DNA from: Deltaproteobacteria bacterium
GTDB lineage: Bacteria > Desulfobacterota > Desulfobulbia > Desulfobulbales > Desulfurivibrionaceae
Assembly (NCBI GenBank): GCA_021811385.1
Contig: JAJZPC010000011.1
Location: forward strand, 1-48,144
Reading direction: 5' to 3'
Length of the DNA: 48,144 bases
A model generated the notes under the pieces. It was not told the DNA's origin, ran no database searches, and saw only the letters and a program-made list of their open reading frames with translations. Made by a program: the position numbers and the translations under genes. The stretch's first letter is position 1, and each line of letters starts with the position of its first letter. Below are positions 1 to 48,144 of the stretch, piece after piece.

Positions 1-1684
1 TGCGGCTGATGTCGCCGCCGTAGCATTTCGCCAGCACGTCCTTGCGCAGGGCGGAGATGGTTTCCCTGCCGATGATGTTGCCCCCCACCGCCGCCTGGAT
101 GGCGATCTTGAACATCTGGCGCGGGATCTCCTCTTTCAGCTTTTCGCAGGCATGGAGCCCGCGCGCCCTGGCATTGTTGCGGTGCACCAGCTGGGAGAGC
201 GCATCCACCCGTTCGCCGTTCACCAGAATGTCCAGCTTGACCAGATCGCTTTCCCGGTAATCCAGAAGATCGTAATCAAAGGAACCATACCCCTGGGTGA
301 TGGATTTGAGCCGGTCGTAGAAGTCGTAGATAATCTCCGCCAGGGGAATTTCGCAGGTGAACTCGATCCGGCCGGGCATGGGGTAGTGGTGGTGGGTATT
401 CTCGCCGCGCCGCTCCATGCACAGGGTCATCACCACCCCCATGTAGCGTTCCGGGATGAGGATGGTGGCCTTGATAAACGGTTCCTCGATGCGGTCGATG
501 GTGGTGGGGTCCGGGTAGTAGGCCGGGTTGTCCACCTCTTTCATGGTCCCGTCCTTGAGAAAGATGTGGTAGTTCACCGAAGGCACGGTGAGGATCAGCG
601 AAAGATCGAACTCCCGCTCCAAACGTTCCTGCACCACCTCCAGGTGGAGCAACCCCAGGAACCCGCAACGGAAGCCGAAGCCCAGGGCGGTGGACGAGTC
701 CTTCTGGAAAGAGAGGGAGGCGTCGTTCAAGGTGAGCTTTTCGATGGCCGTGGCCAGGGTTTCATAATCGTCGGTGGAAACCGGATAGATGGAGGAAAAC
801 ACCACCTGCTTGATCTCTTGGAATCCGGGCAGTGGTTTGGCGCAGGGGTTGTCCTTCAAGGTGATGGTGTCGCCGGGTCTGGTGTCGGTGATGGTCTTGA
901 TTCCGGCGATGATGTAGCCGACCTGGCCTGCGCTCAACTCTTTTTGCGGTTCGCGGGTCAGGCGGAAGAATCCCACCTCCTCGACCCGGTAGGCGGCGTT
1001 GTTGGACATGAAGAGGATGGTGTCCCCGGCCTTGATCCGTCCCTCGAAGAGGCGGCAGGAGATGATCGTCCCCCGGAACGGATCGTAGAAGGCGTCAAAG
1101 ATCAGGGCCTCCAGCGGTTTTTCCGGGTCGCCCGTGGGCGGCGGCAGGAGGTTGACCACCGCCTCCAGCACCGTATCGACACCCTTGCCGGTTTTTGCCG
1201 AACAGAACTGGATGTGGCCGGCGTCCAGGCCGAGGTCTTCCTCGATCTGGAGGGCAACCCCCTCCGGGTCGGCGGAGGGGAGATCGATCTTGTTGATGAC
1301 CGGGATTACTTCCAGGTTGTTCTCCATGGCCAGATAGAGGTTGGCCAGGGTCTGGGCTTCGATGCCCTGGGCCGCGTCAACCAGCAGCAGCGCCCCTTCG
1401 CAGGAGGCCAGAGCCCGGGAGACCTCGTAGCTGAAATCAACGTGGCCCGGGGTGTCAACGAGGTTGAGGATGTAGTCCTTGCCGTTTTTGGCCCGGTACG
1501 GCAGGCAGATCGCCTGGCTTTTGATGGTGATCCCTCGCTCCCGCTCGATATCCATGCTGTCCAGGAGCTGATCGTGGAACTGGCGGTCGGTAACCATGCC
1601 GCAGAGCTGGATAAAGCGGTCGGCCAGGGTGGATTTTCCGTGGTCGATATGGGCGATGATGCTGAAGTTGCGAATGTTTTCCAT
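1..1684 (-). CDS. lepA: Elongation factor 4 (LepA), 3' end outside window
   Basis: A translational GTPase that binds the ribosome and is implicated in back-translocation and ribosome assembly. Reading leftward from the ATG at 1684, the protein begins MENIRNFSIIAHIDHGKST. The G1 P-loop is at residues 11-19, the G3 motif DTPGH at 77-81 and the G4 motif NKID at 131-134. The rest matches the LepA domain order, including the LepA-typical GFRCGFLGLLHLEVVQERLE stretch. About 561 codons are visible of roughly 600 usual for the family, so only the C-terminal tail is missing. The Shine-Dalgarno sequence is weak. The gene is divergent from rpoH across a 254-bp gap. Confidence 0.97.
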   Translation of the reverse strand, partial: MENIRNFSIIAHIDHGKSTLADRFIQLCGMVTDRQFHDQLLDSMDIERERGITIKSQAICLPYRAKNGKDYILNLVDTPGHVDFSYEVSRALASCEGALLLVDAAQGIEAQTLANLYLAMENNLEVIPVINKIDLPSADPEGVALQIEEDLGLDAGHIQFCSAKTGKGVDTVLEAVVNLLPPPTGDPEKPLEALIFDAFYDPFRGTIISCRLFEGRIKAGDTILFMSNNAAYRVEEVGFFRLTREPQKELSAGQVGYIIAGIKTITDTRPGDTITLKDNPCAKPLPGFQEIKQVVFSSIYPVSTDDYETLATAIEKLTLNDASLSFQKDSSTALGFGFRCGFLGLLHLEVVQERLEREFDLSLILTVPSVNYHIFLKDGTMKEVDNPAYYPDPTTIDRIEEPFIKATILIPERYMGVVMTLCMERRGENTHHHYPMPGRIEFTCEIPLAEIIYDFYDRLKSITQGYGSFDYDLLDYRESDLVKLDILVNGERVDALSQLVHRNNARARGLHACEKLKEEIPRQMFKIAIQAAVGGNIIGRETISALRKDVLAKCYGGDISR

Positions 1685-1782
1685 GGATAAGCCGGGGAAG
1701 TCCTGTGTTTTCGGTCTGGCAATGGTTGTACTGTATCAGAAACATGGCGATGGGCGGAAAAAATATCCTGATCCCACAGAAG

Positions 1783-1809
1783 AGGCTATCTATCATAAAA
1801 AGATAGCCT
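1783..1809. other. Perfect 9-bp hairpin in the lepA-rpoH gap
   Basis: AGGCTATCT (1783-1791) and AGATAGCCT (1801-1809) are perfect inverted repeats around a 9-nt A/T loop. The stem lies in the leader of whichever divergent gene is transcribed through it. No T-run follows immediately on either strand, so it is not a convincing terminator. Its function is unknown. Confidence 0.4.
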
Positions 1810-1902
1810 TGCAAAGGCAATTTTAAAAAGGGATTACGCCCCCTTGGGATTGTCTCGGGCTCCCGGCGAGGCGGGGAAGGATTACGCTGTTGTGGAAAGA
1901 GA

Positions 1903-1931
1903 TTGACCTTTGGCGTGGTTCTAATAATAAT
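1903..1931 (+). promoter_or_regulatory. Possible rpoH promoter close to the start codon
   Basis: TTGACC at 1903-1908 looks like a -35 box. About 16-17 nt downstream lies a TAATAATAA tract that could serve as -10. If so, transcription would begin within a few bases of the ATG at 1939, giving a near-leaderless message. This fits the absence of a Shine-Dalgarno sequence. The -10 match is ambiguous because the tract is repetitive. Confidence 0.35.
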
Positions 1932-1938
1932 AACCCCC

Positions 1939-2916
1939 ATGAAAGAAGACCCGGAAGTCCTTGAAATACTCGATGAAGAAGAGGATGCGCAGGAAGTCCT
2001 GCATCCCCTGGTCGCGCTGCCGGACGATGACAATCTCCCGGCCTTGGGCAATGCCGGACTCCATCGGTATCTGCAGGAAATCAGCCAATACAAGCTCATG
2101 AGCCGTGAGGAGACCGACGAGCTGGCCCGGCATTTCCAGAAAACAGGCGACCCTGAGGCGGCCTACAAGCTGGTGACCTCCAATCTCCGGCTGGTGGTCA
2201 AGGTGGCCATGGATTTTCAGAAATACTGGATGCAGAATTTCCTTGATCTCATCCAGGAGGGCAATGTCGGGTTGGTGCAGGCGGTGAAAAAGTTCGATCC
2301 CTACCGGCAGGTGAAGTTTTCCTACTATGCCGCCTACTGGATCCGGGCCTATATCCTTAAATTCATCATGGATAACTGGCGGCTGGTCAAGATCGGCACC
2401 ACCCAGGCCCAGCGCAAATTGTTTTTCAGCTTGAATAAAGAAAAAAAGCTGCTAGAATCGCAGGGTTTTGCGCCGGAGGTCAAATTGCTGGCCCAACGCC
2501 TCAATGTCAAGGAAAGCGAAGTCATTGAGATGAGCCAGCGCATGGACAACTGGGATGTTTCCCTGGAAAGTCCGGTGCGGGAAGGCTCCGACGAGGAGCA
2601 GAAGAATTTTCTGCCCATGATCGGGCCCACCGTGGAAGAACGGGTGGCGGAAAAGGAAGTGCAGGAGTGGATGGGCACGGTTCTCGACAAACTGCGCGAG
2701 ACCCTAAACGACAAGGAAAAGGCCATCCTGGCCGACCGGCTGTTGAGCGACGAGCCCCTTACCCTGCAGGATATTGCCGACCGGTTTGACATCTCCCGGG
2801 AACGGGTACGGCAGATCGAGGCCAATCTCTTGAAAAAGATGCGGGAGTATTTTGAGAAGGAAGTGCCTGATATCAAGGACTTCCTTGCGGAATTTCTCAA
2901 CCCCTGGCGTTCATAG
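1939..2916 (+). CDS. rpoH: RNA polymerase sigma-32 (heat-shock) factor
   Basis: A sigma70-family factor of 325 residues that directs RNA polymerase to heat-shock promoters. Region 2 covers about residues 75-145 (SNLRLVVKVA, then the -10 recognition helix with YWIRAYILKF). The RpoH box, characteristic of sigma-32, reads QRKLFFSLN at 158-166. Region 4 has the helix-turn-helix TLQDIADRFDISRERVRQIE near 275-295. There is no region 1.1. The N-terminus carries about 40 acidic residues that make the protein longer than the enterobacterial form. The reading frame is open upstream to a TTG at 1903, but that would add a hydrophobic FGVVLIII segment, so ATG 1939 is preferred even though no Shine-Dalgarno precedes it. 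Confidence 0.9.
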   Translation: MKEDPEVLEILDEEEDAQEVLHPLVALPDDDNLPALGNAGLHRYLQEISQYKLMSREETDELARHFQKTGDPEAAYKLVTSNLRLVVKVAMDFQKYWMQNFLDLIQEGNVGLVQAVKKFDPYRQVKFSYYAAYWIRAYILKFIMDNWRLVKIGTTQAQRKLFFSLNKEKKLLESQGFAPEVKLLAQRLNVKESEVIEMSQRMDNWDVSLESPVREGSDEEQKNFLPMIGPTVEERVAEKEVQEWMGTVLDKLRETLNDKEKAILADRLLSDEPLTLQDIADRFDISRERVRQIEANLLKKMREYFEKEVPDIKDFLAEFLNPWRS

Positions 2917-2967
2917 CCGTGGGCCGGCGACCCCAGTCGTCTGCTGCGATACCTGGAAAAAAACATT

Positions 2968-4161
2968 ATGCGCGTTCCCCTTTTAGATTTGCATGGCCAG
3001 ATGGCTCCCCTGCGCGACGAGATCCTTGCCGCGGTGACCGAGGTCATTGATTCGACCCAGTACATCCTCGGCCCCAAGGTCGAACAGTTTGAGAAAAACG
3101 TCGCAGCCTACTGTGGCTCCCGGTATGGGATCGGCGTTGCCAGCGGCACCGACGCCCTGCTTGCCGCGCTCATGGGGTTGGGTGTCGGCCCCGGCGATGC
3201 GGTTTTGACCACGCCCTATTCATTTTTCGCCACCATGGGCTGTATTCTCAGGCTGGGCGCTCGCCCGGTTTTCGCGGATATTGATCCGGTCACCTACAAT
3301 ATCGACCCGGAGCGGATGGCAGAGGCGTTGGCCCAGGATGCCAAAGGGGAGAAGCGGATCAAGGCGATCATCCCGGTGCATCTCTACGGGCAATGCGCGG
3401 ACATGGGGGCGATTCTCGCCCTGGCCAAGGAGTACAATCTGCCGGTGGTGGAGGATGCCGCCCAGGCCATCGGCGCCGTGTATCCCATGAAAAGCGGCGG
3501 CCAGACCGTCTGGCATCGGGCCGGGTCCATGGGCGAGGCCGGTTGTTTTTCCTTTTTCCCCAGCAAGAATCTCGGCGGCATCGGCGACGGCGGGCTGATT
3601 ACCTGCAACGATCCTGAGCTTGCCGAGCGGATCAGGATCATCCGGGTGCACGGCGGGGCGCCCAAGTATCACCACGGAGTGGTGGGGGGAAATTTCCGGA
3701 TCGATCCCATTCAGACCGTGGTGCTTGATATAAAGCTCTCCCGGTTGCCCGAGTGGCACCGGGCAAGGCGGCGTAATGCCGCAACCTATCGGAGTCTGTT
3801 CGCCCAAACCACCCTGCTGGAAAACGGCGCGATTTCCCTGCCCGAAGCGGTATATCAGGCAGAGGGGGCATTGGCCGGGGAAGCGTGCGACTACCATATC
3901 TACAACCAGTTTGTCATCAGGGCCAGGGACCGTGATGGGTTGCTCCGCCATCTCATAAGCAACGAGGTCGGGGCGGAGATCTATTATCCCATCCCCCTCC
4001 ACCGGCAGGGATGCGTCGCTGGTCTGGGCTACGAAGATGTCTCGTTTCCCGAAGCGGAACGGGCGGCGCTTGAGACCCTGGCGTTGCCGATTTTTCCCGA
4101 ACTCACGGACGAAATGCAGGGATTTGTCGTTGAGAAGATTGCCGAATTTTATTCCCGGTAA
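2968..4161 (+). CDS. DegT/DnrJ/EryC1/StrS-family aminotransferase
   Basis: A PLP-dependent sugar aminotransferase or dehydratase-like enzyme of 397 residues, the full family length. These enzymes usually transaminate NDP-keto-sugars for surface polysaccharide or glycoconjugate synthesis. The N-terminus MRVPLLDLHGQMAPLRDEI is the usual family start. Other landmarks are SGTDALLAAL (PLP phosphate binding), VVEDAAQAIGA, and SFFPSKNLGGIGDGG with the PLP lysine at residue 200. It lies 51 bp after rpoH and 70 bp before the TPR/beta-barrel gene. No other sugar-nucleotide gene is nearby, so its substrate cannot be deduced. Confidence 0.93.
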   Translation: MRVPLLDLHGQMAPLRDEILAAVTEVIDSTQYILGPKVEQFEKNVAAYCGSRYGIGVASGTDALLAALMGLGVGPGDAVLTTPYSFFATMGCILRLGARPVFADIDPVTYNIDPERMAEALAQDAKGEKRIKAIIPVHLYGQCADMGAILALAKEYNLPVVEDAAQAIGAVYPMKSGGQTVWHRAGSMGEAGCFSFFPSKNLGGIGDGGLITCNDPELAERIRIIRVHGGAPKYHHGVVGGNFRIDPIQTVVLDIKLSRLPEWHRARRRNAATYRSLFAQTTLLENGAISLPEAVYQAEGALAGEACDYHIYNQFVIRARDRDGLLRHLISNEVGAEIYYPIPLHRQGCVAGLGYEDVSFPEAERAALETLALPIFPELTDEMQGFVVEKIAEFYSR

Positions 4162-4231
4162 CCCGGTTCCCTCTTTTTTCAGTCCCTTAAGCCGGTCCTT
4201 TTCACGGTTGCCAAAAGGACACCCTCTGCCG

Positions 4232-7200
4232 ATGCGTATCAGGCCGCGTGACTTCCTGCGTCTCAACCTATCCTTGCAACGAGCGAGAGCCCACGCCTTC
4301 GTTTCCGCGTCTGTTTTCCTGCTGATCTCGTTTCTGTTCCTTTCCGCGACGGGCCAGGCGGCGGATTCTTCCGCGCCTCAGGGCAAGCAGGTTGTTCCGG
4401 CGCGGACCATCCACCTCAAGGCGGACAAGGATGTCGCCTGGAAGGCCTTATGGGATCAGGGGCGGGAATTGGTGCGCAACGGCAGGCTTGTCGAGGCGGT
4501 GCCCGTGTATGAGGCGCTGCTGACCATGCGGGAGGGGCTCGAGACTGCCCGGTGGGAGCTGGTCACCATTCTTTTGCAATTGAAAAGGGAAGAGAGCGCC
4601 CTTCCCCATCTTGAGTCGCTGGTTGAGGTTTCTCCCCGGAATCTCCAGTATCTGCTGGCCTTGGCAGAGGCAAGCCGGGGCCAGGGCAATGGCGCCCGGG
4701 CCGTGGATCTGTACAAAAAAGTGCTGCAGCGGGAGCCGGACAATCTTCAGGCCTTGCGTGGCGCGGCCTCCGCCCTTATCGCCCAACAGAAGAAGGGTGA
4801 AGCGGCTCTCATGCTCGAAACCCTGCTCCAGCGGGAGCCCCGCCGGACGGCCTTACGGGAAGAATTGGCCAATCTTTATTACGATATGGGTTCCTATGAC
4901 AAGGCCCGGGCGCATTTCGTCATTCTGGCCCGGGAAAATCAGGACGACCCGGCAATCCTGCTCAAGACGGCCCAGGCCTATGAAAAGTCAGGCCTTGAGG
5001 GCCAAGCGGTTGAGTACTGGCAACGGGTTGCGGCGCGCACCCCCCAGAACCCCGAGGCAAAAGAGAGGCTGACCGCCTATTACCTGAAGGGCGGCAAGGG
5101 AGAGGAGGCCTTGGCCTATCTTCTTCCGCTTCTTGAAAAGGAACCCTCTTCGCTTCGGCTGCTCAAGCGGTTGGGGCAGATCCATGCCACCCTTTCCCGC
5201 CTCCCCGAGGCGCTTGCCTATTTTGAGCGGTATATCTCCTTCAAACCCGAGGACAAAGAGGTGCTGCGGCAGGTGATCGATATCCACGCCGCACTGGGGA
5301 ACAGGCCGGAGGCCCCGGCCCTGGTGCGTGGTCTCGGGCTTGAGCCTGCGCCGAATCTTGAAAATCTGGAGCGGGGGGCCGGGCTGTACGAGGCCAACGG
5401 CGAGTTTCCGGAGGCTGTCGCCCTGTATGACCAGATTCTGGCGGTGACCCCTGATGATCCGAAGATTCTGGCCAAGCGGGCCAAAGCGTTGCTGGCGGGC
5501 GGGAACGACGGCGAAGCCAACGGGATGTGGGCGCATCTGGAACGGCGGCAGAAGCTTCTTGAGGTGCTTGAGATCCTGTTTCGAATGGAACCGGGGAACA
5601 GGACGGTTCTCCAAAAACTGGCCCGCATGTACCTTGATCGAGGGGAATTGGCCAAAAGCCTGGACATGTTTTCCCGTTTGGACGCCCTTGGAGTGAGGAC
5701 GCCGGAGGTGCTGGCCGGGCAGGCCATGGTGCATGAGCGGCTCGGTCATCCCGCCAAGGCCCTGGCCCTGTATGAGCAGCTTTTGGACGGAGCCGACGAA
5801 ACGGGCATGTTCAGGCTGCGTTGCGTCCAGTTGGCAGGGGGGCTTGGCCTGCCCGGAAAGACCCGGAGCCATCTCGCCCGGTTGCAGGAAAAATTTCCCG
5901 GACTGTATGCCTCTCCCCAAACCCAACTGCTCGTGGCCAAGGCCCTGACCGAGACAGCTTCCCATGGGGCGGCCAGGGAATTGTATGCCGGCCTGCTTGC
6001 AAGGTTGCCGGCGGACCGAGAGCTGCTCAGGGCTGCTTTTTTGGGTCTGGCCGAGGTGTACCGGCAGGAGGGCTTGCCCTATGAGGCGGAGCAGGTTTTG
6101 CGGCAGGCCTGTCTTCAGTATCCGCTGGACGAGGAGGTTCTGGGTCGTTTGTTTGCCTTGGCCCTTGAGGAAAGGCGATTTGCCGAGGCCTCGGTCTGGC
6201 TTGAGCAACTGAGCCGGCCGGAGGGTAAGGGTAAGCGGCAGGATGACGAGGTTCACGCAAAGCTCGGGAGCCTGGCGAAGGAAGTATTTGACGGCCGGCT
6301 GTTGCGGGCACGCTTGCTGGCGGCCGAGGGCGAAACCGGGGATGCAGTCAAACTTGTGGAGGAGCTGGCCGGCGAGTTTTCGAACGCGGCCGGGGCCGGG
6401 TTGTTGCGCAGGGAGGTTGATCTGCTCCGCGCCCGGTTGTGGCTTGCGGATGAACAGTATGCCAAGGCCGAACAGCTGGCGGCATCGTTGTCCGGGGAGG
6501 GCGGTGGTCCCGAGGCGGATCTGCTTTTGCTGCGCATCTACCGCGCCCTGGGAAAGAGCGGGTTGGAAGAGGCGCTTTTTCAGCGAATGCTGGCGGAGGC
6601 CGCTCAGGATCAAGGTCGTGTTCTTGAGCTTCTCAAGGGACTGAAAGAGGAGGGGCTTTTTGCCGAGTTGGGCGAGAGGGCTGAATCGGCCGGCCGGCAA
6701 TTTCCCGAGTCCGTCATGATCCGCTCCCTGGCCGCCTCGGGCCGGGAGGGTAATGGCGAGATCGGGGCGGCCATTGAGATCCGGCAGGATATTGTCCGGG
6801 ATTTTCCGGATCAGGAATTTGCCGCGGTGCGGCTTGCCCAGCAGCTTTTTCGTCGTGGCCGTTTTGCCGAGATCAGGGGGATTGAAGAACGCTTTCCTGG
6901 GATTGCGGCGCGTCCGGACATGCTTCTGCTCAAGGCTCGGATTCTCTGGGCGGAGCATGAGTGGGAAAAGGGGGTGGCCGTGTACGATGCCTTTTTGGCG
7001 CCCCCGGTGGCCGAAAGTGTCGCGCTCCAGGCAAAGGAGCGGGGGGTGTCCTTGCCCCAAGCCGAGAAGCCCGGTCTCTGGGCGCAGTTGACCGTGGCCA
7101 AGATCGACCGGCAGACCGAGGTTGACGCGTTGATGGAGCCCTCGGCCGTGCTTGAGTCCGGACCAGGCGCAACCGCGCGCAACCGGCTGGCCGTTCCGTT

Positions 7201-8386
7201 TTACGCGCGATACCGCTGGTCCAAGCAGTTTGCCCTGGAGAAAACCGCCAGGCAGGCGGTGATGCATCGGGAGTATCTGGCCGCGGCAAATTATTTCAAG
7301 GCGCTGTTGCGGGAATACCCAGCGGATGAATCCCTGCAGTTTGATCTTGCCGGGATTTACAGCAGATTCGGGCAGCTGGGCCATGAGGCGGCGCTCTATG
7401 AGGAGATGGCCGCCGCAGGGGGGGATTTCCCCGGGTTGGCCGAGGCCAGGGAGAGAAACGAACTGAAGCGTCAACCCCGGGCGGCCCTTGGGTATGGCTA
7501 TCTCCGGGAGGAGGGCAGGGAGGGATATAAGGCGATCCGGAAAACCTGGGAAGGGGCCAGCCTGAACTATTCGCCCCATCTGCAGCATGACCTTGAGGTG
7601 CATCTTGCCCGGCTTGACTACCAGGAGCCCGGGGGCCACGCCAAGATTCGCGGAACCCGCGCCCTGGTTTCCTATGCGGCCAACATCAACGAGCACCTGC
7701 TTGTTCGCGGCGGCGGCGGGGCCGAGTTGCTGGAAAACAGCCAGCCCGACACCACGCTTGTTGAGCTTGCCGCGGAGGGCCGCCTGGGGGATCGCTTGAC
7801 CGGCATTCTTTCCTATGGCCGGGATGTCAAGCATGATACCCTGGCCAGCCTCAGCCGGAACATTGTGCAACAGGATTACAAGGCGGATCTGGTGCTGGAC
7901 ATGGTTCGCGGTGTCCAGGCGGGAGGGGGGTATCTCTACTCTGATTTTTCCGATGATAATACCACAAGGGGCTATGATCTCTGGGCCGCTTACCTGCTTT
8001 TCTTCGAACCGGCATTTTTACGATTCAGCTATACCTATGATTTCAAGGACACCGCCGAGGCAAGAGGCGGCGGCCCCATGCAGCCGGATGGATTTGCCGT
8101 TTCGGATCATCCATACTGGGCGCCGATAAATTATTGGCAGAACCGCTTCAGCGTATATTTCAAGCACCAGCTTTCCGACGACCAGTTCCGGCGCGGGGTT
8201 CCCCGGTACTATGATCTTGAGTATGCCATGGTCTACGATGAAATGGGGTATGCCATGCAGACCTGGAAGGGCGGTTTTTTTGTCGAGTATGCCCCGCAGG
8301 TCATTTTTTCCGCAACGACGGAGCTGACCTCCGGCCCGGAATACCGGGCCAAGGAATTTTTTCTTTCGGCGATTTACCGCTGGTAG
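4232..8386 (+). CDS. Giant TPR protein with C-terminal outer-membrane beta-barrel
   Basis: A 1384-residue protein. It starts with a long-n-region signal peptide (hydrophobic core about 23-40, likely cleaved near GQA-A at 41-44). About 1000 residues of degenerate tetratricopeptide repeats follow (for example EALAYFERYISFKPEDKEV and EAVALYDQILAVTPDDPKI). From about residue 1085 the sequence changes to alternating amphipathic strands and ends in ...LSAIYRW, the aromatic C-terminal residue recognised by the BAM machinery. Periplasmic TPRs joined to a C-terminal barrel are the architecture of exopolysaccharide secretins such as PelB, PgaA and BcsC. The frame is open from 4037, but that region overlaps the aminotransferase gene. 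ATG 4232 gives the proper signal peptide. No polysaccharide synthase is adjacent, so an export role is inference. A large surface-assembly scaffold is an alternative. Confidence 0.85.
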   Translation: MRIRPRDFLRLNLSLQRARAHAFVSASVFLLISFLFLSATGQAADSSAPQGKQVVPARTIHLKADKDVAWKALWDQGRELVRNGRLVEAVPVYEALLTMREGLETARWELVTILLQLKREESALPHLESLVEVSPRNLQYLLALAEASRGQGNGARAVDLYKKVLQREPDNLQALRGAASALIAQQKKGEAALMLETLLQREPRRTALREELANLYYDMGSYDKARAHFVILARENQDDPAILLKTAQAYEKSGLEGQAVEYWQRVAARTPQNPEAKERLTAYYLKGGKGEEALAYLLPLLEKEPSSLRLLKRLGQIHATLSRLPEALAYFERYISFKPEDKEVLRQVIDIHAALGNRPEAPALVRGLGLEPAPNLENLERGAGLYEANGEFPEAVALYDQILAVTPDDPKILAKRAKALLAGGNDGEANGMWAHLERRQKLLEVLEILFRMEPGNRTVLQKLARMYLDRGELAKSLDMFSRLDALGVRTPEVLAGQAMVHERLGHPAKALALYEQLLDGADETGMFRLRCVQLAGGLGLPGKTRSHLARLQEKFPGLYASPQTQLLVAKALTETASHGAARELYAGLLARLPADRELLRAAFLGLAEVYRQEGLPYEAEQVLRQACLQYPLDEEVLGRLFALALEERRFAEASVWLEQLSRPEGKGKRQDDEVHAKLGSLAKEVFDGRLLRARLLAAEGETGDAVKLVEELAGEFSNAAGAGLLRREVDLLRARLWLADEQYAKAEQLAASLSGEGGGPEADLLLLRIYRALGKSGLEEALFQRMLAEAAQDQGRVLELLKGLKEEGLFAELGERAESAGRQFPESVMIRSLAASGREGNGEIGAAIEIRQDIVRDFPDQEFAAVRLAQQLFRRGRFAEIRGIEERFPGIAARPDMLLLKARILWAEHEWEKGVAVYDAFLAPPVAESVALQAKERGVSLPQAEKPGLWAQLTVAKIDRQTEVDALMEPSAVLESGPGATARNRLAVPFYARYRWSKQFALEKTARQAVMHREYLAAANYFKALLREYPADESLQFDLAGIYSRFGQLGHEAALYEEMAAAGGDFPGLAEARERNELKRQPRAALGYGYLREEGREGYKAIRKTWEGASLNYSPHLQHDLEVHLARLDYQEPGGHAKIRGTRALVSYAANINEHLLVRGGGGAELLENSQPDTTLVELAAEGRLGDRLTGILSYGRDVKHDTLASLSRNIVQQDYKADLVLDMVRGVQAGGGYLYSDFSDDNTTRGYDLWAAYLLFFEPAFLRFSYTYDFKDTAEARGGGPMQPDGFAVSDHPYWAPINYWQNRFSVYFKHQLSDDQFRRGVPRYYDLEYAMVYDEMGYAMQTWKGGFFVEYAPQVIFSATTELTSGPEYRAKEFFLSAIYRW

Positions 8387-8413
8387 GCGTTGGGTTTACC
8401 GGTGCGCTTTCCC

Positions 8414-8440
8414 TTGCAATCTTTTTTGCTCTGTGCTAAT
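8414..8440 (+). promoter_or_regulatory. Possible greA promoter
   Basis: TTGCAA at 8414-8419 and an extended -10 (TGtGCTAAT, -10 hexamer 8435-8440) are separated by 15 nt. Transcription would start about 160 nt before greA and cross the leader hairpin at 8517-8577. The spacing is slightly short. Confidence 0.3.
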
Positions 8441-8516
8441 TGAAGTGCTTGTTGTTGTCCCGTGCGCCTCAACTTCGGAGCGCGCCGGACAGAGATGATG
8501 TGTTGAAAATATTTCC

Positions 8517-8577
8517 GCCGTTTTGGCCGGGGCAATCCTTGTTGTGATCGCCTGCCGGGAAAACGGCCATTTTTTTT
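8517..8577 (+). terminator. Strong intrinsic terminator 30 nt upstream of greA
   Basis: GCCGTTTT (8517-8524) pairs perfectly with AAAACGGC (8560-8567). A further CCGG/CCGG stem (8527-8530 with 8555-8558) lies inside. Eight T residues follow at 8570-8577. It sits 130 nt after the TPR gene stop and ends 30 nt before the greA ATG. It could terminate the TPR gene, act as a greA leader attenuator, or both. Confidence 0.7.
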
Positions 8578-8607
8578 ATAGAGCTCTGTCTTTGCAAGGA
8601 GGTTGTT

Positions 8608-9093
8608 ATGGTTGAGCGTATTCCCATGTCCCAGGAGGGATATACCAGATTGCGTCAGGAGCTTGACCGGCTACAGAAGAAAGAACGTCCCGCGGTTATT
8701 GAAGCCATCGAGGTGGCGCGCGGGCACGGCGATTTGAAGGAAAACGCCGAATACCATGCGGCCAAGGAACGCCAGGGGCATATCGAAGGGCGGATCATGG
8801 AGCTCAAGGATAAGCTGGGCCGGGCCGAGGTTATTGATTGCTCAAGCGTGGACTGTTCCCGGGTGGTTTTCGGCACGGTCGTTTCCCTGGTCGATCTGGA
8901 CACCGAGGACGAGATACGGTATCAGCTTCTGGGTCCGCTGGAGGCGGATGTCAGCAAGGGCAGTATTTCCGTGCTTTCTCCCATCGGCCAAGCAATGATC
9001 GGGAAAAGCGTGGGCGATGAGATAACCGTGAAAACCCCGGGCGGGGTGCGGCAACTGGAGGTCATGGATATCAAGCCGCCGGAGCGGGCTTGA
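8608..9093 (+). CDS. greA: Transcription elongation factor GreA
   Basis: GreA enters the RNA polymerase secondary channel and stimulates cleavage of backtracked RNA. The 161-residue length is standard. The N-terminal antiparallel coiled coil (about 1-80) carries the tip motif GDLKENAEYHAAKE with the catalytic acidic residues at D42 and E45. The C-terminal FKBP-like domain follows, with SVLSPIGQAMIGKSVGDEI and the terminal TPGG...LEVMDI motif. A near-perfect AAGGAGG lies 6 nt before the ATG. The stop is 12 bp from the stop of the convergent tetR gene. Confidence 0.97.
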   Translation: MVERIPMSQEGYTRLRQELDRLQKKERPAVIEAIEVARGHGDLKENAEYHAAKERQGHIEGRIMELKDKLGRAEVIDCSSVDCSRVVFGTVVSLVDLDTEDEIRYQLLGPLEADVSKGSISVLSPIGQAMIGKSVGDEITVKTPGGVRQLEVMDIKPPERA

Positions 9094-9105
9094 TGAAAAC
9101 AGGAA

Positions 9106-9699
9106 TCAGGGCTGACCTTCGGCCATGATCCCTGAAATGAAGATGTCGCTGATCTGCTGGGCCGCTTCATCAATGGTATAGCTGTGGTCCGGCGACAGAA
9201 CCCAGAGCCTGGATGTTTCATCCAGCGCCCCGAAAAAGGCCCGCTTGAACACGCCCGGCAGGAGGCTTTTGCGGAAGACCCCCATTTCCTGGCCCTTGTG
9301 GATAATGGCTGAGATCACATCCACATATTCAATAAATTTCGTATTCCTGTACTCTTTCATGAACTTGTTGCTCTGACGCAACTCCATCTGCAGAACCTCG
9401 GCAAGTTCCTTTTTTTCCTCCATGAGCTGCATGTGGTGCAGGGCGAAAATCTGGAGCATCTTCCTGGGGTCGGTCTCTTTTTCGGTGAGAAGCTTGACCT
9501 CCAGGATGATCTTGCCGATCTCTTCCTCGAACAGTGAAATGAGAATGTCGTATTTGTTGTTGAAGTAGAGGTAGATTGTCCCGTCGGCAACCTGGGCTTC
9601 CTTGGCGATGTCGGAGATGCGGGCGCTGAAAAAACCTTTTCTGGCAAAGACAGTGATGGCCGCTTCGATGATTTTGGTGTGTTTGTCCGATGTTCTCAT
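9106..9699 (-). CDS. TetR/AcrR-family regulator, FadR-like
   Basis: A 197-residue TetR-family repressor. The DNA-binding HTH occupies about residues 8-55, including ISDIAKEAQVADGTIYLYF, the most conserved family signature. The C-terminal ligand domain (about 75-190) has the LHHMQLMEEKKELAEVLQMELRQS pattern that I associate with fatty-acyl-CoA-responsive FadR-type TetR proteins. The gene is leftward and convergent with greA. An 18-bp palindrome 49 bp upstream of its start resembles the Bacillus FadR operator, which supports autoregulation and a lipid-related ligand. No fatty-acid gene is in the window. Confidence 0.88.
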   Translation of the reverse strand: MRTSDKHTKIIEAAITVFARKGFFSARISDIAKEAQVADGTIYLYFNNKYDILISLFEEEIGKIILEVKLLTEKETDPRKMLQIFALHHMQLMEEKKELAEVLQMELRQSNKFMKEYRNTKFIEYVDVISAIIHKGQEMGVFRKSLLPGVFKRAFFGALDETSRLWVLSPDHSYTIDEAAQQISDIFISGIMAEGQP

Positions 9700-9747
9700 G
9701 GGGTCAGCAGAATGCGCAAAGGTGGCGGGTGTGGGTCGATTGTCTTA

Positions 9748-9765
9748 TGAATGTGTATTCATTCA
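9748..9765. promoter_or_regulatory. FadR-like palindromic operator upstream of the TetR gene
   Basis: The 18-mer TGAATGTGTATTCATTCA lies between the TetR gene and purD. With the preceding base and the following T, its arms ATGAATG (9747-9753) and CATTCAT (9760-9766) are perfect inverted repeats. It agrees at 16 of 18 positions with the TGAATGAMTANTCATTCA consensus that I recall for Bacillus FadR, a TetR-family fatty-acid regulator. Confidence 0.65.
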
Positions 9766-9942
9766 TTTTTTGGCCTATCATAGAAGGGGACGAGCCGGGT
9801 GTCAAGGCAAAAGTTTTTCCCTTTCGTTACGAGCTGTTGTCGCGGGGAGGTGCAGGGGATTGTTGGGCGATGACGTTTCGGCCCGCCGGATGACGACATT
9901 ATTGTGTTGCGCCGGTTTAATACTTTCTTGCCAGGCGGTTTT

Positions 9943-9979
9943 GGGGTAAAATGCCCCCTGTCGTTTCTGGGGGATTTTT
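9943..9979 (+). terminator. Possible attenuator before purD
   Basis: CCCCC at 9954-9958 can pair with GGGGG at 9969-9973, followed by A and five T residues: a short terminator-like hairpin. The same C-run can pair instead with GGGG at 9943-9946. The two structures are mutually exclusive, as in attenuators. The stems are only 4-5 bp, so support is modest. Confidence 0.3.
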
Positions 9980-10034
9980 CAATGACTCCAGAGGGATAAC
10001 AGATCATTTCGGAAAGAAGCCAAGGAGATTGTAG

Positions 10035-11309
10035 ATGAAGATTTTGGTTGTTGGTTCGGGCGGCAGGGAGCACGCCCTGGTCTGGAAATTGCGGCAGAGT
10101 CCCAGGGTAACGAATATCTTTTGCGCTCCGGGCAATGCCGGGATCAGCGACCTGGCAACCTGCGTCAAGATCAGCGCCACCGACATTGAGGCGCTTGCGG
10201 ATTTCGCCCAGGCGGAAGGGATCGGCCTCACCGTGGTCGGCCCCGAGGTGCCCCTCTCCCTGGGTGTCGTTGATTATTTTGAAGAAAAAGGGCTGCGGGT
10301 CTTTGGGCCCCGGCGTAACGCCGCCACCCTCGAAGGCAGCAAGGTTTTCATGAAGAACCTGCTTGAAAAATACCACATCCCCTCCGCTTTTTACGCGACC
10401 TTTACGGACAGGGAGGAAGCCCTCCGCTATGTGGAAAAGCAGTCCGCCCCGTTGGTCGTCAAGACCGATGGTCTGGCCGCGGGCAAGGGCGTGGTGGTGG
10501 CCCAGACCATCGACGAGGCCAAGGCGGCGGTGGATCTGTTCATGAAGGAAAAGGCCTTTGGCGAGGCAGGCAACCGGGTGGTGGTCGAGGAATTTCTCCG
10601 TGGGGAAGAGGCCTCTTTCCTCGCCTTTACCGATGGGCAGACGGTTCTTCCCCTGCCGACCTCCCAGGACCATAAGGCTATTTTTGATGGCGACAAGGGC
10701 CCGAACACCGGCGGCATGGGGGCCTATTCCCCGGCGCCGGTGGTGACCGAACCCCTGCACCGGCAGGTCATGGAGACGGTGATGCTGCCGACGGTCAAGG
10801 GATTGGCCGCGGAAGGTTGCCCCTATAAGGGGGTGCTCTATGCCGGTCTGATGATCGAGAAGGGGGTGGTCAAGGTTCTCGAGTTCAACTGCCGGTTCGG
10901 CGACCCCGAGGCCCAGCCTTTGCTCATGCGGCTCAAGACCGATCTGGTGGAGGTCATGGAGGCCGTGGTTGATGGTCGTCTGTCCGAGATCTCCCTGGAG
11001 ATCGATCCGCGGCCCACGGTCTGTGTGGTCATGGCGGCCGGAGGCTATCCCGGGAAGTACGAAAACGGCAAGGTCATCAAGGGGCTTGCCAAGGCCGGGC
11101 AGCACCAGGATGTGGTGGTCTTTCATGCCGGGACCGCCCTGCAGGGCGATGCGGTCGTCACCAACGGCGGCCGGGTATTGGGGGTGACCGCCATCGGCGA
11201 CACGGTGCAGGAGGCCATTGGCAAGGCCTACAAGGCTGCGGAGGAAATCAGTTGGGACGGCTGTTATTACCGGAAGGATATCGGCCGCAAGGCTCTGGAC
11301 CGACAATAA
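10035..11309 (+). CDS. purD: Phosphoribosylamine-glycine ligase (GAR synthetase)
   Basis: Catalyses the second step of de novo purine synthesis: ATP-dependent joining of glycine to phosphoribosylamine. The 424-residue protein starts MKILVVGSGGREHALVWKL, the family signature. The ATP-grasp domain contains KTDGLAAGKGVVV, the glycine-loop region DHKAIFDGDKGPNTGGMGAYSP, and the metal site EFNCRFGDPEAQPLL. AAGGAGAT precedes the ATG. The last Gln codon and the stop lie inside the left arm of a 112-bp inverted repeat that separates purD from purE. Confidence 0.97.
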   Translation: MKILVVGSGGREHALVWKLRQSPRVTNIFCAPGNAGISDLATCVKISATDIEALADFAQAEGIGLTVVGPEVPLSLGVVDYFEEKGLRVFGPRRNAATLEGSKVFMKNLLEKYHIPSAFYATFTDREEALRYVEKQSAPLVVKTDGLAAGKGVVVAQTIDEAKAAVDLFMKEKAFGEAGNRVVVEEFLRGEEASFLAFTDGQTVLPLPTSQDHKAIFDGDKGPNTGGMGAYSPAPVVTEPLHRQVMETVMLPTVKGLAAEGCPYKGVLYAGLMIEKGVVKVLEFNCRFGDPEAQPLLMRLKTDLVEVMEAVVDGRLSEISLEIDPRPTVCVVMAAGGYPGKYENGKVIKGLAKAGQHQDVVVFHAGTALQGDAVVTNGGRVLGVTAIGDTVQEAIGKAYKAAEEISWDGCYYRKDIGRKALDRQ

Positions 11310-11414
11310 ACGTCCAGCAGCACCGCATCTGCTTTGTCATCGGCCTGCTCGTGTGCAATAGCACACTTCGCAGGCCTCTTTCGCGTATTTGCGGCACTGC
11401 TGAACGTTTATTGT
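11303..11414. repeat. 112-bp long imperfect palindrome between purD and purE
   Basis: The outer arms ACAATAAACGT (11303-11313) and ACGTTTATTGT (11404-11414) are exact inverted repeats. Moving inward, CAGCAG/CTGCTG, CCGCA/TGCGG, GGCCTGC/GCAGGCC (with a 1-nt offset) and GTGTGC/GCACAC also pair. The final stem closes on an AATA tetraloop at 11357-11360, exactly central. There are no transposase remnants. It looks like a MITE-like or REP-like element, or a long RNA hairpin in the pur transcript. The left arm supplies the purD stop codon. Confidence 0.75.
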
Positions 11415-11481
11415 ACATAGTGACATAGTCTACGTTGTTTTGTTTCTGGGGAATGATTACGACCATACAGGAGAGTGAGCT

Positions 11482-11970
11482 ATGATCGGTATTGTCATGG
11501 GCAGTGATTCGGATCTGCCGGTTATGCAGGGTTGCGTGGATTTTTTCAAGAAGATGGATATCCCCTTTGAGATAACGGTGGCTTCGGCCCATCGCAGCCC
11601 GGCGCGGGCCATGGAATACGCAAGCAGCGCCAAGGGGCGCGGCTTGAAAGTGATCATCGCCGCAGCCGGAATGGCGGCCCATCTGGCCGGGGTTCTGGCT
11701 GCCCATACCACCTTGCCCGTTATCGGGGTGCCGGTGGATTCCTCCTCTCTAAACGGGCTTGACGCCCTGCTTTCCACGGTGCAGATGCCGCCGGGGGTTC
11801 CGGTGGCCACCATGGGCATCGGCAAGGCCGGGGCGAAAAATGCTGCTATTCTCGCGGCGCAGATCCTGGCCCTGGCCGATGCAGGATTGGCCGGAAGGCT
11901 CGCCGCTTTTAAGGAAGAGATGGCCCGTGAGGTTGAGGAAAAGGCCCAGCGGCTTGCCGGAAGCATGTGA
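11482..11970 (+). CDS. purE: N5-carboxyaminoimidazole ribonucleotide mutase
   Basis: Converts N5-CAIR to CAIR in purine synthesis (class I PurE). The 162-residue protein has the active-site motifs GSDSDLPVM (residues 7-15) and ASAHRSPAR, plus the conserved GMAAHLAGVLAAHTTLPVIG segment. AGGAGAG precedes the ATG. It follows purD after the long inverted repeat and overlaps the tsaC start by 4 nt (GTGA), which implies translational coupling. No purK is seen; its partner must be elsewhere, or a class II activity is used. Confidence 0.96.
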   Translation: MIGIVMGSDSDLPVMQGCVDFFKKMDIPFEITVASAHRSPARAMEYASSAKGRGLKVIIAAAGMAAHLAGVLAAHTTLPVIGVPVDSSSLNGLDALLSTVQMPPGVPVATMGIGKAGAKNAAILAAQILALADAGLAGRLAAFKEEMAREVEEKAQRLAGSM

Positions 11971-12602
11971 CAGGACAAGCCGGCGTGGAATCCCAAGCAA
12001 CGGACGAGGCCCTGGCCCATGCCTGCTCGGTCCTCCGGGCCGGCGGGGTTGTCGCCTTTCCCTCGGAAACATATTACGGACTGGCGGTTGATCCTTTTAA
12101 CCAGGAGGCCATCGCCCGCCTTTTCGCCTTGAAGGGCCGCTCCGCCGACAAGCCGGTGTTGCTGATTATTGACAATCCCTCCCAGCTTGCAGATCTTGTG
12201 GCGGAGATTCCCCCCCCCTTTGCCCTGCTCATGGAAAAGTTCTGGCCCGGGCCATTGACCCTGGTTTTCCCCGGGGCGAAATCCTTGCCCGGCATGCTCA
12301 CCGGCCATCTGGGCACCATCGGGGTGCGGGTCTCTTCCCATCCCGTGGCCCGGCAGCTTGTCCGGGCATTTGGCCGGCCGATAACCGCGACCAGCGCGAA
12401 TTTTTCCGGCCATCCGGCCGCGGTGACGCCCCGCAGTGTGCGTGATCAGCTGGGGCCGGGCCTGGACGTGGTAATTGACGGCGGAGAAACTCCGGGCGGC
12501 CAGGGCTCCACCATCCTCGGCTATCACGAGGGCAAGGTCTGTCTGCTCAGGGCAGGAGTCATCCCTTTTGCCGAGATAGAGGCCGTGCTGGCCGAGGCAT
12601 AG
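11967..12602 (+). CDS. tsaC: Threonylcarbamoyl-AMP synthase (TsaC/YrdC/Sua5 family)
   Basis: Makes threonylcarbamoyl-AMP from threonine, bicarbonate and ATP, the first step of tRNA t6A37 modification. The 211-residue single-domain form carries the YrdC fold motifs GGVVAFPSETYYGLAVDP, KGRSADKPVLLI, KFWPGPLTLVF, and the S/T-rich RPITATSANFSGHPA. The start is GTG at 11967, overlapping the purE stop. tsaE, for a later step of the same pathway, lies at 15840-16337 on the opposite strand. Confidence 0.93.
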   Translation: MTGQAGVESQATDEALAHACSVLRAGGVVAFPSETYYGLAVDPFNQEAIARLFALKGRSADKPVLLIIDNPSQLADLVAEIPPPFALLMEKFWPGPLTLVFPGAKSLPGMLTGHLGTIGVRVSSHPVARQLVRAFGRPITATSANFSGHPAAVTPRSVRDQLGPGLDVVIDGGETPGGQGSTILGYHEGKVCLLRAGVIPFAEIEAVLAEA

Positions 12603-12668
12603 GCGCCCGTTTTTTTCCCTTGGGCGCGGAAGGCAAAAAAAAGGCGCAGAATTTTTCCATTTATACAT

Positions 12669-12697
12669 TTGCCGATCGGGAACGCTTTCGGTATGAT
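12669..12697 (+). promoter_or_regulatory. Sigma70-type promoter for the Hpt-HDOD-kinase unit
   Basis: TTGCCG (12669-12674) and TATGAT (12692-12697) are separated by 17 nt, the optimal spacing. They match consensus at 4/6 and 5/6 positions. They lie about 96 nt before the hpt gene in the 190-bp gap after tsaC, and no terminator is evident in that gap. Confidence 0.6.
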
Positions 12698-12792
12698 AAA
12701 ATCATGGGTCGGGGAATTGGTGTGATTGCCGTTGTCGCCGTCCCATTATTTTTTGGCCGTGGCGACCGCCAACTTCATGATAAGGAATAGAA

Positions 12793-13119
12793 ATGGCAGA
12801 CCTTGAGTGGGATAGAAATTTTGCCCTGGAGCAGGCTGGAGACGACGAAGAGATGCTGGCGGAGCTGCTGGTGCTCTTTCATGATTCTTCCGCCTCGGAT
12901 CTGGCGCGCATCAACGGCGGCCTTGCCGCGGGAGACTCGGTGGCGGTGGCTGACGCCGCGCACAGCATCAAGGGCGCCTCGGCCAGTCTCGGGGTGGAAG
13001 GGGTGCGGAAGATCGCGGCCGAGCTTGAAAAAAAAGGCCGGGCCGGCGATCTTTCCCAAGGCGGAGAGCTCGCCGCCCAGCTCGCCGCCCTTCTCAAGGA
13101 ATTTGAAGGTCAGCGGTGA
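12793..13119 (+). CDS. Stand-alone histidine phosphotransfer (Hpt) protein
   Basis: A 108-residue protein made of one Hpt four-helix domain. The phosphorylatable histidine is H57 in AAHSIKGASASLG, the classic Hpt motif. Hpt proteins carry phosphate between receiver domains in multistep relays. It is the first gene of a unit with an HDOD protein (65 bp downstream) and a hybrid kinase whose C-terminal receiver is the obvious donor. AAGGAAT precedes the ATG. No final response regulator follows in the unit. Confidence 0.9.
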   Translation: MADLEWDRNFALEQAGDDEEMLAELLVLFHDSSASDLARINGGLAAGDSVAVADAAHSIKGASASLGVEGVRKIAAELEKKGRAGDLSQGGELAAQLAALLKEFEGQR

Positions 13120-13184
13120 AAGCGATCCGGGCAGAAAGCCCACATGTTGCGGGGAATATTTTCCCTGAATTTCCTGGTTGAGCA

Positions 13185-14027
13185 ATGCCCAGCGCCAAAG
13201 ACATAGTTAGAAAATTTACCGAGCTGAAAACGCTCCCGCATGTGGCGATCAAGGTGACCCAACTGGTCAATGACGATCGCAGCACCATGCAGGATTTCGA
13301 GGAGATCATCAAGCTCGATCCCGTTCTGGTCACCCGACTGTTGCGTCTTGTCAACAGCCCCTATTTCGGTCTGTCCCAAAAAGTCGAATCCATTTCCAAG
13401 GCCGTGGTTTTCGCCGGCATGAAGCAGCTCCGCAATCTGGTGGCGGTCGAAGCCCTGCGGGGGATGTTCAAGGGCGATAACGATGATTTCTCGGCCCAGA
13501 AACTCTGGCTGCATTCCGCCACCGTGGCCATCCTCTCCGGCATGATCGCCAAGCGTATTTTCGGCAAGGACGGTGAGGATGTTTTTTTGGCCGGCATTAT
13601 CCACGATATCGGGCTCATCGTTGAAAACCAGGTTGCCGGGGAACAGCTGCGGGAAGCCTGCAAGGCCTTTCGGGAGGGCAAGGGGCCTCTGACCGAGTGC
13701 GAGCGCAATGCCATCGGCGCCGATCATGCCGAGGTGGGCTATCTTCTTGCCAAGGACTGGGGGTTGCCCCAGGAGGTGCTCAGCTCCATCAAGTCGCATC
13801 ATCTTTCCAAACAGGTGAAGTCCGTTTCCAGCACCGGCAGTATTCTCCAGCTGGCGGAATTCATGGCGGGAAAGATGCAGTATTGGCCCATTGCCGGGCC
13901 TCTTGAGCCGCTGCCCCCGGAACTGACGGAGCATGTGAAGGAGAAGATGGCGGATTACAAGATTATCATCCGGGATCTGCCCGGGGAAATGACCAAGGCC
14001 AAAGAGCTGTACGAGGCGGACGAGTGA
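13185..14027 (+). CDS. HDOD-domain signalling protein
   Basis: A 280-residue protein dominated by an HDOD domain (about residues 12-210), a catalytically degenerate relative of HD phosphohydrolases found in signalling proteins. Typical features are LKTLPHVAIKVTQLVND, RLLRLVNSPYFGLSQKVESI, KAVVFAGMKQLRNLV, and the remnant GIIHDIGLIVENQ. No receiver or GGDEF domain is attached. It sits between the Hpt gene and the hybrid kinase (7-bp gap), so it is probably the adaptor or output module of that relay. The biochemical role of this domain class is poorly defined. Confidence 0.9.
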   Translation: MPSAKDIVRKFTELKTLPHVAIKVTQLVNDDRSTMQDFEEIIKLDPVLVTRLLRLVNSPYFGLSQKVESISKAVVFAGMKQLRNLVAVEALRGMFKGDNDDFSAQKLWLHSATVAILSGMIAKRIFGKDGEDVFLAGIIHDIGLIVENQVAGEQLREACKAFREGKGPLTECERNAIGADHAEVGYLLAKDWGLPQEVLSSIKSHHLSKQVKSVSSTGSILQLAEFMAGKMQYWPIAGPLEPLPPELTEHVKEKMADYKIIIRDLPGEMTKAKELYEADE

Positions 14028-14034
14028 AGCGCTG

Positions 14035-15819
14035 ATGACCGAGCCTACGTTTGATACCATATTTGATGACCTGGTCGACGCCAACGCGGAACTGCAAAGT
14101 TTTCTGGCGACCCTCGATGCGCTGCTGCCCGAGGCCTCGATGCTTCTGGTGAGTGAGGCGGGCGCCCTGCTTGAGGGAACGCGCCCCCTCACCGTTGCCC
14201 TGCCGGTGCGGGACAAACTGGTTCACGAGGCCAGGGCGGTCGATGGTTTTGTCACCGGCAAGGCGGACAACGGCGCCCGGTGCCATGCGATACATCTTGC
14301 CAAGCTGTCGGCGGTGCTGATCATTTCCTGCGCCGCCGCGCCGGAGGATGATTGGGAGCCAGGAGCGGCGATTACCTCCCTGTTGCGCAATTCCCTTGAG
14401 CTTGCCCTGTACAGGCAGGAGCGGGAGATGCTTGTCGCGGACCATGAACAGTCGATCCGGCAGATCAATATCCTCCAGCAGCAGCACGGGAAGCTGATCG
14501 AGGACAACTACCGGCAGTACCGGCTCAACCAGGACCGGGAAAAAGAGTACGCCCGGAAATTGGAAAGCGAGATAGCCAAACAAACCGCCGAGTTACGCGA
14601 GGCCAATGCGCGGCTCGAAGAAATCAGCCGGCTGAAGAGCGATTTTTTGGCCAATATGAGCCACGAACTGCGGACACCCATGAACGCCATTATCGGCTTC
14701 AGCGAACTCCTGGCCGAAACCCCCCTTGCCGAAGAGCAGCGCGATTATGCCAGGACCATCACCCAATCCGCGACAAGTTTGTTGACCCTGATCAACGACA
14801 TCCTGGATCTGGCAAAAATCGAGGCGGGAAAACTCGAACTTGAACACCTCCCCTTTGAACTTTCCGAGGTGATCGACAACGTGGTCGCCATGTTCAAGAT
14901 CCCGGCCAGGGAGAAGGGGGTTGTCGTCTCCAGCAAGATCGACAGCCGCATCCCGAAAAGAATGATGGGGGACAGTAACCGGCTGCGGCAGGTTCTGGTA
15001 AATCTTGCCGGAAACGCCATGAAGTTCACCGAGAAGGGCGGGGTTGCCATTGAGGTTGCCTACGAGCGGGAAGCAGCCGGCCGGATTGTCGGTCGTTTTT
15101 CGGTGCATGACAGCGGCATAGGCATCCCCGCCGACAGGGTCGAGGCGATTTTTGAAAAATTCACCCAGGCCGACGGCTCGACCACCAGAAAGTACGGAGG
15201 CACGGGACTGGGGCTGGCCATCTGCCTCCAGCTTGTCGAACTCATGGGCGGTCATCTCGCGGTGACCAGCGAGGAGGGCAAGGGCAGCACCTTCTATTTT
15301 GTGATCCCCCTGGAAGAGGCCCCGGCAGAGATCATCTCCTTGCAAGAGCACAAGGACGCGGCCCGGGAAAAGGCCCCCGCCGGCGGGAGAATTCTTCTGG
15401 TTGAGGATAATGCGGTCAACCAGCGGCTGGCCGGCATCCTGATCACCCGGGAAGGGTACGAGGTCGAAGTGGCCTCCGACGGGACCGAAGCCCTGGAGCA
15501 TCTCCGGCATCAGGCCTTTGATCTTGTCCTGATGGATGTCCAGATGCCCAATATGGACGGCATGGAGGCCACCAGGAAAATCAGGGAGATCGAGGCGGAC
15601 CCGGCCCTGCGCCAGAGCTATGTCGGACTGCGCTCCCTGAAACAGCCGTTGGCAATTGTCGGCCTCACGGCCCACGCCAGAAAAGAGGATGAGACCGCCT
15701 GCTACGATGCCGGGATGAACGGCTTCCTCACCAAGCCCATCATCAAGGCGAAGCTGGTCACGATCCTCGGCGAGATGATGCCGCGGGTCTCCTGCCTGGA
15801 AAACCACGACCCATCCTGA
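14035..15819 (+). CDS. Cytoplasmic hybrid histidine kinase (HisKA-HATPase-REC)
   Basis: 594 residues with no transmembrane segment. The N-terminal about 135 residues form an unassigned input domain. A coiled coil (about 140-200) leads to the HisKA dimerisation domain with the phospho-accepting H210 in [20 protein letters not shown]. The HATPase domain follows, with N box NLAGNAMKF and G boxes DSGIGIP and GGTGLGLAI. A C-terminal receiver has the phosphoacceptor D501 in LVLMDVQMPNMDG and the conserved lysine in LTKPI. A phosphorelay H210 to D501 to Hpt H57 (product of 12793-13119) is the natural inference. It converges with tsaE, 20 bp away. Confidence 0.93.
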   Translation: MTEPTFDTIFDDLVDANAELQSFLATLDALLPEASMLLVSEAGALLEGTRPLTVALPVRDKLVHEARAVDGFVTGKADNGARCHAIHLAKLSAVLIISCAAAPEDDWEPGAAITSLLRNSLELALYRQEREMLVADHEQSIRQINILQQQHGKLIEDNYRQYRLNQDREKEYARKLESEIAKQTAELREANARLEEISRLKSDFLANMSHELRTPMNAIIGFSELLAETPLAEEQRDYARTITQSATSLLTLINDILDLAKIEAGKLELEHLPFELSEVIDNVVAMFKIPAREKGVVVSSKIDSRIPKRMMGDSNRLRQVLVNLAGNAMKFTEKGGVAIEVAYEREAAGRIVGRFSVHDSGIGIPADRVEAIFEKFTQADGSTTRKYGGTGLGLAICLQLVELMGGHLAVTSEEGKGSTFYFVIPLEEAPAEIISLQEHKDAAREKAPAGGRILLVEDNAVNQRLAGILITREGYEVEVASDGTEALEHLRHQAFDLVLMDVQMPNMDGMEATRKIREIEADPALRQSYVGLRSLKQPLAIVGLTAHARKEDETACYDAGMNGFLTKPIIKAKLVTILGEMMPRVSCLENHDPS

Positions 15820-15839
15820 TTCGTTCCGATCCCCTTGTT

Positions 15840-16337
15840 TCAGCCGTTGTTGATCAGCGGCCGCCATTTCCGGTCATCCCGCAGCGCGCCCAGCTTTTCC
15901 CGCCACGTCACCCCATGTCCGGTGAGTTCCGCCAGCCGTGCTGTTTCGCCGAGCAGATTGAGCTCGATATGGAGCCGCTCCTCGGGCATGAGGCTGCCCA
16001 GTCTGTCGGGCCATTCGATCACGGTGAGTCCGGTTCCGTAGAGATATTCCAACAGGCCGAGATCCTCGATCTCGGTTTCATCGCTCAGTCGATAGAGATC
16101 CAGATGATAGAGGGGCAGCCGCCCGGGATATTCGTGCAGGAGGCTGAAGGTGGGGCTGGTTATGTAGCAGGATTCCGGCACCTGCAGCCCCTGGCCGATG
16201 GCCTGGGTGAGGGTGGTTTTTCCGGCCCCCAGGGAGCCGCCCAGGGTGATCACCTCGCCGGGCCGGGCGGTCTCGCCGAGATAGCGGCCCAGGGCGGAGG
16301 TGGTCTGCAGGTCGGGCAGGGAAATGGTGATTTTCAT
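15840..16337 (-). CDS. tsaE: tRNA t6A biosynthesis ATPase TsaE
   Basis: The P-loop ATPase that works with TsaB and TsaD to transfer the threonylcarbamoyl group onto tRNA A37. The protein has 165 residues. Walker A is GGSLGAGKTTL (33-43). The family motifs SPTFSLLHEYPG, LYHLDLYRL and VIEWPDRLG follow. The start is the ATG at 16337 (MKITISLPDLQTTSALGRYL); the longer open frame upstream overlaps the di-haem gene and is not needed. It is the third gene of a leftward unit, 1 nt after the di-haem gene stop. Confidence 0.95.
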   Translation of the reverse strand: MKITISLPDLQTTSALGRYLGETARPGEVITLGGSLGAGKTTLTQAIGQGLQVPESCYITSPTFSLLHEYPGRLPLYHLDLYRLSDETEIEDLGLLEYLYGTGLTVIEWPDRLGSLMPEERLHIELNLLGETARLAELTGHGVTWREKLGALRDDRKWRPLINNG

Positions 16338-16338
16338 C

Positions 16339-16626
16339 TTACTTGTACTTTTTGTGGCAGAAAAGGCACCGGTATTTGGGGGGATGGTTCTCGGGAAGCG
16401 GAACCTGGCCTTCGGGAGCATGACAGGCGGTGCAATGCTTTTCCGCCTCCTTTTTGTCCATGGGGTAGAACTGCAGGTGGTTTTCATCCCGAGGCAGCTT
16501 GTGGGTCGATTCGGGGGGCGCCTTGAGTAAAAAAACAAGGATGGCCGCGCACCCGGCGATGAACAGAAGGTTGAACAGCCGGGTTTTATTTTTTTTAGGC
16601 TCAGGGTTCACGGGTAGATCCTTCAT
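16339..16626 (-). CDS. Small membrane-anchored di-haem c-type cytochrome
   Basis: 95 residues. One N-terminal transmembrane anchor (about 16-34) follows a positively charged start, and the C-terminal domain would face the periplasm. Two CxxCH haem-attachment motifs are visible: CTACH (65-69) and CLFCH (87-91). Extra histidines (H42, H50, H64, H81) could be axial ligands. The gene overlaps the upstream reductase gene by 4 nt (ATGA), so the two are translationally coupled. The electron donor and acceptor are unknown. Coupling to a flavoprotein suggests, but does not prove, electron transfer in membrane quinone or lipid metabolism. Confidence 0.8.
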   Translation of the reverse strand: MKDLPVNPEPKKNKTRLFNLLFIAGCAAILVFLLKAPPESTHKLPRDENHLQFYPMDKKEAEKHCTACHAPEGQVPLPENHPPKYRCLFCHKKYK

Positions 16627-17654
16627 GAAGGTTGGTCTATGCCCATTTCCAGGGCGCTGAAAGGGATAAGGCCGGCGCGCAGGCAGAAGATCAGCCCTTC
16701 CAAGACAAGTTTTCCCCCCAGTTTGCTGCCGGAGGCAAAGTCGAGGATGCGGCTGTGCCTCCGGTGTCTCTCGATGATGCGGTCCATCTTTTTGCTCTCA
16801 TATCCGGGATCCAGGATGGTGCGGGCGACCTCTTCCCCGGAAACGATGGCGGAGTAAATCCCCTCGCCGGTGAGGCCCGAGGCAAGGCCTGCCGCATCGC
16901 CGACCAGAAAGCGGTTGCCAAAACGCCAGCCGCGGAAATCGGAATTGATCAGGGCAGCCTGCGGCTGGCGGGACTTGAGCTCAAGGCCGTGCCGGGCAGC
17001 CCACTGGTGCAGGCTGTTCAGCAGGGGGCCGGGTTTGCTGGTGCTGCGCCGGGCATATACGCCAATGGAGGCGGTATCCTGGTGGGGGAAGACCCAGGCG
17101 TAGCCGTTGCCGAAAAGATCGGTGTTCAGGTGCCACTGCATCTCGGGGAAGTTTCCCGGCACCTGATAGTTGATGCCGACCCCTATCTGTTCGGTGGGAA
17201 TACCAAGCTGGCGCCGCACCAGGGAGCTGCTCCCGTCCGCACCCACCAGGAAGGAGAAGCCGAATTCCTCGCCATTTCTGGTATGTACCCGGTCTTCTCC
17301 GACCTTCAGGACCAAGGTGTTGCTGGCGATGGTGACCCCGGCGGCGACAGCTTTTTCCGCCATCCAGCGTCCGAGCCGGCCTCGGTCGACGGTGCGGATG
17401 ATGGGGCCGGCATCACGGATTACGGCGTGTTGCCAGTTGCTGCTGATGTGCTGGCTGGTGAAGGATCTTTCCCACAGATCTTCCGGGAAGCCGAGACCCT
17501 GGGCAAGGGAGGGGATGCCGCCGGCGCAGACCTTGGGGCCGATGCTGCTGTTGCGTTCAAGCACCAGAACCGCTTTGCCCTGGAGGGCAAGAAGGGTGGC
17601 GCAGGCCAATCCCCCAGGCCCGCCGCCCACGATGACGGTATGGAATTTTTTCAT
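16623..17654 (-). CDS. Geranylgeranyl reductase family FAD-dependent oxidoreductase
   Basis: A flavoprotein of about 343 residues. It has an N-terminal Rossmann FAD motif VIVGGGPGGLACATLLALQG, the GAD motif FLVGADGSSSLVRRQLG, and the second FAD site FLVGDAAGLASGLTGEGI. CAGGIP near the N-terminus is typical of the geranylgeranyl reductase family, which saturates isoprenoid double bonds in lipids or quinones. The open frame reaches 17696, but that ATG lies inside the -10 box of the promoter at 17695-17722. The starts at 17660 or 17654 are therefore favoured, and 17654 has AGAGG at good spacing. First gene of the unit with the di-haem cytochrome and tsaE. Confidence 0.88.
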   Translation of the reverse strand: MKKFHTVIVGGGPGGLACATLLALQGKAVLVLERNSSIGPKVCAGGIPSLAQGLGFPEDLWERSFTSQHISSNWQHAVIRDAGPIIRTVDRGRLGRWMAEKAVAAGVTIASNTLVLKVGEDRVHTRNGEEFGFSFLVGADGSSSLVRRQLGIPTEQIGVGINYQVPGNFPEMQWHLNTDLFGNGYAWVFPHQDTASIGVYARRSTSKPGPLLNSLHQWAARHGLELKSRQPQAALINSDFRGWRFGNRFLVGDAAGLASGLTGEGIYSAIVSGEEVARTILDPGYESKKMDRIIERHRRHSRILDFASGSKLGGKLVLEGLIFCLRAGLIPFSALEMGIDQPS

Positions 17655-17694
17655 GGTCATTGCCTCTGGTCCCCCGCTGCAAAACACCTCGCAC

Positions 17695-17722
17695 ACTATA
17701 TGAGGATGGCTTTTTCTGTCAA
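17695..17722 (-). promoter_or_regulatory. Near-consensus sigma70 promoter for the reductase-cytochrome-tsaE unit
   Basis: Reading leftward, a perfect TTGACA -35 (17717-17722) is followed after 16 nt by TATAGT (17695-17700). Transcription would start near 17688, about 30 nt before the reductase ATG. This is the strongest promoter seen in the window and it fixes the start-codon choice. Confidence 0.75.
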
Positions 17723-17790
17723 GATATTAAGAGCTCTGGAATCATGGGGAGGTTCATGGTATTATCGCCACAATTTGCATGCGAGAGAGG

Positions 17791-17849
17791 CTCCGGGGAA
17801 TGCCCGGAGGGCCATCGGTGTACATCAAATAAGCCTCCTGCCGGGAGGC
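17791..17849 (+). other. Two hairpins in the leader of the M23 peptidase gene
   Basis: CTCCGGG (17791-17797) pairs with CCCGGAG (17803-17809) around GAATG. GCCTCC (17833-17838) pairs with GGAGGC (17844-17849) around TGCCG. The GGAGGGC at 17806-17812 could pair with GCCTCC instead, so alternative folds exist. The Shine-Dalgarno GAGGA near 17860 stays free. No known riboswitch core was recognised. Confidence 0.35.
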
Positions 17850-17871
17850 GCTTGTATATGAGGATTACAGT

Positions 17872-19242
17872 ATGAATCTCGACCCGTTTGACAAAGTGAA
17901 GAAAAACAGAAGCCCGCTTTTCGCGTTGATTCTTGGAGTGGCGGGGTTGCTTGCCGTGGGGTTGGGGGTCTTCTTCTGGCTGGTGGGGGAGATGGGAAAG
18001 CCGCAGGTGGCGCTCAACGGGGAGAGCGCCCACATCGGTCTGACCCGGCAACTTTCCTTGGTGGCCAGTGATGCAAAAAGCGGGTTGCGCTCCATCGAGG
18101 TCACCCTGGTGCAGGATGGCAAGAAGGCGGTGCTGCTTGAGAAAAGCTTTCCCCGGGCAGGATATCTCTCCGGCGCGGGGCCGTTGAAAATCGAGGAAGC
18201 CATCGAAATAACGCCCAAGGCGCTTGGCTTTAAGGACGGCTCTGCGGAACTGGTGGTAAAGGCGACGGACTTTTCCCTGTGGAACTGGTTCAGGGGTAAT
18301 GTCACCATGCATTCCTCGGTGGTCGCCATCGACACCAAGCCGCCGGTGGTCAGCGTGATGGAGTCTCCCAAGTACATCAAGGGCGGCGGCGCCGGGGTGG
18401 TTATCTACCGGGTCAGCGAGGTGGCGGGCAGGCACGGGGTACTGATCAACGAGATCTTCTATCCCGGTTTTGCCATGCCCAAGCGGGGCGAAGGGGTGTA
18501 CGGCGCCTGCATGGGGCTGCCCCACGATATCGCGGCGCTGGAAAAAGCCTTTGTCGTTGCCGCGGATCAGGCCGGAAACGAGGCCAAGGGTCCGTTTACC
18601 ATGGACCTGCATGTGCGCAAGATTGTCAGCGACAAAATCGCCATCAGCGACGCGTTTCTCTCCGCCAAACTGCCGGAATTCGCCACCCATTATCCGGAGT
18701 TGAGCGGCACGCCGGTTGAACAGTATATCAAGGTGAACAACGATATCCGGCAGGCCAATTACAAGAAGATTCAGGAGATCTGCTCGAAATTCCAGCCCGA
18801 GCGCCTCTGGGACGGCCGCTTCGGACGGATGGAAGGCAGCCCGAAGGCCGGATATGCCGACCACCGCACCTATCTGTACAACAACGAGAATATCGACGAG
18901 CAGACCCATCTGGGGGTTGATATCGCCTCGCTTGAGCATGCCGATGTCGAGGCCGCCAACCGGGGGATGGTGGTTTTCGCCGAGTACCTCGGAATTTACG
19001 GCAATACCGTCATCCTTGACCACGGCCAGGGGATATTCAGTCTGTACTCCCATTTGAGCCAGATCGATGTCCCGGTGGGCACCATGGTCGAGAAGGGCTC
19101 GGTTGTCGGGCTTACCGGCACCACCGGCATGGCGGGAGGGGACCATCTCCACTTCAGCATGCTGGTCAACGGCATCTTTGTCGATCCCATTGAGTGGTGG
19201 GACGAGGAGTGGGTGAAACTTCACATGCTGAGCGTGCTCTAA
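17872..19242 (+). CDS. Membrane-anchored M23 (LytM) metallopeptidase
   Basis: 456 residues. The N-terminal membrane anchor spans about residues 15-39. A long periplasmic beta-rich region (about 45-310) contains the pattern LVASDAKSGLRSIEVTL, reminiscent of Ig-like folds. The C-terminal peptidase domain has the zinc ligands H346 and D350 in HLGVDIAS, and H425/H427 in GDHLHFSM. All ligand positions are intact, so it is probably an active peptidoglycan endopeptidase and not an EnvC-type activator. GAGGA precedes the ATG by 7-8 nt. The mutL TTG start lies 3 nt after the stop. Confidence 0.92.
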   Translation: MNLDPFDKVKKNRSPLFALILGVAGLLAVGLGVFFWLVGEMGKPQVALNGESAHIGLTRQLSLVASDAKSGLRSIEVTLVQDGKKAVLLEKSFPRAGYLSGAGPLKIEEAIEITPKALGFKDGSAELVVKATDFSLWNWFRGNVTMHSSVVAIDTKPPVVSVMESPKYIKGGGAGVVIYRVSEVAGRHGVLINEIFYPGFAMPKRGEGVYGACMGLPHDIAALEKAFVVAADQAGNEAKGPFTMDLHVRKIVSDKIAISDAFLSAKLPEFATHYPELSGTPVEQYIKVNNDIRQANYKKIQEICSKFQPERLWDGRFGRMEGSPKAGYADHRTYLYNNENIDEQTHLGVDIASLEHADVEAANRGMVVFAEYLGIYGNTVILDHGQGIFSLYSHLSQIDVPVGTMVEKGSVVGLTGTTGMAGGDHLHFSMLVNGIFVDPIEWWDEEWVKLHMLSVL

Positions 19243-19245
19243 CCC

Positions 19246-21087
19246 TTGTCCAGGATCAGGGTTCTTCCGGAAAACCTGGCCAACCAGATCGCGGCCGGCG
19301 AGGTTGTCGAGCGTCCCGCCTCGGTGGTCAAGGAGCTGCTGGAAAACGCCATCGACGCGGGGGCCAGGCAGATCTCCATCCAGGTGGAAGGCGACGGCAC
19401 GCGGTTGATCCGGGTGATTGACGACGGCTCGGGCATGGATCAGGATGATGTGCTCCTCTGTCTGGAGCGCCATGCCACGAGCAAGATTGCAAGCCTTGCC
19501 GAGCTTGGCTCCATCCGCTCCCTCGGGTTCAGGGGCGAGGCCGTGCCCAGCATCGCTTCGGTGGCCCGGATGCGGATCGCCTCGCGTCTTGCCGCCCAAG
19601 ATCTGGGAACCCAGGTGGATCTTCGCTTCGGCAAGGTTCTCAAGGTGCATGAGATGGGGGGCAGCCCAGGCACCTCCTTTGAGGTTACCGATCTTTTCGG
19701 CAACGTCCCGGCCCGGAAAAAATTTCTCAAATCCACCCGAACGGAACTGGGTCACATCGAAGAGGTGGTCAGGAATTATGCCCTGGCCCGGCCGGAACTG
19801 GGGGTGAGTTTTGCAGTGGATGGCCGCGAGGTTCTGCGGCTGCCCGCTGGGCTTGACACCCCCCGGAGCAGGGCGGAACGGATCTTCGGCAAGGGCGGCG
19901 GTTCGCTGGTGGAGGTGGGGCGGCAGGATCAGGAGGTGACCGAGGCCACGCCGGGGGTTTGGGGGTATCTGCTTCCCCCGGACGCCCCTGTTGCCGGACG
20001 GCTGCGGATCTTTGTCAATGGTCGGGCGATCCATGACCGGCTGGTCACCCATGCGGTGAGCGAAGGGCTCCAGAACTACCTCATGAAAGGGCGGGGCCCG
20101 GGCGGGGTGATTTTTCTGGCCCTGCCGCTGGAAAGTGTTGATGTGAACGTTCACCCCACCAAGCAGGAGGTCCGGTTCCATAAGCCTGCGTTGGTGCATC
20201 AAGCCGTGGTTGCCGCGGTTCAGGTCGCCATGGCGAATCATCAGCAGACCTTGAAAAAGGAGATATTCAAGGTTCCTGCCGTTATTCCGGAGAGGGGAGA
20301 GGGTAGCGCCGCCCCGGCCAAGGCGTATGCGCCGGTTTCAGCTACTCCCGCGCCTGCGGCGCATGAGGTGCTGCCGCTCTTTAAGACCGCTGTCGAGGGT
20401 GCGCCTTCGCTTCTTCAGGCTGATCCCGTACCGGATGTTTCCTCGGAGTGCGGCTGTGCAACGGAGCAGCCCCGGCCTTCGGCCGTGTGCGGGGAGGAGG
20501 GTGTCCCTTCCCCTGGCGGGTTGCGCTATCTCGGGCAGGTGCTGGACACTTACCTGCTCTGCGCCACGGACGACGGCCTGCTTGCCATTGACCAGCATGC
20601 CGCCCATGAACGGCTGCTCTTCGAATCGCTGAAAAAACAGTTCGCCGGCAAAAAGATCGCCCGCCAGACCCTTTTGTTCCCCAAGGTCATGGAGTGCAGT
20701 CTGGAGGAGGCGCAGATCCTCAGACAGCATGCCGAGGAGATCGGCGCCCTCGGCGTCGAGATTGAGGATTTCGGCGGGGGGAGCCAGGTGGTAACGGCCG
20801 TGCCCGCGGTGCTTGGCCGCTCTTCGGTCGAGGAGGTGCTGGGAGGGATCTTTGCCCGGTTTGGTGAGCCCGGCGCCGGCAGAGGCGGGGTGCGCGCCGA
20901 GGAGGTGCTTTCCGACATGGCCTGCAAGGCGGCGATCAAGGCAGGGCAAAGGCTGACCGTAACGGAAGCCGAGGCGTTGCTGGAGGAGATGCAACGGGCC
21001 GAGATTTTTTCCCATTGCCCCCATGGCCGGCCGGTGGCCAAGAGTTTTACCTCCCACGAGATCAAGAAATGGTTTTATCGCGGCTGA
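19246..21087 (+). CDS. mutL: DNA mismatch repair protein MutL (endonuclease type)
   Basis: 613 residues. The N-terminal GHKL ATPase contains IAAGEVVERPASVVKELLEN, DDGSGM, and GFRGEAVPSIASVA. A variable linker (about 330-415) leads to the C-terminal dimerisation domain. That domain has the metal-binding endonuclease motif DQHAAHERLLFE, followed by ACKAAIKAGQ and CPHGRP and ending in FYRG. These show a nicking MutL, as in organisms without MutH. The start is a TTG at 19246, 3 nt after the M23 stop; no in-frame ATG precedes the conserved N-terminus. Coupled translation from the peptidase gene is likely. mutS is not in the window. Confidence 0.95.
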   Translation: MSRIRVLPENLANQIAAGEVVERPASVVKELLENAIDAGARQISIQVEGDGTRLIRVIDDGSGMDQDDVLLCLERHATSKIASLAELGSIRSLGFRGEAVPSIASVARMRIASRLAAQDLGTQVDLRFGKVLKVHEMGGSPGTSFEVTDLFGNVPARKKFLKSTRTELGHIEEVVRNYALARPELGVSFAVDGREVLRLPAGLDTPRSRAERIFGKGGGSLVEVGRQDQEVTEATPGVWGYLLPPDAPVAGRLRIFVNGRAIHDRLVTHAVSEGLQNYLMKGRGPGGVIFLALPLESVDVNVHPTKQEVRFHKPALVHQAVVAAVQVAMANHQQTLKKEIFKVPAVIPERGEGSAAPAKAYAPVSATPAPAAHEVLPLFKTAVEGAPSLLQADPVPDVSSECGCATEQPRPSAVCGEEGVPSPGGLRYLGQVLDTYLLCATDDGLLAIDQHAAHERLLFESLKKQFAGKKIARQTLLFPKVMECSLEEAQILRQHAEEIGALGVEIEDFGGGSQVVTAVPAVLGRSSVEEVLGGIFARFGEPGAGRGGVRAEEVLSDMACKAAIKAGQRLTVTEAEALLEEMQRAEIFSHCPHGRPVAKSFTSHEIKKWFYRG

Positions 21088-21122
21088 ACCCGGTTAAGCA
21101 TCGTCAAAAAATAACATGGCCG

Positions 21123-21201
21123 TTTTAGGCAGCCGGATGGCACAGGGAGCCGTACAGTAAGGCAACATAAATGGCCTGTTGTTTCTGAACGGCTCCTAAA
21201 A
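21123..21201. repeat. Imperfect inverted repeat downstream of mutL
   Basis: TTTTAGGCAGCCG (21123-21135) and CGGCTCCTAAAA (21190-21201) are inverted repeats with one unpaired base, enclosing about 54 nt. The interior pairs poorly. It lies in the 210-bp gap between mutL and purC. It may be a small repeat element or a weak terminator. Confidence 0.4.
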
Positions 21202-21248
21202 AAACATCGCGCAAGCGGTTGAGAAAATGTATCGTTTTTGAGAGGCTG

Positions 21249-21264
21249 GGGCATGGTTATGCCC
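21249..21264 (+). other. Perfect 6-bp hairpin in the purC leader
   Basis: GGGCAT and ATGCCC pair around a GGTT loop. Flanking GCTG and CAGC can extend the stem across a TAG bulge. A T6 run begins about 14 nt later and the purC ATG is 34 nt downstream. It could be an attenuator or an mRNA-stability element. No ligand class was recognised. Confidence 0.4.
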
Positions 21265-21297
21265 TAGCAGCTGAAATTTTTTGATAAGGAATCCGTC

Positions 21298-22188
21298 ATG
21301 ACAACACCCATCACCCAAACGAATTTTGCCAATCTCCATCTGCTGCATCGCGGCAAGGTCCGGGATCTCTACGAGGTGGAAGACCATCTGCTCATGGTGG
21401 CCTCGGACCGGATCTCCGCCTTTGACGTGGTCATGGATGACCCCATTCCCGACAAGGGCGCGATCCTGACCAAGCTTTCCCTGTTCTGGTTTGACTATCT
21501 CAAGGACATTGTGCCCAATCATCTGATCACGGCCGATGTCGCGGAATACCCGGCTGTCTGCGCTCCGTACCGCGAGCAGCTGGTGGGCCGCAGCCTGCTG
21601 GTGAAAAAGGCCAAGCCCCTGCCGGTGGAGTGCATTGTTCGCGGCTATCTTTCCGGCTCCTTCTGGCAGGCCTACAAAAAAGACCCGAACGTCTGCGGCT
21701 TTGCCTTGCCCGCCGGGATGCGGGAGTCGGACAAGTTCCCCGAGCCGCTCTTCACCCCGTCCACCAAGGCGGCGCTTGGCACGCACGACGAGAACATCTC
21801 CCTGGCGGAGATGGAAAATCTCCTGGGCAAGGAACAGACCGCCCGGATCAAGGATATCTGCGTGCGCCTCTATGTGAAGGCGGCGGACTACGCCCGGAGC
21901 AGGGGAATCATCATTGCCGACACCAAGTTTGAACTGGGCATCCATAACGGCGAGATTATCCTCATCGATGAGGTGTTGACCCCGGATTCTTCCCGATTCT
22001 GGCCCCAGGACCAGTACCGGCCCGGCGCGGGACAGCCGAGTTTTGACAAGCAGTTTCTCCGCGATTATCTCTCCACCCTCGATTGGGGGAAAAACCCGCC
22101 CCCGCCCCCATTGCCGCGGGAAATCATCGAGAAAACCGCGTCCCGCTACCGGGAGGCGCTGGTCAAGATAACCGGGGCTGATATCTAG
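21298..22188 (+). CDS. purC: Phosphoribosylaminoimidazole-succinocarboxamide synthase
   Basis: Joins aspartate to CAIR with ATP to give SAICAR, the step after PurE. The 296-residue protein is the longer bacterial/yeast-like form, not the about 237-residue enteric one. Landmarks are LLHRGKVRDLYEVEDHLLMVASDRISAFD at the N-terminus (nucleotide loop), PVECIVRGYLSGSFWQAY, and DTKFELGIHNGEIILIDEVLTPDSSRFW, the SAICAR synthetase signature with the metal-binding acids. AAGGA precedes the ATG. It is not adjacent to purD and purE, so the purine genes are dispersed here. A weak CCAA...TTGG hairpin with T5 follows the stop. Confidence 0.97.
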   Translation: MTTPITQTNFANLHLLHRGKVRDLYEVEDHLLMVASDRISAFDVVMDDPIPDKGAILTKLSLFWFDYLKDIVPNHLITADVAEYPAVCAPYREQLVGRSLLVKKAKPLPVECIVRGYLSGSFWQAYKKDPNVCGFALPAGMRESDKFPEPLFTPSTKAALGTHDENISLAEMENLLGKEQTARIKDICVRLYVKAADYARSRGIIIADTKFELGIHNGEIILIDEVLTPDSSRFWPQDQYRPGAGQPSFDKQFLRDYLSTLDWGKNPPPPPLPREIIEKTASRYREALVKITGADI

Positions 22189-22331
22189 CGGGATGGTCCA
22201 ACGGTCAGGCTTGGCGTTTTTCTATTGGTACCTGCGGCAAGAAACTGTGCTATCATCGGACAGACAGGGTATGGGTTACAGAGTGTTGCAGCGGCTGTAG
22301 TCGGAAAATCCTTTTGCCGGGAGGTGATGTG

Positions 22332-23048
22332 ATGCCGAGACCGCTTGTTCATGGTCTGTGCGAAACAGTCGCATGTCTGCTGATGGCCTGCGTCCTGCTG
22401 CTGCTCCCCGGCTGCGGGATCTCCGGAAATGGCGCCGGTGACGACGCGTTCGGAGGGTTTTTTACCCCCACCGATGTCGGCGTTATCCGGCACCATGTGC
22501 GCCAGTATCAGAATTCCCTGCGGGAATTTACCTCCCGGCTCTATGCCAAAAACCCCAAGTACGAAAAAGACCCGGATCAGCAACGGCGGAAGATCAACGC
22601 CATCTTCGCTTCCCAGCCCACGGTGGAGCAGGTGTATGCCAACAAGCAATCCCATGAGGTGCTTGCCGCCGCGTTCAACCCGGAAACCGTCGAGCCGGAT
22701 CGGGTCTATCTGCTGAGCCTCGGCTTGTGGAAAAGCATCGTGGAGGCGTATGATGTCCGGGAAGGGGGGATTTTCGTAAGCGGCCTGCAGATTCCGCTGG
22801 AGCGGCTGCAACGGCTCCACCACAACCTCAGTCAGGTGAACTGGCGGCTGAAGACCTACAAGGATAAAAACGGCAAGCTGTTTTTCCTCACCAACGAGGC
22901 GGGTTCGGACGGCTACCTCAACATGGGCTACGAGGTTATCATGACCCGGATCCTCACCCGCCTTGAGGATGATATCGCCATGCGGGGCGGGCTGCCGGAA
23001 AGGTATATGTTCAGCATGTCCACCATTTTTGTCGGCATCCTTCTCTAG
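22332..23048 (+). CDS. Predicted lipoprotein of unknown function
   Basis: 238 residues with a signal peptide and lipobox LPGC; the lipidated cysteine would be C28. The mature part is soluble, mixed alpha/beta and rich in charged helices (VGVIRHHVRQYQNSLREFTS; DPDQQRRKINAIF), with no family I recognise. ATG 22332 is preceded by GGGAGG at 7 nt. The longer open frame from TTG 22314 would run through that ribosome site and is rejected. The residue after C28 is Gly, so outer-membrane sorting is likely. It converges with cbpA, 19 bp away. Confidence 0.8.
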   Translation: MPRPLVHGLCETVACLLMACVLLLLPGCGISGNGAGDDAFGGFFTPTDVGVIRHHVRQYQNSLREFTSRLYAKNPKYEKDPDQQRRKINAIFASQPTVEQVYANKQSHEVLAAAFNPETVEPDRVYLLSLGLWKSIVEAYDVREGGIFVSGLQIPLERLQRLHHNLSQVNWRLKTYKDKNGKLFFLTNEAGSDGYLNMGYEVIMTRILTRLEDDIAMRGGLPERYMFSMSTIFVGILL

Positions 23049-23067
23049 CAGGATTTTTTTGCGCCGT

Positions 23068-24006
23068 CTACAGCCCTGTCTTTTTCAGTTTTTCCACCAG
23101 TTCCTGCTGTTCTTCGGACAGATCCTTCGGCACCGCCACCACGATTTTTACCAGCAGATCCCCCCGCGTTCCTCCGCTGTCCGGCAACCCGTGCTTGCGC
23201 AGGCGCAGTTTTGCCTGGGGCTGGCAGCCCGGCGGAACCTTGACCTTGAGTTGTTTGCCCTCCAGGGTCGGGACTTCCACTTCCCCGCCGAACACGGCAG
23301 AGCTGTAGGGTATTTGCAGATCCATGGTGAGATGCGATCCTTCCCGGGTAAAGATGGGGTGGGGTTCGACCTTGATCAACAGATAGAGGTCGCCTGATGG
23401 TCCCCCCGTGGGGGAAGGGGAGCCCTTGCCGGAAACCCGCAGTTTCTTGCCGGTCTCGATCCCGGCCGGGATCTTCACGGAAACCTTTTCCGCCGCCGCG
23501 CCGCGGCCAAGGGAGATGGTTTTTTCGGCGCCGGTCAGCACCTCATGCAAGGTGATCGGCAATTCCAGGGAAAGGTCGCCGCCCTTGACCTGTTGCTGTT
23601 GGCGAAAATCCTGAAAACCCTGGCCGGCGCGTCCCCCTGCCCCGGGCTGACGAAACATCTCCTCGAAAATGCCTCCTCCCCCGCCGGAACTTCGGAAGGT
23701 GGCGCGTCCGCCGCCGAAGTTGATGCCGAATTCCCGCAGGATATCGCCCAGATCGGCGTTGCGGAAGATATCCTCCTGGGAGTAGCGTTGCTGGAAGCCC
23801 GCGGAGCCGAAGGAATCGTATTGCTGTCGCTTTTCCTTGTCGGAGAGGACGGCGTACGCCTCGCTGATCTTTTTAAACTGTTCCTCCGCCTCCTTGTTCC
23901 CCTTGTTGCGGTCCGGGTGATACTTGAGGGCAAGTTTGCGGTAGGCTTTCTTGATTTCCTCAGGTGACGCGCTTTTTTCCACGCCGAGCAATTTGTAATA
24001 ATCCAT
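23068..24006 (-). CDS. cbpA: DnaJ-class co-chaperone of the CbpA type
   Basis: 312 residues. The N-terminal J domain (about 3-68) contains the HPD motif in [10 protein letters not shown], which activates Hsp70 ATPase. A Gly/Phe/Gln-rich linker (about 70-145) follows. The C-terminal substrate-binding domains (about 150-305) include [20 protein letters not shown] and [20 protein letters not shown]. The cysteine-rich zinc finger of true DnaJ is missing, which defines the CbpA/DjlA-like class. The enteric relative also binds curved DNA; whether this one does is unknown. Leftward gene, with its start facing the 472-bp gap before the chemosensory cluster. Confidence 0.93.
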
Positions 24007-24478
24007 ATCCGGTCTGCCTGTCTTGGCTTTTGTCGTTTGGGTTGTTTGGGTGAAACGGGCCGTCTGCAGCCTGCGACGATGTACAGACAGTAAGTATGTT
24101 TATCGTTTTGGGCAAGCAGTGTTTTTAGCCGGCCCCTCCGCCGGAGCCGGGGAGGAAACCCATACGCATTCTACTCCAATCTCGCATCTTCTAACCTATA
24201 AAAGTTGCATTCACATCTCGTATCTGCGCTATAATATCATTACCACGCCGACTTATAATTGGAAAAATGCCTCAATATTCCGGAATGGCGTTCGTTGCGT
24301 TCGGTTGGTCCGCGTGTCAGGGGAAGAAGCCGGATGAAGCCGTTCATGCGGAAAAGGGGGAAGTGGGCGCTGCCGTGCACGCTTCGGACAATGAACAACC
24401 GGGCGACCTGCGGAATTTTGGTCCGGGAGGGAACAACTTCCCCCGGAAGGCGGAAGAATCACGGGGGAGGCTGGGTCT
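24007..24478. other. 472-bp gap before the chemosensory cluster
   Basis: No supported gene. The middle part (about 24160-24260) is distinctly A/T-richer than its surroundings and holds promoter-like boxes. The stretch 24267-24482 is open (71 codons) and its stop overlaps the cheW GTG, but the product is low-complexity and unlike any known protein, so it is not called. The gap marks the boundary between leftward cbpA and the rightward cluster. Confidence 0.5.
24205..24235 (+). promoter_or_regulatory. Candidate promoter for the chemosensory cluster
   Basis: A perfect TATAAT (24230-24235) is preceded by TTGCAT (24205-24210) with a long 19-nt spacer. A second TATAAT lies at 24252-24257. The A/T-rich context supports promoter activity. 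It would give a leader of about 235 nt before the first cheW. Confidence 0.35.
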
Positions 24479-24991
24479 GTGAACAACGTTGATCAACTTC
24501 TTGTCTTTGCTCTTGATGATCAATATTACGCCCTCCGGCTCGACGCGGTCGAGCGGGTGGTGCGCGCGGTCGAGGTGACCCCGCTTCCGGATGCGCCGGA
24601 AATCGTTCGCGGGATAATCAATGTGCAGGGGCGAATCGTTCCGGTCATCGACCTGCGCAGGTGTTTTCGCTTCCCCGAGATGGAAATCCGCCTGAGCGAT
24701 CAGTTCGTCGTTTCCTCGGCAATGCACCGGACGGTGGCGTTCGCGGTGGACGCAGTCCATGGCGTTGTCCATTGTCCCGAGGAGGCGGTTGTTCCCGTGG
24801 CGGAGATCCTTTCCGGGGTCGAAGCCGTCGAAGGGGTGGTGAAACTCACGGACGGCATGGTCCTCATCCCCGATATCGACAAGGTGTTCTCTCCGGGCGA
24901 CGAGACACGACTCGACGAGGGGTTGGCAGGGCTCGGCGGTTCCGGCCCGGAGGCCGGAGACAAACTCTCGGAGCGGGAAAATGGGTGTTAG
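24479..24991 (+). CDS. cheW: CheW-type coupling protein (first of two)
   Basis: 170 residues with one CheW domain (about 5-145): LLVFALDDQYYALRLDAVERVVRAVEVTPLPDAPEIVRGIINVQGRIVPVID is the usual receptor/kinase-coupling core, spanning residues 7-58. It has a GTG start with GGGGGAGG upstream. It is the first gene of the 14-gene cluster and overlaps cheR by 11 nt. In position it corresponds to WspB of the Wsp pathway. It presumably links one or more of the three receptors to the CheA-REC kinase. Confidence 0.9.
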   Translation: MNNVDQLLVFALDDQYYALRLDAVERVVRAVEVTPLPDAPEIVRGIINVQGRIVPVIDLRRCFRFPEMEIRLSDQFVVSSAMHRTVAFAVDAVHGVVHCPEEAVVPVAEILSGVEAVEGVVKLTDGMVLIPDIDKVFSPGDETRLDEGLAGLGGSGPEAGDKLSERENGC

Positions 24992-26501
24992 CGGACCCCA
25001 GGCAATGGATATCCCCGCAGGCGTGGCGGATGACCTGCTGGCGCGGTTCAGCGACTTCGTTGCCGCGCACACCGGGTTGCACTTTCCGCGCAAGCAGTGG
25101 CGCGCCCTTGCGCGGGGAATGGCTTGCGCCGCGCGGGAGTTCGGCTTCGAGGATCCGGAAGCATGCCTCCGATGGATCATGGCGTCGCCCCTCTCCCGGG
25201 AGCAGATCGAGATCCTGGCCCGTCACCTCACCGTGGGGGAGACGTATTTCCTGCGGGAAAAAAGGAGCCTGGAGGTTTTCGAGGAGGAGATCGTGCCGGA
25301 ACTGATCCGTACCCGCCAGGGAGACGAACGGCATCTGCGAATATGGTGCGCGGGGTGCTCGACGGGCGAGGAGCCCTTCTCCGTCGCCATCCTCCTCACG
25401 GCCATGGGCGCGGCGTTGCGGGAGTGGAATATCTCGATCCTCGGCACGGACATAAATCCCCATGCGCTGGGCAGGGGGGTGGAAGGGGTCTATGGCGAAT
25501 GGTCGTTCCGCGGTCCTCCGCAAGGCTTCCGGGATACATACTTCCGCCGGACCGGGGACGGCCGTTTCGAGATCCTTCCCCGGATCAGAAAAATGGTGAG
25601 CTTCTCCTATCTCAACCTTGCGGAGGACGTCTATCCCTCGCTTCTGAACAACACCAACGCCATGGACGTGATCTTCTGCCGCAACGTGCTCATGTACTTC
25701 ACCCCGGATCGGGCCAAAATGGTCGTCGAGCGGTTACACCGCTCCCTTGTCGACGGGGGCTGGCTCATTGTCAGCCCCTGCGAGGCCTCCCAATTCCTTT
25801 TTTCGCGGTTCAAGGCGATCAGTTTTCCCGATGCGATTCTGTATCGAAAAGAGGGCGCGGGCGTCGAAGGACAGGGGGCGGTTCCGAGGGATCGGGGTTC
25901 GGCCGAAGCCGGGCAATTTGTCCCCGCGCCCTTGCCTGCAGACATCCAATCACCGCCCCCGCCCCTCCGAGCCCCAACCTTTTGCTCCCCGCCCCCTGCT
26001 CCCCGCCCTCTGCCCCCATACGAAGCGGCCCTGGCCCTTTATGAACGGGGCTGCTATCCGGAAGCGGAGGAGAAGCTCGCCGTTTTGCTGGCGGTCAATC
26101 GGGAAGATGTCGAGGCGGCTGTTCTTCAATGCCGCGTCTATGCCAATCAGGGGAAATTGGCCGAGGCGCGGGAGCTGCTCGAGCAGGCGATCGATGGCGA
26201 CCGTCTCAAGGCGGGATTGCATTACCTCCGGGCCATGATCCTTCAGGAGCAGGGCGCCGCCGACGAGGCGGTCGTCTCGCTGAAACGGGCGCTCTACCTC
26301 GACCAGGATCTGGTGCTCGCCCATTTTTCCCTGGGCAATCTCGCCCTGCGGCAAGGAAAGATGAAGGAAGCGCGGAAACATTTTGCCAACACCCTCTCGC
26401 TCCTCGACCGATATGATCCCGCCGACATCCTCCCCGAATCCGAGGGGTTGTCGGCGGGGAGGCTCGGGGAGATCATGCGAACAACCGCTGTCAGCGCATA
26501 A
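24981..26501 (+). CDS. cheR: CheR methyltransferase with C-terminal TPR domain
   Basis: 506 residues. The SAM-dependent receptor-glutamate methyltransferase occupies about residues 10-285. It shows RHLTVGETYFLREKRSLEV, the SAM loop IWCAGCSTGEEPFSVA, ILGTDINPHAL, and FCRNVLMYFTPD. A Pro/Ala-rich linker (about 295-350) leads to TPR-like repeats (about 352-485: YEAALALYERGCYPEAEEKL). CheR-TPR is the WspC/FrzF-type architecture. None of the receptors ends in a CheR-tethering pentapeptide, so the TPRs may mediate docking. ATG 25005 (MDIPAG) is an alternative start. The linker is encoded by a C-rich repeat tract. Confidence 0.93.
   Translation: MGVSGPQAMDIPAGVADDLLARFSDFVAAHTGLHFPRKQWRALARGMACAAREFGFEDPEACLRWIMASPLSREQIEILARHLTVGETYFLREKRSLEVFEEEIVPELIRTRQGDERHLRIWCAGCSTGEEPFSVAILLTAMGAALREWNISILGTDINPHALGRGVEGVYGEWSFRGPPQGFRDTYFRRTGDGRFEILPRIRKMVSFSYLNLAEDVYPSLLNNTNAMDVIFCRNVLMYFTPDRAKMVVERLHRSLVDGGWLIVSPCEASQFLFSRFKAISFPDAILYRKEGAGVEGQGAVPRDRGSAEAGQFVPAPLPADIQSPPPPLRAPTFCSPPPAPRPLPPYEAALALYERGCYPEAEEKLAVLLAVNREDVEAAVLQCRVYANQGKLAEARELLEQAIDGDRLKAGLHYLRAMILQEQGAADEAVVSLKRALYLDQDLVLAHFSLGNLALRQGKMKEARKHFANTLSLLDRYDPADILPESEGLSAGRLGEIMRTTAVSA
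25954..26018 (-). other. G-quadruplex-prone tract in the cheR linker
   Basis: The plus strand has eight runs of three or more C in about 62 bp (25956-60, 62-65, 72-75, 87-90, 92-96, 26001-04, 06-08, 13-17), so the minus strand can form G-quadruplexes. Within it a 14-bp unit beginning TGCTCCCCGCCC occurs twice in tandem (from 25983 and from 25997). The unit length is not a multiple of 3. Confidence 0.6.
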
Positions 26502-26519
26502 ACCCAAGGGGTAACGCCG

Positions 26520-27167
26520 ATGCAAGAGACGAAAAGGGAAGCAGCATCGAGAAAGGCCTCATCCGCAAGGCAAGGCATGCCCGGGAGCCGGCATAGGTTT
26601 CGGCTGCGGGCGGCTCCACGGGAAGAGCGGCAGTTGAGCCCCGAGGAGCAGCGGCGGATCCTCAGGGAGAGGGCTCTGGCCCTGGCCAGGGAGCCGGAAA
26701 GGGAAGAGGCCGCGGCCGGTCTCGAGGTGGTCGAATTTCTCCTTGCCTACGAGCGGTACGGGATCGAGTCTTCCTATATCCGCGAGGTCTACCCGCTCAA
26801 GGATCTCACCCCTCTTCCCTGCACGCCGCCCTTTGTCCTCGGCATCATGAACGTGCGGGGAAAGATCCTTTCCGTCATCGACATCCGCAAATTTTTCGAC
26901 CTGCCGCAAAAGGGGCTGACCGACCTCAACAGGGTCATCATCGTGCATGACGATTTCATGGAATTCGGCATCCTGGCGGACGCCATCCTCGGGGTGCGGC
27001 TGATTCCGGTGAGGGAGCTGCAGCCGTCGCTTCCCACCCTGACGGAGGTCCGCGCCGACTATCTGAAGGGGGTGACCGAAGAGCGGCTGGTGGTGCTGGA
27101 CGGAGGGGCAATCCTCTCCGACCGGCGGATTGTCGTGCACGATGAAGCAGCCGGCGGCGCAGGATAA
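26520..27167 (+). CDS. cheW: CheW-type coupling protein with N-terminal extension (second)
   Basis: 215 residues. The basic, charged N-terminal extension (about 1-65; RQLSPEEQRRILRERALALAREPE) is followed by a CheW domain (about 67-208) with VVEFLLAYERYGIESSYIREVYPL and PFVLGIMNVRGKILSVIDIRKFF. A second, longer CheW next to a CheR-TPR is the WspD arrangement. The extension is predicted helical and may add a binding surface. The gene starts 18 bp after cheR and the first receptor follows 52 bp later. Confidence 0.88.
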   Translation: MQETKREAASRKASSARQGMPGSRHRFRLRAAPREERQLSPEEQRRILRERALALAREPEREEAAAGLEVVEFLLAYERYGIESSYIREVYPLKDLTPLPCTPPFVLGIMNVRGKILSVIDIRKFFDLPQKGLTDLNRVIIVHDDFMEFGILADAILGVRLIPVRELQPSLPTLTEVRADYLKGVTEERLVVLDGGAILSDRRIVVHDEAAGGAG

Positions 27168-27219
27168 AGGCTGGATTTTGAAAACCGAAAACCCATAACC
27201 GGTCCTCAGGGGGTATCCT

Positions 27220-28971
27220 ATGAAATGGTTTCTGAATCTTTCAACGCGGGCAAAAATCATCCTAAGCTTCGGGCTGATGCTTATCCTGCTGGCTGTCTCC
27301 ATCGTGACAGCCTATACGGCCATCAGGGCGATCAACGCGTCGCAACGGGAGCTGGTCCGGAGCGGCTTCGAGTCAACCCTGCACCTGGTGGAAATCCGGG
27401 CCGATCAGAACCGCACGAGAGCCCAGTTGCTGGAGATGATGGTGGCCGGTGACCGCTCCAAGCAGCAGGCGCTGGCACAGGATATCAAGGAGCGGTCCGC
27501 GGACATGGACCAAAAAGTCAAGGAACTCATGGAGCTGAAGAAAGACGATCCTGAATTCCTCTCGAAAATCCAGGAGTTGAATTCCATCCGGGAAGCATAC
27601 CGGAAAACGCGGGATGAAGAGATTTCTCTGGTTTTCACGGGGAAGAACGAGGAGGCCAGGCAGCTCGGGGTCAGCGTCCAGGAGGAACGTTACAACAGGA
27701 TACGCGCCCTTGCCAGGGAACTCGGCGGGCAGGAGATCGAGCAGGCCCAGCAGCAGATAGTCCGGTCCGAGCAACGGGCGAGGAGTTCGTTGATTATCTT
27801 CCTGGCCATAGGGATCAGCGCCTTTTTGTTCTGCATGGGAATGACGACAATTCTGACCAGGGTCATAGCCATCCCCCTTACCGAAATCACCCAAATTGCC
27901 GAACGGGTTGCCATGGGAGAATTGGACGTCACCATTCCGGCGGTCAACAGAGAGGACGAGGTGGGGATGCTGGCGCAGACCTTTCGCCGGATGGTGGGCA
28001 ATATCAGCGGAATGGCGGGCATGACGAAGCGGATTGCCGGAGGCGATCTTTCCGTAAGGATTACCCCCCAGTCGGAAAAGGATGTCATGGGAAATGCCCT
28101 GGGCATCATGGTGGATGGCCTGCGGGAGATAACGCGGGAGATGATTGAGGGGATCAACGTCCTTGCCTCCGCGGCCAGCGAGATCATGGCTTCCACGGCC
28201 CAGGTGGCTTCCGGCGCGACCGAGACCGCATCGGCGGTGAGCGAGACCACCTCCACCGTCGAGGAGGTGAAACAGACCGCCCAGGTGGCGAGCACAAAGG
28301 CGCGAAGCGTTTCCGAGGCCGCCCAGAATGCGGTTCGGATGGCGCAGGGCGGCAGGAGGGCGGTGGAGGAATCGGTCGCCGGGATGGGCCGGATTCAGGA
28401 GCAGGTGGCATCCATCGCCGAGAGTATCGTCAAGCTCTCCGAACAGAGCCAGACCATCGGCGAGATCATCACCACGGTCAACGATCTGGCGGAGCAGTCG
28501 AATCTGCTGGCGGTCAACGCCGCCATCGAGGCGGCCAAGGCGGGGGAGCAGGGAAAGGGTTTCGCGGTGGTGGCCCAGGAGGTGAAAAGCCTGGCGGACC
28601 AGTCCAAGGAAGCGACCGCCCAGGTGCGGACGATCCTCAACGACATCCAGAAGGCGACCAACGCGGCGGTGCTGGCCACCGAACAGGGGAGCAAGGCGGT
28701 CGAGTCGGGGGTGAAACAGTCGCGGGAGGCGGGGGAGGCGATCCGGCAGATGGGAGAAAACATCGAGGAATCGGCCCAGGCGGCGCTTCAGATCGCGGCG
28801 TCAAGCCAGCAGCAGCTCACCGGCATGGATCAGGTGGTCCTGGCCATGGAGAATATCAAGCAGGCCAGCGAGCAGAACGTCGCCGGCGCCAAGCAGGTGG
28901 ACGCCACCGTGCAGAATCTTCACGAGCTGGGGCAGAAGCTGAAAGGGTTGGTGGAACAGTATAAGGTGTAG
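27220..28971 (+). CDS. Methyl-accepting chemoreceptor 1 (periplasmic 4-helix sensor)
   Basis: 583 residues. TM1 is at about 12-35. A four-helix-bundle-type periplasmic domain occupies about 36-188, TM2 190-213, a HAMP domain 214-264 and a second HAMP-like unit 265-303 (TKRIAGGDLSVRITPQSEKD). The cytoplasmic signalling domain runs 304-583, about 280 residues or 40 heptads, which fits the 40H class used by Wsp-type receptors. The hairpin tip [20 protein letters not shown] is canonical. It ends LVEQYKV with no CheR-docking pentapeptide. Its signalling domain is nearly identical to those of the next two receptors. Confidence 0.93.
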   Translation: MKWFLNLSTRAKIILSFGLMLILLAVSIVTAYTAIRAINASQRELVRSGFESTLHLVEIRADQNRTRAQLLEMMVAGDRSKQQALAQDIKERSADMDQKVKELMELKKDDPEFLSKIQELNSIREAYRKTRDEEISLVFTGKNEEARQLGVSVQEERYNRIRALARELGGQEIEQAQQQIVRSEQRARSSLIIFLAIGISAFLFCMGMTTILTRVIAIPLTEITQIAERVAMGELDVTIPAVNREDEVGMLAQTFRRMVGNISGMAGMTKRIAGGDLSVRITPQSEKDVMGNALGIMVDGLREITREMIEGINVLASAASEIMASTAQVASGATETASAVSETTSTVEEVKQTAQVASTKARSVSEAAQNAVRMAQGGRRAVEESVAGMGRIQEQVASIAESIVKLSEQSQTIGEIITTVNDLAEQSNLLAVNAAIEAAKAGEQGKGFAVVAQEVKSLADQSKEATAQVRTILNDIQKATNAAVLATEQGSKAVESGVKQSREAGEAIRQMGENIEESAQAALQIAASSQQQLTGMDQVVLAMENIKQASEQNVAGAKQVDATVQNLHELGQKLKGLVEQYKV

Positions 28972-29032
28972 TTTTCAATGATGGGTTTCGGTGTTTGCGT
29001 TGCGCCTCGACATGAGCCCAGGAGGAATATCC

Positions 29033-31000
29033 ATGCTTCGGAACATGAAAATCGGCCGGCGACTGCTTCTCGGATTCGGCGTGGTCGTTCTTTTTCTCGT
29101 TGCGGTCGGGGTCGTCGCCATCCTGAAGATCGGAACGATCCAGCAACTCCAGCAGACCTTTTACCAACATCCCTTCACGGTGGTCCACGCCCTGGATTCC
29201 GCCCATGTCCATATCATGGAAATGCAGCGCGATATGCAGGCCATGCTCCTCGCCGAGGGGCGGCAGGAACGGGAAGCAGCCATCGCCTCGCTCGACAAGA
29301 GCGAAAAGGCGGCCTACGGGAATCTCAAACTGGTGCGGGAGCGTTTCCTCGGCGACAAGCAGCTCGTGGTGGAAATCGTGCAGGAGCTCGATGTCTGGAA
29401 GGAAAAACGCGCCGCGACCATCGCCCTGCTGCGGGCCAACAGGGCGGCCGAAGCGGCCGGGTTGGACAGGGAACAGACCAGGGGGATCGTTGCGAACATA
29501 GAGGGGAAGATGCGTGAGATCGAAAAATTCGCCCTGAACAAGGCTGCCGAGCTTTCCAGGGAGTCCGGGAGGATCGAGGAGCAGGCCGTTCGCTTTACCT
29601 ATTCGCTGCTCGCGGCGGCGGCCATGCTGGCGGTGCTCCTGGCCCTGTTGATAACGCGCGGCGTGACAAAGCCCCTCAACAGGGCGGTCGAGATGGCGGA
29701 CAGACTGGCGTTGGGGGATGTTGCCGTCGAGGTGGGAACATCCTCCAACGACGAGACGGGACGCTTGCTGCGCTCGATGGAAAAGATGCTGCGGCAGTTC
29801 AAGGAAACGGCCCAGGCCGCAAGCCGGATAGCGGTCGGCGACCTCTCCGTCGCCATGGTCCCCAGGTCGGAGCAGGACGTCATGGGAAAAGCCCTGGCCT
29901 CGATGCTGCAGCAATTCAGGAGGACGGCCGAGGTTGCGACCCGGCTGGCGGCCGGCGATCTTTCCGTCGACGTGGTTCCGCAGTCCGAGCGAGACGCCAT
30001 GGGGAACGCCCTGGCCTCGATGGTGCAGCAGTTCAGGAGCACGGCCGAGCTCGCGACCCGGCTGGCGGCCGGCGATCTTTCCGTCAGCGTGGTCCCGCGG
30101 TCCGGGGAAGACGTCATGGGGAACGCCCTGAAGAACATGGTGGAGGGACTCCGGGAGATAACCCGGGAGTTGATCGAGGGGATGAATGTCCTCTCCTCGG
30201 CGGCCAGCGAGATCATGGCCTCCACGGCCCAGGTCGCCTCCGGAACCACCGAGACCGCGGCGGCGGTGAGCCAGACCACCTCCACCGTCGAGGAGGTGAA
30301 GCAGACCGCCCAGGTGGCGAGCGCAAAGGCGCGAAGCGTTTCCGAGACCGCCCAGAAGGCGGTTCAGGTGGCCGGGGAAGGGAGAAAGGCGGTGGAGGAA
30401 TCGATCACCGGCATGAGCCGGATCCAGGAGCAGGTGGAAGCCATCGCCGAGAGCATCGTCAAGCTCTCCGAACAGAGCCAGGCCATCGGCGAGATCATTG
30501 CCACGGTCAGCGATCTGGCGGAGCAGTCGAACCTGCTGGCGGTCAACGCCGCCATCGAGGCGGCCAAGGCGGGGGAGCAGGGGAAGGGGTTCGCGGTGGT
30601 GGCTCAGGAGGTGAAAAGCCTGGCGGACCAGTCCAAGGAAGCGACCGCCCAGGTGCGGATGATCCTGGGCGATATCCAGAAGGCGACCAACGCGGCGGTG
30701 CTGGCCACCGAACAGGGGAGCAAGGCGGTCGAGTCGGGGGTGAAACAGTCGCGGGAGGCGGGGGAGGCGATCCGGCAGATGGGGGAAAGCATCGAGGAAT
30801 CGGCCGAGGCCGCGCTCCAGATCGCGGCGTCGAACCAGCAGCAGCTCACCGGCATGGATCAGGTGGCCCTGGCCATGGAGAATATCAAGCAGGCCAGCGA
30901 GCAGAACGTCGCCGGCAGCAGGCAGGTAGAGGCCACCGTGCAGAATCTCCATGAGCTGGGGCAAAAGCTGAAGCAACTGGTGGAACAGTACAAGGTGTAA
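29033..31000 (+). CDS. Methyl-accepting chemoreceptor 2 (poly-HAMP)
   Basis: 655 residues. TM1 is at about 11-32, the helical periplasmic sensor at about 33-186 and TM2 at 187-207. Four HAMP-type units follow (about 208-372). The last three repeat with a strict period of 39 residues ([30 protein letters not shown]). The signalling domain is about 373-655, again about 40 heptads, ending LVEQYKV. ATG 29033 has GGAGGA at 6 nt; the open frame from TTG 28991 runs through that site and is rejected. Poly-HAMP arrays are known in soluble receptors such as Aer2. Here the array may rectify or lengthen the signal path. Confidence 0.93.
29822..30172 (+). repeat. Three tandem 117-bp HAMP-coding repeats
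   Basis: Units begin at 29822, 29939 and 30056, exactly 117 bp (39 codons) apart. The second and third share long near-identical DNA (for example CGGCTGGCGGCCGGCGATCT in both), so the expansion is recent. A more diverged unit precedes them at about 29699. Confidence 0.75.
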
Positions 31001-31048
31001 AGCCGTTCCGGGCGAGCACTCGAAACAGATGTCGCGGAGGGAGGAAAA

Positions 31049-32656
31049 ATGCACGAATCCGGCCAGAAACCAGAAGTAACGAATATTTTTCTCCTGGGAA
31101 TCATTCTTCCCGTTGTCGGAAGCATGATCAGCCATCAGTATCTGGTTGATTGGAATTTCGCCAATATCCCATTCCATTCCGCAATCGAGGCCCTGGGCAC
31201 CTTCGCGGCCCTCTCCCTGGCCACGCTGATTCTGATGCTGGAGAAAAACAGGGAGGGCTCCGCGCACTACTTCTGGATTGCGTGCGGACTGATTGCCATG
31301 GGGATTCTGGACGGATTTCACGCCTCTGTTTCTCCCGGTATTTCGTTTGTATGGACGCACAGTCTGTCAACCCTGGCCGGAGGGTTTTTCTTTGCCCTTA
31401 TCTGTTTGGCCGGGATGGACACCAAAACACACCCGATACTTGCCTTTCCCTTACTCATAGCGGTCGGCACCGTTATAGCAGGAGGATTCCTGGTGGCGAA
31501 TCCCGATGCGCTGCCGGCGGCGATGGTCCAGGGAGACTTCTCTTCTTCGGTAAAATTGGCCAGCATCCTGGGAGGGGTCTTCTTTCTTGCGGCGGCGATA
31601 CAGTTCATCGCCCGGTACCGGATCAGCGGAAGCGTCGATGATTTTTTGTTTTCGAATCTCTGCCTCCTTTTCGCTTTTTCAGGCTTGTTGTTCCAGTTTT
31701 CACAATTGTGGGACGCCGACTGGTGGTTCTGGCATCTGTTGCGAGTGACCGCCTTCTTCGTTGCCATCCTGATAGTTTTCCAATGGTTCAATCTGGGAGA
31801 GAGGCTCAAGAAGATATTGCGAGAGATCTCCGAGGGCATAACCGTACTTGCCTCCGCCGCCAGCGAGATCATGGCCTCCACGGCCCAGGTCGCCGCGGGC
31901 GCAACCCAGACGGCGGCGGCGGTGAGTGAAACCACCTCCACCGTCGAGGAGGTGAAACAGACCGCCCAGGTTGCCAGCACAAAGGCGCGGAGCGTCTCCG
32001 AGGCCGCCCAGAATGCACTCCAGGTGACCCTTCGCGGCAGGAAAGCGGTGGAGGAATCGATTGCCGGGATGAGCCGGATCCAGGAACAGGTGGAAGCCAT
32101 CGCCGAGAGCATCGTCAAGCTCTCCGAGCAGAGTCAGACCATCGGCGAGATCATCTCCACGGTCAACGACCTGGCGGAGCAGTCGAATCTGCTGGCGGTC
32201 AATGCCGCCATCGAAGCGGCCAAGGCGGGGGAGCAGGGAAAGGGGTTCGCGGTGGTGGCCCAGGAGGTGCGGAGCCTGGCGGAACAATCGAAGGAGGCCA
32301 CCGCCCAGGTGCGGGCGATCCTGGGCGACATCCAGAAGGCGACCAATGCGGCGGTGCTGGCCACCGAACAGGGGAGCAAGGCGGCCGAGACCGGGGTGAA
32401 ACAATCGCAGGAGGCGGGGGACGCGATCCGGCAGATGGGGGAGAGTATCGAAGGGTCTGCGCAGGCGGCGCTCCAGATCGTGGCGTCGAGCCGGCAGCAG
32501 CTCACCGGCATGGACCAGGTGGCCCTGGCCATGGAGAATATCAAGCAGGCCAGCGAGCAGAACGTAGCCGGGAGCAAGCAGGTGGAAGCCACGGTGCAGA
32601 ACCTCCACGAGCTGGGGCAGAAGCTGAAAGGACTGGTGGGGCAACACAAGGTATGA
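31049..32656 (+). CDS. Chemoreceptor 3 with multi-TM N-terminal sensor, no HAMP
   Basis: 535 residues. The N-terminal 250 residues contain about eight hydrophobic helices (around 12-27, 52-65, 74-90, 105-121, 131-150, 171-187, 199-217, 228-247). A conserved-looking loop reads [20 protein letters not shown]. This looks like an integral-membrane input module of the MASE3-like type seen in kinases and cyclases, but I cannot assign a family. The signalling domain (256-535, exactly 280 residues) follows directly with no HAMP. It nearly matches receptors 1 and 2 and ends LVGQHKV. AGGGAGG precedes the ATG. The ligand is unknown; a lipophilic or membrane-state signal is possible. Confidence 0.9.
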
Positions 32657-32684
32657 TTTCGCGAAACTTGCTTGTGAGGTTTCC

Positions 32685-35084
32685 ATGGACGACAAAGACC
32701 GGAAATTCATGAATCACCTTCTCGCCATCTTCAAGGTCGAGGCGGACGAGCATCTGAAGAGGATATCCTCCGGGCTGATCGAGCTGGAGAAGGCAGCGCC
32801 TCCGGAAATGCTTGCGGAAATCGTGGAGGTTGTCTTTCGCGAGGCGCACAGCCTGAAGGGGGCGGCCCGTTCCGTCAATCTTACCGATCTGGAGGCGCTC
32901 TGTCAGATGATGGAGGGGGTCTTCGCCGCCATGAAACGGCAGGAACTCAAGGGCTCCCCCGGGTTGTTCGATCTTCTCCAGCAGGCAGTGGATCATGTCG
33001 GCCGAATCCTCCCTGTTGTCGAGGGGAAACGGAGCGCCAAGGAGAAGGCCCTTCACCGGGAGCTGATCAATCGGCTTGCGGAGGCGGCAAAGGGGGGGGA
33101 GACGGGATCCGGGATTTCGGAGGCCGAACTCCGGCAAGCGGAAAGCGAAGAAGCGGCAGGGACTGAAGATCCGCCGCCGACCAGCGAACCCGGAGCCGTA
33201 CCGCCCGAGCCCCCAGCCCGGCTTCCTCCCCAACAACTCGCGCCGCCGGAATCCCCGGCCGACGCGGCGGAACAGGTTTCGAGCCCGGGAGTCACCGAGA
33301 CCGTGCGGGTCGCCACGACGAAACTCTCCTCGGTCCTCCTCCAGTCGGAAGAGATGCTCTCCGCGAAACTGGCGGCGGGGCAGCGCGTCGTGCAGATGCG
33401 GGAGACGAGATCGGCGTTTGTTGCCTGGAAAAAGGAGTGGGCCAAGATCCTGCCCATCGCGCATGGGGTCAGGAAGCTTTCGGAGAAACCAGCCGAGGCG
33501 GGGGCAGGGGAAAGGTTTGAGGAGATTCGTCGCGAGTCGGCAAGGCTCCTTGATTTTTTGGAGTGGAACGGCGCCTTCATGAAGTCCCTGGAAGGGAAGC
33601 ATGTTGTCGAGGCAAAAACAGCCGAGTACGACAGTCGGGTACTGGGCGGCATGGTGAACAACCTGCTGGATGACATGAAGAAGGTCATGATGTTCCCTTT
33701 TTCCTCGCTTCTCGAGATCTTCCCCAAGGTTGTCCGGGATCTTTCCCGGGACCACGGCAAGGAGGTGGAGCTGGATAGCCGGGGGGGAGAGATCGAGGTC
33801 GACCGGCGCATCCTGGAGGAGATGAAGGATCCGCTGGTGCATCTGGTGAGGAACTGCATCGACCACGGCATCGAGAGACCCGGGGAGCGGGAGGGGAAGA
33901 ACAAGGAGAGACACGGCACGGTCACCATCCTCGTTGCCCCCAAGGACAACAAGGTCGAGATCGTGGTCGCCGACGACGGGGCCGGCATCGGGATCGCCAG
34001 GGTAAGAGACGCAGTGCGGAAGCTGGGCCTCGTTCCCCCGGAGAAGATGGCGGAGCTTCCCGACGAGGATCTGCTCCCGTATGTCTTCCAGTCGGGGGTT
34101 TCCACCAGCCCCATCATCACCGAGATATCGGGGCGGGGACTCGGCCTGGCCATCGTCAGGGAGAAGGTGGAAAAGCTCGGCGGCACGATTTCCCTGGAGT
34201 CTCAACCCGATGCGGGAACCACCTTCCGCATCCTCCTGCCGCTCACCGTCGCCACTTTTCGCGGGATTCTCGTCCGCGCCGGCGAGCAGGCATTCGTCCT
34301 CCCCACTACCCATGTGGAGCGGGTTGTGGGGCTGAAAACGGACGAGATCAAGACCGTGGAGAACAGGGAGACGATCCAGCTCGACGGACGGGCGGTTTCG
34401 CTGGCCAAACTCGGAGATGTCCTGCAGCTCCCCGCCAAAAAACAGGATAAGGAGCGTTCCGGCAGATTTCAGGCGGTCGTCCTGGCTGTCGGCGACAGGA
34501 GGATCGCCTTTCTCGTGGACGAGATCATGAACGAACAGGAGGTTCTCCTGAAAAATCTCGGCCCGCAGCTGGCGCGGGTGCGCAACCTTTCAGGGGCCAC
34601 GGTGCTCGGAAACGGCAGGGTGGTGCCGATCCTCAATGTTCCCGATCTGATGAAATCCGCGGTGATGTCCGCTCTTCCCTCCGCAGGGGTGGGGCCGGAA
34701 GCGCGGACAGAGGAAGGAAGAAGGGAGTCCGTCCTGGTCGTGGAGGATTCGATCACCTCCCGGACCCTCCTGAAGAACATCCTGGAGTCGGCCGGGTACG
34801 ATGTGGTGACGGCGGTTGACGGCATCGATGCCTTTACCCGGCTGAGGAGCGTGGATTTCGATCTCGTGGTCTCCGACGTGGACATGCCGAGGATGAACGG
34901 TTTCGACCTCACCGCAAAGATCCGTGGAGACAGGAAACTCTCCGAAATGCCCATCGTCCTGGTGACGGCCCTGGAATCCAGGGAGGACCGGGAGCGGGGG
35001 ATCGACGTGGGGGCAAACGCCTACATCGTGAAGAGCAGTTTCGACCAGAGCAATTTGCTTGAGGTGATCAGGCGGCTGGTTTAG
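32685..35084 (+). CDS. cheA: CheA-REC hybrid chemotaxis kinase
   Basis: 799 residues. The N-terminal Hpt (P1) domain has the phosphorylated H55 in REAHSLKGAARSVN. A Pro-rich linker (about 155-195) follows. The dimerisation and HATPase regions show LVHLVRNCIDHGIERPGER, VADDGAGIG, and GRGLGLAIVREKV. A CheW-like P5 domain (about 520-655) precedes the C-terminal receiver with D731 in LVVSDVDMPRMNGF. A fused receiver is the WspE/FrzE architecture and can serve as phosphate sink or relay. All catalytic motifs are intact. GAGGT precedes the ATG. It lies between receptor 3 and cheB. Confidence 0.95.
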   Translation: MDDKDRKFMNHLLAIFKVEADEHLKRISSGLIELEKAAPPEMLAEIVEVVFREAHSLKGAARSVNLTDLEALCQMMEGVFAAMKRQELKGSPGLFDLLQQAVDHVGRILPVVEGKRSAKEKALHRELINRLAEAAKGGETGSGISEAELRQAESEEAAGTEDPPPTSEPGAVPPEPPARLPPQQLAPPESPADAAEQVSSPGVTETVRVATTKLSSVLLQSEEMLSAKLAAGQRVVQMRETRSAFVAWKKEWAKILPIAHGVRKLSEKPAEAGAGERFEEIRRESARLLDFLEWNGAFMKSLEGKHVVEAKTAEYDSRVLGGMVNNLLDDMKKVMMFPFSSLLEIFPKVVRDLSRDHGKEVELDSRGGEIEVDRRILEEMKDPLVHLVRNCIDHGIERPGEREGKNKERHGTVTILVAPKDNKVEIVVADDGAGIGIARVRDAVRKLGLVPPEKMAELPDEDLLPYVFQSGVSTSPIITEISGRGLGLAIVREKVEKLGGTISLESQPDAGTTFRILLPLTVATFRGILVRAGEQAFVLPTTHVERVVGLKTDEIKTVENRETIQLDGRAVSLAKLGDVLQLPAKKQDKERSGRFQAVVLAVGDRRIAFLVDEIMNEQEVLLKNLGPQLARVRNLSGATVLGNGRVVPILNVPDLMKSAVMSALPSAGVGPEARTEEGRRESVLVVEDSITSRTLLKNILESAGYDVVTAVDGIDAFTRLRSVDFDLVVSDVDMPRMNGFDLTAKIRGDRKLSEMPIVLVTALESREDRERGIDVGANAYIVKSSFDQSNLLEVIRRLV

Positions 35085-35159
35085 GGGCCGGGCTGTGTGC
35101 CGGCGATTGGTGGGGAACGGATCCCAGCCCCGCCCTACAGTGGAGACCAGGGGAAAAAG

Positions 35160-36239
35160 ATGATCAAGGTGTTGGTTGTCGATGATTCACCGGTTGTCAG
35201 GGAGTTTCTGGCCCGGATCTTCAGTTCCGACCCGGAACTTATGGTGGCCGGGACCGTCGGCAGCGGCAGCGAGGCGATCGAGGCCGTGCGGCGGAAGATG
35301 CCCGACGTGATCACCATGGACGTGCAGATGCCGAAGATGGACGGCTACGAGGCCACCCGCACCATCATGGAAACGAATCCCGTCCCGATCGTGATTGTCT
35401 CGGGGAGCGTCGATCCGAATGAGGTCACCACGACATTCCGCGCCATGGAAGCGGGGGCGCTGGCCGTGGTCTCCCGGCCGACGGGCATGGGGCACCCGGA
35501 TCACGAGAAAACCGTGAAGGAGCTGATCAAGACCGTAAAGCTGATGTCCGAGGTGCGGGTCGTCAGGAGGTGGCCCCGGCCGGCTCCGGCGGCAAAGCTT
35601 CCCTTGTTCCCTGAAAAGGTGGCGGGGCAGGAGGCGCCGGAGGTGAGTCTCGTCGCGATAGGCGCCTCCACGGGGGGGCCCATCGCCATCCAGCGGATAC
35701 TGGCCTCCCTGCCGCGGGATTTTTTCCCTGCGGTGCTCATTGTCCAGCATATGGCCAGAGGGTTCATCGCAGGATTCACCGAATGGCTCGCCCAATCCTC
35801 GGCTATCCCGGTCAAAATCGCGGTCCAGGGGGAGCCGCTCCATTCCGGCTGCGTCTATGTCGCGCCGGACGGATTTGACATGGGGGTGGGAACGGACGGA
35901 CGGATAGCCCTCAGAAAGGGCGACAACAACAACGGGCATTGCCCATCGGTTTCCCATCTTTTTCGCTCGATAGCCCACAGCCATGGCAATAATGCGGTGG
36001 GCGTGCTTCTCACCGGGATGGGGAAGGACGGAGCGGCGGAGCTTCGGCTGATGCGGGAGCATGGGGCGGTAACCATAGCCCAGGACGCGGAGAGTTCAAT
36101 CGTCTACGGCATGCCGGGCGAGGCGGCAAAAATCGAGGCGGCGGAATACATCCTTCCCCTGGATCGGATTCAGCCCCTTCTCGTCCGCCTGGTGAAGCCG
36201 GGGAGAGGGGTAGGCAAGACAGATCGAAACGCAGGCTGA
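35160..36239 (+). CDS. cheB: CheB receptor methylesterase / glutamine deamidase
   Basis: 359 residues. The receiver domain (1-120) has D54 in ITMDVQMPKMDGYEAT. The linker leads to the methylesterase domain (about 165-345) with catalytic S170 in GASTGGP, the histidine in VQHMARGF, and the aspartate region LLTGMGKDGAAEL. Phosphorylation by CheA normally relieves inhibition by the receiver. It corresponds to WspF. The open frame extends to GTG 35097, but MIKVLVVDDSP at ATG 35160 is the natural family start. With CheR-TPR it completes an adaptation system. No CheD, CheC or CheZ is present. Confidence 0.95.
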   Translation: MIKVLVVDDSPVVREFLARIFSSDPELMVAGTVGSGSEAIEAVRRKMPDVITMDVQMPKMDGYEATRTIMETNPVPIVIVSGSVDPNEVTTTFRAMEAGALAVVSRPTGMGHPDHEKTVKELIKTVKLMSEVRVVRRWPRPAPAAKLPLFPEKVAGQEAPEVSLVAIGASTGGPIAIQRILASLPRDFFPAVLIVQHMARGFIAGFTEWLAQSSAIPVKIAVQGEPLHSGCVYVAPDGFDMGVGTDGRIALRKGDNNNGHCPSVSHLFRSIAHSHGNNAVGVLLTGMGKDGAAELRLMREHGAVTIAQDAESSIVYGMPGEAAKIEAAEYILPLDRIQPLLVRLVKPGRGVGKTDRNAG

Positions 36240-36256
36240 GGAAAGGATTTTAGATC

Positions 36257-37710
36257 ATGACTACAGCACAGACAGCCGGAAACGGCAATACAATCCTGGT
36301 CGTCGAAGACAGCCCGACCCAGGCGGAAGAGTTGCGGCACATGCTGGAAAAACACCATTACCGGGTAGCCTCGGCCGGCAACGGACGGGAAGCCTTGCCC
36401 CTGCTGGAAAAGGAGAGGCCGTTCACCGTCATCAGCGACATCATGATGCCGGAGATGGACGGTTACGAGCTGTGCCGCCGGATCAAGGGGGACGGGAGAT
36501 TCCATGGTATTCCGGTCATCCTTCTCACCTCCCTGTCCGCCCCCGAGGATGTCATCATGGGGCTTGAGTGCGGCGCCGACTATTTTATCATGAAACCGTA
36601 CAACGAGCGGTTTCTCCTTTCCCGCCTGCAGCACATCCAGGCCAACCGCCAGCTCGGCGAGCAGGCGGCGCGGATGGGGCTGGAGATCTTCTTCCGGGGA
36701 AAGAAGTACTTCATCAACTCGGACCGGCTGCAGATCCTCAACCTGCTCCTGTCCACCTACGAAACCGCCATCCAGAAAAACCAGGAGCTGACCGACGTTA
36801 CCCGTGAATTGAAAACGCTCAACGAGCAGCTGGCGGAAAACATGGCCGAGCTGAAGGGGAAAAACCGGGAACTCCGGGAACTCAACGTGGAGCTTAAATG
36901 GCAGCGGGGGGCGGCGCAGGAGTCGAAACTTCAGGCGGAGCGGGCAACCCGGGCCAAATCCGATTTTCTCGCCAACATGAGCCACGAACTGCGAACCCCC
37001 CTCAACTCCATCATCGGTTTTTCAGAGGTGCTCCAAGACGAGATGTTCGGCCGGCTCAACGAGAAGCAACAGCAGTATGTCAAAATATCCTGGTAAGCGG
37101 CAAACACCTCCTGGAACTCATCAATGATATCCTGGATCTGGCCAAGGTCGAATCGGGCAAGATGGAACTCGAGCCGGCCATCGTCAACCTGCGCAATACG
37201 CTGGCGACCTCGCTCGCCATGCTGAAGGAGAAGGCGTTGAAGCACGGCCTGAAGCTGAGCATGGAACTCCCCGCCGAGGCGGAGATCGAGCTGATCGCGG
37301 ATGAAAGAAAGCTCAAACAGATCATGTTCAACCTTCTGAGCAATGCGGTCAAGTTCACGCCGGACGGGGGAAGTGTCTGCGTCAGCGCGCGCAGGATTTC
37401 CGGTCTTGACTTGCCGGGTTCCTGTTCGGCGCCGGAATCCGGCAACCGGAAAGGCGATGGAGATTTTATAGAAATCTCCATCGCGGATACCGGCATCGGC
37501 ATCGCTCCGGAGCATCTCCCGAAACTTTTCAAGGCGTTCAGCCAGGTCAGCTCTCCGTACAGCAAGGGGTATGAGGGAACCGGCCTCGGCCTGGCGCTGA
37601 CCAAGCAGATGGTGGAGCTGCACGGCGGCAGGGTATGGGTCGAAAGCGAGGTCGGCAAGGGGAGCAGGTTCACCTTTGCAATTCCGCTCAGTCAATCAAG
37701 GCAGGAGTGA
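36257..37710 (+). pseudogene. REC-histidine kinase, frameshifted in this sequence
   Basis: Frame 1 (36257-37096) encodes a receiver (D61 in [14 protein letters not shown]), a coiled coil and HisKA with H243 in [20 protein letters not shown]. It stops just after QQYVK. The next frame continues the same domain without a gap as [20 protein letters not shown]. It then encodes the HATPase domain (NLLSNAVKFTPDGG, DTGIGIAP, GTGLGLAL) to a stop at 37710. One missing A in the AAAA run at 37082-37085 (AAAAA expected) explains the break. The restored protein would be about 484 residues. A sequencing or assembly error in the homopolymer, or a recent inactivating deletion, is likelier than programmed frameshifting, because the site does not fit a -1 slippery heptamer. 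It pairs with the receiver gene at 37714. Confidence 0.85.
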
Positions 37711-37713
37711 AAC

Positions 37714-38094
37714 ATGGGCAGGAAGATACTCCTTGTGGAAGACAATGAATTGAATCGGATCCTCCTCAGGGATGTGTTGGAGTATTACGGGTACGAGGTG
37801 ATCGAGGCGGCCAACGGCGCCGAGGGAGTCGAACGGGCGCGGGAGCACTCGCCCGACCTGATCTTTCTCGACATCCAGATGCCGGTCATGGACGGCTTCG
37901 CCGCCATAGGGGTGCTGAGGAACGAGCCTGCCCCTGGTCCGGCGAAGATCATCGCCCTCACCTCCTTTGCCATGCGGGGGGACCGGGAACGGATCATGGC
38001 CGCCGGGTTCGACGGCTACCTGACGAAACCCATAGATACCCGGGAGCTGCCGCGCATGGTTCGGGAATGGCTGGGGGAGGAAGGGGAGGGATGA
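37714..38094 (+). CDS. Stand-alone receiver (CheY-like) protein A
   Basis: 126 residues, a single receiver domain. The acidic pocket is ED at 9-10, the phosphoacceptor D53 in LIFLDIQMPVMDGF, the switch threonine is in IIALTSFAM, and the lysine is in LTKPIDTRELP. No DNA-binding or enzymatic output is attached. It begins 3 bp after the frameshifted kinase and overlaps the following kinase by 4 nt (ATGA). It is a clear paralogue of the receiver at 39690-40088. It may be the diffusible output of the CheA pathway or the partner of the adjacent kinases. Confidence 0.92.
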   Translation: MGRKILLVEDNELNRILLRDVLEYYGYEVIEAANGAEGVERAREHSPDLIFLDIQMPVMDGFAAIGVLRNEPAPGPAKIIALTSFAMRGDRERIMAAGFDGYLTKPIDTRELPRMVREWLGEEGEG

Positions 38095-39665
38095 ATATCC
38101 GGGCCAAGATCATCTCCGGTTATCTGTTGATCGGCCTGATCATGGCCTTGATCGGCACGTTCATCCTCCTCCGTCGAGCCCCTTATGCCGCGGAGGCCTT
38201 CATGCTCATTCTCTCCGTTGCCATCGGCCTCTGCGTTTACCGGGCTATCTCCCGCCCTGGCCGGCTCGTCGATACGGTCGGCGGGGATATCGGCGAGCCG
38301 GCCAGGGCGTTTGAGGCCATGCGCAAGAATCTGAAGGAGCAGATCGGCGCGCTCAATGCGGAGGTTGCCGCGCGCCGCGAGAGCGAGGAAACGATCCGGA
38401 GGCTTTTCAACGTTTGTTTCGAAGCGATTTTTCTTCTGGACACCGAAGGGAACATCATCATTGCCAACGACTCCCTGGCCGGGCGACTCGGCGTTCCCGT
38501 CGACGGGATCGTCGGCAAAAACATTTTTGAACTCCTGCCCGCCGCTCTGGCTGCCGGCCGCAAGGCGCACCTGGCGGAGGTTGTCCGTAACGGGAAACCG
38601 CTCCACTTCGAGGACGAGCGGGAGGGGAGAATCATCGATAACTCGCTCTATCCCTTTGTCGACAGCGAGGGCAAGGTGGAGCGCGTGGCTGTTTTCTCAA
38701 TGGATGTCACGGAGAGGAGGCAGGCCGAGAAGAGACTCATGGAGGTCTGCCGGGAGATGGACGCGCATGCGATCGCCCAGGAGCGGGAAAGGTTTGCCGC
38801 CGGGCAGGAGAGACTCAAGGAGGTTTACCTGGAGCTGGAGGAGCATGCGGCCGCCTTGGAGCGGGAAAGGTCTGCCGCCCAGCAGGCGCGCCTGCTGGCG
38901 GAGACCGCCAATCAGGCCAAGGCGGAGTTTCTCGCCAATATGAGCCACGAATTGCGCACCCCGCTCAATGCCGTCATCGGCTTTGCCGACGTGCTGAGGG
39001 ACGGGGTCGGAGGCAGTCTTTCGGAGCAACAGACGTGTTATGTGGACAACATCCGCACGAGCGGCCGACACCTTCACCGGATGATCGAGGACATGCTCGA
39101 CCTTGCCCAGATGGGAACCGGGACCATAGAGCTGCGGATCATCGCCTTTCACCTGCGGGACGTCCTGCGCGAGGAGCTTTCCCGGTTCAGGGAGAAGGCG
39201 GCTTCCCGCGGCATCTCCCTCTCCCTAGAAATGGAGCCCGAGGTTGAACGGGAGATCCGGAGCGATCCGGAAAAACTGAGGCAGATCCTCCACAATCTTC
39301 TCTCCAATGCGGTGAAGTTCACGCCCGACGGAGGGAGCGTGCGTGTCGCCGCGCGGCCGGCGGGCGACGCAGGGGAAGTTCATGGGGCGTCCCTGCCGCC
39401 CGGCAAGGATTTCATCGAAATTTCCGTGGAGGACACAGGCATCGGCATCAGGGCGGAAGACATGTCGAAGATATTCCAGGATCTGACCCAGCTCGAATCC
39501 CCCTACCGCAAGACATATGGGGGGGCGGGGCTCGGGCTGGCGCTGGCGAGAAAGCTTGTGGAGCGTCTGGGAGGCGTCATCCGGTTGGAGAGCGAGGTCG
39601 GCAAAAGAAGTCGCTTTACCGTTATTATCCCGGCGGAGAGCGACGCAGAGCAGGGTGTTTCCTGA
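38091..39665 (+). CDS. Membrane PAS-domain histidine kinase
   Basis: 524 residues from ATG 38091, which overlaps the preceding stop. Two closely spaced transmembrane helices (about 7-27 and 34-51) leave almost no periplasmic domain. A PAS domain (about 101-212; RLFNVCFEAIFLLDTEGNII ... VFSMDVTERRQAE) follows. A coiled coil with two similar 33-residue heptad segments (around 216-265) leads to HisKA with H286 in [16 protein letters not shown]. The HATPase has NLLSNAVKFTPDGG, DTGIGIRA and GAGLGLALA. It closely resembles the upstream frameshifted kinase in its C-terminal half. Sensing is probably cytoplasmic through PAS. Confidence 0.92.
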   Translation: MNIRAKIISGYLLIGLIMALIGTFILLRRAPYAAEAFMLILSVAIGLCVYRAISRPGRLVDTVGGDIGEPARAFEAMRKNLKEQIGALNAEVAARRESEETIRRLFNVCFEAIFLLDTEGNIIIANDSLAGRLGVPVDGIVGKNIFELLPAALAAGRKAHLAEVVRNGKPLHFEDEREGRIIDNSLYPFVDSEGKVERVAVFSMDVTERRQAEKRLMEVCREMDAHAIAQERERFAAGQERLKEVYLELEEHAAALERERSAAQQARLLAETANQAKAEFLANMSHELRTPLNAVIGFADVLRDGVGGSLSEQQTCYVDNIRTSGRHLHRMIEDMLDLAQMGTGTIELRIIAFHLRDVLREELSRFREKAASRGISLSLEMEPEVEREIRSDPEKLRQILHNLLSNAVKFTPDGGSVRVAARPAGDAGEVHGASLPPGKDFIEISVEDTGIGIRAEDMSKIFQDLTQLESPYRKTYGGAGLGLALARKLVERLGGVIRLESEVGKRSRFTVIIPAESDAEQGVS

Positions 39666-39689
39666 ACCCCTGCAACACAGGAGTCTGAG

Positions 39690-40088
39690 ATGGCGAAAAA
39701 AATCCTGGTGGTGGATGACGTGGCGCAGAACCGGATGCTCCTGAAGGACGTGCTCAGGTATTTCGGCTACGAAGTCGTGGAGGCGGGCGACGGAGAAGAA
39801 GGAGTAAGGATGGCGCGGGAGGAACTCCCCGATCTGATCCTCATGGACATGAACATGCCGGTCATGGACGGCTACACCGCGCTGCGCATCCTGCGCAGCG
39901 ACCCGCTCACGCGGGGGCTCAGGGTGGCGGCGATCACCTCCTTTGCGATGGGGAACGACAACGGGAGCGTGTTCGCCGCCGAGGCCGACGGCTATATCTC
40001 CAAACCGATCGACATCAGGGAACTTCCGGCCATGATGGAGAAGATCCTGGCCGGGGAGGGGAAGATGGCGGGAGAGGAAGGAAAATAA
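39690..40088 (+). CDS. Stand-alone receiver (CheY-like) protein B
   Basis: 132 residues, one receiver domain: DD at 9-10, phosphoacceptor D53 in [16 protein letters not shown], switch residue in AAITSFAMG, lysine in [17 protein letters not shown] precedes the ATG. It is paralogous to receiver A, with shared spacing and the motifs GYEV-EA and SFAM. With the PAS kinase it repeats the kinase-then-receiver order seen just upstream, which suggests tandem duplication of a two-gene unit. Confidence 0.92.
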
Positions 40089-40183
40089 AGGCGGCCGGGG
40101 CAAGGCTGCCGGTTTATCAATTTGGCGAACACCTTCTCGATATCCGAGGAGTGTTCCGGCTGGACAGATCATGGGGGAGTGCG

Positions 40184-41704
40184 ATGGAGGCGGCAAAGCC
40201 GAGGATTCTCTGTGTGGATGATGAACCGTTCAATCTCGACCTTCTCGAGGCGTTGCTCGTGCCGCGAAATTACGAGGTGATCAGATCGACCAATGGCCGG
40301 GACGCTCTCCTGCTGGTCGCGTCGCAAAAGGTGGATCTTGTGCTCCTCGATGTCATGATGCCGGAGCTCGACGGCTTCGAGGTCTGCCGGAGAATCAAGG
40401 AAAATGAGCAGCACCGCTCCATCCCCGTGGTCATGATAACCGCCTTGACCGCAAAAGGGGATCGGGTCGCAGGCATCGAGGCGGGGGCGGACGACTTCAT
40501 GTCCAAACCCATCGAGCCGACCGAGGTTCTGGCGCGCGTGCGGATGCTGCTTAAGGTGAAGGGGCTGGACGACCGTCTGCGCCACGCATATACGCATATC
40601 AACCATCTGACCACTTGCGGCGAGCAGATCGCCAAGGCCTTTGATCCCCTGCATTTTGATTTTCTGGAGAATATGGACATTATCGTCCGCCAGCTCATGC
40701 TCGTGGCGGCGACGGAGGCGGAACGTCCCGGCCTTGTTATCGTCGGCGTTTCGGACGTCGACGGACCGAGGCAGTACCGCTACGAAGTCGACGGCGGCGT
40801 GGTGCGGCGCGAAGCCCTGCGATCCGACAGCCTCCACTGTCCGGCCCGGAAGGAGGATCACGAACCGGTCACGACTTTCTCGAACGGCAACGGTCTGGAG
40901 ACGTCGGACAATCAGCCGGTCATCAAGGCCATTGAATCGCTCGGCAGGACCGTCCACAACATCGTCAGCTACCACAGCAACGAGTTGTACGTGTACGCGC
41001 TCAACTACGACAGGGACGTGACCGCCCATGACGCCGCGGCCTTGAAGGCCCTTGTCGTGCAGACCTTGTTCCTCAGGTCGCTTTCGGGCCAGGTGAGGGA
41101 CACGGAAAACGCCTTCGACTATATGGTCCATGCCCTGGCGCGGGCGGCGGAGGCGAACGACGAGGATACGGGCGATCATATCATCCGGGTCGGTGAATAC
41201 TGCGCCGTCATCGCCAGGGCCATAGGCATGCCGGACAGTTTTTCCTCCCTTATCCGCCTCCAGGCGTCGATGCACGACGTGGGCAAGATACACATCCACC
41301 CCGACATCCTGAGGAAATCCGGCAAATTGACGCCAGAGGAATGGGGCGTGGTGCGGCAGCATCCGCTCATCGGCGGCAGGATCCTGGGTGACCATGTGCG
41401 GCTGGGGCTGGCAAGCGAAATCGCGCTCTCGCACCATGAACGCTGGGACGGGAGCGGGTATCCGCATGGGCTCCGGGGGGAACGGATTCCCATGGGCGGC
41501 AGGATAATGACCATTGCGGATCAATATGACGCCTTGCGGAACATGCGGGCCTACAAACCCGCATTTGATCACGAGACGACGTGCCGGATCATCACGGAGG
41601 GCGATGGAAGGACCATGCCCCAGCACTTCGATCCGCGGGTATTGCAGGCATTCAGGGAGACAGCGCCACAGCTCGAGGAAATCTACGAAAAAATGAAAGG
41701 ATAA
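40184..41704 (+). CDS. REC-HD-GYP cyclic-di-GMP phosphodiesterase
   Basis: 506 residues. The N-terminal receiver has D56 in [17 protein letters not shown] middle region (about 130-300) is of undetermined type, possibly a sensor or dimerisation module such as DUF3369. The HD-GYP domain (about 310-505) shows H332, HD at 364-365 in [12 protein letters not shown]393 in [13 protein letters not shown] at 417-418, and DGSGYPHGL with GYP at 425-427. The metal ligands and GYP signature look intact, so c-di-GMP hydrolysis is expected. ATG 40184 follows GGGGGAG; the GTG at 40151 is less likely. This is the best candidate output of the chemosensory pathway. Confidence 0.93.
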
Positions 41705-41731
41705 CAGTCCACATCGCAAAAGAGGTCTGTC

Positions 41732-43057
41732 ATGACATTAGGAGACATCTCCGGCATCAAGCCGCCCACGGTATTCATCGTGGACGACGATCAGGGGTCG
41801 CGGCAATTATTGGACGATATCCTTTCCGGCAAGGGATATGCAATCCGCTGCCTGTCCAGCGGCGAACTTGCCCTCCAGGCAGCCCTGGACGAGCCGCCCG
41901 ATCTGATTCTGCTCGACGTGATGATGCCGGACATGGACGGTTTCGAGGTCTGCCGGCTCCTCAAGGAGAATCCGGCGACGAGGTTTATTCCGGTCGTGAT
42001 GGTAACCTGTCTCAACGAGAAGGCGATGCGGCTGAAAGGGATAGCCGCCGGCGCGGACGATTTCATCAGCAAGCCCATCGATACCACGGAGATCCTGTTG
42101 AGGACGCGCAACCTTCTGCTGGTGAAGCAGTACCACGACTTCCTCAAGGAACACGCCGGGATACTTGAACAGCAGGTCCGGCTGCGCACGGAAGAGCTTG
42201 AAAAGGCCATCGCTGAACTCAAGTCAACCCAGCAACAGATGGCGCAGCAGGAGAAGATGGCCATGGTCGGCCAGCTGACCGCGGGAATCGCCCATGAAAT
42301 CAACAATCCGATCGGTTTCATCGCCAGCAATGTCGGGTCGTTCGGCAAGTATTGCGAAAAGCTGTTGATATTCATCGAGGCGCAGCAGGAAGCGCTGCTT
42401 TCCGGACAGCCGGACCGGCGGCAGGCCGATCTGGTCCTGGAGCAGCGCCGTCAGCTCAAGATAGACTATATCATGAAGGATATCCCCGAGATGATCGTGG
42501 AAACCCAGGAGGGAGTAGACCGCATAAAAAGCATCGTCAGGGATCTCAAGTGTTTCTCGCGCGTGGATGAATCGGAACAGAAGCTTTCGGACATCAACCA
42601 ATGCCTGGAAAGCACCCTGAACATCGCCAAGAACGAATTGAAGTACAAGGCAAAGGTTCGGCGGGAGTATGGTGAATTGCCGCAGATTCTCTGTTATCCG
42701 CAACAGCTGAATCAAGTCTTCATGAACCTGCTGGTCAATGCGGCCCATGCCATCGACTCCCAAGGGGAGATCACGGTGCGGAGCTGGAGCGCCGGGGAAA
42801 GGATATTTGTTTCGATCAGCGACACCGGGTGCGGTATCCCCGCACAACAACTTTCGCGCATCTTCGAACCGTTCTTCACAACCAAGGAGACTGGGAAGGG
42901 GACGGGGCTGGGGCTCTCCATCAGCAACGAAATCGTCAGGAACCATGGCGGGGAGATCATGGTCGAAAGCGAACCGGGCAAGGGAAGCACCTTTACCGTG
43001 TCCATTCCCGTGTCCCGGCCGAATTTGCCGCAAAAGGCGGCGGAGCGGCAAGCCTGA
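41732..43057 (+). CDS. REC-histidine kinase (soluble)
   Basis: 441 residues. The N-terminal receiver has D62 in LILLDVMMPDMDGFEV. A coiled coil (about 135-175; LEQQVRLRTEELEKAIAELK) leads to a HisKA-type domain with H188 in LTAGIAHEINNPIGFIASN, the NtrB/ZraS-like subgroup. The HATPase shows NLLVNAAHAI, DTGCGIP and GKGTGLGLS. With no transmembrane segment, it would be controlled through its own receiver, a common way to chain two-component steps. It is the last gene of the cluster, and a strong terminator lies 49 bp downstream. Confidence 0.93.
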   Translation: MTLGDISGIKPPTVFIVDDDQGSRQLLDDILSGKGYAIRCLSSGELALQAALDEPPDLILLDVMMPDMDGFEVCRLLKENPATRFIPVVMVTCLNEKAMRLKGIAAGADDFISKPIDTTEILLRTRNLLLVKQYHDFLKEHAGILEQQVRLRTEELEKAIAELKSTQQQMAQQEKMAMVGQLTAGIAHEINNPIGFIASNVGSFGKYCEKLLIFIEAQQEALLSGQPDRRQADLVLEQRRQLKIDYIMKDIPEMIVETQEGVDRIKSIVRDLKCFSRVDESEQKLSDINQCLESTLNIAKNELKYKAKVRREYGELPQILCYPQQLNQVFMNLLVNAAHAIDSQGEITVRSWSAGERIFVSISDTGCGIPAQQLSRIFEPFFTTKETGKGTGLGLSISNEIVRNHGGEIMVESEPGKGSTFTVSIPVSRPNLPQKAAERQA

Positions 43058-43105
43058 GGCCTTCGTGCAATGTTGCCGGGGCACGGACGAAGAGATCATA
43101 TAAGA

Positions 43106-43136
43106 AAACCCGGCAAGAGCTGTTCTTGCCGGGTTT
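43106..43136. terminator. Bidirectional intrinsic terminator, cluster end / ssb end
   Basis: AAACCCGGCAAGA (43106-43118) and TCTTGCCGGGTTT (43124-43136) form a perfect 13-bp stem around GCTGT. Short T-rich tails lie on both sides (TTTATA rightward; TTTTCTTAT on the other strand). It separates the convergent REC-kinase and ssb genes. Confidence 0.88.
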
Positions 43137-43164
43137 ATACCTGCACAGGGGAATTAGGCAAATT

Positions 43165-43575
43165 CTAAAACGGCACGTCGTCGCCCATGACCGGCTCGGG
43201 AAAAGGCTGGTCGTCGTACTGCCGGGACTGCCCGGAATCGCCGCCGCTGCCACGGGGAGAGAGCATCTTCATCTCCCGGGCCACGATCTCGGTGGTGTAT
43301 TTGGTGTTGCCGTCCTTGTCGTCCCATTTGCGGGTTTGCAGGCGGCCTTCGATGAAAACCTTGGAGCCTTTTGACAGGTATTCGCCGCAAATCTCGCCCA
43401 GACGGCCAAAAGCCACGATCCGGTGCCATTCGGTCAACTCTTCCTTGGAGCCGTCCTGTTTTTTCCAGGTTTCCGTTGTCGCGACATTGAAGCTGGCGAT
43501 GGCCGCCCCTGCCTGCGAGTAGCGTACTTCCGGATCCTTGCCGAGGTTGCCGATGAGGATGACTTTGTTGACCAT
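43165..43575 (-). CDS. ssb: Single-stranded DNA-binding protein
   Basis: 136 residues. The OB-fold domain (about 1-105) begins [21 protein letters not shown] and contains [15 protein letters not shown] and [20 protein letters not shown] short Gly/Ser/Gln-rich linker leads to the acidic tail ending DDVPF, the protein-interaction tip of bacterial SSB. AAGGAG precedes the ATG. Leftward gene between two terminators. It is shorter than the 178-residue E. coli protein because the linker is short. Confidence 0.96.
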
Positions 43576-43607
43576 TTCTTCTCCTTAATATTCTCGATCA
43601 GATTTGC

Positions 43608-43637
43608 AAAAAAAAAGGCGCCGTATTGGTGGCCGCC
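43608..43637 (-). terminator. Intrinsic terminator after the spore-photolyase-like gene
   Basis: Reading leftward, GGCGGCC pairs with GGCGCC (one bulged G) around an 8-nt loop, then a run of nine T (A-run at 43608-43616 on the plus strand). It ends the radical SAM transcript about 160 nt after its stop and insulates ssb, whose start lies 33 nt further on. Confidence 0.6.
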
Positions 43638-43796
43638 CATCATAACGGCTATTTCCCGCGTCCGCACCAACCTTTTCCGGATCCGGGCCGTCCGCCGCTT
43701 TCAGGGTGTGGCCGCCGGGAAACGATATATCATAGTAAGGATCGCCTTGGTAAAAATCAACACCCAAAAGGAGGCGGTCCGGAATAGAAGTCGCGC

Positions 43797-44936
43797 TCAG
43801 GGGAGGCCGCATTTTGTTCGGGCGGCCAGGTCGAGCATGGCGGGCAAGCCGCCTTTTTCCTCCGGGGTGAAGCCGAAAACATCCCGCCAGATCTCATCGC
43901 TTTCCATGCAGAAATAGAGGCAGGTGTCCGGGTCCAGGTGACGGGAAAGATGGTGCGCCATGTGTCGGTACATCTCGGTACGCAACGGCCGGAAGTAGCG
44001 GAATTTATTGTCCAATCCCAGGACAAACTCTTCATGGAAAAACCGGGATTTGGGGAAGCGTCCGGTGGCAATGTTTTTCAGGGCGGGGAGAAAACGCAGC
44101 GCTCCCATGCTGATCCAAACGATGCTTGTTGCCGGGACCGCGGCAAAGAGCCGGTCGATAGTTTCCTTGTAGCCCTCTTTCCAGCCGGGATGATAGATGA
44201 GCGGATCAAAATGGAAGGCCAGTTTGTAGCCCCAGGCGGCGCACTGGGCAGCCGCGGCCAAGCGCTGGTCCAGGCCGGCGGTGCGCAACTCCTCCTTGGC
44301 CATGATTTCCGGGCTGTTGAGCGACCAGGCCATGATGGTGCGGCCGCCATGCTCGCTGTGCTCAAGGTTGTCCAGGGCCACCGCTTTGGATTTCAGTTCC
44401 AGCACCGCGTTGGGCTGATCCTTGAAAAATTCGATGAGAATCCGGCTTAGGCCCGTGATCCGATCCAGGGCCATGGAGTCGGTGAATTCGCCGGTGCCGA
44501 TGCGTCGGAAGGTCTGCGGGCTTTCGGCAAAGGCGGTGGTGAGTTCGGCCAGCAGCTCATCGGTATTCACAAAAAAAGAGAGCCAGGGGTTGTTCAGGTA
44601 GGCCTGCAGGATGCAGTACACGCAGTCCATGGGGCAGTTCATCCCGACATTGAGCACCTGATAGTCGCAACAGCGGTATTCCCTGGTCGCCGGGCAGGGT
44701 TTGAGGAAGCGGCCCCGGTTCTTGCAGAGAACCAAATGCTTTTTTCCGCCGGTGAGGCTGTGGGGGGTGGGGGTGGCAGCCAAAATGTCCGGGCCGGAGC
44801 GCGTTGGGATGACCCGCACTTCCCGGCCGGGAAGATTGGCCAGAATATGTGTGGTAAGGGGCAGATCCCGGCAGTCATCCTCCACATAGACATGCTGGAT
44901 AATGCCGGCCGGATCGAGCAGGGGGATATGCGGCAT
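43797..44936 (-). CDS. Radical SAM protein of the spore photoproduct lyase family
   Basis: 379 residues from the ATG at 44936 (MPHIPLLDPAGIIQHVYVED). The CX3CX2C cluster motif is C101, C105, C108 in NCPMDCVYCILQAYLNNPW. The surrounding sequence (LEHSEHGGRTIMAWSLNSPEI; GYKLAFHFDPLIYHPGWKEGY) matches the SplB-related family. In sporulating Firmicutes, SplB repairs the UV-induced spore photoproduct. Homologues in non-spore-formers have unproven roles in DNA repair. The frame is open to 45035, but the conserved N-terminus begins at 44936 and GAGGA lies about 10 nt upstream. Divergent from hybO. Confidence 0.85.
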   Translation of the reverse strand: MPHIPLLDPAGIIQHVYVEDDCRDLPLTTHILANLPGREVRVIPTRSGPDILAATPTPHSLTGGKKHLVLCKNRGRFLKPCPATREYRCCDYQVLNVGMNCPMDCVYCILQAYLNNPWLSFFVNTDELLAELTTAFAESPQTFRRIGTGEFTDSMALDRITGLSRILIEFFKDQPNAVLELKSKAVALDNLEHSEHGGRTIMAWSLNSPEIMAKEELRTAGLDQRLAAAAQCAAWGYKLAFHFDPLIYHPGWKEGYKETIDRLFAAVPATSIVWISMGALRFLPALKNIATGRFPKSRFFHEEFVLGLDNKFRYFRPLRTEMYRHMAHHLSRHLDPDTCLYFCMESDEIWRDVFGFTPEEKGGLPAMLDLAARTKCGLP

Positions 44937-45072
44937 GGTATAGGCATCCTCGGTTGCGTGTCGGTTGCGGCACCATACCGCAAAGAACCGGGTCGGCCAA
45001 CGAGAAAGTTCTTGACCCATGGTCGAAAACCGCACTACTATTCACTAGGTGTTTATACCTATCTTGTTGTGC

Positions 45073-45086
45073 TTGACTTATGTCAG
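45073..45086. promoter_or_regulatory. FNR/CRP-family-like dyad upstream of hybO
   Basis: TTGACttatGTCAG is a 5-4-5 dyad with one mismatch, in the format of FNR/DNR-type sites. It lies about 90 nt before the hybO ATG. Two further dyads are nearby: TTGACCcatGGTCgAA (45012-45027) and TAGGTgtttatACCTA (45046-45061). The regulator is not identified. Confidence 0.3.
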
Positions 45087-45174
45087 GTTTTTATGGTGCA
45101 ATGAGGGCAATCTTGTGAAGTTGCGCTGTTATTGGAAATGGGAGAATGCCCCACACACGCAAACGAGGCGAACG

Positions 45175-46299
45175 ATGAAAGAGCAGGATTTTGCCAGGGT
45201 CAGTGAACGTCTGAACGGGATATCGCGTCGTGATTTCATGAAATTCTGCACGGTGATGGCCGCCAGCCTGGGGCTGCCCCTCGAGGTCGCGCCGCGGATC
45301 GCGGCGGCGGTCACGGCCCCGCAACGGACCCCGGTGATCTGGCTCTCCGGCTCGGCCTGCACCGGTTGTACCGAATCGCTGTTGCGGCCCTCCCATCCCT
45401 CCCTTGAGCATCTCATCCTCGATCTCATCTCCCTTGATTATAACGAAACCCTCAATGCCGGGGCAGGGCATCAGGCGGAGGCGGCCTTGCAGGCCTCGAT
45501 TGCGAAAAACTCCGGCAAGTTCATCCTGGTGGTGGAAGGGGCCATCCCCGTCAAGGACAACGGGGTGTATTGCATGATCGGCGGCAAGCCTTTCAGCGAG
45601 ATCGTGCGCGAAACCGCGGCCAAGGCTGCCGCCGTTATCGCCATCGGTTCGTGCGCCTCCTGGGGCGGGGTTGCCGCGGCAAAGCCGAATCCCACCGGCG
45701 CCATGGGCGCGCCCGAGTTTCTCAAGGGCAAAACCGTGGTGACAATCCCCGGATGTCCGCCCAATGCCTATAATTTTCTTTCCACCGTGATCCACTTCCT
45801 GACCTTTAAAAAACTGCCTGCCCTGGATGACAAGGGCAGGCCGAAATTCGCCTACGGCCGCCTCATCCACGAGAACTGCGAGCGCAGGCCCCATTTCGAC
45901 GCGGGCCGTTTTGCTCTCGCCTTCGGCGACGAGGGGCACCGGAAAGGCTATTGCCTGTTCAAGCTCGGCTGCAAGGGGCCGATGACCTTTGCCAACTGCC
46001 CGGCCGTCCTGTTTAACGATGTCGGCCCCGGCGCCTGGCCGGTGGGCAGCGGGCATCCCTGCTTCGGCTGCACCGAGGAAGGGGTGGGTTTCCATCTCCC
46101 GCTCCATGCCCAGGCCGATCTGAAATACATCACCCCAGGGGCCGCGTATCCGCATATTGTCACCGAGCGGGGAGAAGGCGCCTCGGTGGGCGCGGTGGCC
46201 CTTGCTGCCGGAGTGGCCGGGGTGGCGCTGGGAGCCGGGGTGGCGGTTGCCAAGAACCTTGGCAAGACCGGGAAAGGGTCTTCGTCAGAGGGAGAATAG
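45175..46299 (+). CDS. hybO: [NiFe] hydrogenase small subunit, Hyb type
   Basis: 374 residues. The Tat signal has the twin arginine at 18-19 (SRRDFMKFC). The iron-sulfur domain starts with C62 and C65 in SGSACTGCTESLLRPSHPSLEH (proximal cluster). Further cysteines lie in AIGSCASWGG, IPGCPPN, CLFKLGCKGPMTFANCP and HPCFGCTEEGVGF. A C-terminal Gly/Ala/Val-rich transmembrane helix (about 334-355) anchors it. ATG 45175 follows GAGGCGAACG. hybA follows 3 nt later. The order small subunit / ferredoxin / b-type membrane subunit matches hydrogenase-2; the large subunit should lie just beyond the window. Confidence 0.95.
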   Translation: MKEQDFARVSERLNGISRRDFMKFCTVMAASLGLPLEVAPRIAAAVTAPQRTPVIWLSGSACTGCTESLLRPSHPSLEHLILDLISLDYNETLNAGAGHQAEAALQASIAKNSGKFILVVEGAIPVKDNGVYCMIGGKPFSEIVRETAAKAAAVIAIGSCASWGGVAAAKPNPTGAMGAPEFLKGKTVVTIPGCPPNAYNFLSTVIHFLTFKKLPALDDKGRPKFAYGRLIHENCERRPHFDAGRFALAFGDEGHRKGYCLFKLGCKGPMTFANCPAVLFNDVGPGAWPVGSGHPCFGCTEEGVGFHLPLHAQADLKYITPGAAYPHIVTERGEGASVGAVALAAGVAGVALGAGVAVAKNLGKTGKGSSSEGE

Positions 46300-46302
46300 G
46301 GT

Positions 46303-47253
46303 ATGAAGATACGACGCAGGGATTTTCTAAAAGGGGTCGCGGCCGGCACCCTGTTGCTTGCCGCCGAGCAAAGTCCGGCCCAGGCCAAACGGGCCAGGAA
46401 GGATCTGCCCCCCAATGCCGTCGGCATCCTCTACGACTCCACCCTCTGTATCGGCTGCAAGGTTTGTGAGCATGCCTGCAAACAGGCCAACAACAAGCCG
46501 GTGGAGCACACCAACCCCAAGGAGCCGATGTGGGATGACCCCCAGGATCTTTCCGCTAAAACCCTGAACATCATCAAACGCTACGGCGTCGAGGGGCAAA
46601 AAGATTCGGCGGAGGGTTTTGCCTTTATCAAGCGGCATTGCATGCACTGCATTGATCCGGCCTGCGTATCGGCCTGCCCCGCCTCGGCGCTGGTGAAAAA
46701 TCCCGAGAACGGGGTGGTGACCTACAGCAAAAAGGCCTGCATCGGCTGCCGTTATTGCCAGGTGGCCTGTCCGTATAATATTCCCAAGTTTGAGTGGGAT
46801 TCGCCCTTTCCGGAGATTACCAAGTGCCAGATGTGTGCCCATCTTCTGGCCAAGGGTGGAATTTCCGCCTGCTGCGCCGCTTGCCCCACCGGGGCCTCCC
46901 TGTTCGGGCCGGTGGAAAAGCTGCGGCTCGAGGCCAAGCGGCGGCTGGAAATGAAGCCCGGCGAGTATTACGATTTTCCCGTGGCCAACATCGAGTCCAC
47001 CGAGGTGCAGCAACACCGGGCAGGCGGCTACGTCAAGCATGTCTATGGCGAGCGGGAGCTCGGCGGCTCCCAGGTTCTCTATCTGGCCGGGGTGCCTTTT
47101 GCCAATCTCGGGTTGCCCGATCTGCCCGAGGATTCCTACGTGGCCTTGGCGGACGGCATCCAGTACGCCATTTACAAGGGCATGGTCTATCCCATCGTGG
47201 TTCTGGGCGGTTTGATCTACATCATCCGGAACAGGGAAGAGAAAAAAGAGTAG
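46303..47253 (+). CDS. hybA: Hydrogenase-2 iron-sulfur subunit HybA
   Basis: 316 residues. The Tat-type start is MKIRRRDFLKGVAAGTLLLA. Four [4Fe-4S] sites are suggested by CIGCKVCEHACK, CMHCIDPACVSACP, CIGCRYCQVACP, and CQMC...CCAACPTG, as in HybA/HydA2-type ferredoxins. A single C-terminal transmembrane helix (about 290-308; YPIVVLGGLIYII) anchors it to the periplasmic face. It would carry electrons between HybO and the quinone site in HybB. It starts 3 nt after hybO and is followed 39 bp later by hybB. Confidence 0.95.
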   Translation: MKIRRRDFLKGVAAGTLLLAAEQSPAQAKRARKDLPPNAVGILYDSTLCIGCKVCEHACKQANNKPVEHTNPKEPMWDDPQDLSAKTLNIIKRYGVEGQKDSAEGFAFIKRHCMHCIDPACVSACPASALVKNPENGVVTYSKKACIGCRYCQVACPYNIPKFEWDSPFPEITKCQMCAHLLAKGGISACCAACPTGASLFGPVEKLRLEAKRRLEMKPGEYYDFPVANIESTEVQQHRAGGYVKHVYGERELGGSQVLYLAGVPFANLGLPDLPEDSYVALADGIQYAIYKGMVYPIVVLGGLIYIIRNREEKKE

Positions 47254-47292
47254 GGGCGCAAGTCCCGGCTTTTCACGGAAAGGAGTGTTCCC

Positions 47293-48144
47293 ATGCAGGA
47301 AAGACAAGCATTAGGAGGCAAGGTGCTCACCGTGCCCTTCAAGGTGTGCGCCGCCATCGCGCTTATCGGCCTTTTTTTCATCGGCAAACGATTCATCTTC
47401 GGGATCGGTTCGGTTTCCAATATGAACGACGGCTATCCCTGGGGGATCTGGATCGCCTATGACGTGGTGGTGGGCACCGCCCTTGCCTGCGCCGGGTACT
47501 CCATCGCCCTGATCGTCTATGTGTTCAACAAGGGGGAGTATTCGCCCCTGGTGCGGCCCGCCTTGATGACCAGCATGTTCGGCTACACCCTGGCCGGAAT
47601 CTCGGTTATCTTCGATATCGGCCGTTACTGGCAGGCCTACAACATCTTCCTTCCCTGGCTCAGCAACCTGCATTCGGTCATGTTCGAGGTGGCGCTCTGC
47701 ATCGGCACCTATATCCTGGTGTTGTGGATGGAGTTCGCCCCGACCATGCTGGAAAAGTTCAAGGCGGACGAACTGAAGGCCAGGCTCAACCGGATCATCT
47801 TCGTCTTCATCGCCCTGGGCATTCTGCTCCCCACCATGCATCAGTCCTCGCTGGGCACCATGATGCTCATGGCCGGGCATAAGCTCTCTCCCCTCTGGTG
47901 GAGCGGCTTTCTGCCCCTGCTTTTCCTCATCACCGCCGTGGTCATCGGTTATGCCGCGGTGATCTTCGAGTCGCTCGTCTCCTCCCTCGCCTTCAAGCGG
48001 CCCATGGAGATGCATCTCTTGAGCAAAATCTCGGCGCTCATGCCCTGGCTGCTCGGCCTCTATCTGGTGGTCCGCATCGAGGACGTCAATCTGCGCGGCT
48101 ATCTGCCCCTGGCCTTTGAGGGGGGGCTCCTGGGGAACCTTTTT
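47293..48144 (+). CDS. hybB: Hydrogenase-2 membrane subunit HybB (NrfD family), 3' end outside window
   Basis: 284 codons are visible, open at the window end; the family is usually about 390 residues. The N-terminus MQERQALGGKVLTVPFKVCAAIALIG leads into multiple transmembrane helices. The family motif GYPWGIWIAYDVV lies near residue 47, with YWQAYNIFLPWLSNLHSVMFEVALCIGTYI and PTMHQSSLGTMMLMAGHKLSPLWW further on. NrfD-type subunits exchange electrons with menaquinone and can couple to proton movement. AAGGAG precedes the ATG. It completes the electron path from the periplasmic hydrogenase to the quinone pool. Confidence 0.95.
   Translation, partial: MQERQALGGKVLTVPFKVCAAIALIGLFFIGKRFIFGIGSVSNMNDGYPWGIWIAYDVVVGTALACAGYSIALIVYVFNKGEYSPLVRPALMTSMFGYTLAGISVIFDIGRYWQAYNIFLPWLSNLHSVMFEVALCIGTYILVLWMEFAPTMLEKFKADELKARLNRIIFVFIALGILLPTMHQSSLGTMMLMAGHKLSPLWWSGFLPLLFLITAVVIGYAAVIFESLVSSLAFKRPMEMHLLSKISALMPWLLGLYLVVRIEDVNLRGYLPLAFEGGLLGNLF

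Follow-up and report, generated by a model that had tools for sequence, protein, structure and literature searches.

Gene content and layout of the operon

Positions 24479-43057 of the window, as we call the whole 48,144-nucleotide stretch of DNA analysed, contain 15 ORFs, all located on the + strand and identified from the ORF list, Pfam matches and their translations. Their order, which is based on strong domain matches in these 15 neighbouring ORFs, is as follows:

24479..24991, +, CheW coupling protein (PF01584, 1.4e-30)
24981..26501, +, CheR methyltransferase with C-terminal TPRs (PF01739, 1.5e-45; TPR matches within residues 347-474)
26520..27167, +, second CheW with an N-terminal extension of ~65 residues (PF01584, 5.2e-28, residues 70-201 of 215)
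27220..28971, +, MCP1: 2 TM, 4HB sensor, HAMP, signalling domain of 40H length (domain matches)
~28991..31000 (start not fixed), +, MCP2: 2 TM, 4HB sensor, HAMP, signalling domain of 40H length
31049..32656, +, MCP3: ~7 TM by hydropathy, signalling domain of 40H length, HAMP not found
32685..35084, +, CheA: Hpt, HATPase, CheW and C-terminal REC, P2 not detected (domain matches, tree)
35097..36239, +, CheB methylesterase (PF01339, 1e-58; REC, 1.2e-21)
36257..37096, +, k1a: CheA-tracking receiver (REC, beta-hairpin, long helix) and start of HisKA
36898..37710, +, k1b: HATPase half of the k1 kinase, in another frame (homologue match from residue ~61-63 on)
37714..38094, +, recA: single-domain receiver (best PDB match DivK, 1m5t, 7.8e-25)
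38067..39665, +, hk2: PAS-HisKA-HATPase sensor kinase (Pfam)
39690..40088, +, recB: single-domain receiver adjoining the HD-GYP gene (Pfam)
40151..41704, +, HD-GYP protein: PleD-like REC, putative GAF-like middle, HD-GYP (HD and HHExxDGxGYP motifs intact)
41732..43057, +, hk3: REC-kinase (Pfam)
43106..43136, no strand, 13-bp stem-loop at the convergent end (T-run on the - strand only, on the ssb side)

Intergenic gaps range from -28 to +62 bases (computed with the mcp2 start at 29030), except for a 199-base overlap within the split kinase k1, the only frame break seen among the operon ORFs. The sequence-only reading had described this series (CheW, CheR-TPR, long CheW, three MCPs, CheA-REC and CheB, then kinases, receivers and REC-HD-GYP) as lying on one strand with small gaps. 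Our analysis bears this out, with the correction that the two ORFs behind cheB are one kinase split by a frame change. The claim that the cluster lacks flagellar and GGDEF genes likewise holds: Pfam detected no flagellar gene in it, the single FlhA match of the genome lies on another contig, and none of the 23 GGDEF matches found genome-wide falls on the contig with the operon. The terminator thought to close the operon exists as a stem at 43106-43136, but its T-run lies on the - strand only and suits the convergent ssb gene, the + strand reading as a stem without a clear U-tract.

Judged from the listing of CheA across genomes, the system shows a sporadic spread; Methylomonas koyamae R-45383 (L060) is one named isolate carrying this CheA family. 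No transfer signature was seen in the composition, with a G+C content of 61% in the operon and 59% on either side. In a plasmid search, identities stayed below 60% in all 1009 records, and the best full-length match among those listed reached 42%.

Class of the chemosensory core

In all three MCPs, the signalling domain measures 140 residues, or 20 heptads, from tip to C-terminus, corresponding to class 40H under the heptad rule for signalling-domain length; MCP3 has a 74% full-length match in a Geobacter locus (L042). Together with these receptors, the operon displays several other features of ACF systems, namely a CheA with a C-terminal receiver and without P2, a CheR-TPR and multidomain response regulators (REC-kinases, REC-HD-GYP). 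REC-bearing CheAs, in the accessible part of the source, fall for the most part into F3, F5, ACF and Tfp, and P2 is absent from most of them (PMC10542144).

In our CheA tree, rooted by choice on E. coli, C7 and C17, with SH-aLRT as its only support measure and several long branches flagged, the window CheA falls into a 10-row clade (SH-aLRT 99) made up of Nitrospirae, Geobacteraceae, Desulfuromonadaceae and Deltaproteobacteria rows; four duplicate or partial rows (L119, L123, L111, L109) were left out. A deeper node (SH-aLRT 98) unites it with 85 others and excludes three CheAs of its own genome (C7, C17, C26) as well as that of E. coli, presumably class F7. The phylogenetic check proposed by the sequence-only reading separates this CheA from the E. 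coli protein in a tree that carries no class-labelled references. As judged from sequence, a chemosensory system of ACF kind, outside a flagellar cluster, is supported. An ordinary flagellar chemotaxis operon with extra regulators, which the FlhA gene and the further CheA and CheW genes elsewhere in the genome might suggest, is extremely improbable and is rejected on the gene content (no flagellar gene found in the cluster, CheA-REC, CheR-TPR) and the CheA tree.

Among chemosensory routes to c-di-GMP, Wsp has been studied best; in Pseudomonas, its genes run MCP-CheW-CheR-CheW-CheA-CheB, with the MCP gene first and a CheA-REC. Sensor domains of the 4HB type, seen in MCP1 and MCP2, are common among receptors. 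According to the accessible parts of the respective sources, 4HB is also named for WspA (PMC8846402), which belongs to 40H (PMC2577667), and WspC is a CheR-TPR (PMC3447774). The likeness to Wsp claimed by the sequence-only reading therefore stands for the parts list, comprising CheW, CheR-TPR, CheW, MCP (4HB, 40H), CheA-REC and CheB, but not for the arrangement (CheW-CheR-CheW-MCP x3-CheA-CheB, with the MCPs after the second cheW), the WspR-type gene, which is missing, the output receiver, which is a different one, or the CheA, which falls outside the clade of the single Wsp-order reference, an unannotated Burkholderia protein (L152). On gene order, the missing WspR-type gene and the CheA tree we reject a true Wsp system; by its sequence, the operon resembles Wsp in some of its parts without being one.

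Among the outputs recorded for ACF clusters is the domain cd00077, which we take to be the HD superfamily. In the accessible part of the published survey, the outputs of clusters with CheR-TPR include HK (~40%), GGDEF, EAL and this 'metal-dependent phosphatase' domain (Munoz-Martinez 2012, PMC3447774). CheR-TPR and multidomain response regulators are common to these clusters and the window; the shared extended receiver and the kinase-receiver-HD-GYP unit discussed below are not described in that part of the survey, and the term 'HD-GYP' has 0 occurrences in its main text. ACF clusters with CheR-TPR and multidomain regulators are already known, and the window, as we read it, would be a variant with a two-step HD-GYP output.

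An extended receiver behind cheB

The output side was surveyed in 86 regions, comprising the best 80 of 449 loci by CheA similarity, the window and five relatives (L154-L158), whereas L159 and L196 stand outside this count. The set was not de-duplicated and contains identical or near-identical CheA cores (L059/L156, L020/L026, L056/L072, L064/L067). As the gene behind cheB we took the closest ORF to follow on the same strand, no more than 1 kb away, in which a signalling domain was detected; 14 of the 86 regions show none, and contig ends cut many. Domains were called by phmmer with seeds from the window and its own genome, so that a weakly matching kinase could be scored as REC alone, and EAL domains were left out. 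In 71 of the remaining 72 regions, the window included, the signalling gene behind cheB carries an extended receiver, consisting of a REC domain, a beta-hairpin and a long helix, which is fused to a kinase (53 cases), GGDEF (4) or HD-GYP (3; L022, L049, L082) or occurs as REC only (11). A profile built from the 53 kinase fusions also matches the 18 non-kinase cases over the extension (11 REC only, 3 HD-GYP, 4 GGDEF), all of them outside profile building, and the lowest score among the 71 is 241.6 bits.

Consistent with a tie to CheA, a search of 58 genomes, including the window's own, in most of which the best 52 first-look candidates were scored, returned seven matches of at least 147 bits that cover the extension. 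They occur in six genomes, all directly behind a cheA-cheB pair of the same CheA family. The next match (94 bits) comprises REC only, and four weaker listed ones (G031, G044, G033, G056; 74-93 bits) reach position 187-206 with a profile fit confined to REC; the 11-14 kb fetched around these four showed no CheA. In the fetched Azospirillum, Methylobacterium, Burkholderia and E. coli loci, receivers fit the profile over REC alone, and a more distant CheA (G017, 39%; L159) is not followed by an extended receiver. Modelling gives the extension as a hairpin and a long helix, with block-wise pLDDT of 63-90. Among the 258 PDB sequences that the profile matches, it has no clear counterpart: of the 60 shown, most stop at REC or close to it, and the longest match among them reaches position 179 (1kgs, from another regulator family). 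This genomic tie, read from sequence, is no proof of phosphotransfer; nevertheless, it suggests that the dedicated receiver of CheA may be the extended REC, which in the window sits on k1.

At all four loci compared, k1a and k1b align to successive stretches of a single unbroken homologue; L009, for example, has a naturally intact k1 homologue. If the frame split, near 37.09 kb, is real, the first step of the wiring proposed below is broken in the organism, with hk2, hk3 and the HD-GYP gene intact. That decay of k1 has cut CheA off from its output is very unlikely in our estimate: it would agree with the consecutive matches and with the own genome (~75% complete), in which no second extended receiver was seen (next match 86 bits), but the halves keep 59-73% identity to homologues, fitting selection until very recently or a gene that was never broken, and a sequence error is possible in an operon whose other ORFs read through.

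The HD-GYP unit and the proposed output wiring

The HD and HHExxDGxGYP motif residues of the HD-GYP protein are the same in all 12 homologues, and its receiver has PleD chains as best solved matches. Up to E 10, Pfam returns nothing for the spacer between the two domains. In the AlphaFold model of the protein (pLDDT 84), the top Foldseek match is 4mcw (382 alignment columns for a chain of 361 residues, query TM 0.48, rmsd 6.5), which we assume to contain a GAF domain; model and match together suggest that the spacer could be GAF-like. In 11 of the 12 full-length homologues, the next upstream signalling ORF is a single-domain receiver preceded by a kinase. The divK-pleD layout of Caulobacter offers a parallel, in that recA resembles DivK, the HD-GYP receiver resembles PleD, and a kinase, a small receiver and a c-di-GMP enzyme stand in a row; the window differs in having HD-GYP in place of GGDEF, and PleD has two REC domains.

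We propose, at about even odds (roughly 0.5 for the whole reading, including the extended REC of k1 as CheA's dedicated receiver), an ACF-kind operon with two tiers of output, in which CheA acts through the REC-kinase k1 on the receivers and the HD-GYP protein. MCP1-3, together with the two CheWs, would control CheA, CheR-TPR and CheB would set adaptation, and CheA's own REC would probably drain phosphate. Phosphorylation of the extended REC by CheA would activate or inactivate the kinase k1. The phosphotransfer targets of k1, and probably of hk2 and hk3 as well, would be recA, recB and the PleD-like receiver of the REC-GAF-HD-GYP protein, whose hydrolytic activity towards a cyclic dinucleotide, c-di-GMP being the most likely one, would change as a result. 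Every phosphotransfer step is inferred here, as are sign, substrate and signal; the computed basis comprises gene content, intact motifs, the receiver-CheA tie, swapped outputs and the HD-GYP unit without nearby CheA. As recB, not recA, adjoins the HD-GYP gene, with hk2 before recB, hk2 instead of k1 may be the kinase for the HD-GYP unit.

A precedent for the two-tier wiring comes from Che3 of Rhodospirillum centenum, where, in the accessible part of the source, CheA3 phosphorylates REC1 of CheS3, turning the kinase off, and CheS3 acts on CheY3 (PMC3868531). Like the window, with CheA-REC, the frame-split k1 and recA, Che3 has a CheA with REC, a REC-kinase and a downstream single-domain receiver; unlike the window, no HD-GYP is described for it there, and the Azospirillum locus fetched as its relative is without the receiver extension. 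Since CheA turns its REC-kinase off in this system, the direction of the c-di-GMP change is not readable from sequence, and the earlier claim that receptor activation lowers c-di-GMP cannot be derived.

The sequence-only reading had the HD-GYP protein replace WspR, so that receptor activation would lower c-di-GMP. In this model, CheA would phosphorylate the receiver of the HD-GYP protein directly, in WspE-WspR fashion, which we consider doubtful. The HD-GYP gene does lie within the operon with its motifs intact, its receiver scores second among those of the window, after k1, and 3 of the 72 regions have, behind CheB, an HD-GYP that carries the CheA-tracking receiver itself, so that direct control probably exists in these family members and could coexist in the window. 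However, the HD-GYP receiver fits only the REC part of the profile (115 bits versus at least 241 for all 71) and lacks the extension, whereas the CheA-tracking receiver is on k1. Moreover, although 8 of the 12 homologues lie within the same type of che cluster, L192, L193 and L194 combine the HD-GYP homologue with kinase and receiver and have no CheA on the stretch examined, and L195 has neither. HD-GYP as an obligate CheA output is weakened by the homologues of G012, G013, G008 and G045, which have no CheA on the stretches examined; no CheA of the window's family at 43% or more is listed in these genomes, an absence that is soft given their completeness of 85-91%.

Conversely, the HD-GYP protein might be run by hk2 and hk3 without input from CheA, with the che genes sharing no more than a transcript with the kinase-receiver-HD-GYP unit. 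The unit in G012, G013 and G008 and the place of hk2 upstream of recB and the HD-GYP gene would suit this, as would the HD-GYP tree, in which CheA-linked and CheA-free copies are mixed within the window's lineage; this tree left out three long-branch rows (L012_22144, L082_13216, L007_1192) and labels L163 unlinked, although in L196 this gene is linked to che. We nevertheless regard complete independence as quite unlikely, as che genes of the window's family and this HD-GYP gene stay side by side, judged from a listing of loci, in Nitrospirae, Geobacteraceae and Desulfuromonadaceae and in a relative from the same genus (L009, L011, L012, L013, L020, L155).

Beyond the two-tier wiring of the window, it is tempting to speculate, at somewhat less than an even chance, that the extended receiver serves a widespread chemosensory family as a universal plug for swapped kinase, GGDEF and HD-GYP outputs, such that related sensors raise c-di-GMP, lower it or act via a second-tier kinase. 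The window would then be the two-tier form, its kinase/DivK-like receiver/REC-GAF-HD-GYP unit moving independently of CheA. The same kind of sensor would be joined to opposite enzymes via one conserved receiver, and the natural pairs (receiver-GGDEF, receiver-HD-GYP, receiver-kinase) suit the study of output-sign wiring. As a practical rule, the likely target of such a CheA would be the extended receiver behind cheB, not any receiver-enzyme of the operon.

Neither an extended CheA receiver whose outputs are swapped nor a REC-HD-GYP named as belonging to an ACF operon was found in the openly accessible main texts searched. The parts of these texts consulted do describe Geobacter alpha che clusters with an HD-domain gene, the alpha HD proteins being stand-alone with no other domain, a beta cluster with a preliminary link to extracellular matrix (PMC2577667), and EsnABCD, in which a 40H CheA/CheW acts with a c-di-GMP synthase (PMC5585712). 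These are likened to the window by description only, as a che cluster with an HD-domain gene or a c-di-GMP link. A chemosensory protein linked to an HD-GYP-family regulator is also reported for PA2573/PA2572 of P. aeruginosa and for the Lysobacter WspR-RpfG pair, RpfG presumably being an HD-GYP protein. In the accessible parts of these sources, the MCP PA2573 is reported to be linked to PA2572 (REC-YN-GYP), a variant without detectable activity that acts with an orphan MCP (PMC3411652), and the WspR-RpfG complex is said to bridge two separate systems (PMC9758175).

Organization and class of the chemosensory operon

The window corresponds to one contig (C13) of a 2.6-Mb genome assembled in 108 contigs and about 75% complete. 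On its + strand, 15 head-to-tail ORFs lie between 24479 and 43057, separated by gaps of -28 to +62 bases except at one split gene. The main features are:

24479-43057, + strand: chemosensory operon
27220-31000, + strand: receptor genes MCP1 and MCP2
31049-32656, + strand: receptor gene MCP3
36257-37710, + strand: split REC-kinase gene k1 behind cheB (ORFs k1a and k1b)
43797-47253, right flank: spore-photoproduct-lyase-family gene (- strand); NiFe hydrogenase small subunit and iron-sulfur protein (+ strand)

The gene order from CheW to REC-HD-GYP proposed by the sequence-only reading was reproduced by Pfam domain matches, and its statement that the cluster lacks GGDEF proteins agrees with the finding of zero GGDEF matches on the contig. 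Genome-wide, there are matches to 23 GGDEF, 4 EAL, 13 HD-GYP and 13 CheW domains, as well as one FlhA gene.

MCP1 and MCP2 each combine 4HB and HAMP domains with two transmembrane segments. MCP3 has about seven such segments; Pfam searches detected no HAMP domain in this protein and no good match to its sensor region. In all three receptors, 140 residues separate the hairpin tip from the C-terminus, the length typical of the 40H class. MCP1 and MCP2 share 89% of residues in their signalling halves (last 230 residues), and third codon positions there are 88% identical, which suggests a recent duplication or gene conversion. MCP3 is 74% identical over its full length to a protein from a Geobacter che locus (L042:3648-5252), the highest identity among the che genes of that locus.

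The combination of CheR-TPR proteins with multidomain regulators has been associated with the alternative-function (ACF) class (Munoz-Martinez 2012, PMC3447774), and the features of the window system support this assignment. In a tree of 110 CheA cores, the window protein belongs to a clade of 10 rows with SH-aLRT support of 99; its other members carry the labels Nitrospirae, Geobacteraceae, Desulfuromonadaceae and Deltaproteobacteria, or come from relative genome G053. A node over 86 rows (support 98) leaves out E. coli CheA and the CheAs on contigs C7, C17 and C26 of the same genome, and the CheA of a Burkholderia locus with wsp gene order lies in a separate 9-row clade (support 100). This was a quick tree with SH-aLRT as its support measure rather than bootstrap, some of its long branches were flagged, and its rows carried no class labels, so ACF is the probable class as judged from features.

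An extended receiver behind cheB

Gene neighbourhoods were compared in 86 regions: the window, five relatives and the 80 top-ranking loci among 449 relatives confirmed by tblastn, with duplicates kept. The next signalling ORF behind cheB, readable in 72 of them, encodes a REC-kinase in 53 cases, a REC domain only in 11, REC-GGDEF in four, REC-HD-GYP in three and CheR in one. Over the whole gene run, HD-GYP occurs in 19 of the 86 regions and GGDEF in 10 (both in two), with neither in 59. The first 205 residues of the 53 kinase fusions were used to build a profile. It matches 71 of the 72 ORFs, among them the 18 outside its building set, over the REC domain and ~75 further residues. This extension, with the approximate motif KYFI-x-S-x-R-x-QIL-x-LLLSTYE, is modelled as a beta-hairpin followed by a long helix.

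Among 58 genomes, seven matches of at least 147 bits span the extension, each directly behind a cheA-cheB pair of this family; the next-best match (94 bits) covers REC only. Four weaker candidates align over a longer stretch in pairwise comparison, yet the profile detects their REC part alone, and no CheA was found near them on the fetched stretches. In distant che clusters, including that with the 39% identical CheA of G017, the receiver match is likewise confined to REC. Given this linkage to cheA-cheB, we infer that the extended receiver is a dedicated partner of CheA.

In the window, it is carried by k1 (299 bits), whose gene changes frame once within the part encoding HisKA; homologues are uninterrupted. 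In four of four loci compared, k1a (as far as residue 275) and k1b (starting at residue 61-63) match consecutive parts of one such homologue (59-73%). The frame change may be a sequence error or a recent mutation.

The HD-GYP protein and the wiring of the output

The HD-GYP protein is modelled as a REC domain, a GAF-like domain and an HD-GYP domain (pLDDT 84). The HD and HHExxDGxGYP motifs are intact, and their residues do not vary among the full-length homologues compared (12 of 12), whose identity to the window protein is 49-57%. Among solved structures, the HD-GYP protein 4mcw matches it best. The glutamate of 4mcw that acts as third-metal ligand, three residues before the first metal-site histidine, aligns with an Asp in the window protein, whose substrate may accordingly be c-di-GMP or another cyclic dinucleotide. 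Its receiver scores 115 bits against the receiver profile, over the REC part alone, and finds its best solved matches in PleD chains; that of the single-domain receiver recA is DivK.

A single-domain receiver is the next signalling ORF upstream, preceded by a kinase, in 11 of the 12 homologues (window included); L195 has neither. Eight of the 12 lie within che clusters of this CheA family, and L192, L193 and L194 combine kinase, receiver and HD-GYP with no CheA on the available stretch (for L193, a short contig with a mere 4.5 kb upstream). The L192 unit (L192:3074-12383, genome G012) lies next to genes for an MCP and a GGDEF protein. In a 40-row tree, che-linked HD-GYPs are scattered over separate lineages, of which we count five or more, and che-linked and che-free copies are intermixed in the window's own lineage. 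This che family thus seems to have acquired HD-GYP outputs repeatedly, with that of the window moving as a kinase-receiver-HD-GYP unit.

The best fit to the window operon is the wiring of R. centenum Che3, in which CheA3 phosphorylates the REC domain of the hybrid kinase CheS3, thereby inhibiting it, and CheY3 is phosphorylated by CheS3 only (PMC3868531). As in Che3, CheA would act on the REC domain of the REC-kinase, and the window cascade would end in an HD-GYP enzyme. CheA may also control HD-GYP directly: in three relatives (L022, L049, L082) the extended receiver is itself part of an HD-GYP protein, and in four (L054, L055, L056, L072) it is part of a GGDEF protein encoded directly behind cheB. 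Under the Che3-type wiring, the REC-kinase step could have either sign, so that c-di-GMP may rise or fall upon receptor activation. In the operons of L054 and L055 (Planctomycetota, Kuenenia), an HD-GYP gene separates cheW from cheA, and cheB is followed by two GGDEF genes with the extended receiver, which brings enzymes of both signs together.

ACF clusters with varied outputs and an HD-type gene (cd00077) in che clusters have already been described (PMC3447774), as have HD-domain genes in Geobacter group alpha che clusters (PMC2577667). To judge from the surveyed literature, what is new is an extended receiver common to the family onto which different outputs are swapped, together with the two-tier arrangement of the HD-GYP unit.

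Distribution of the CheA family

Besides the window's, CheAs with at least 43% identity occur in five of the 58 genomes (own included), namely G053 (two), G009, G031, G057 and G001; weaker matches come next, such as G017 at 39%. As the copy in G009, a member of the same genus, is 55% identical, the distribution of the cluster is sporadic. The family is also present in bins labelled Methanoperedens, ANME-2, Methanosarcinales and Methanomicrobiales (L014, L016, L018, L021, L085), which may reflect transfer or mis-binning.
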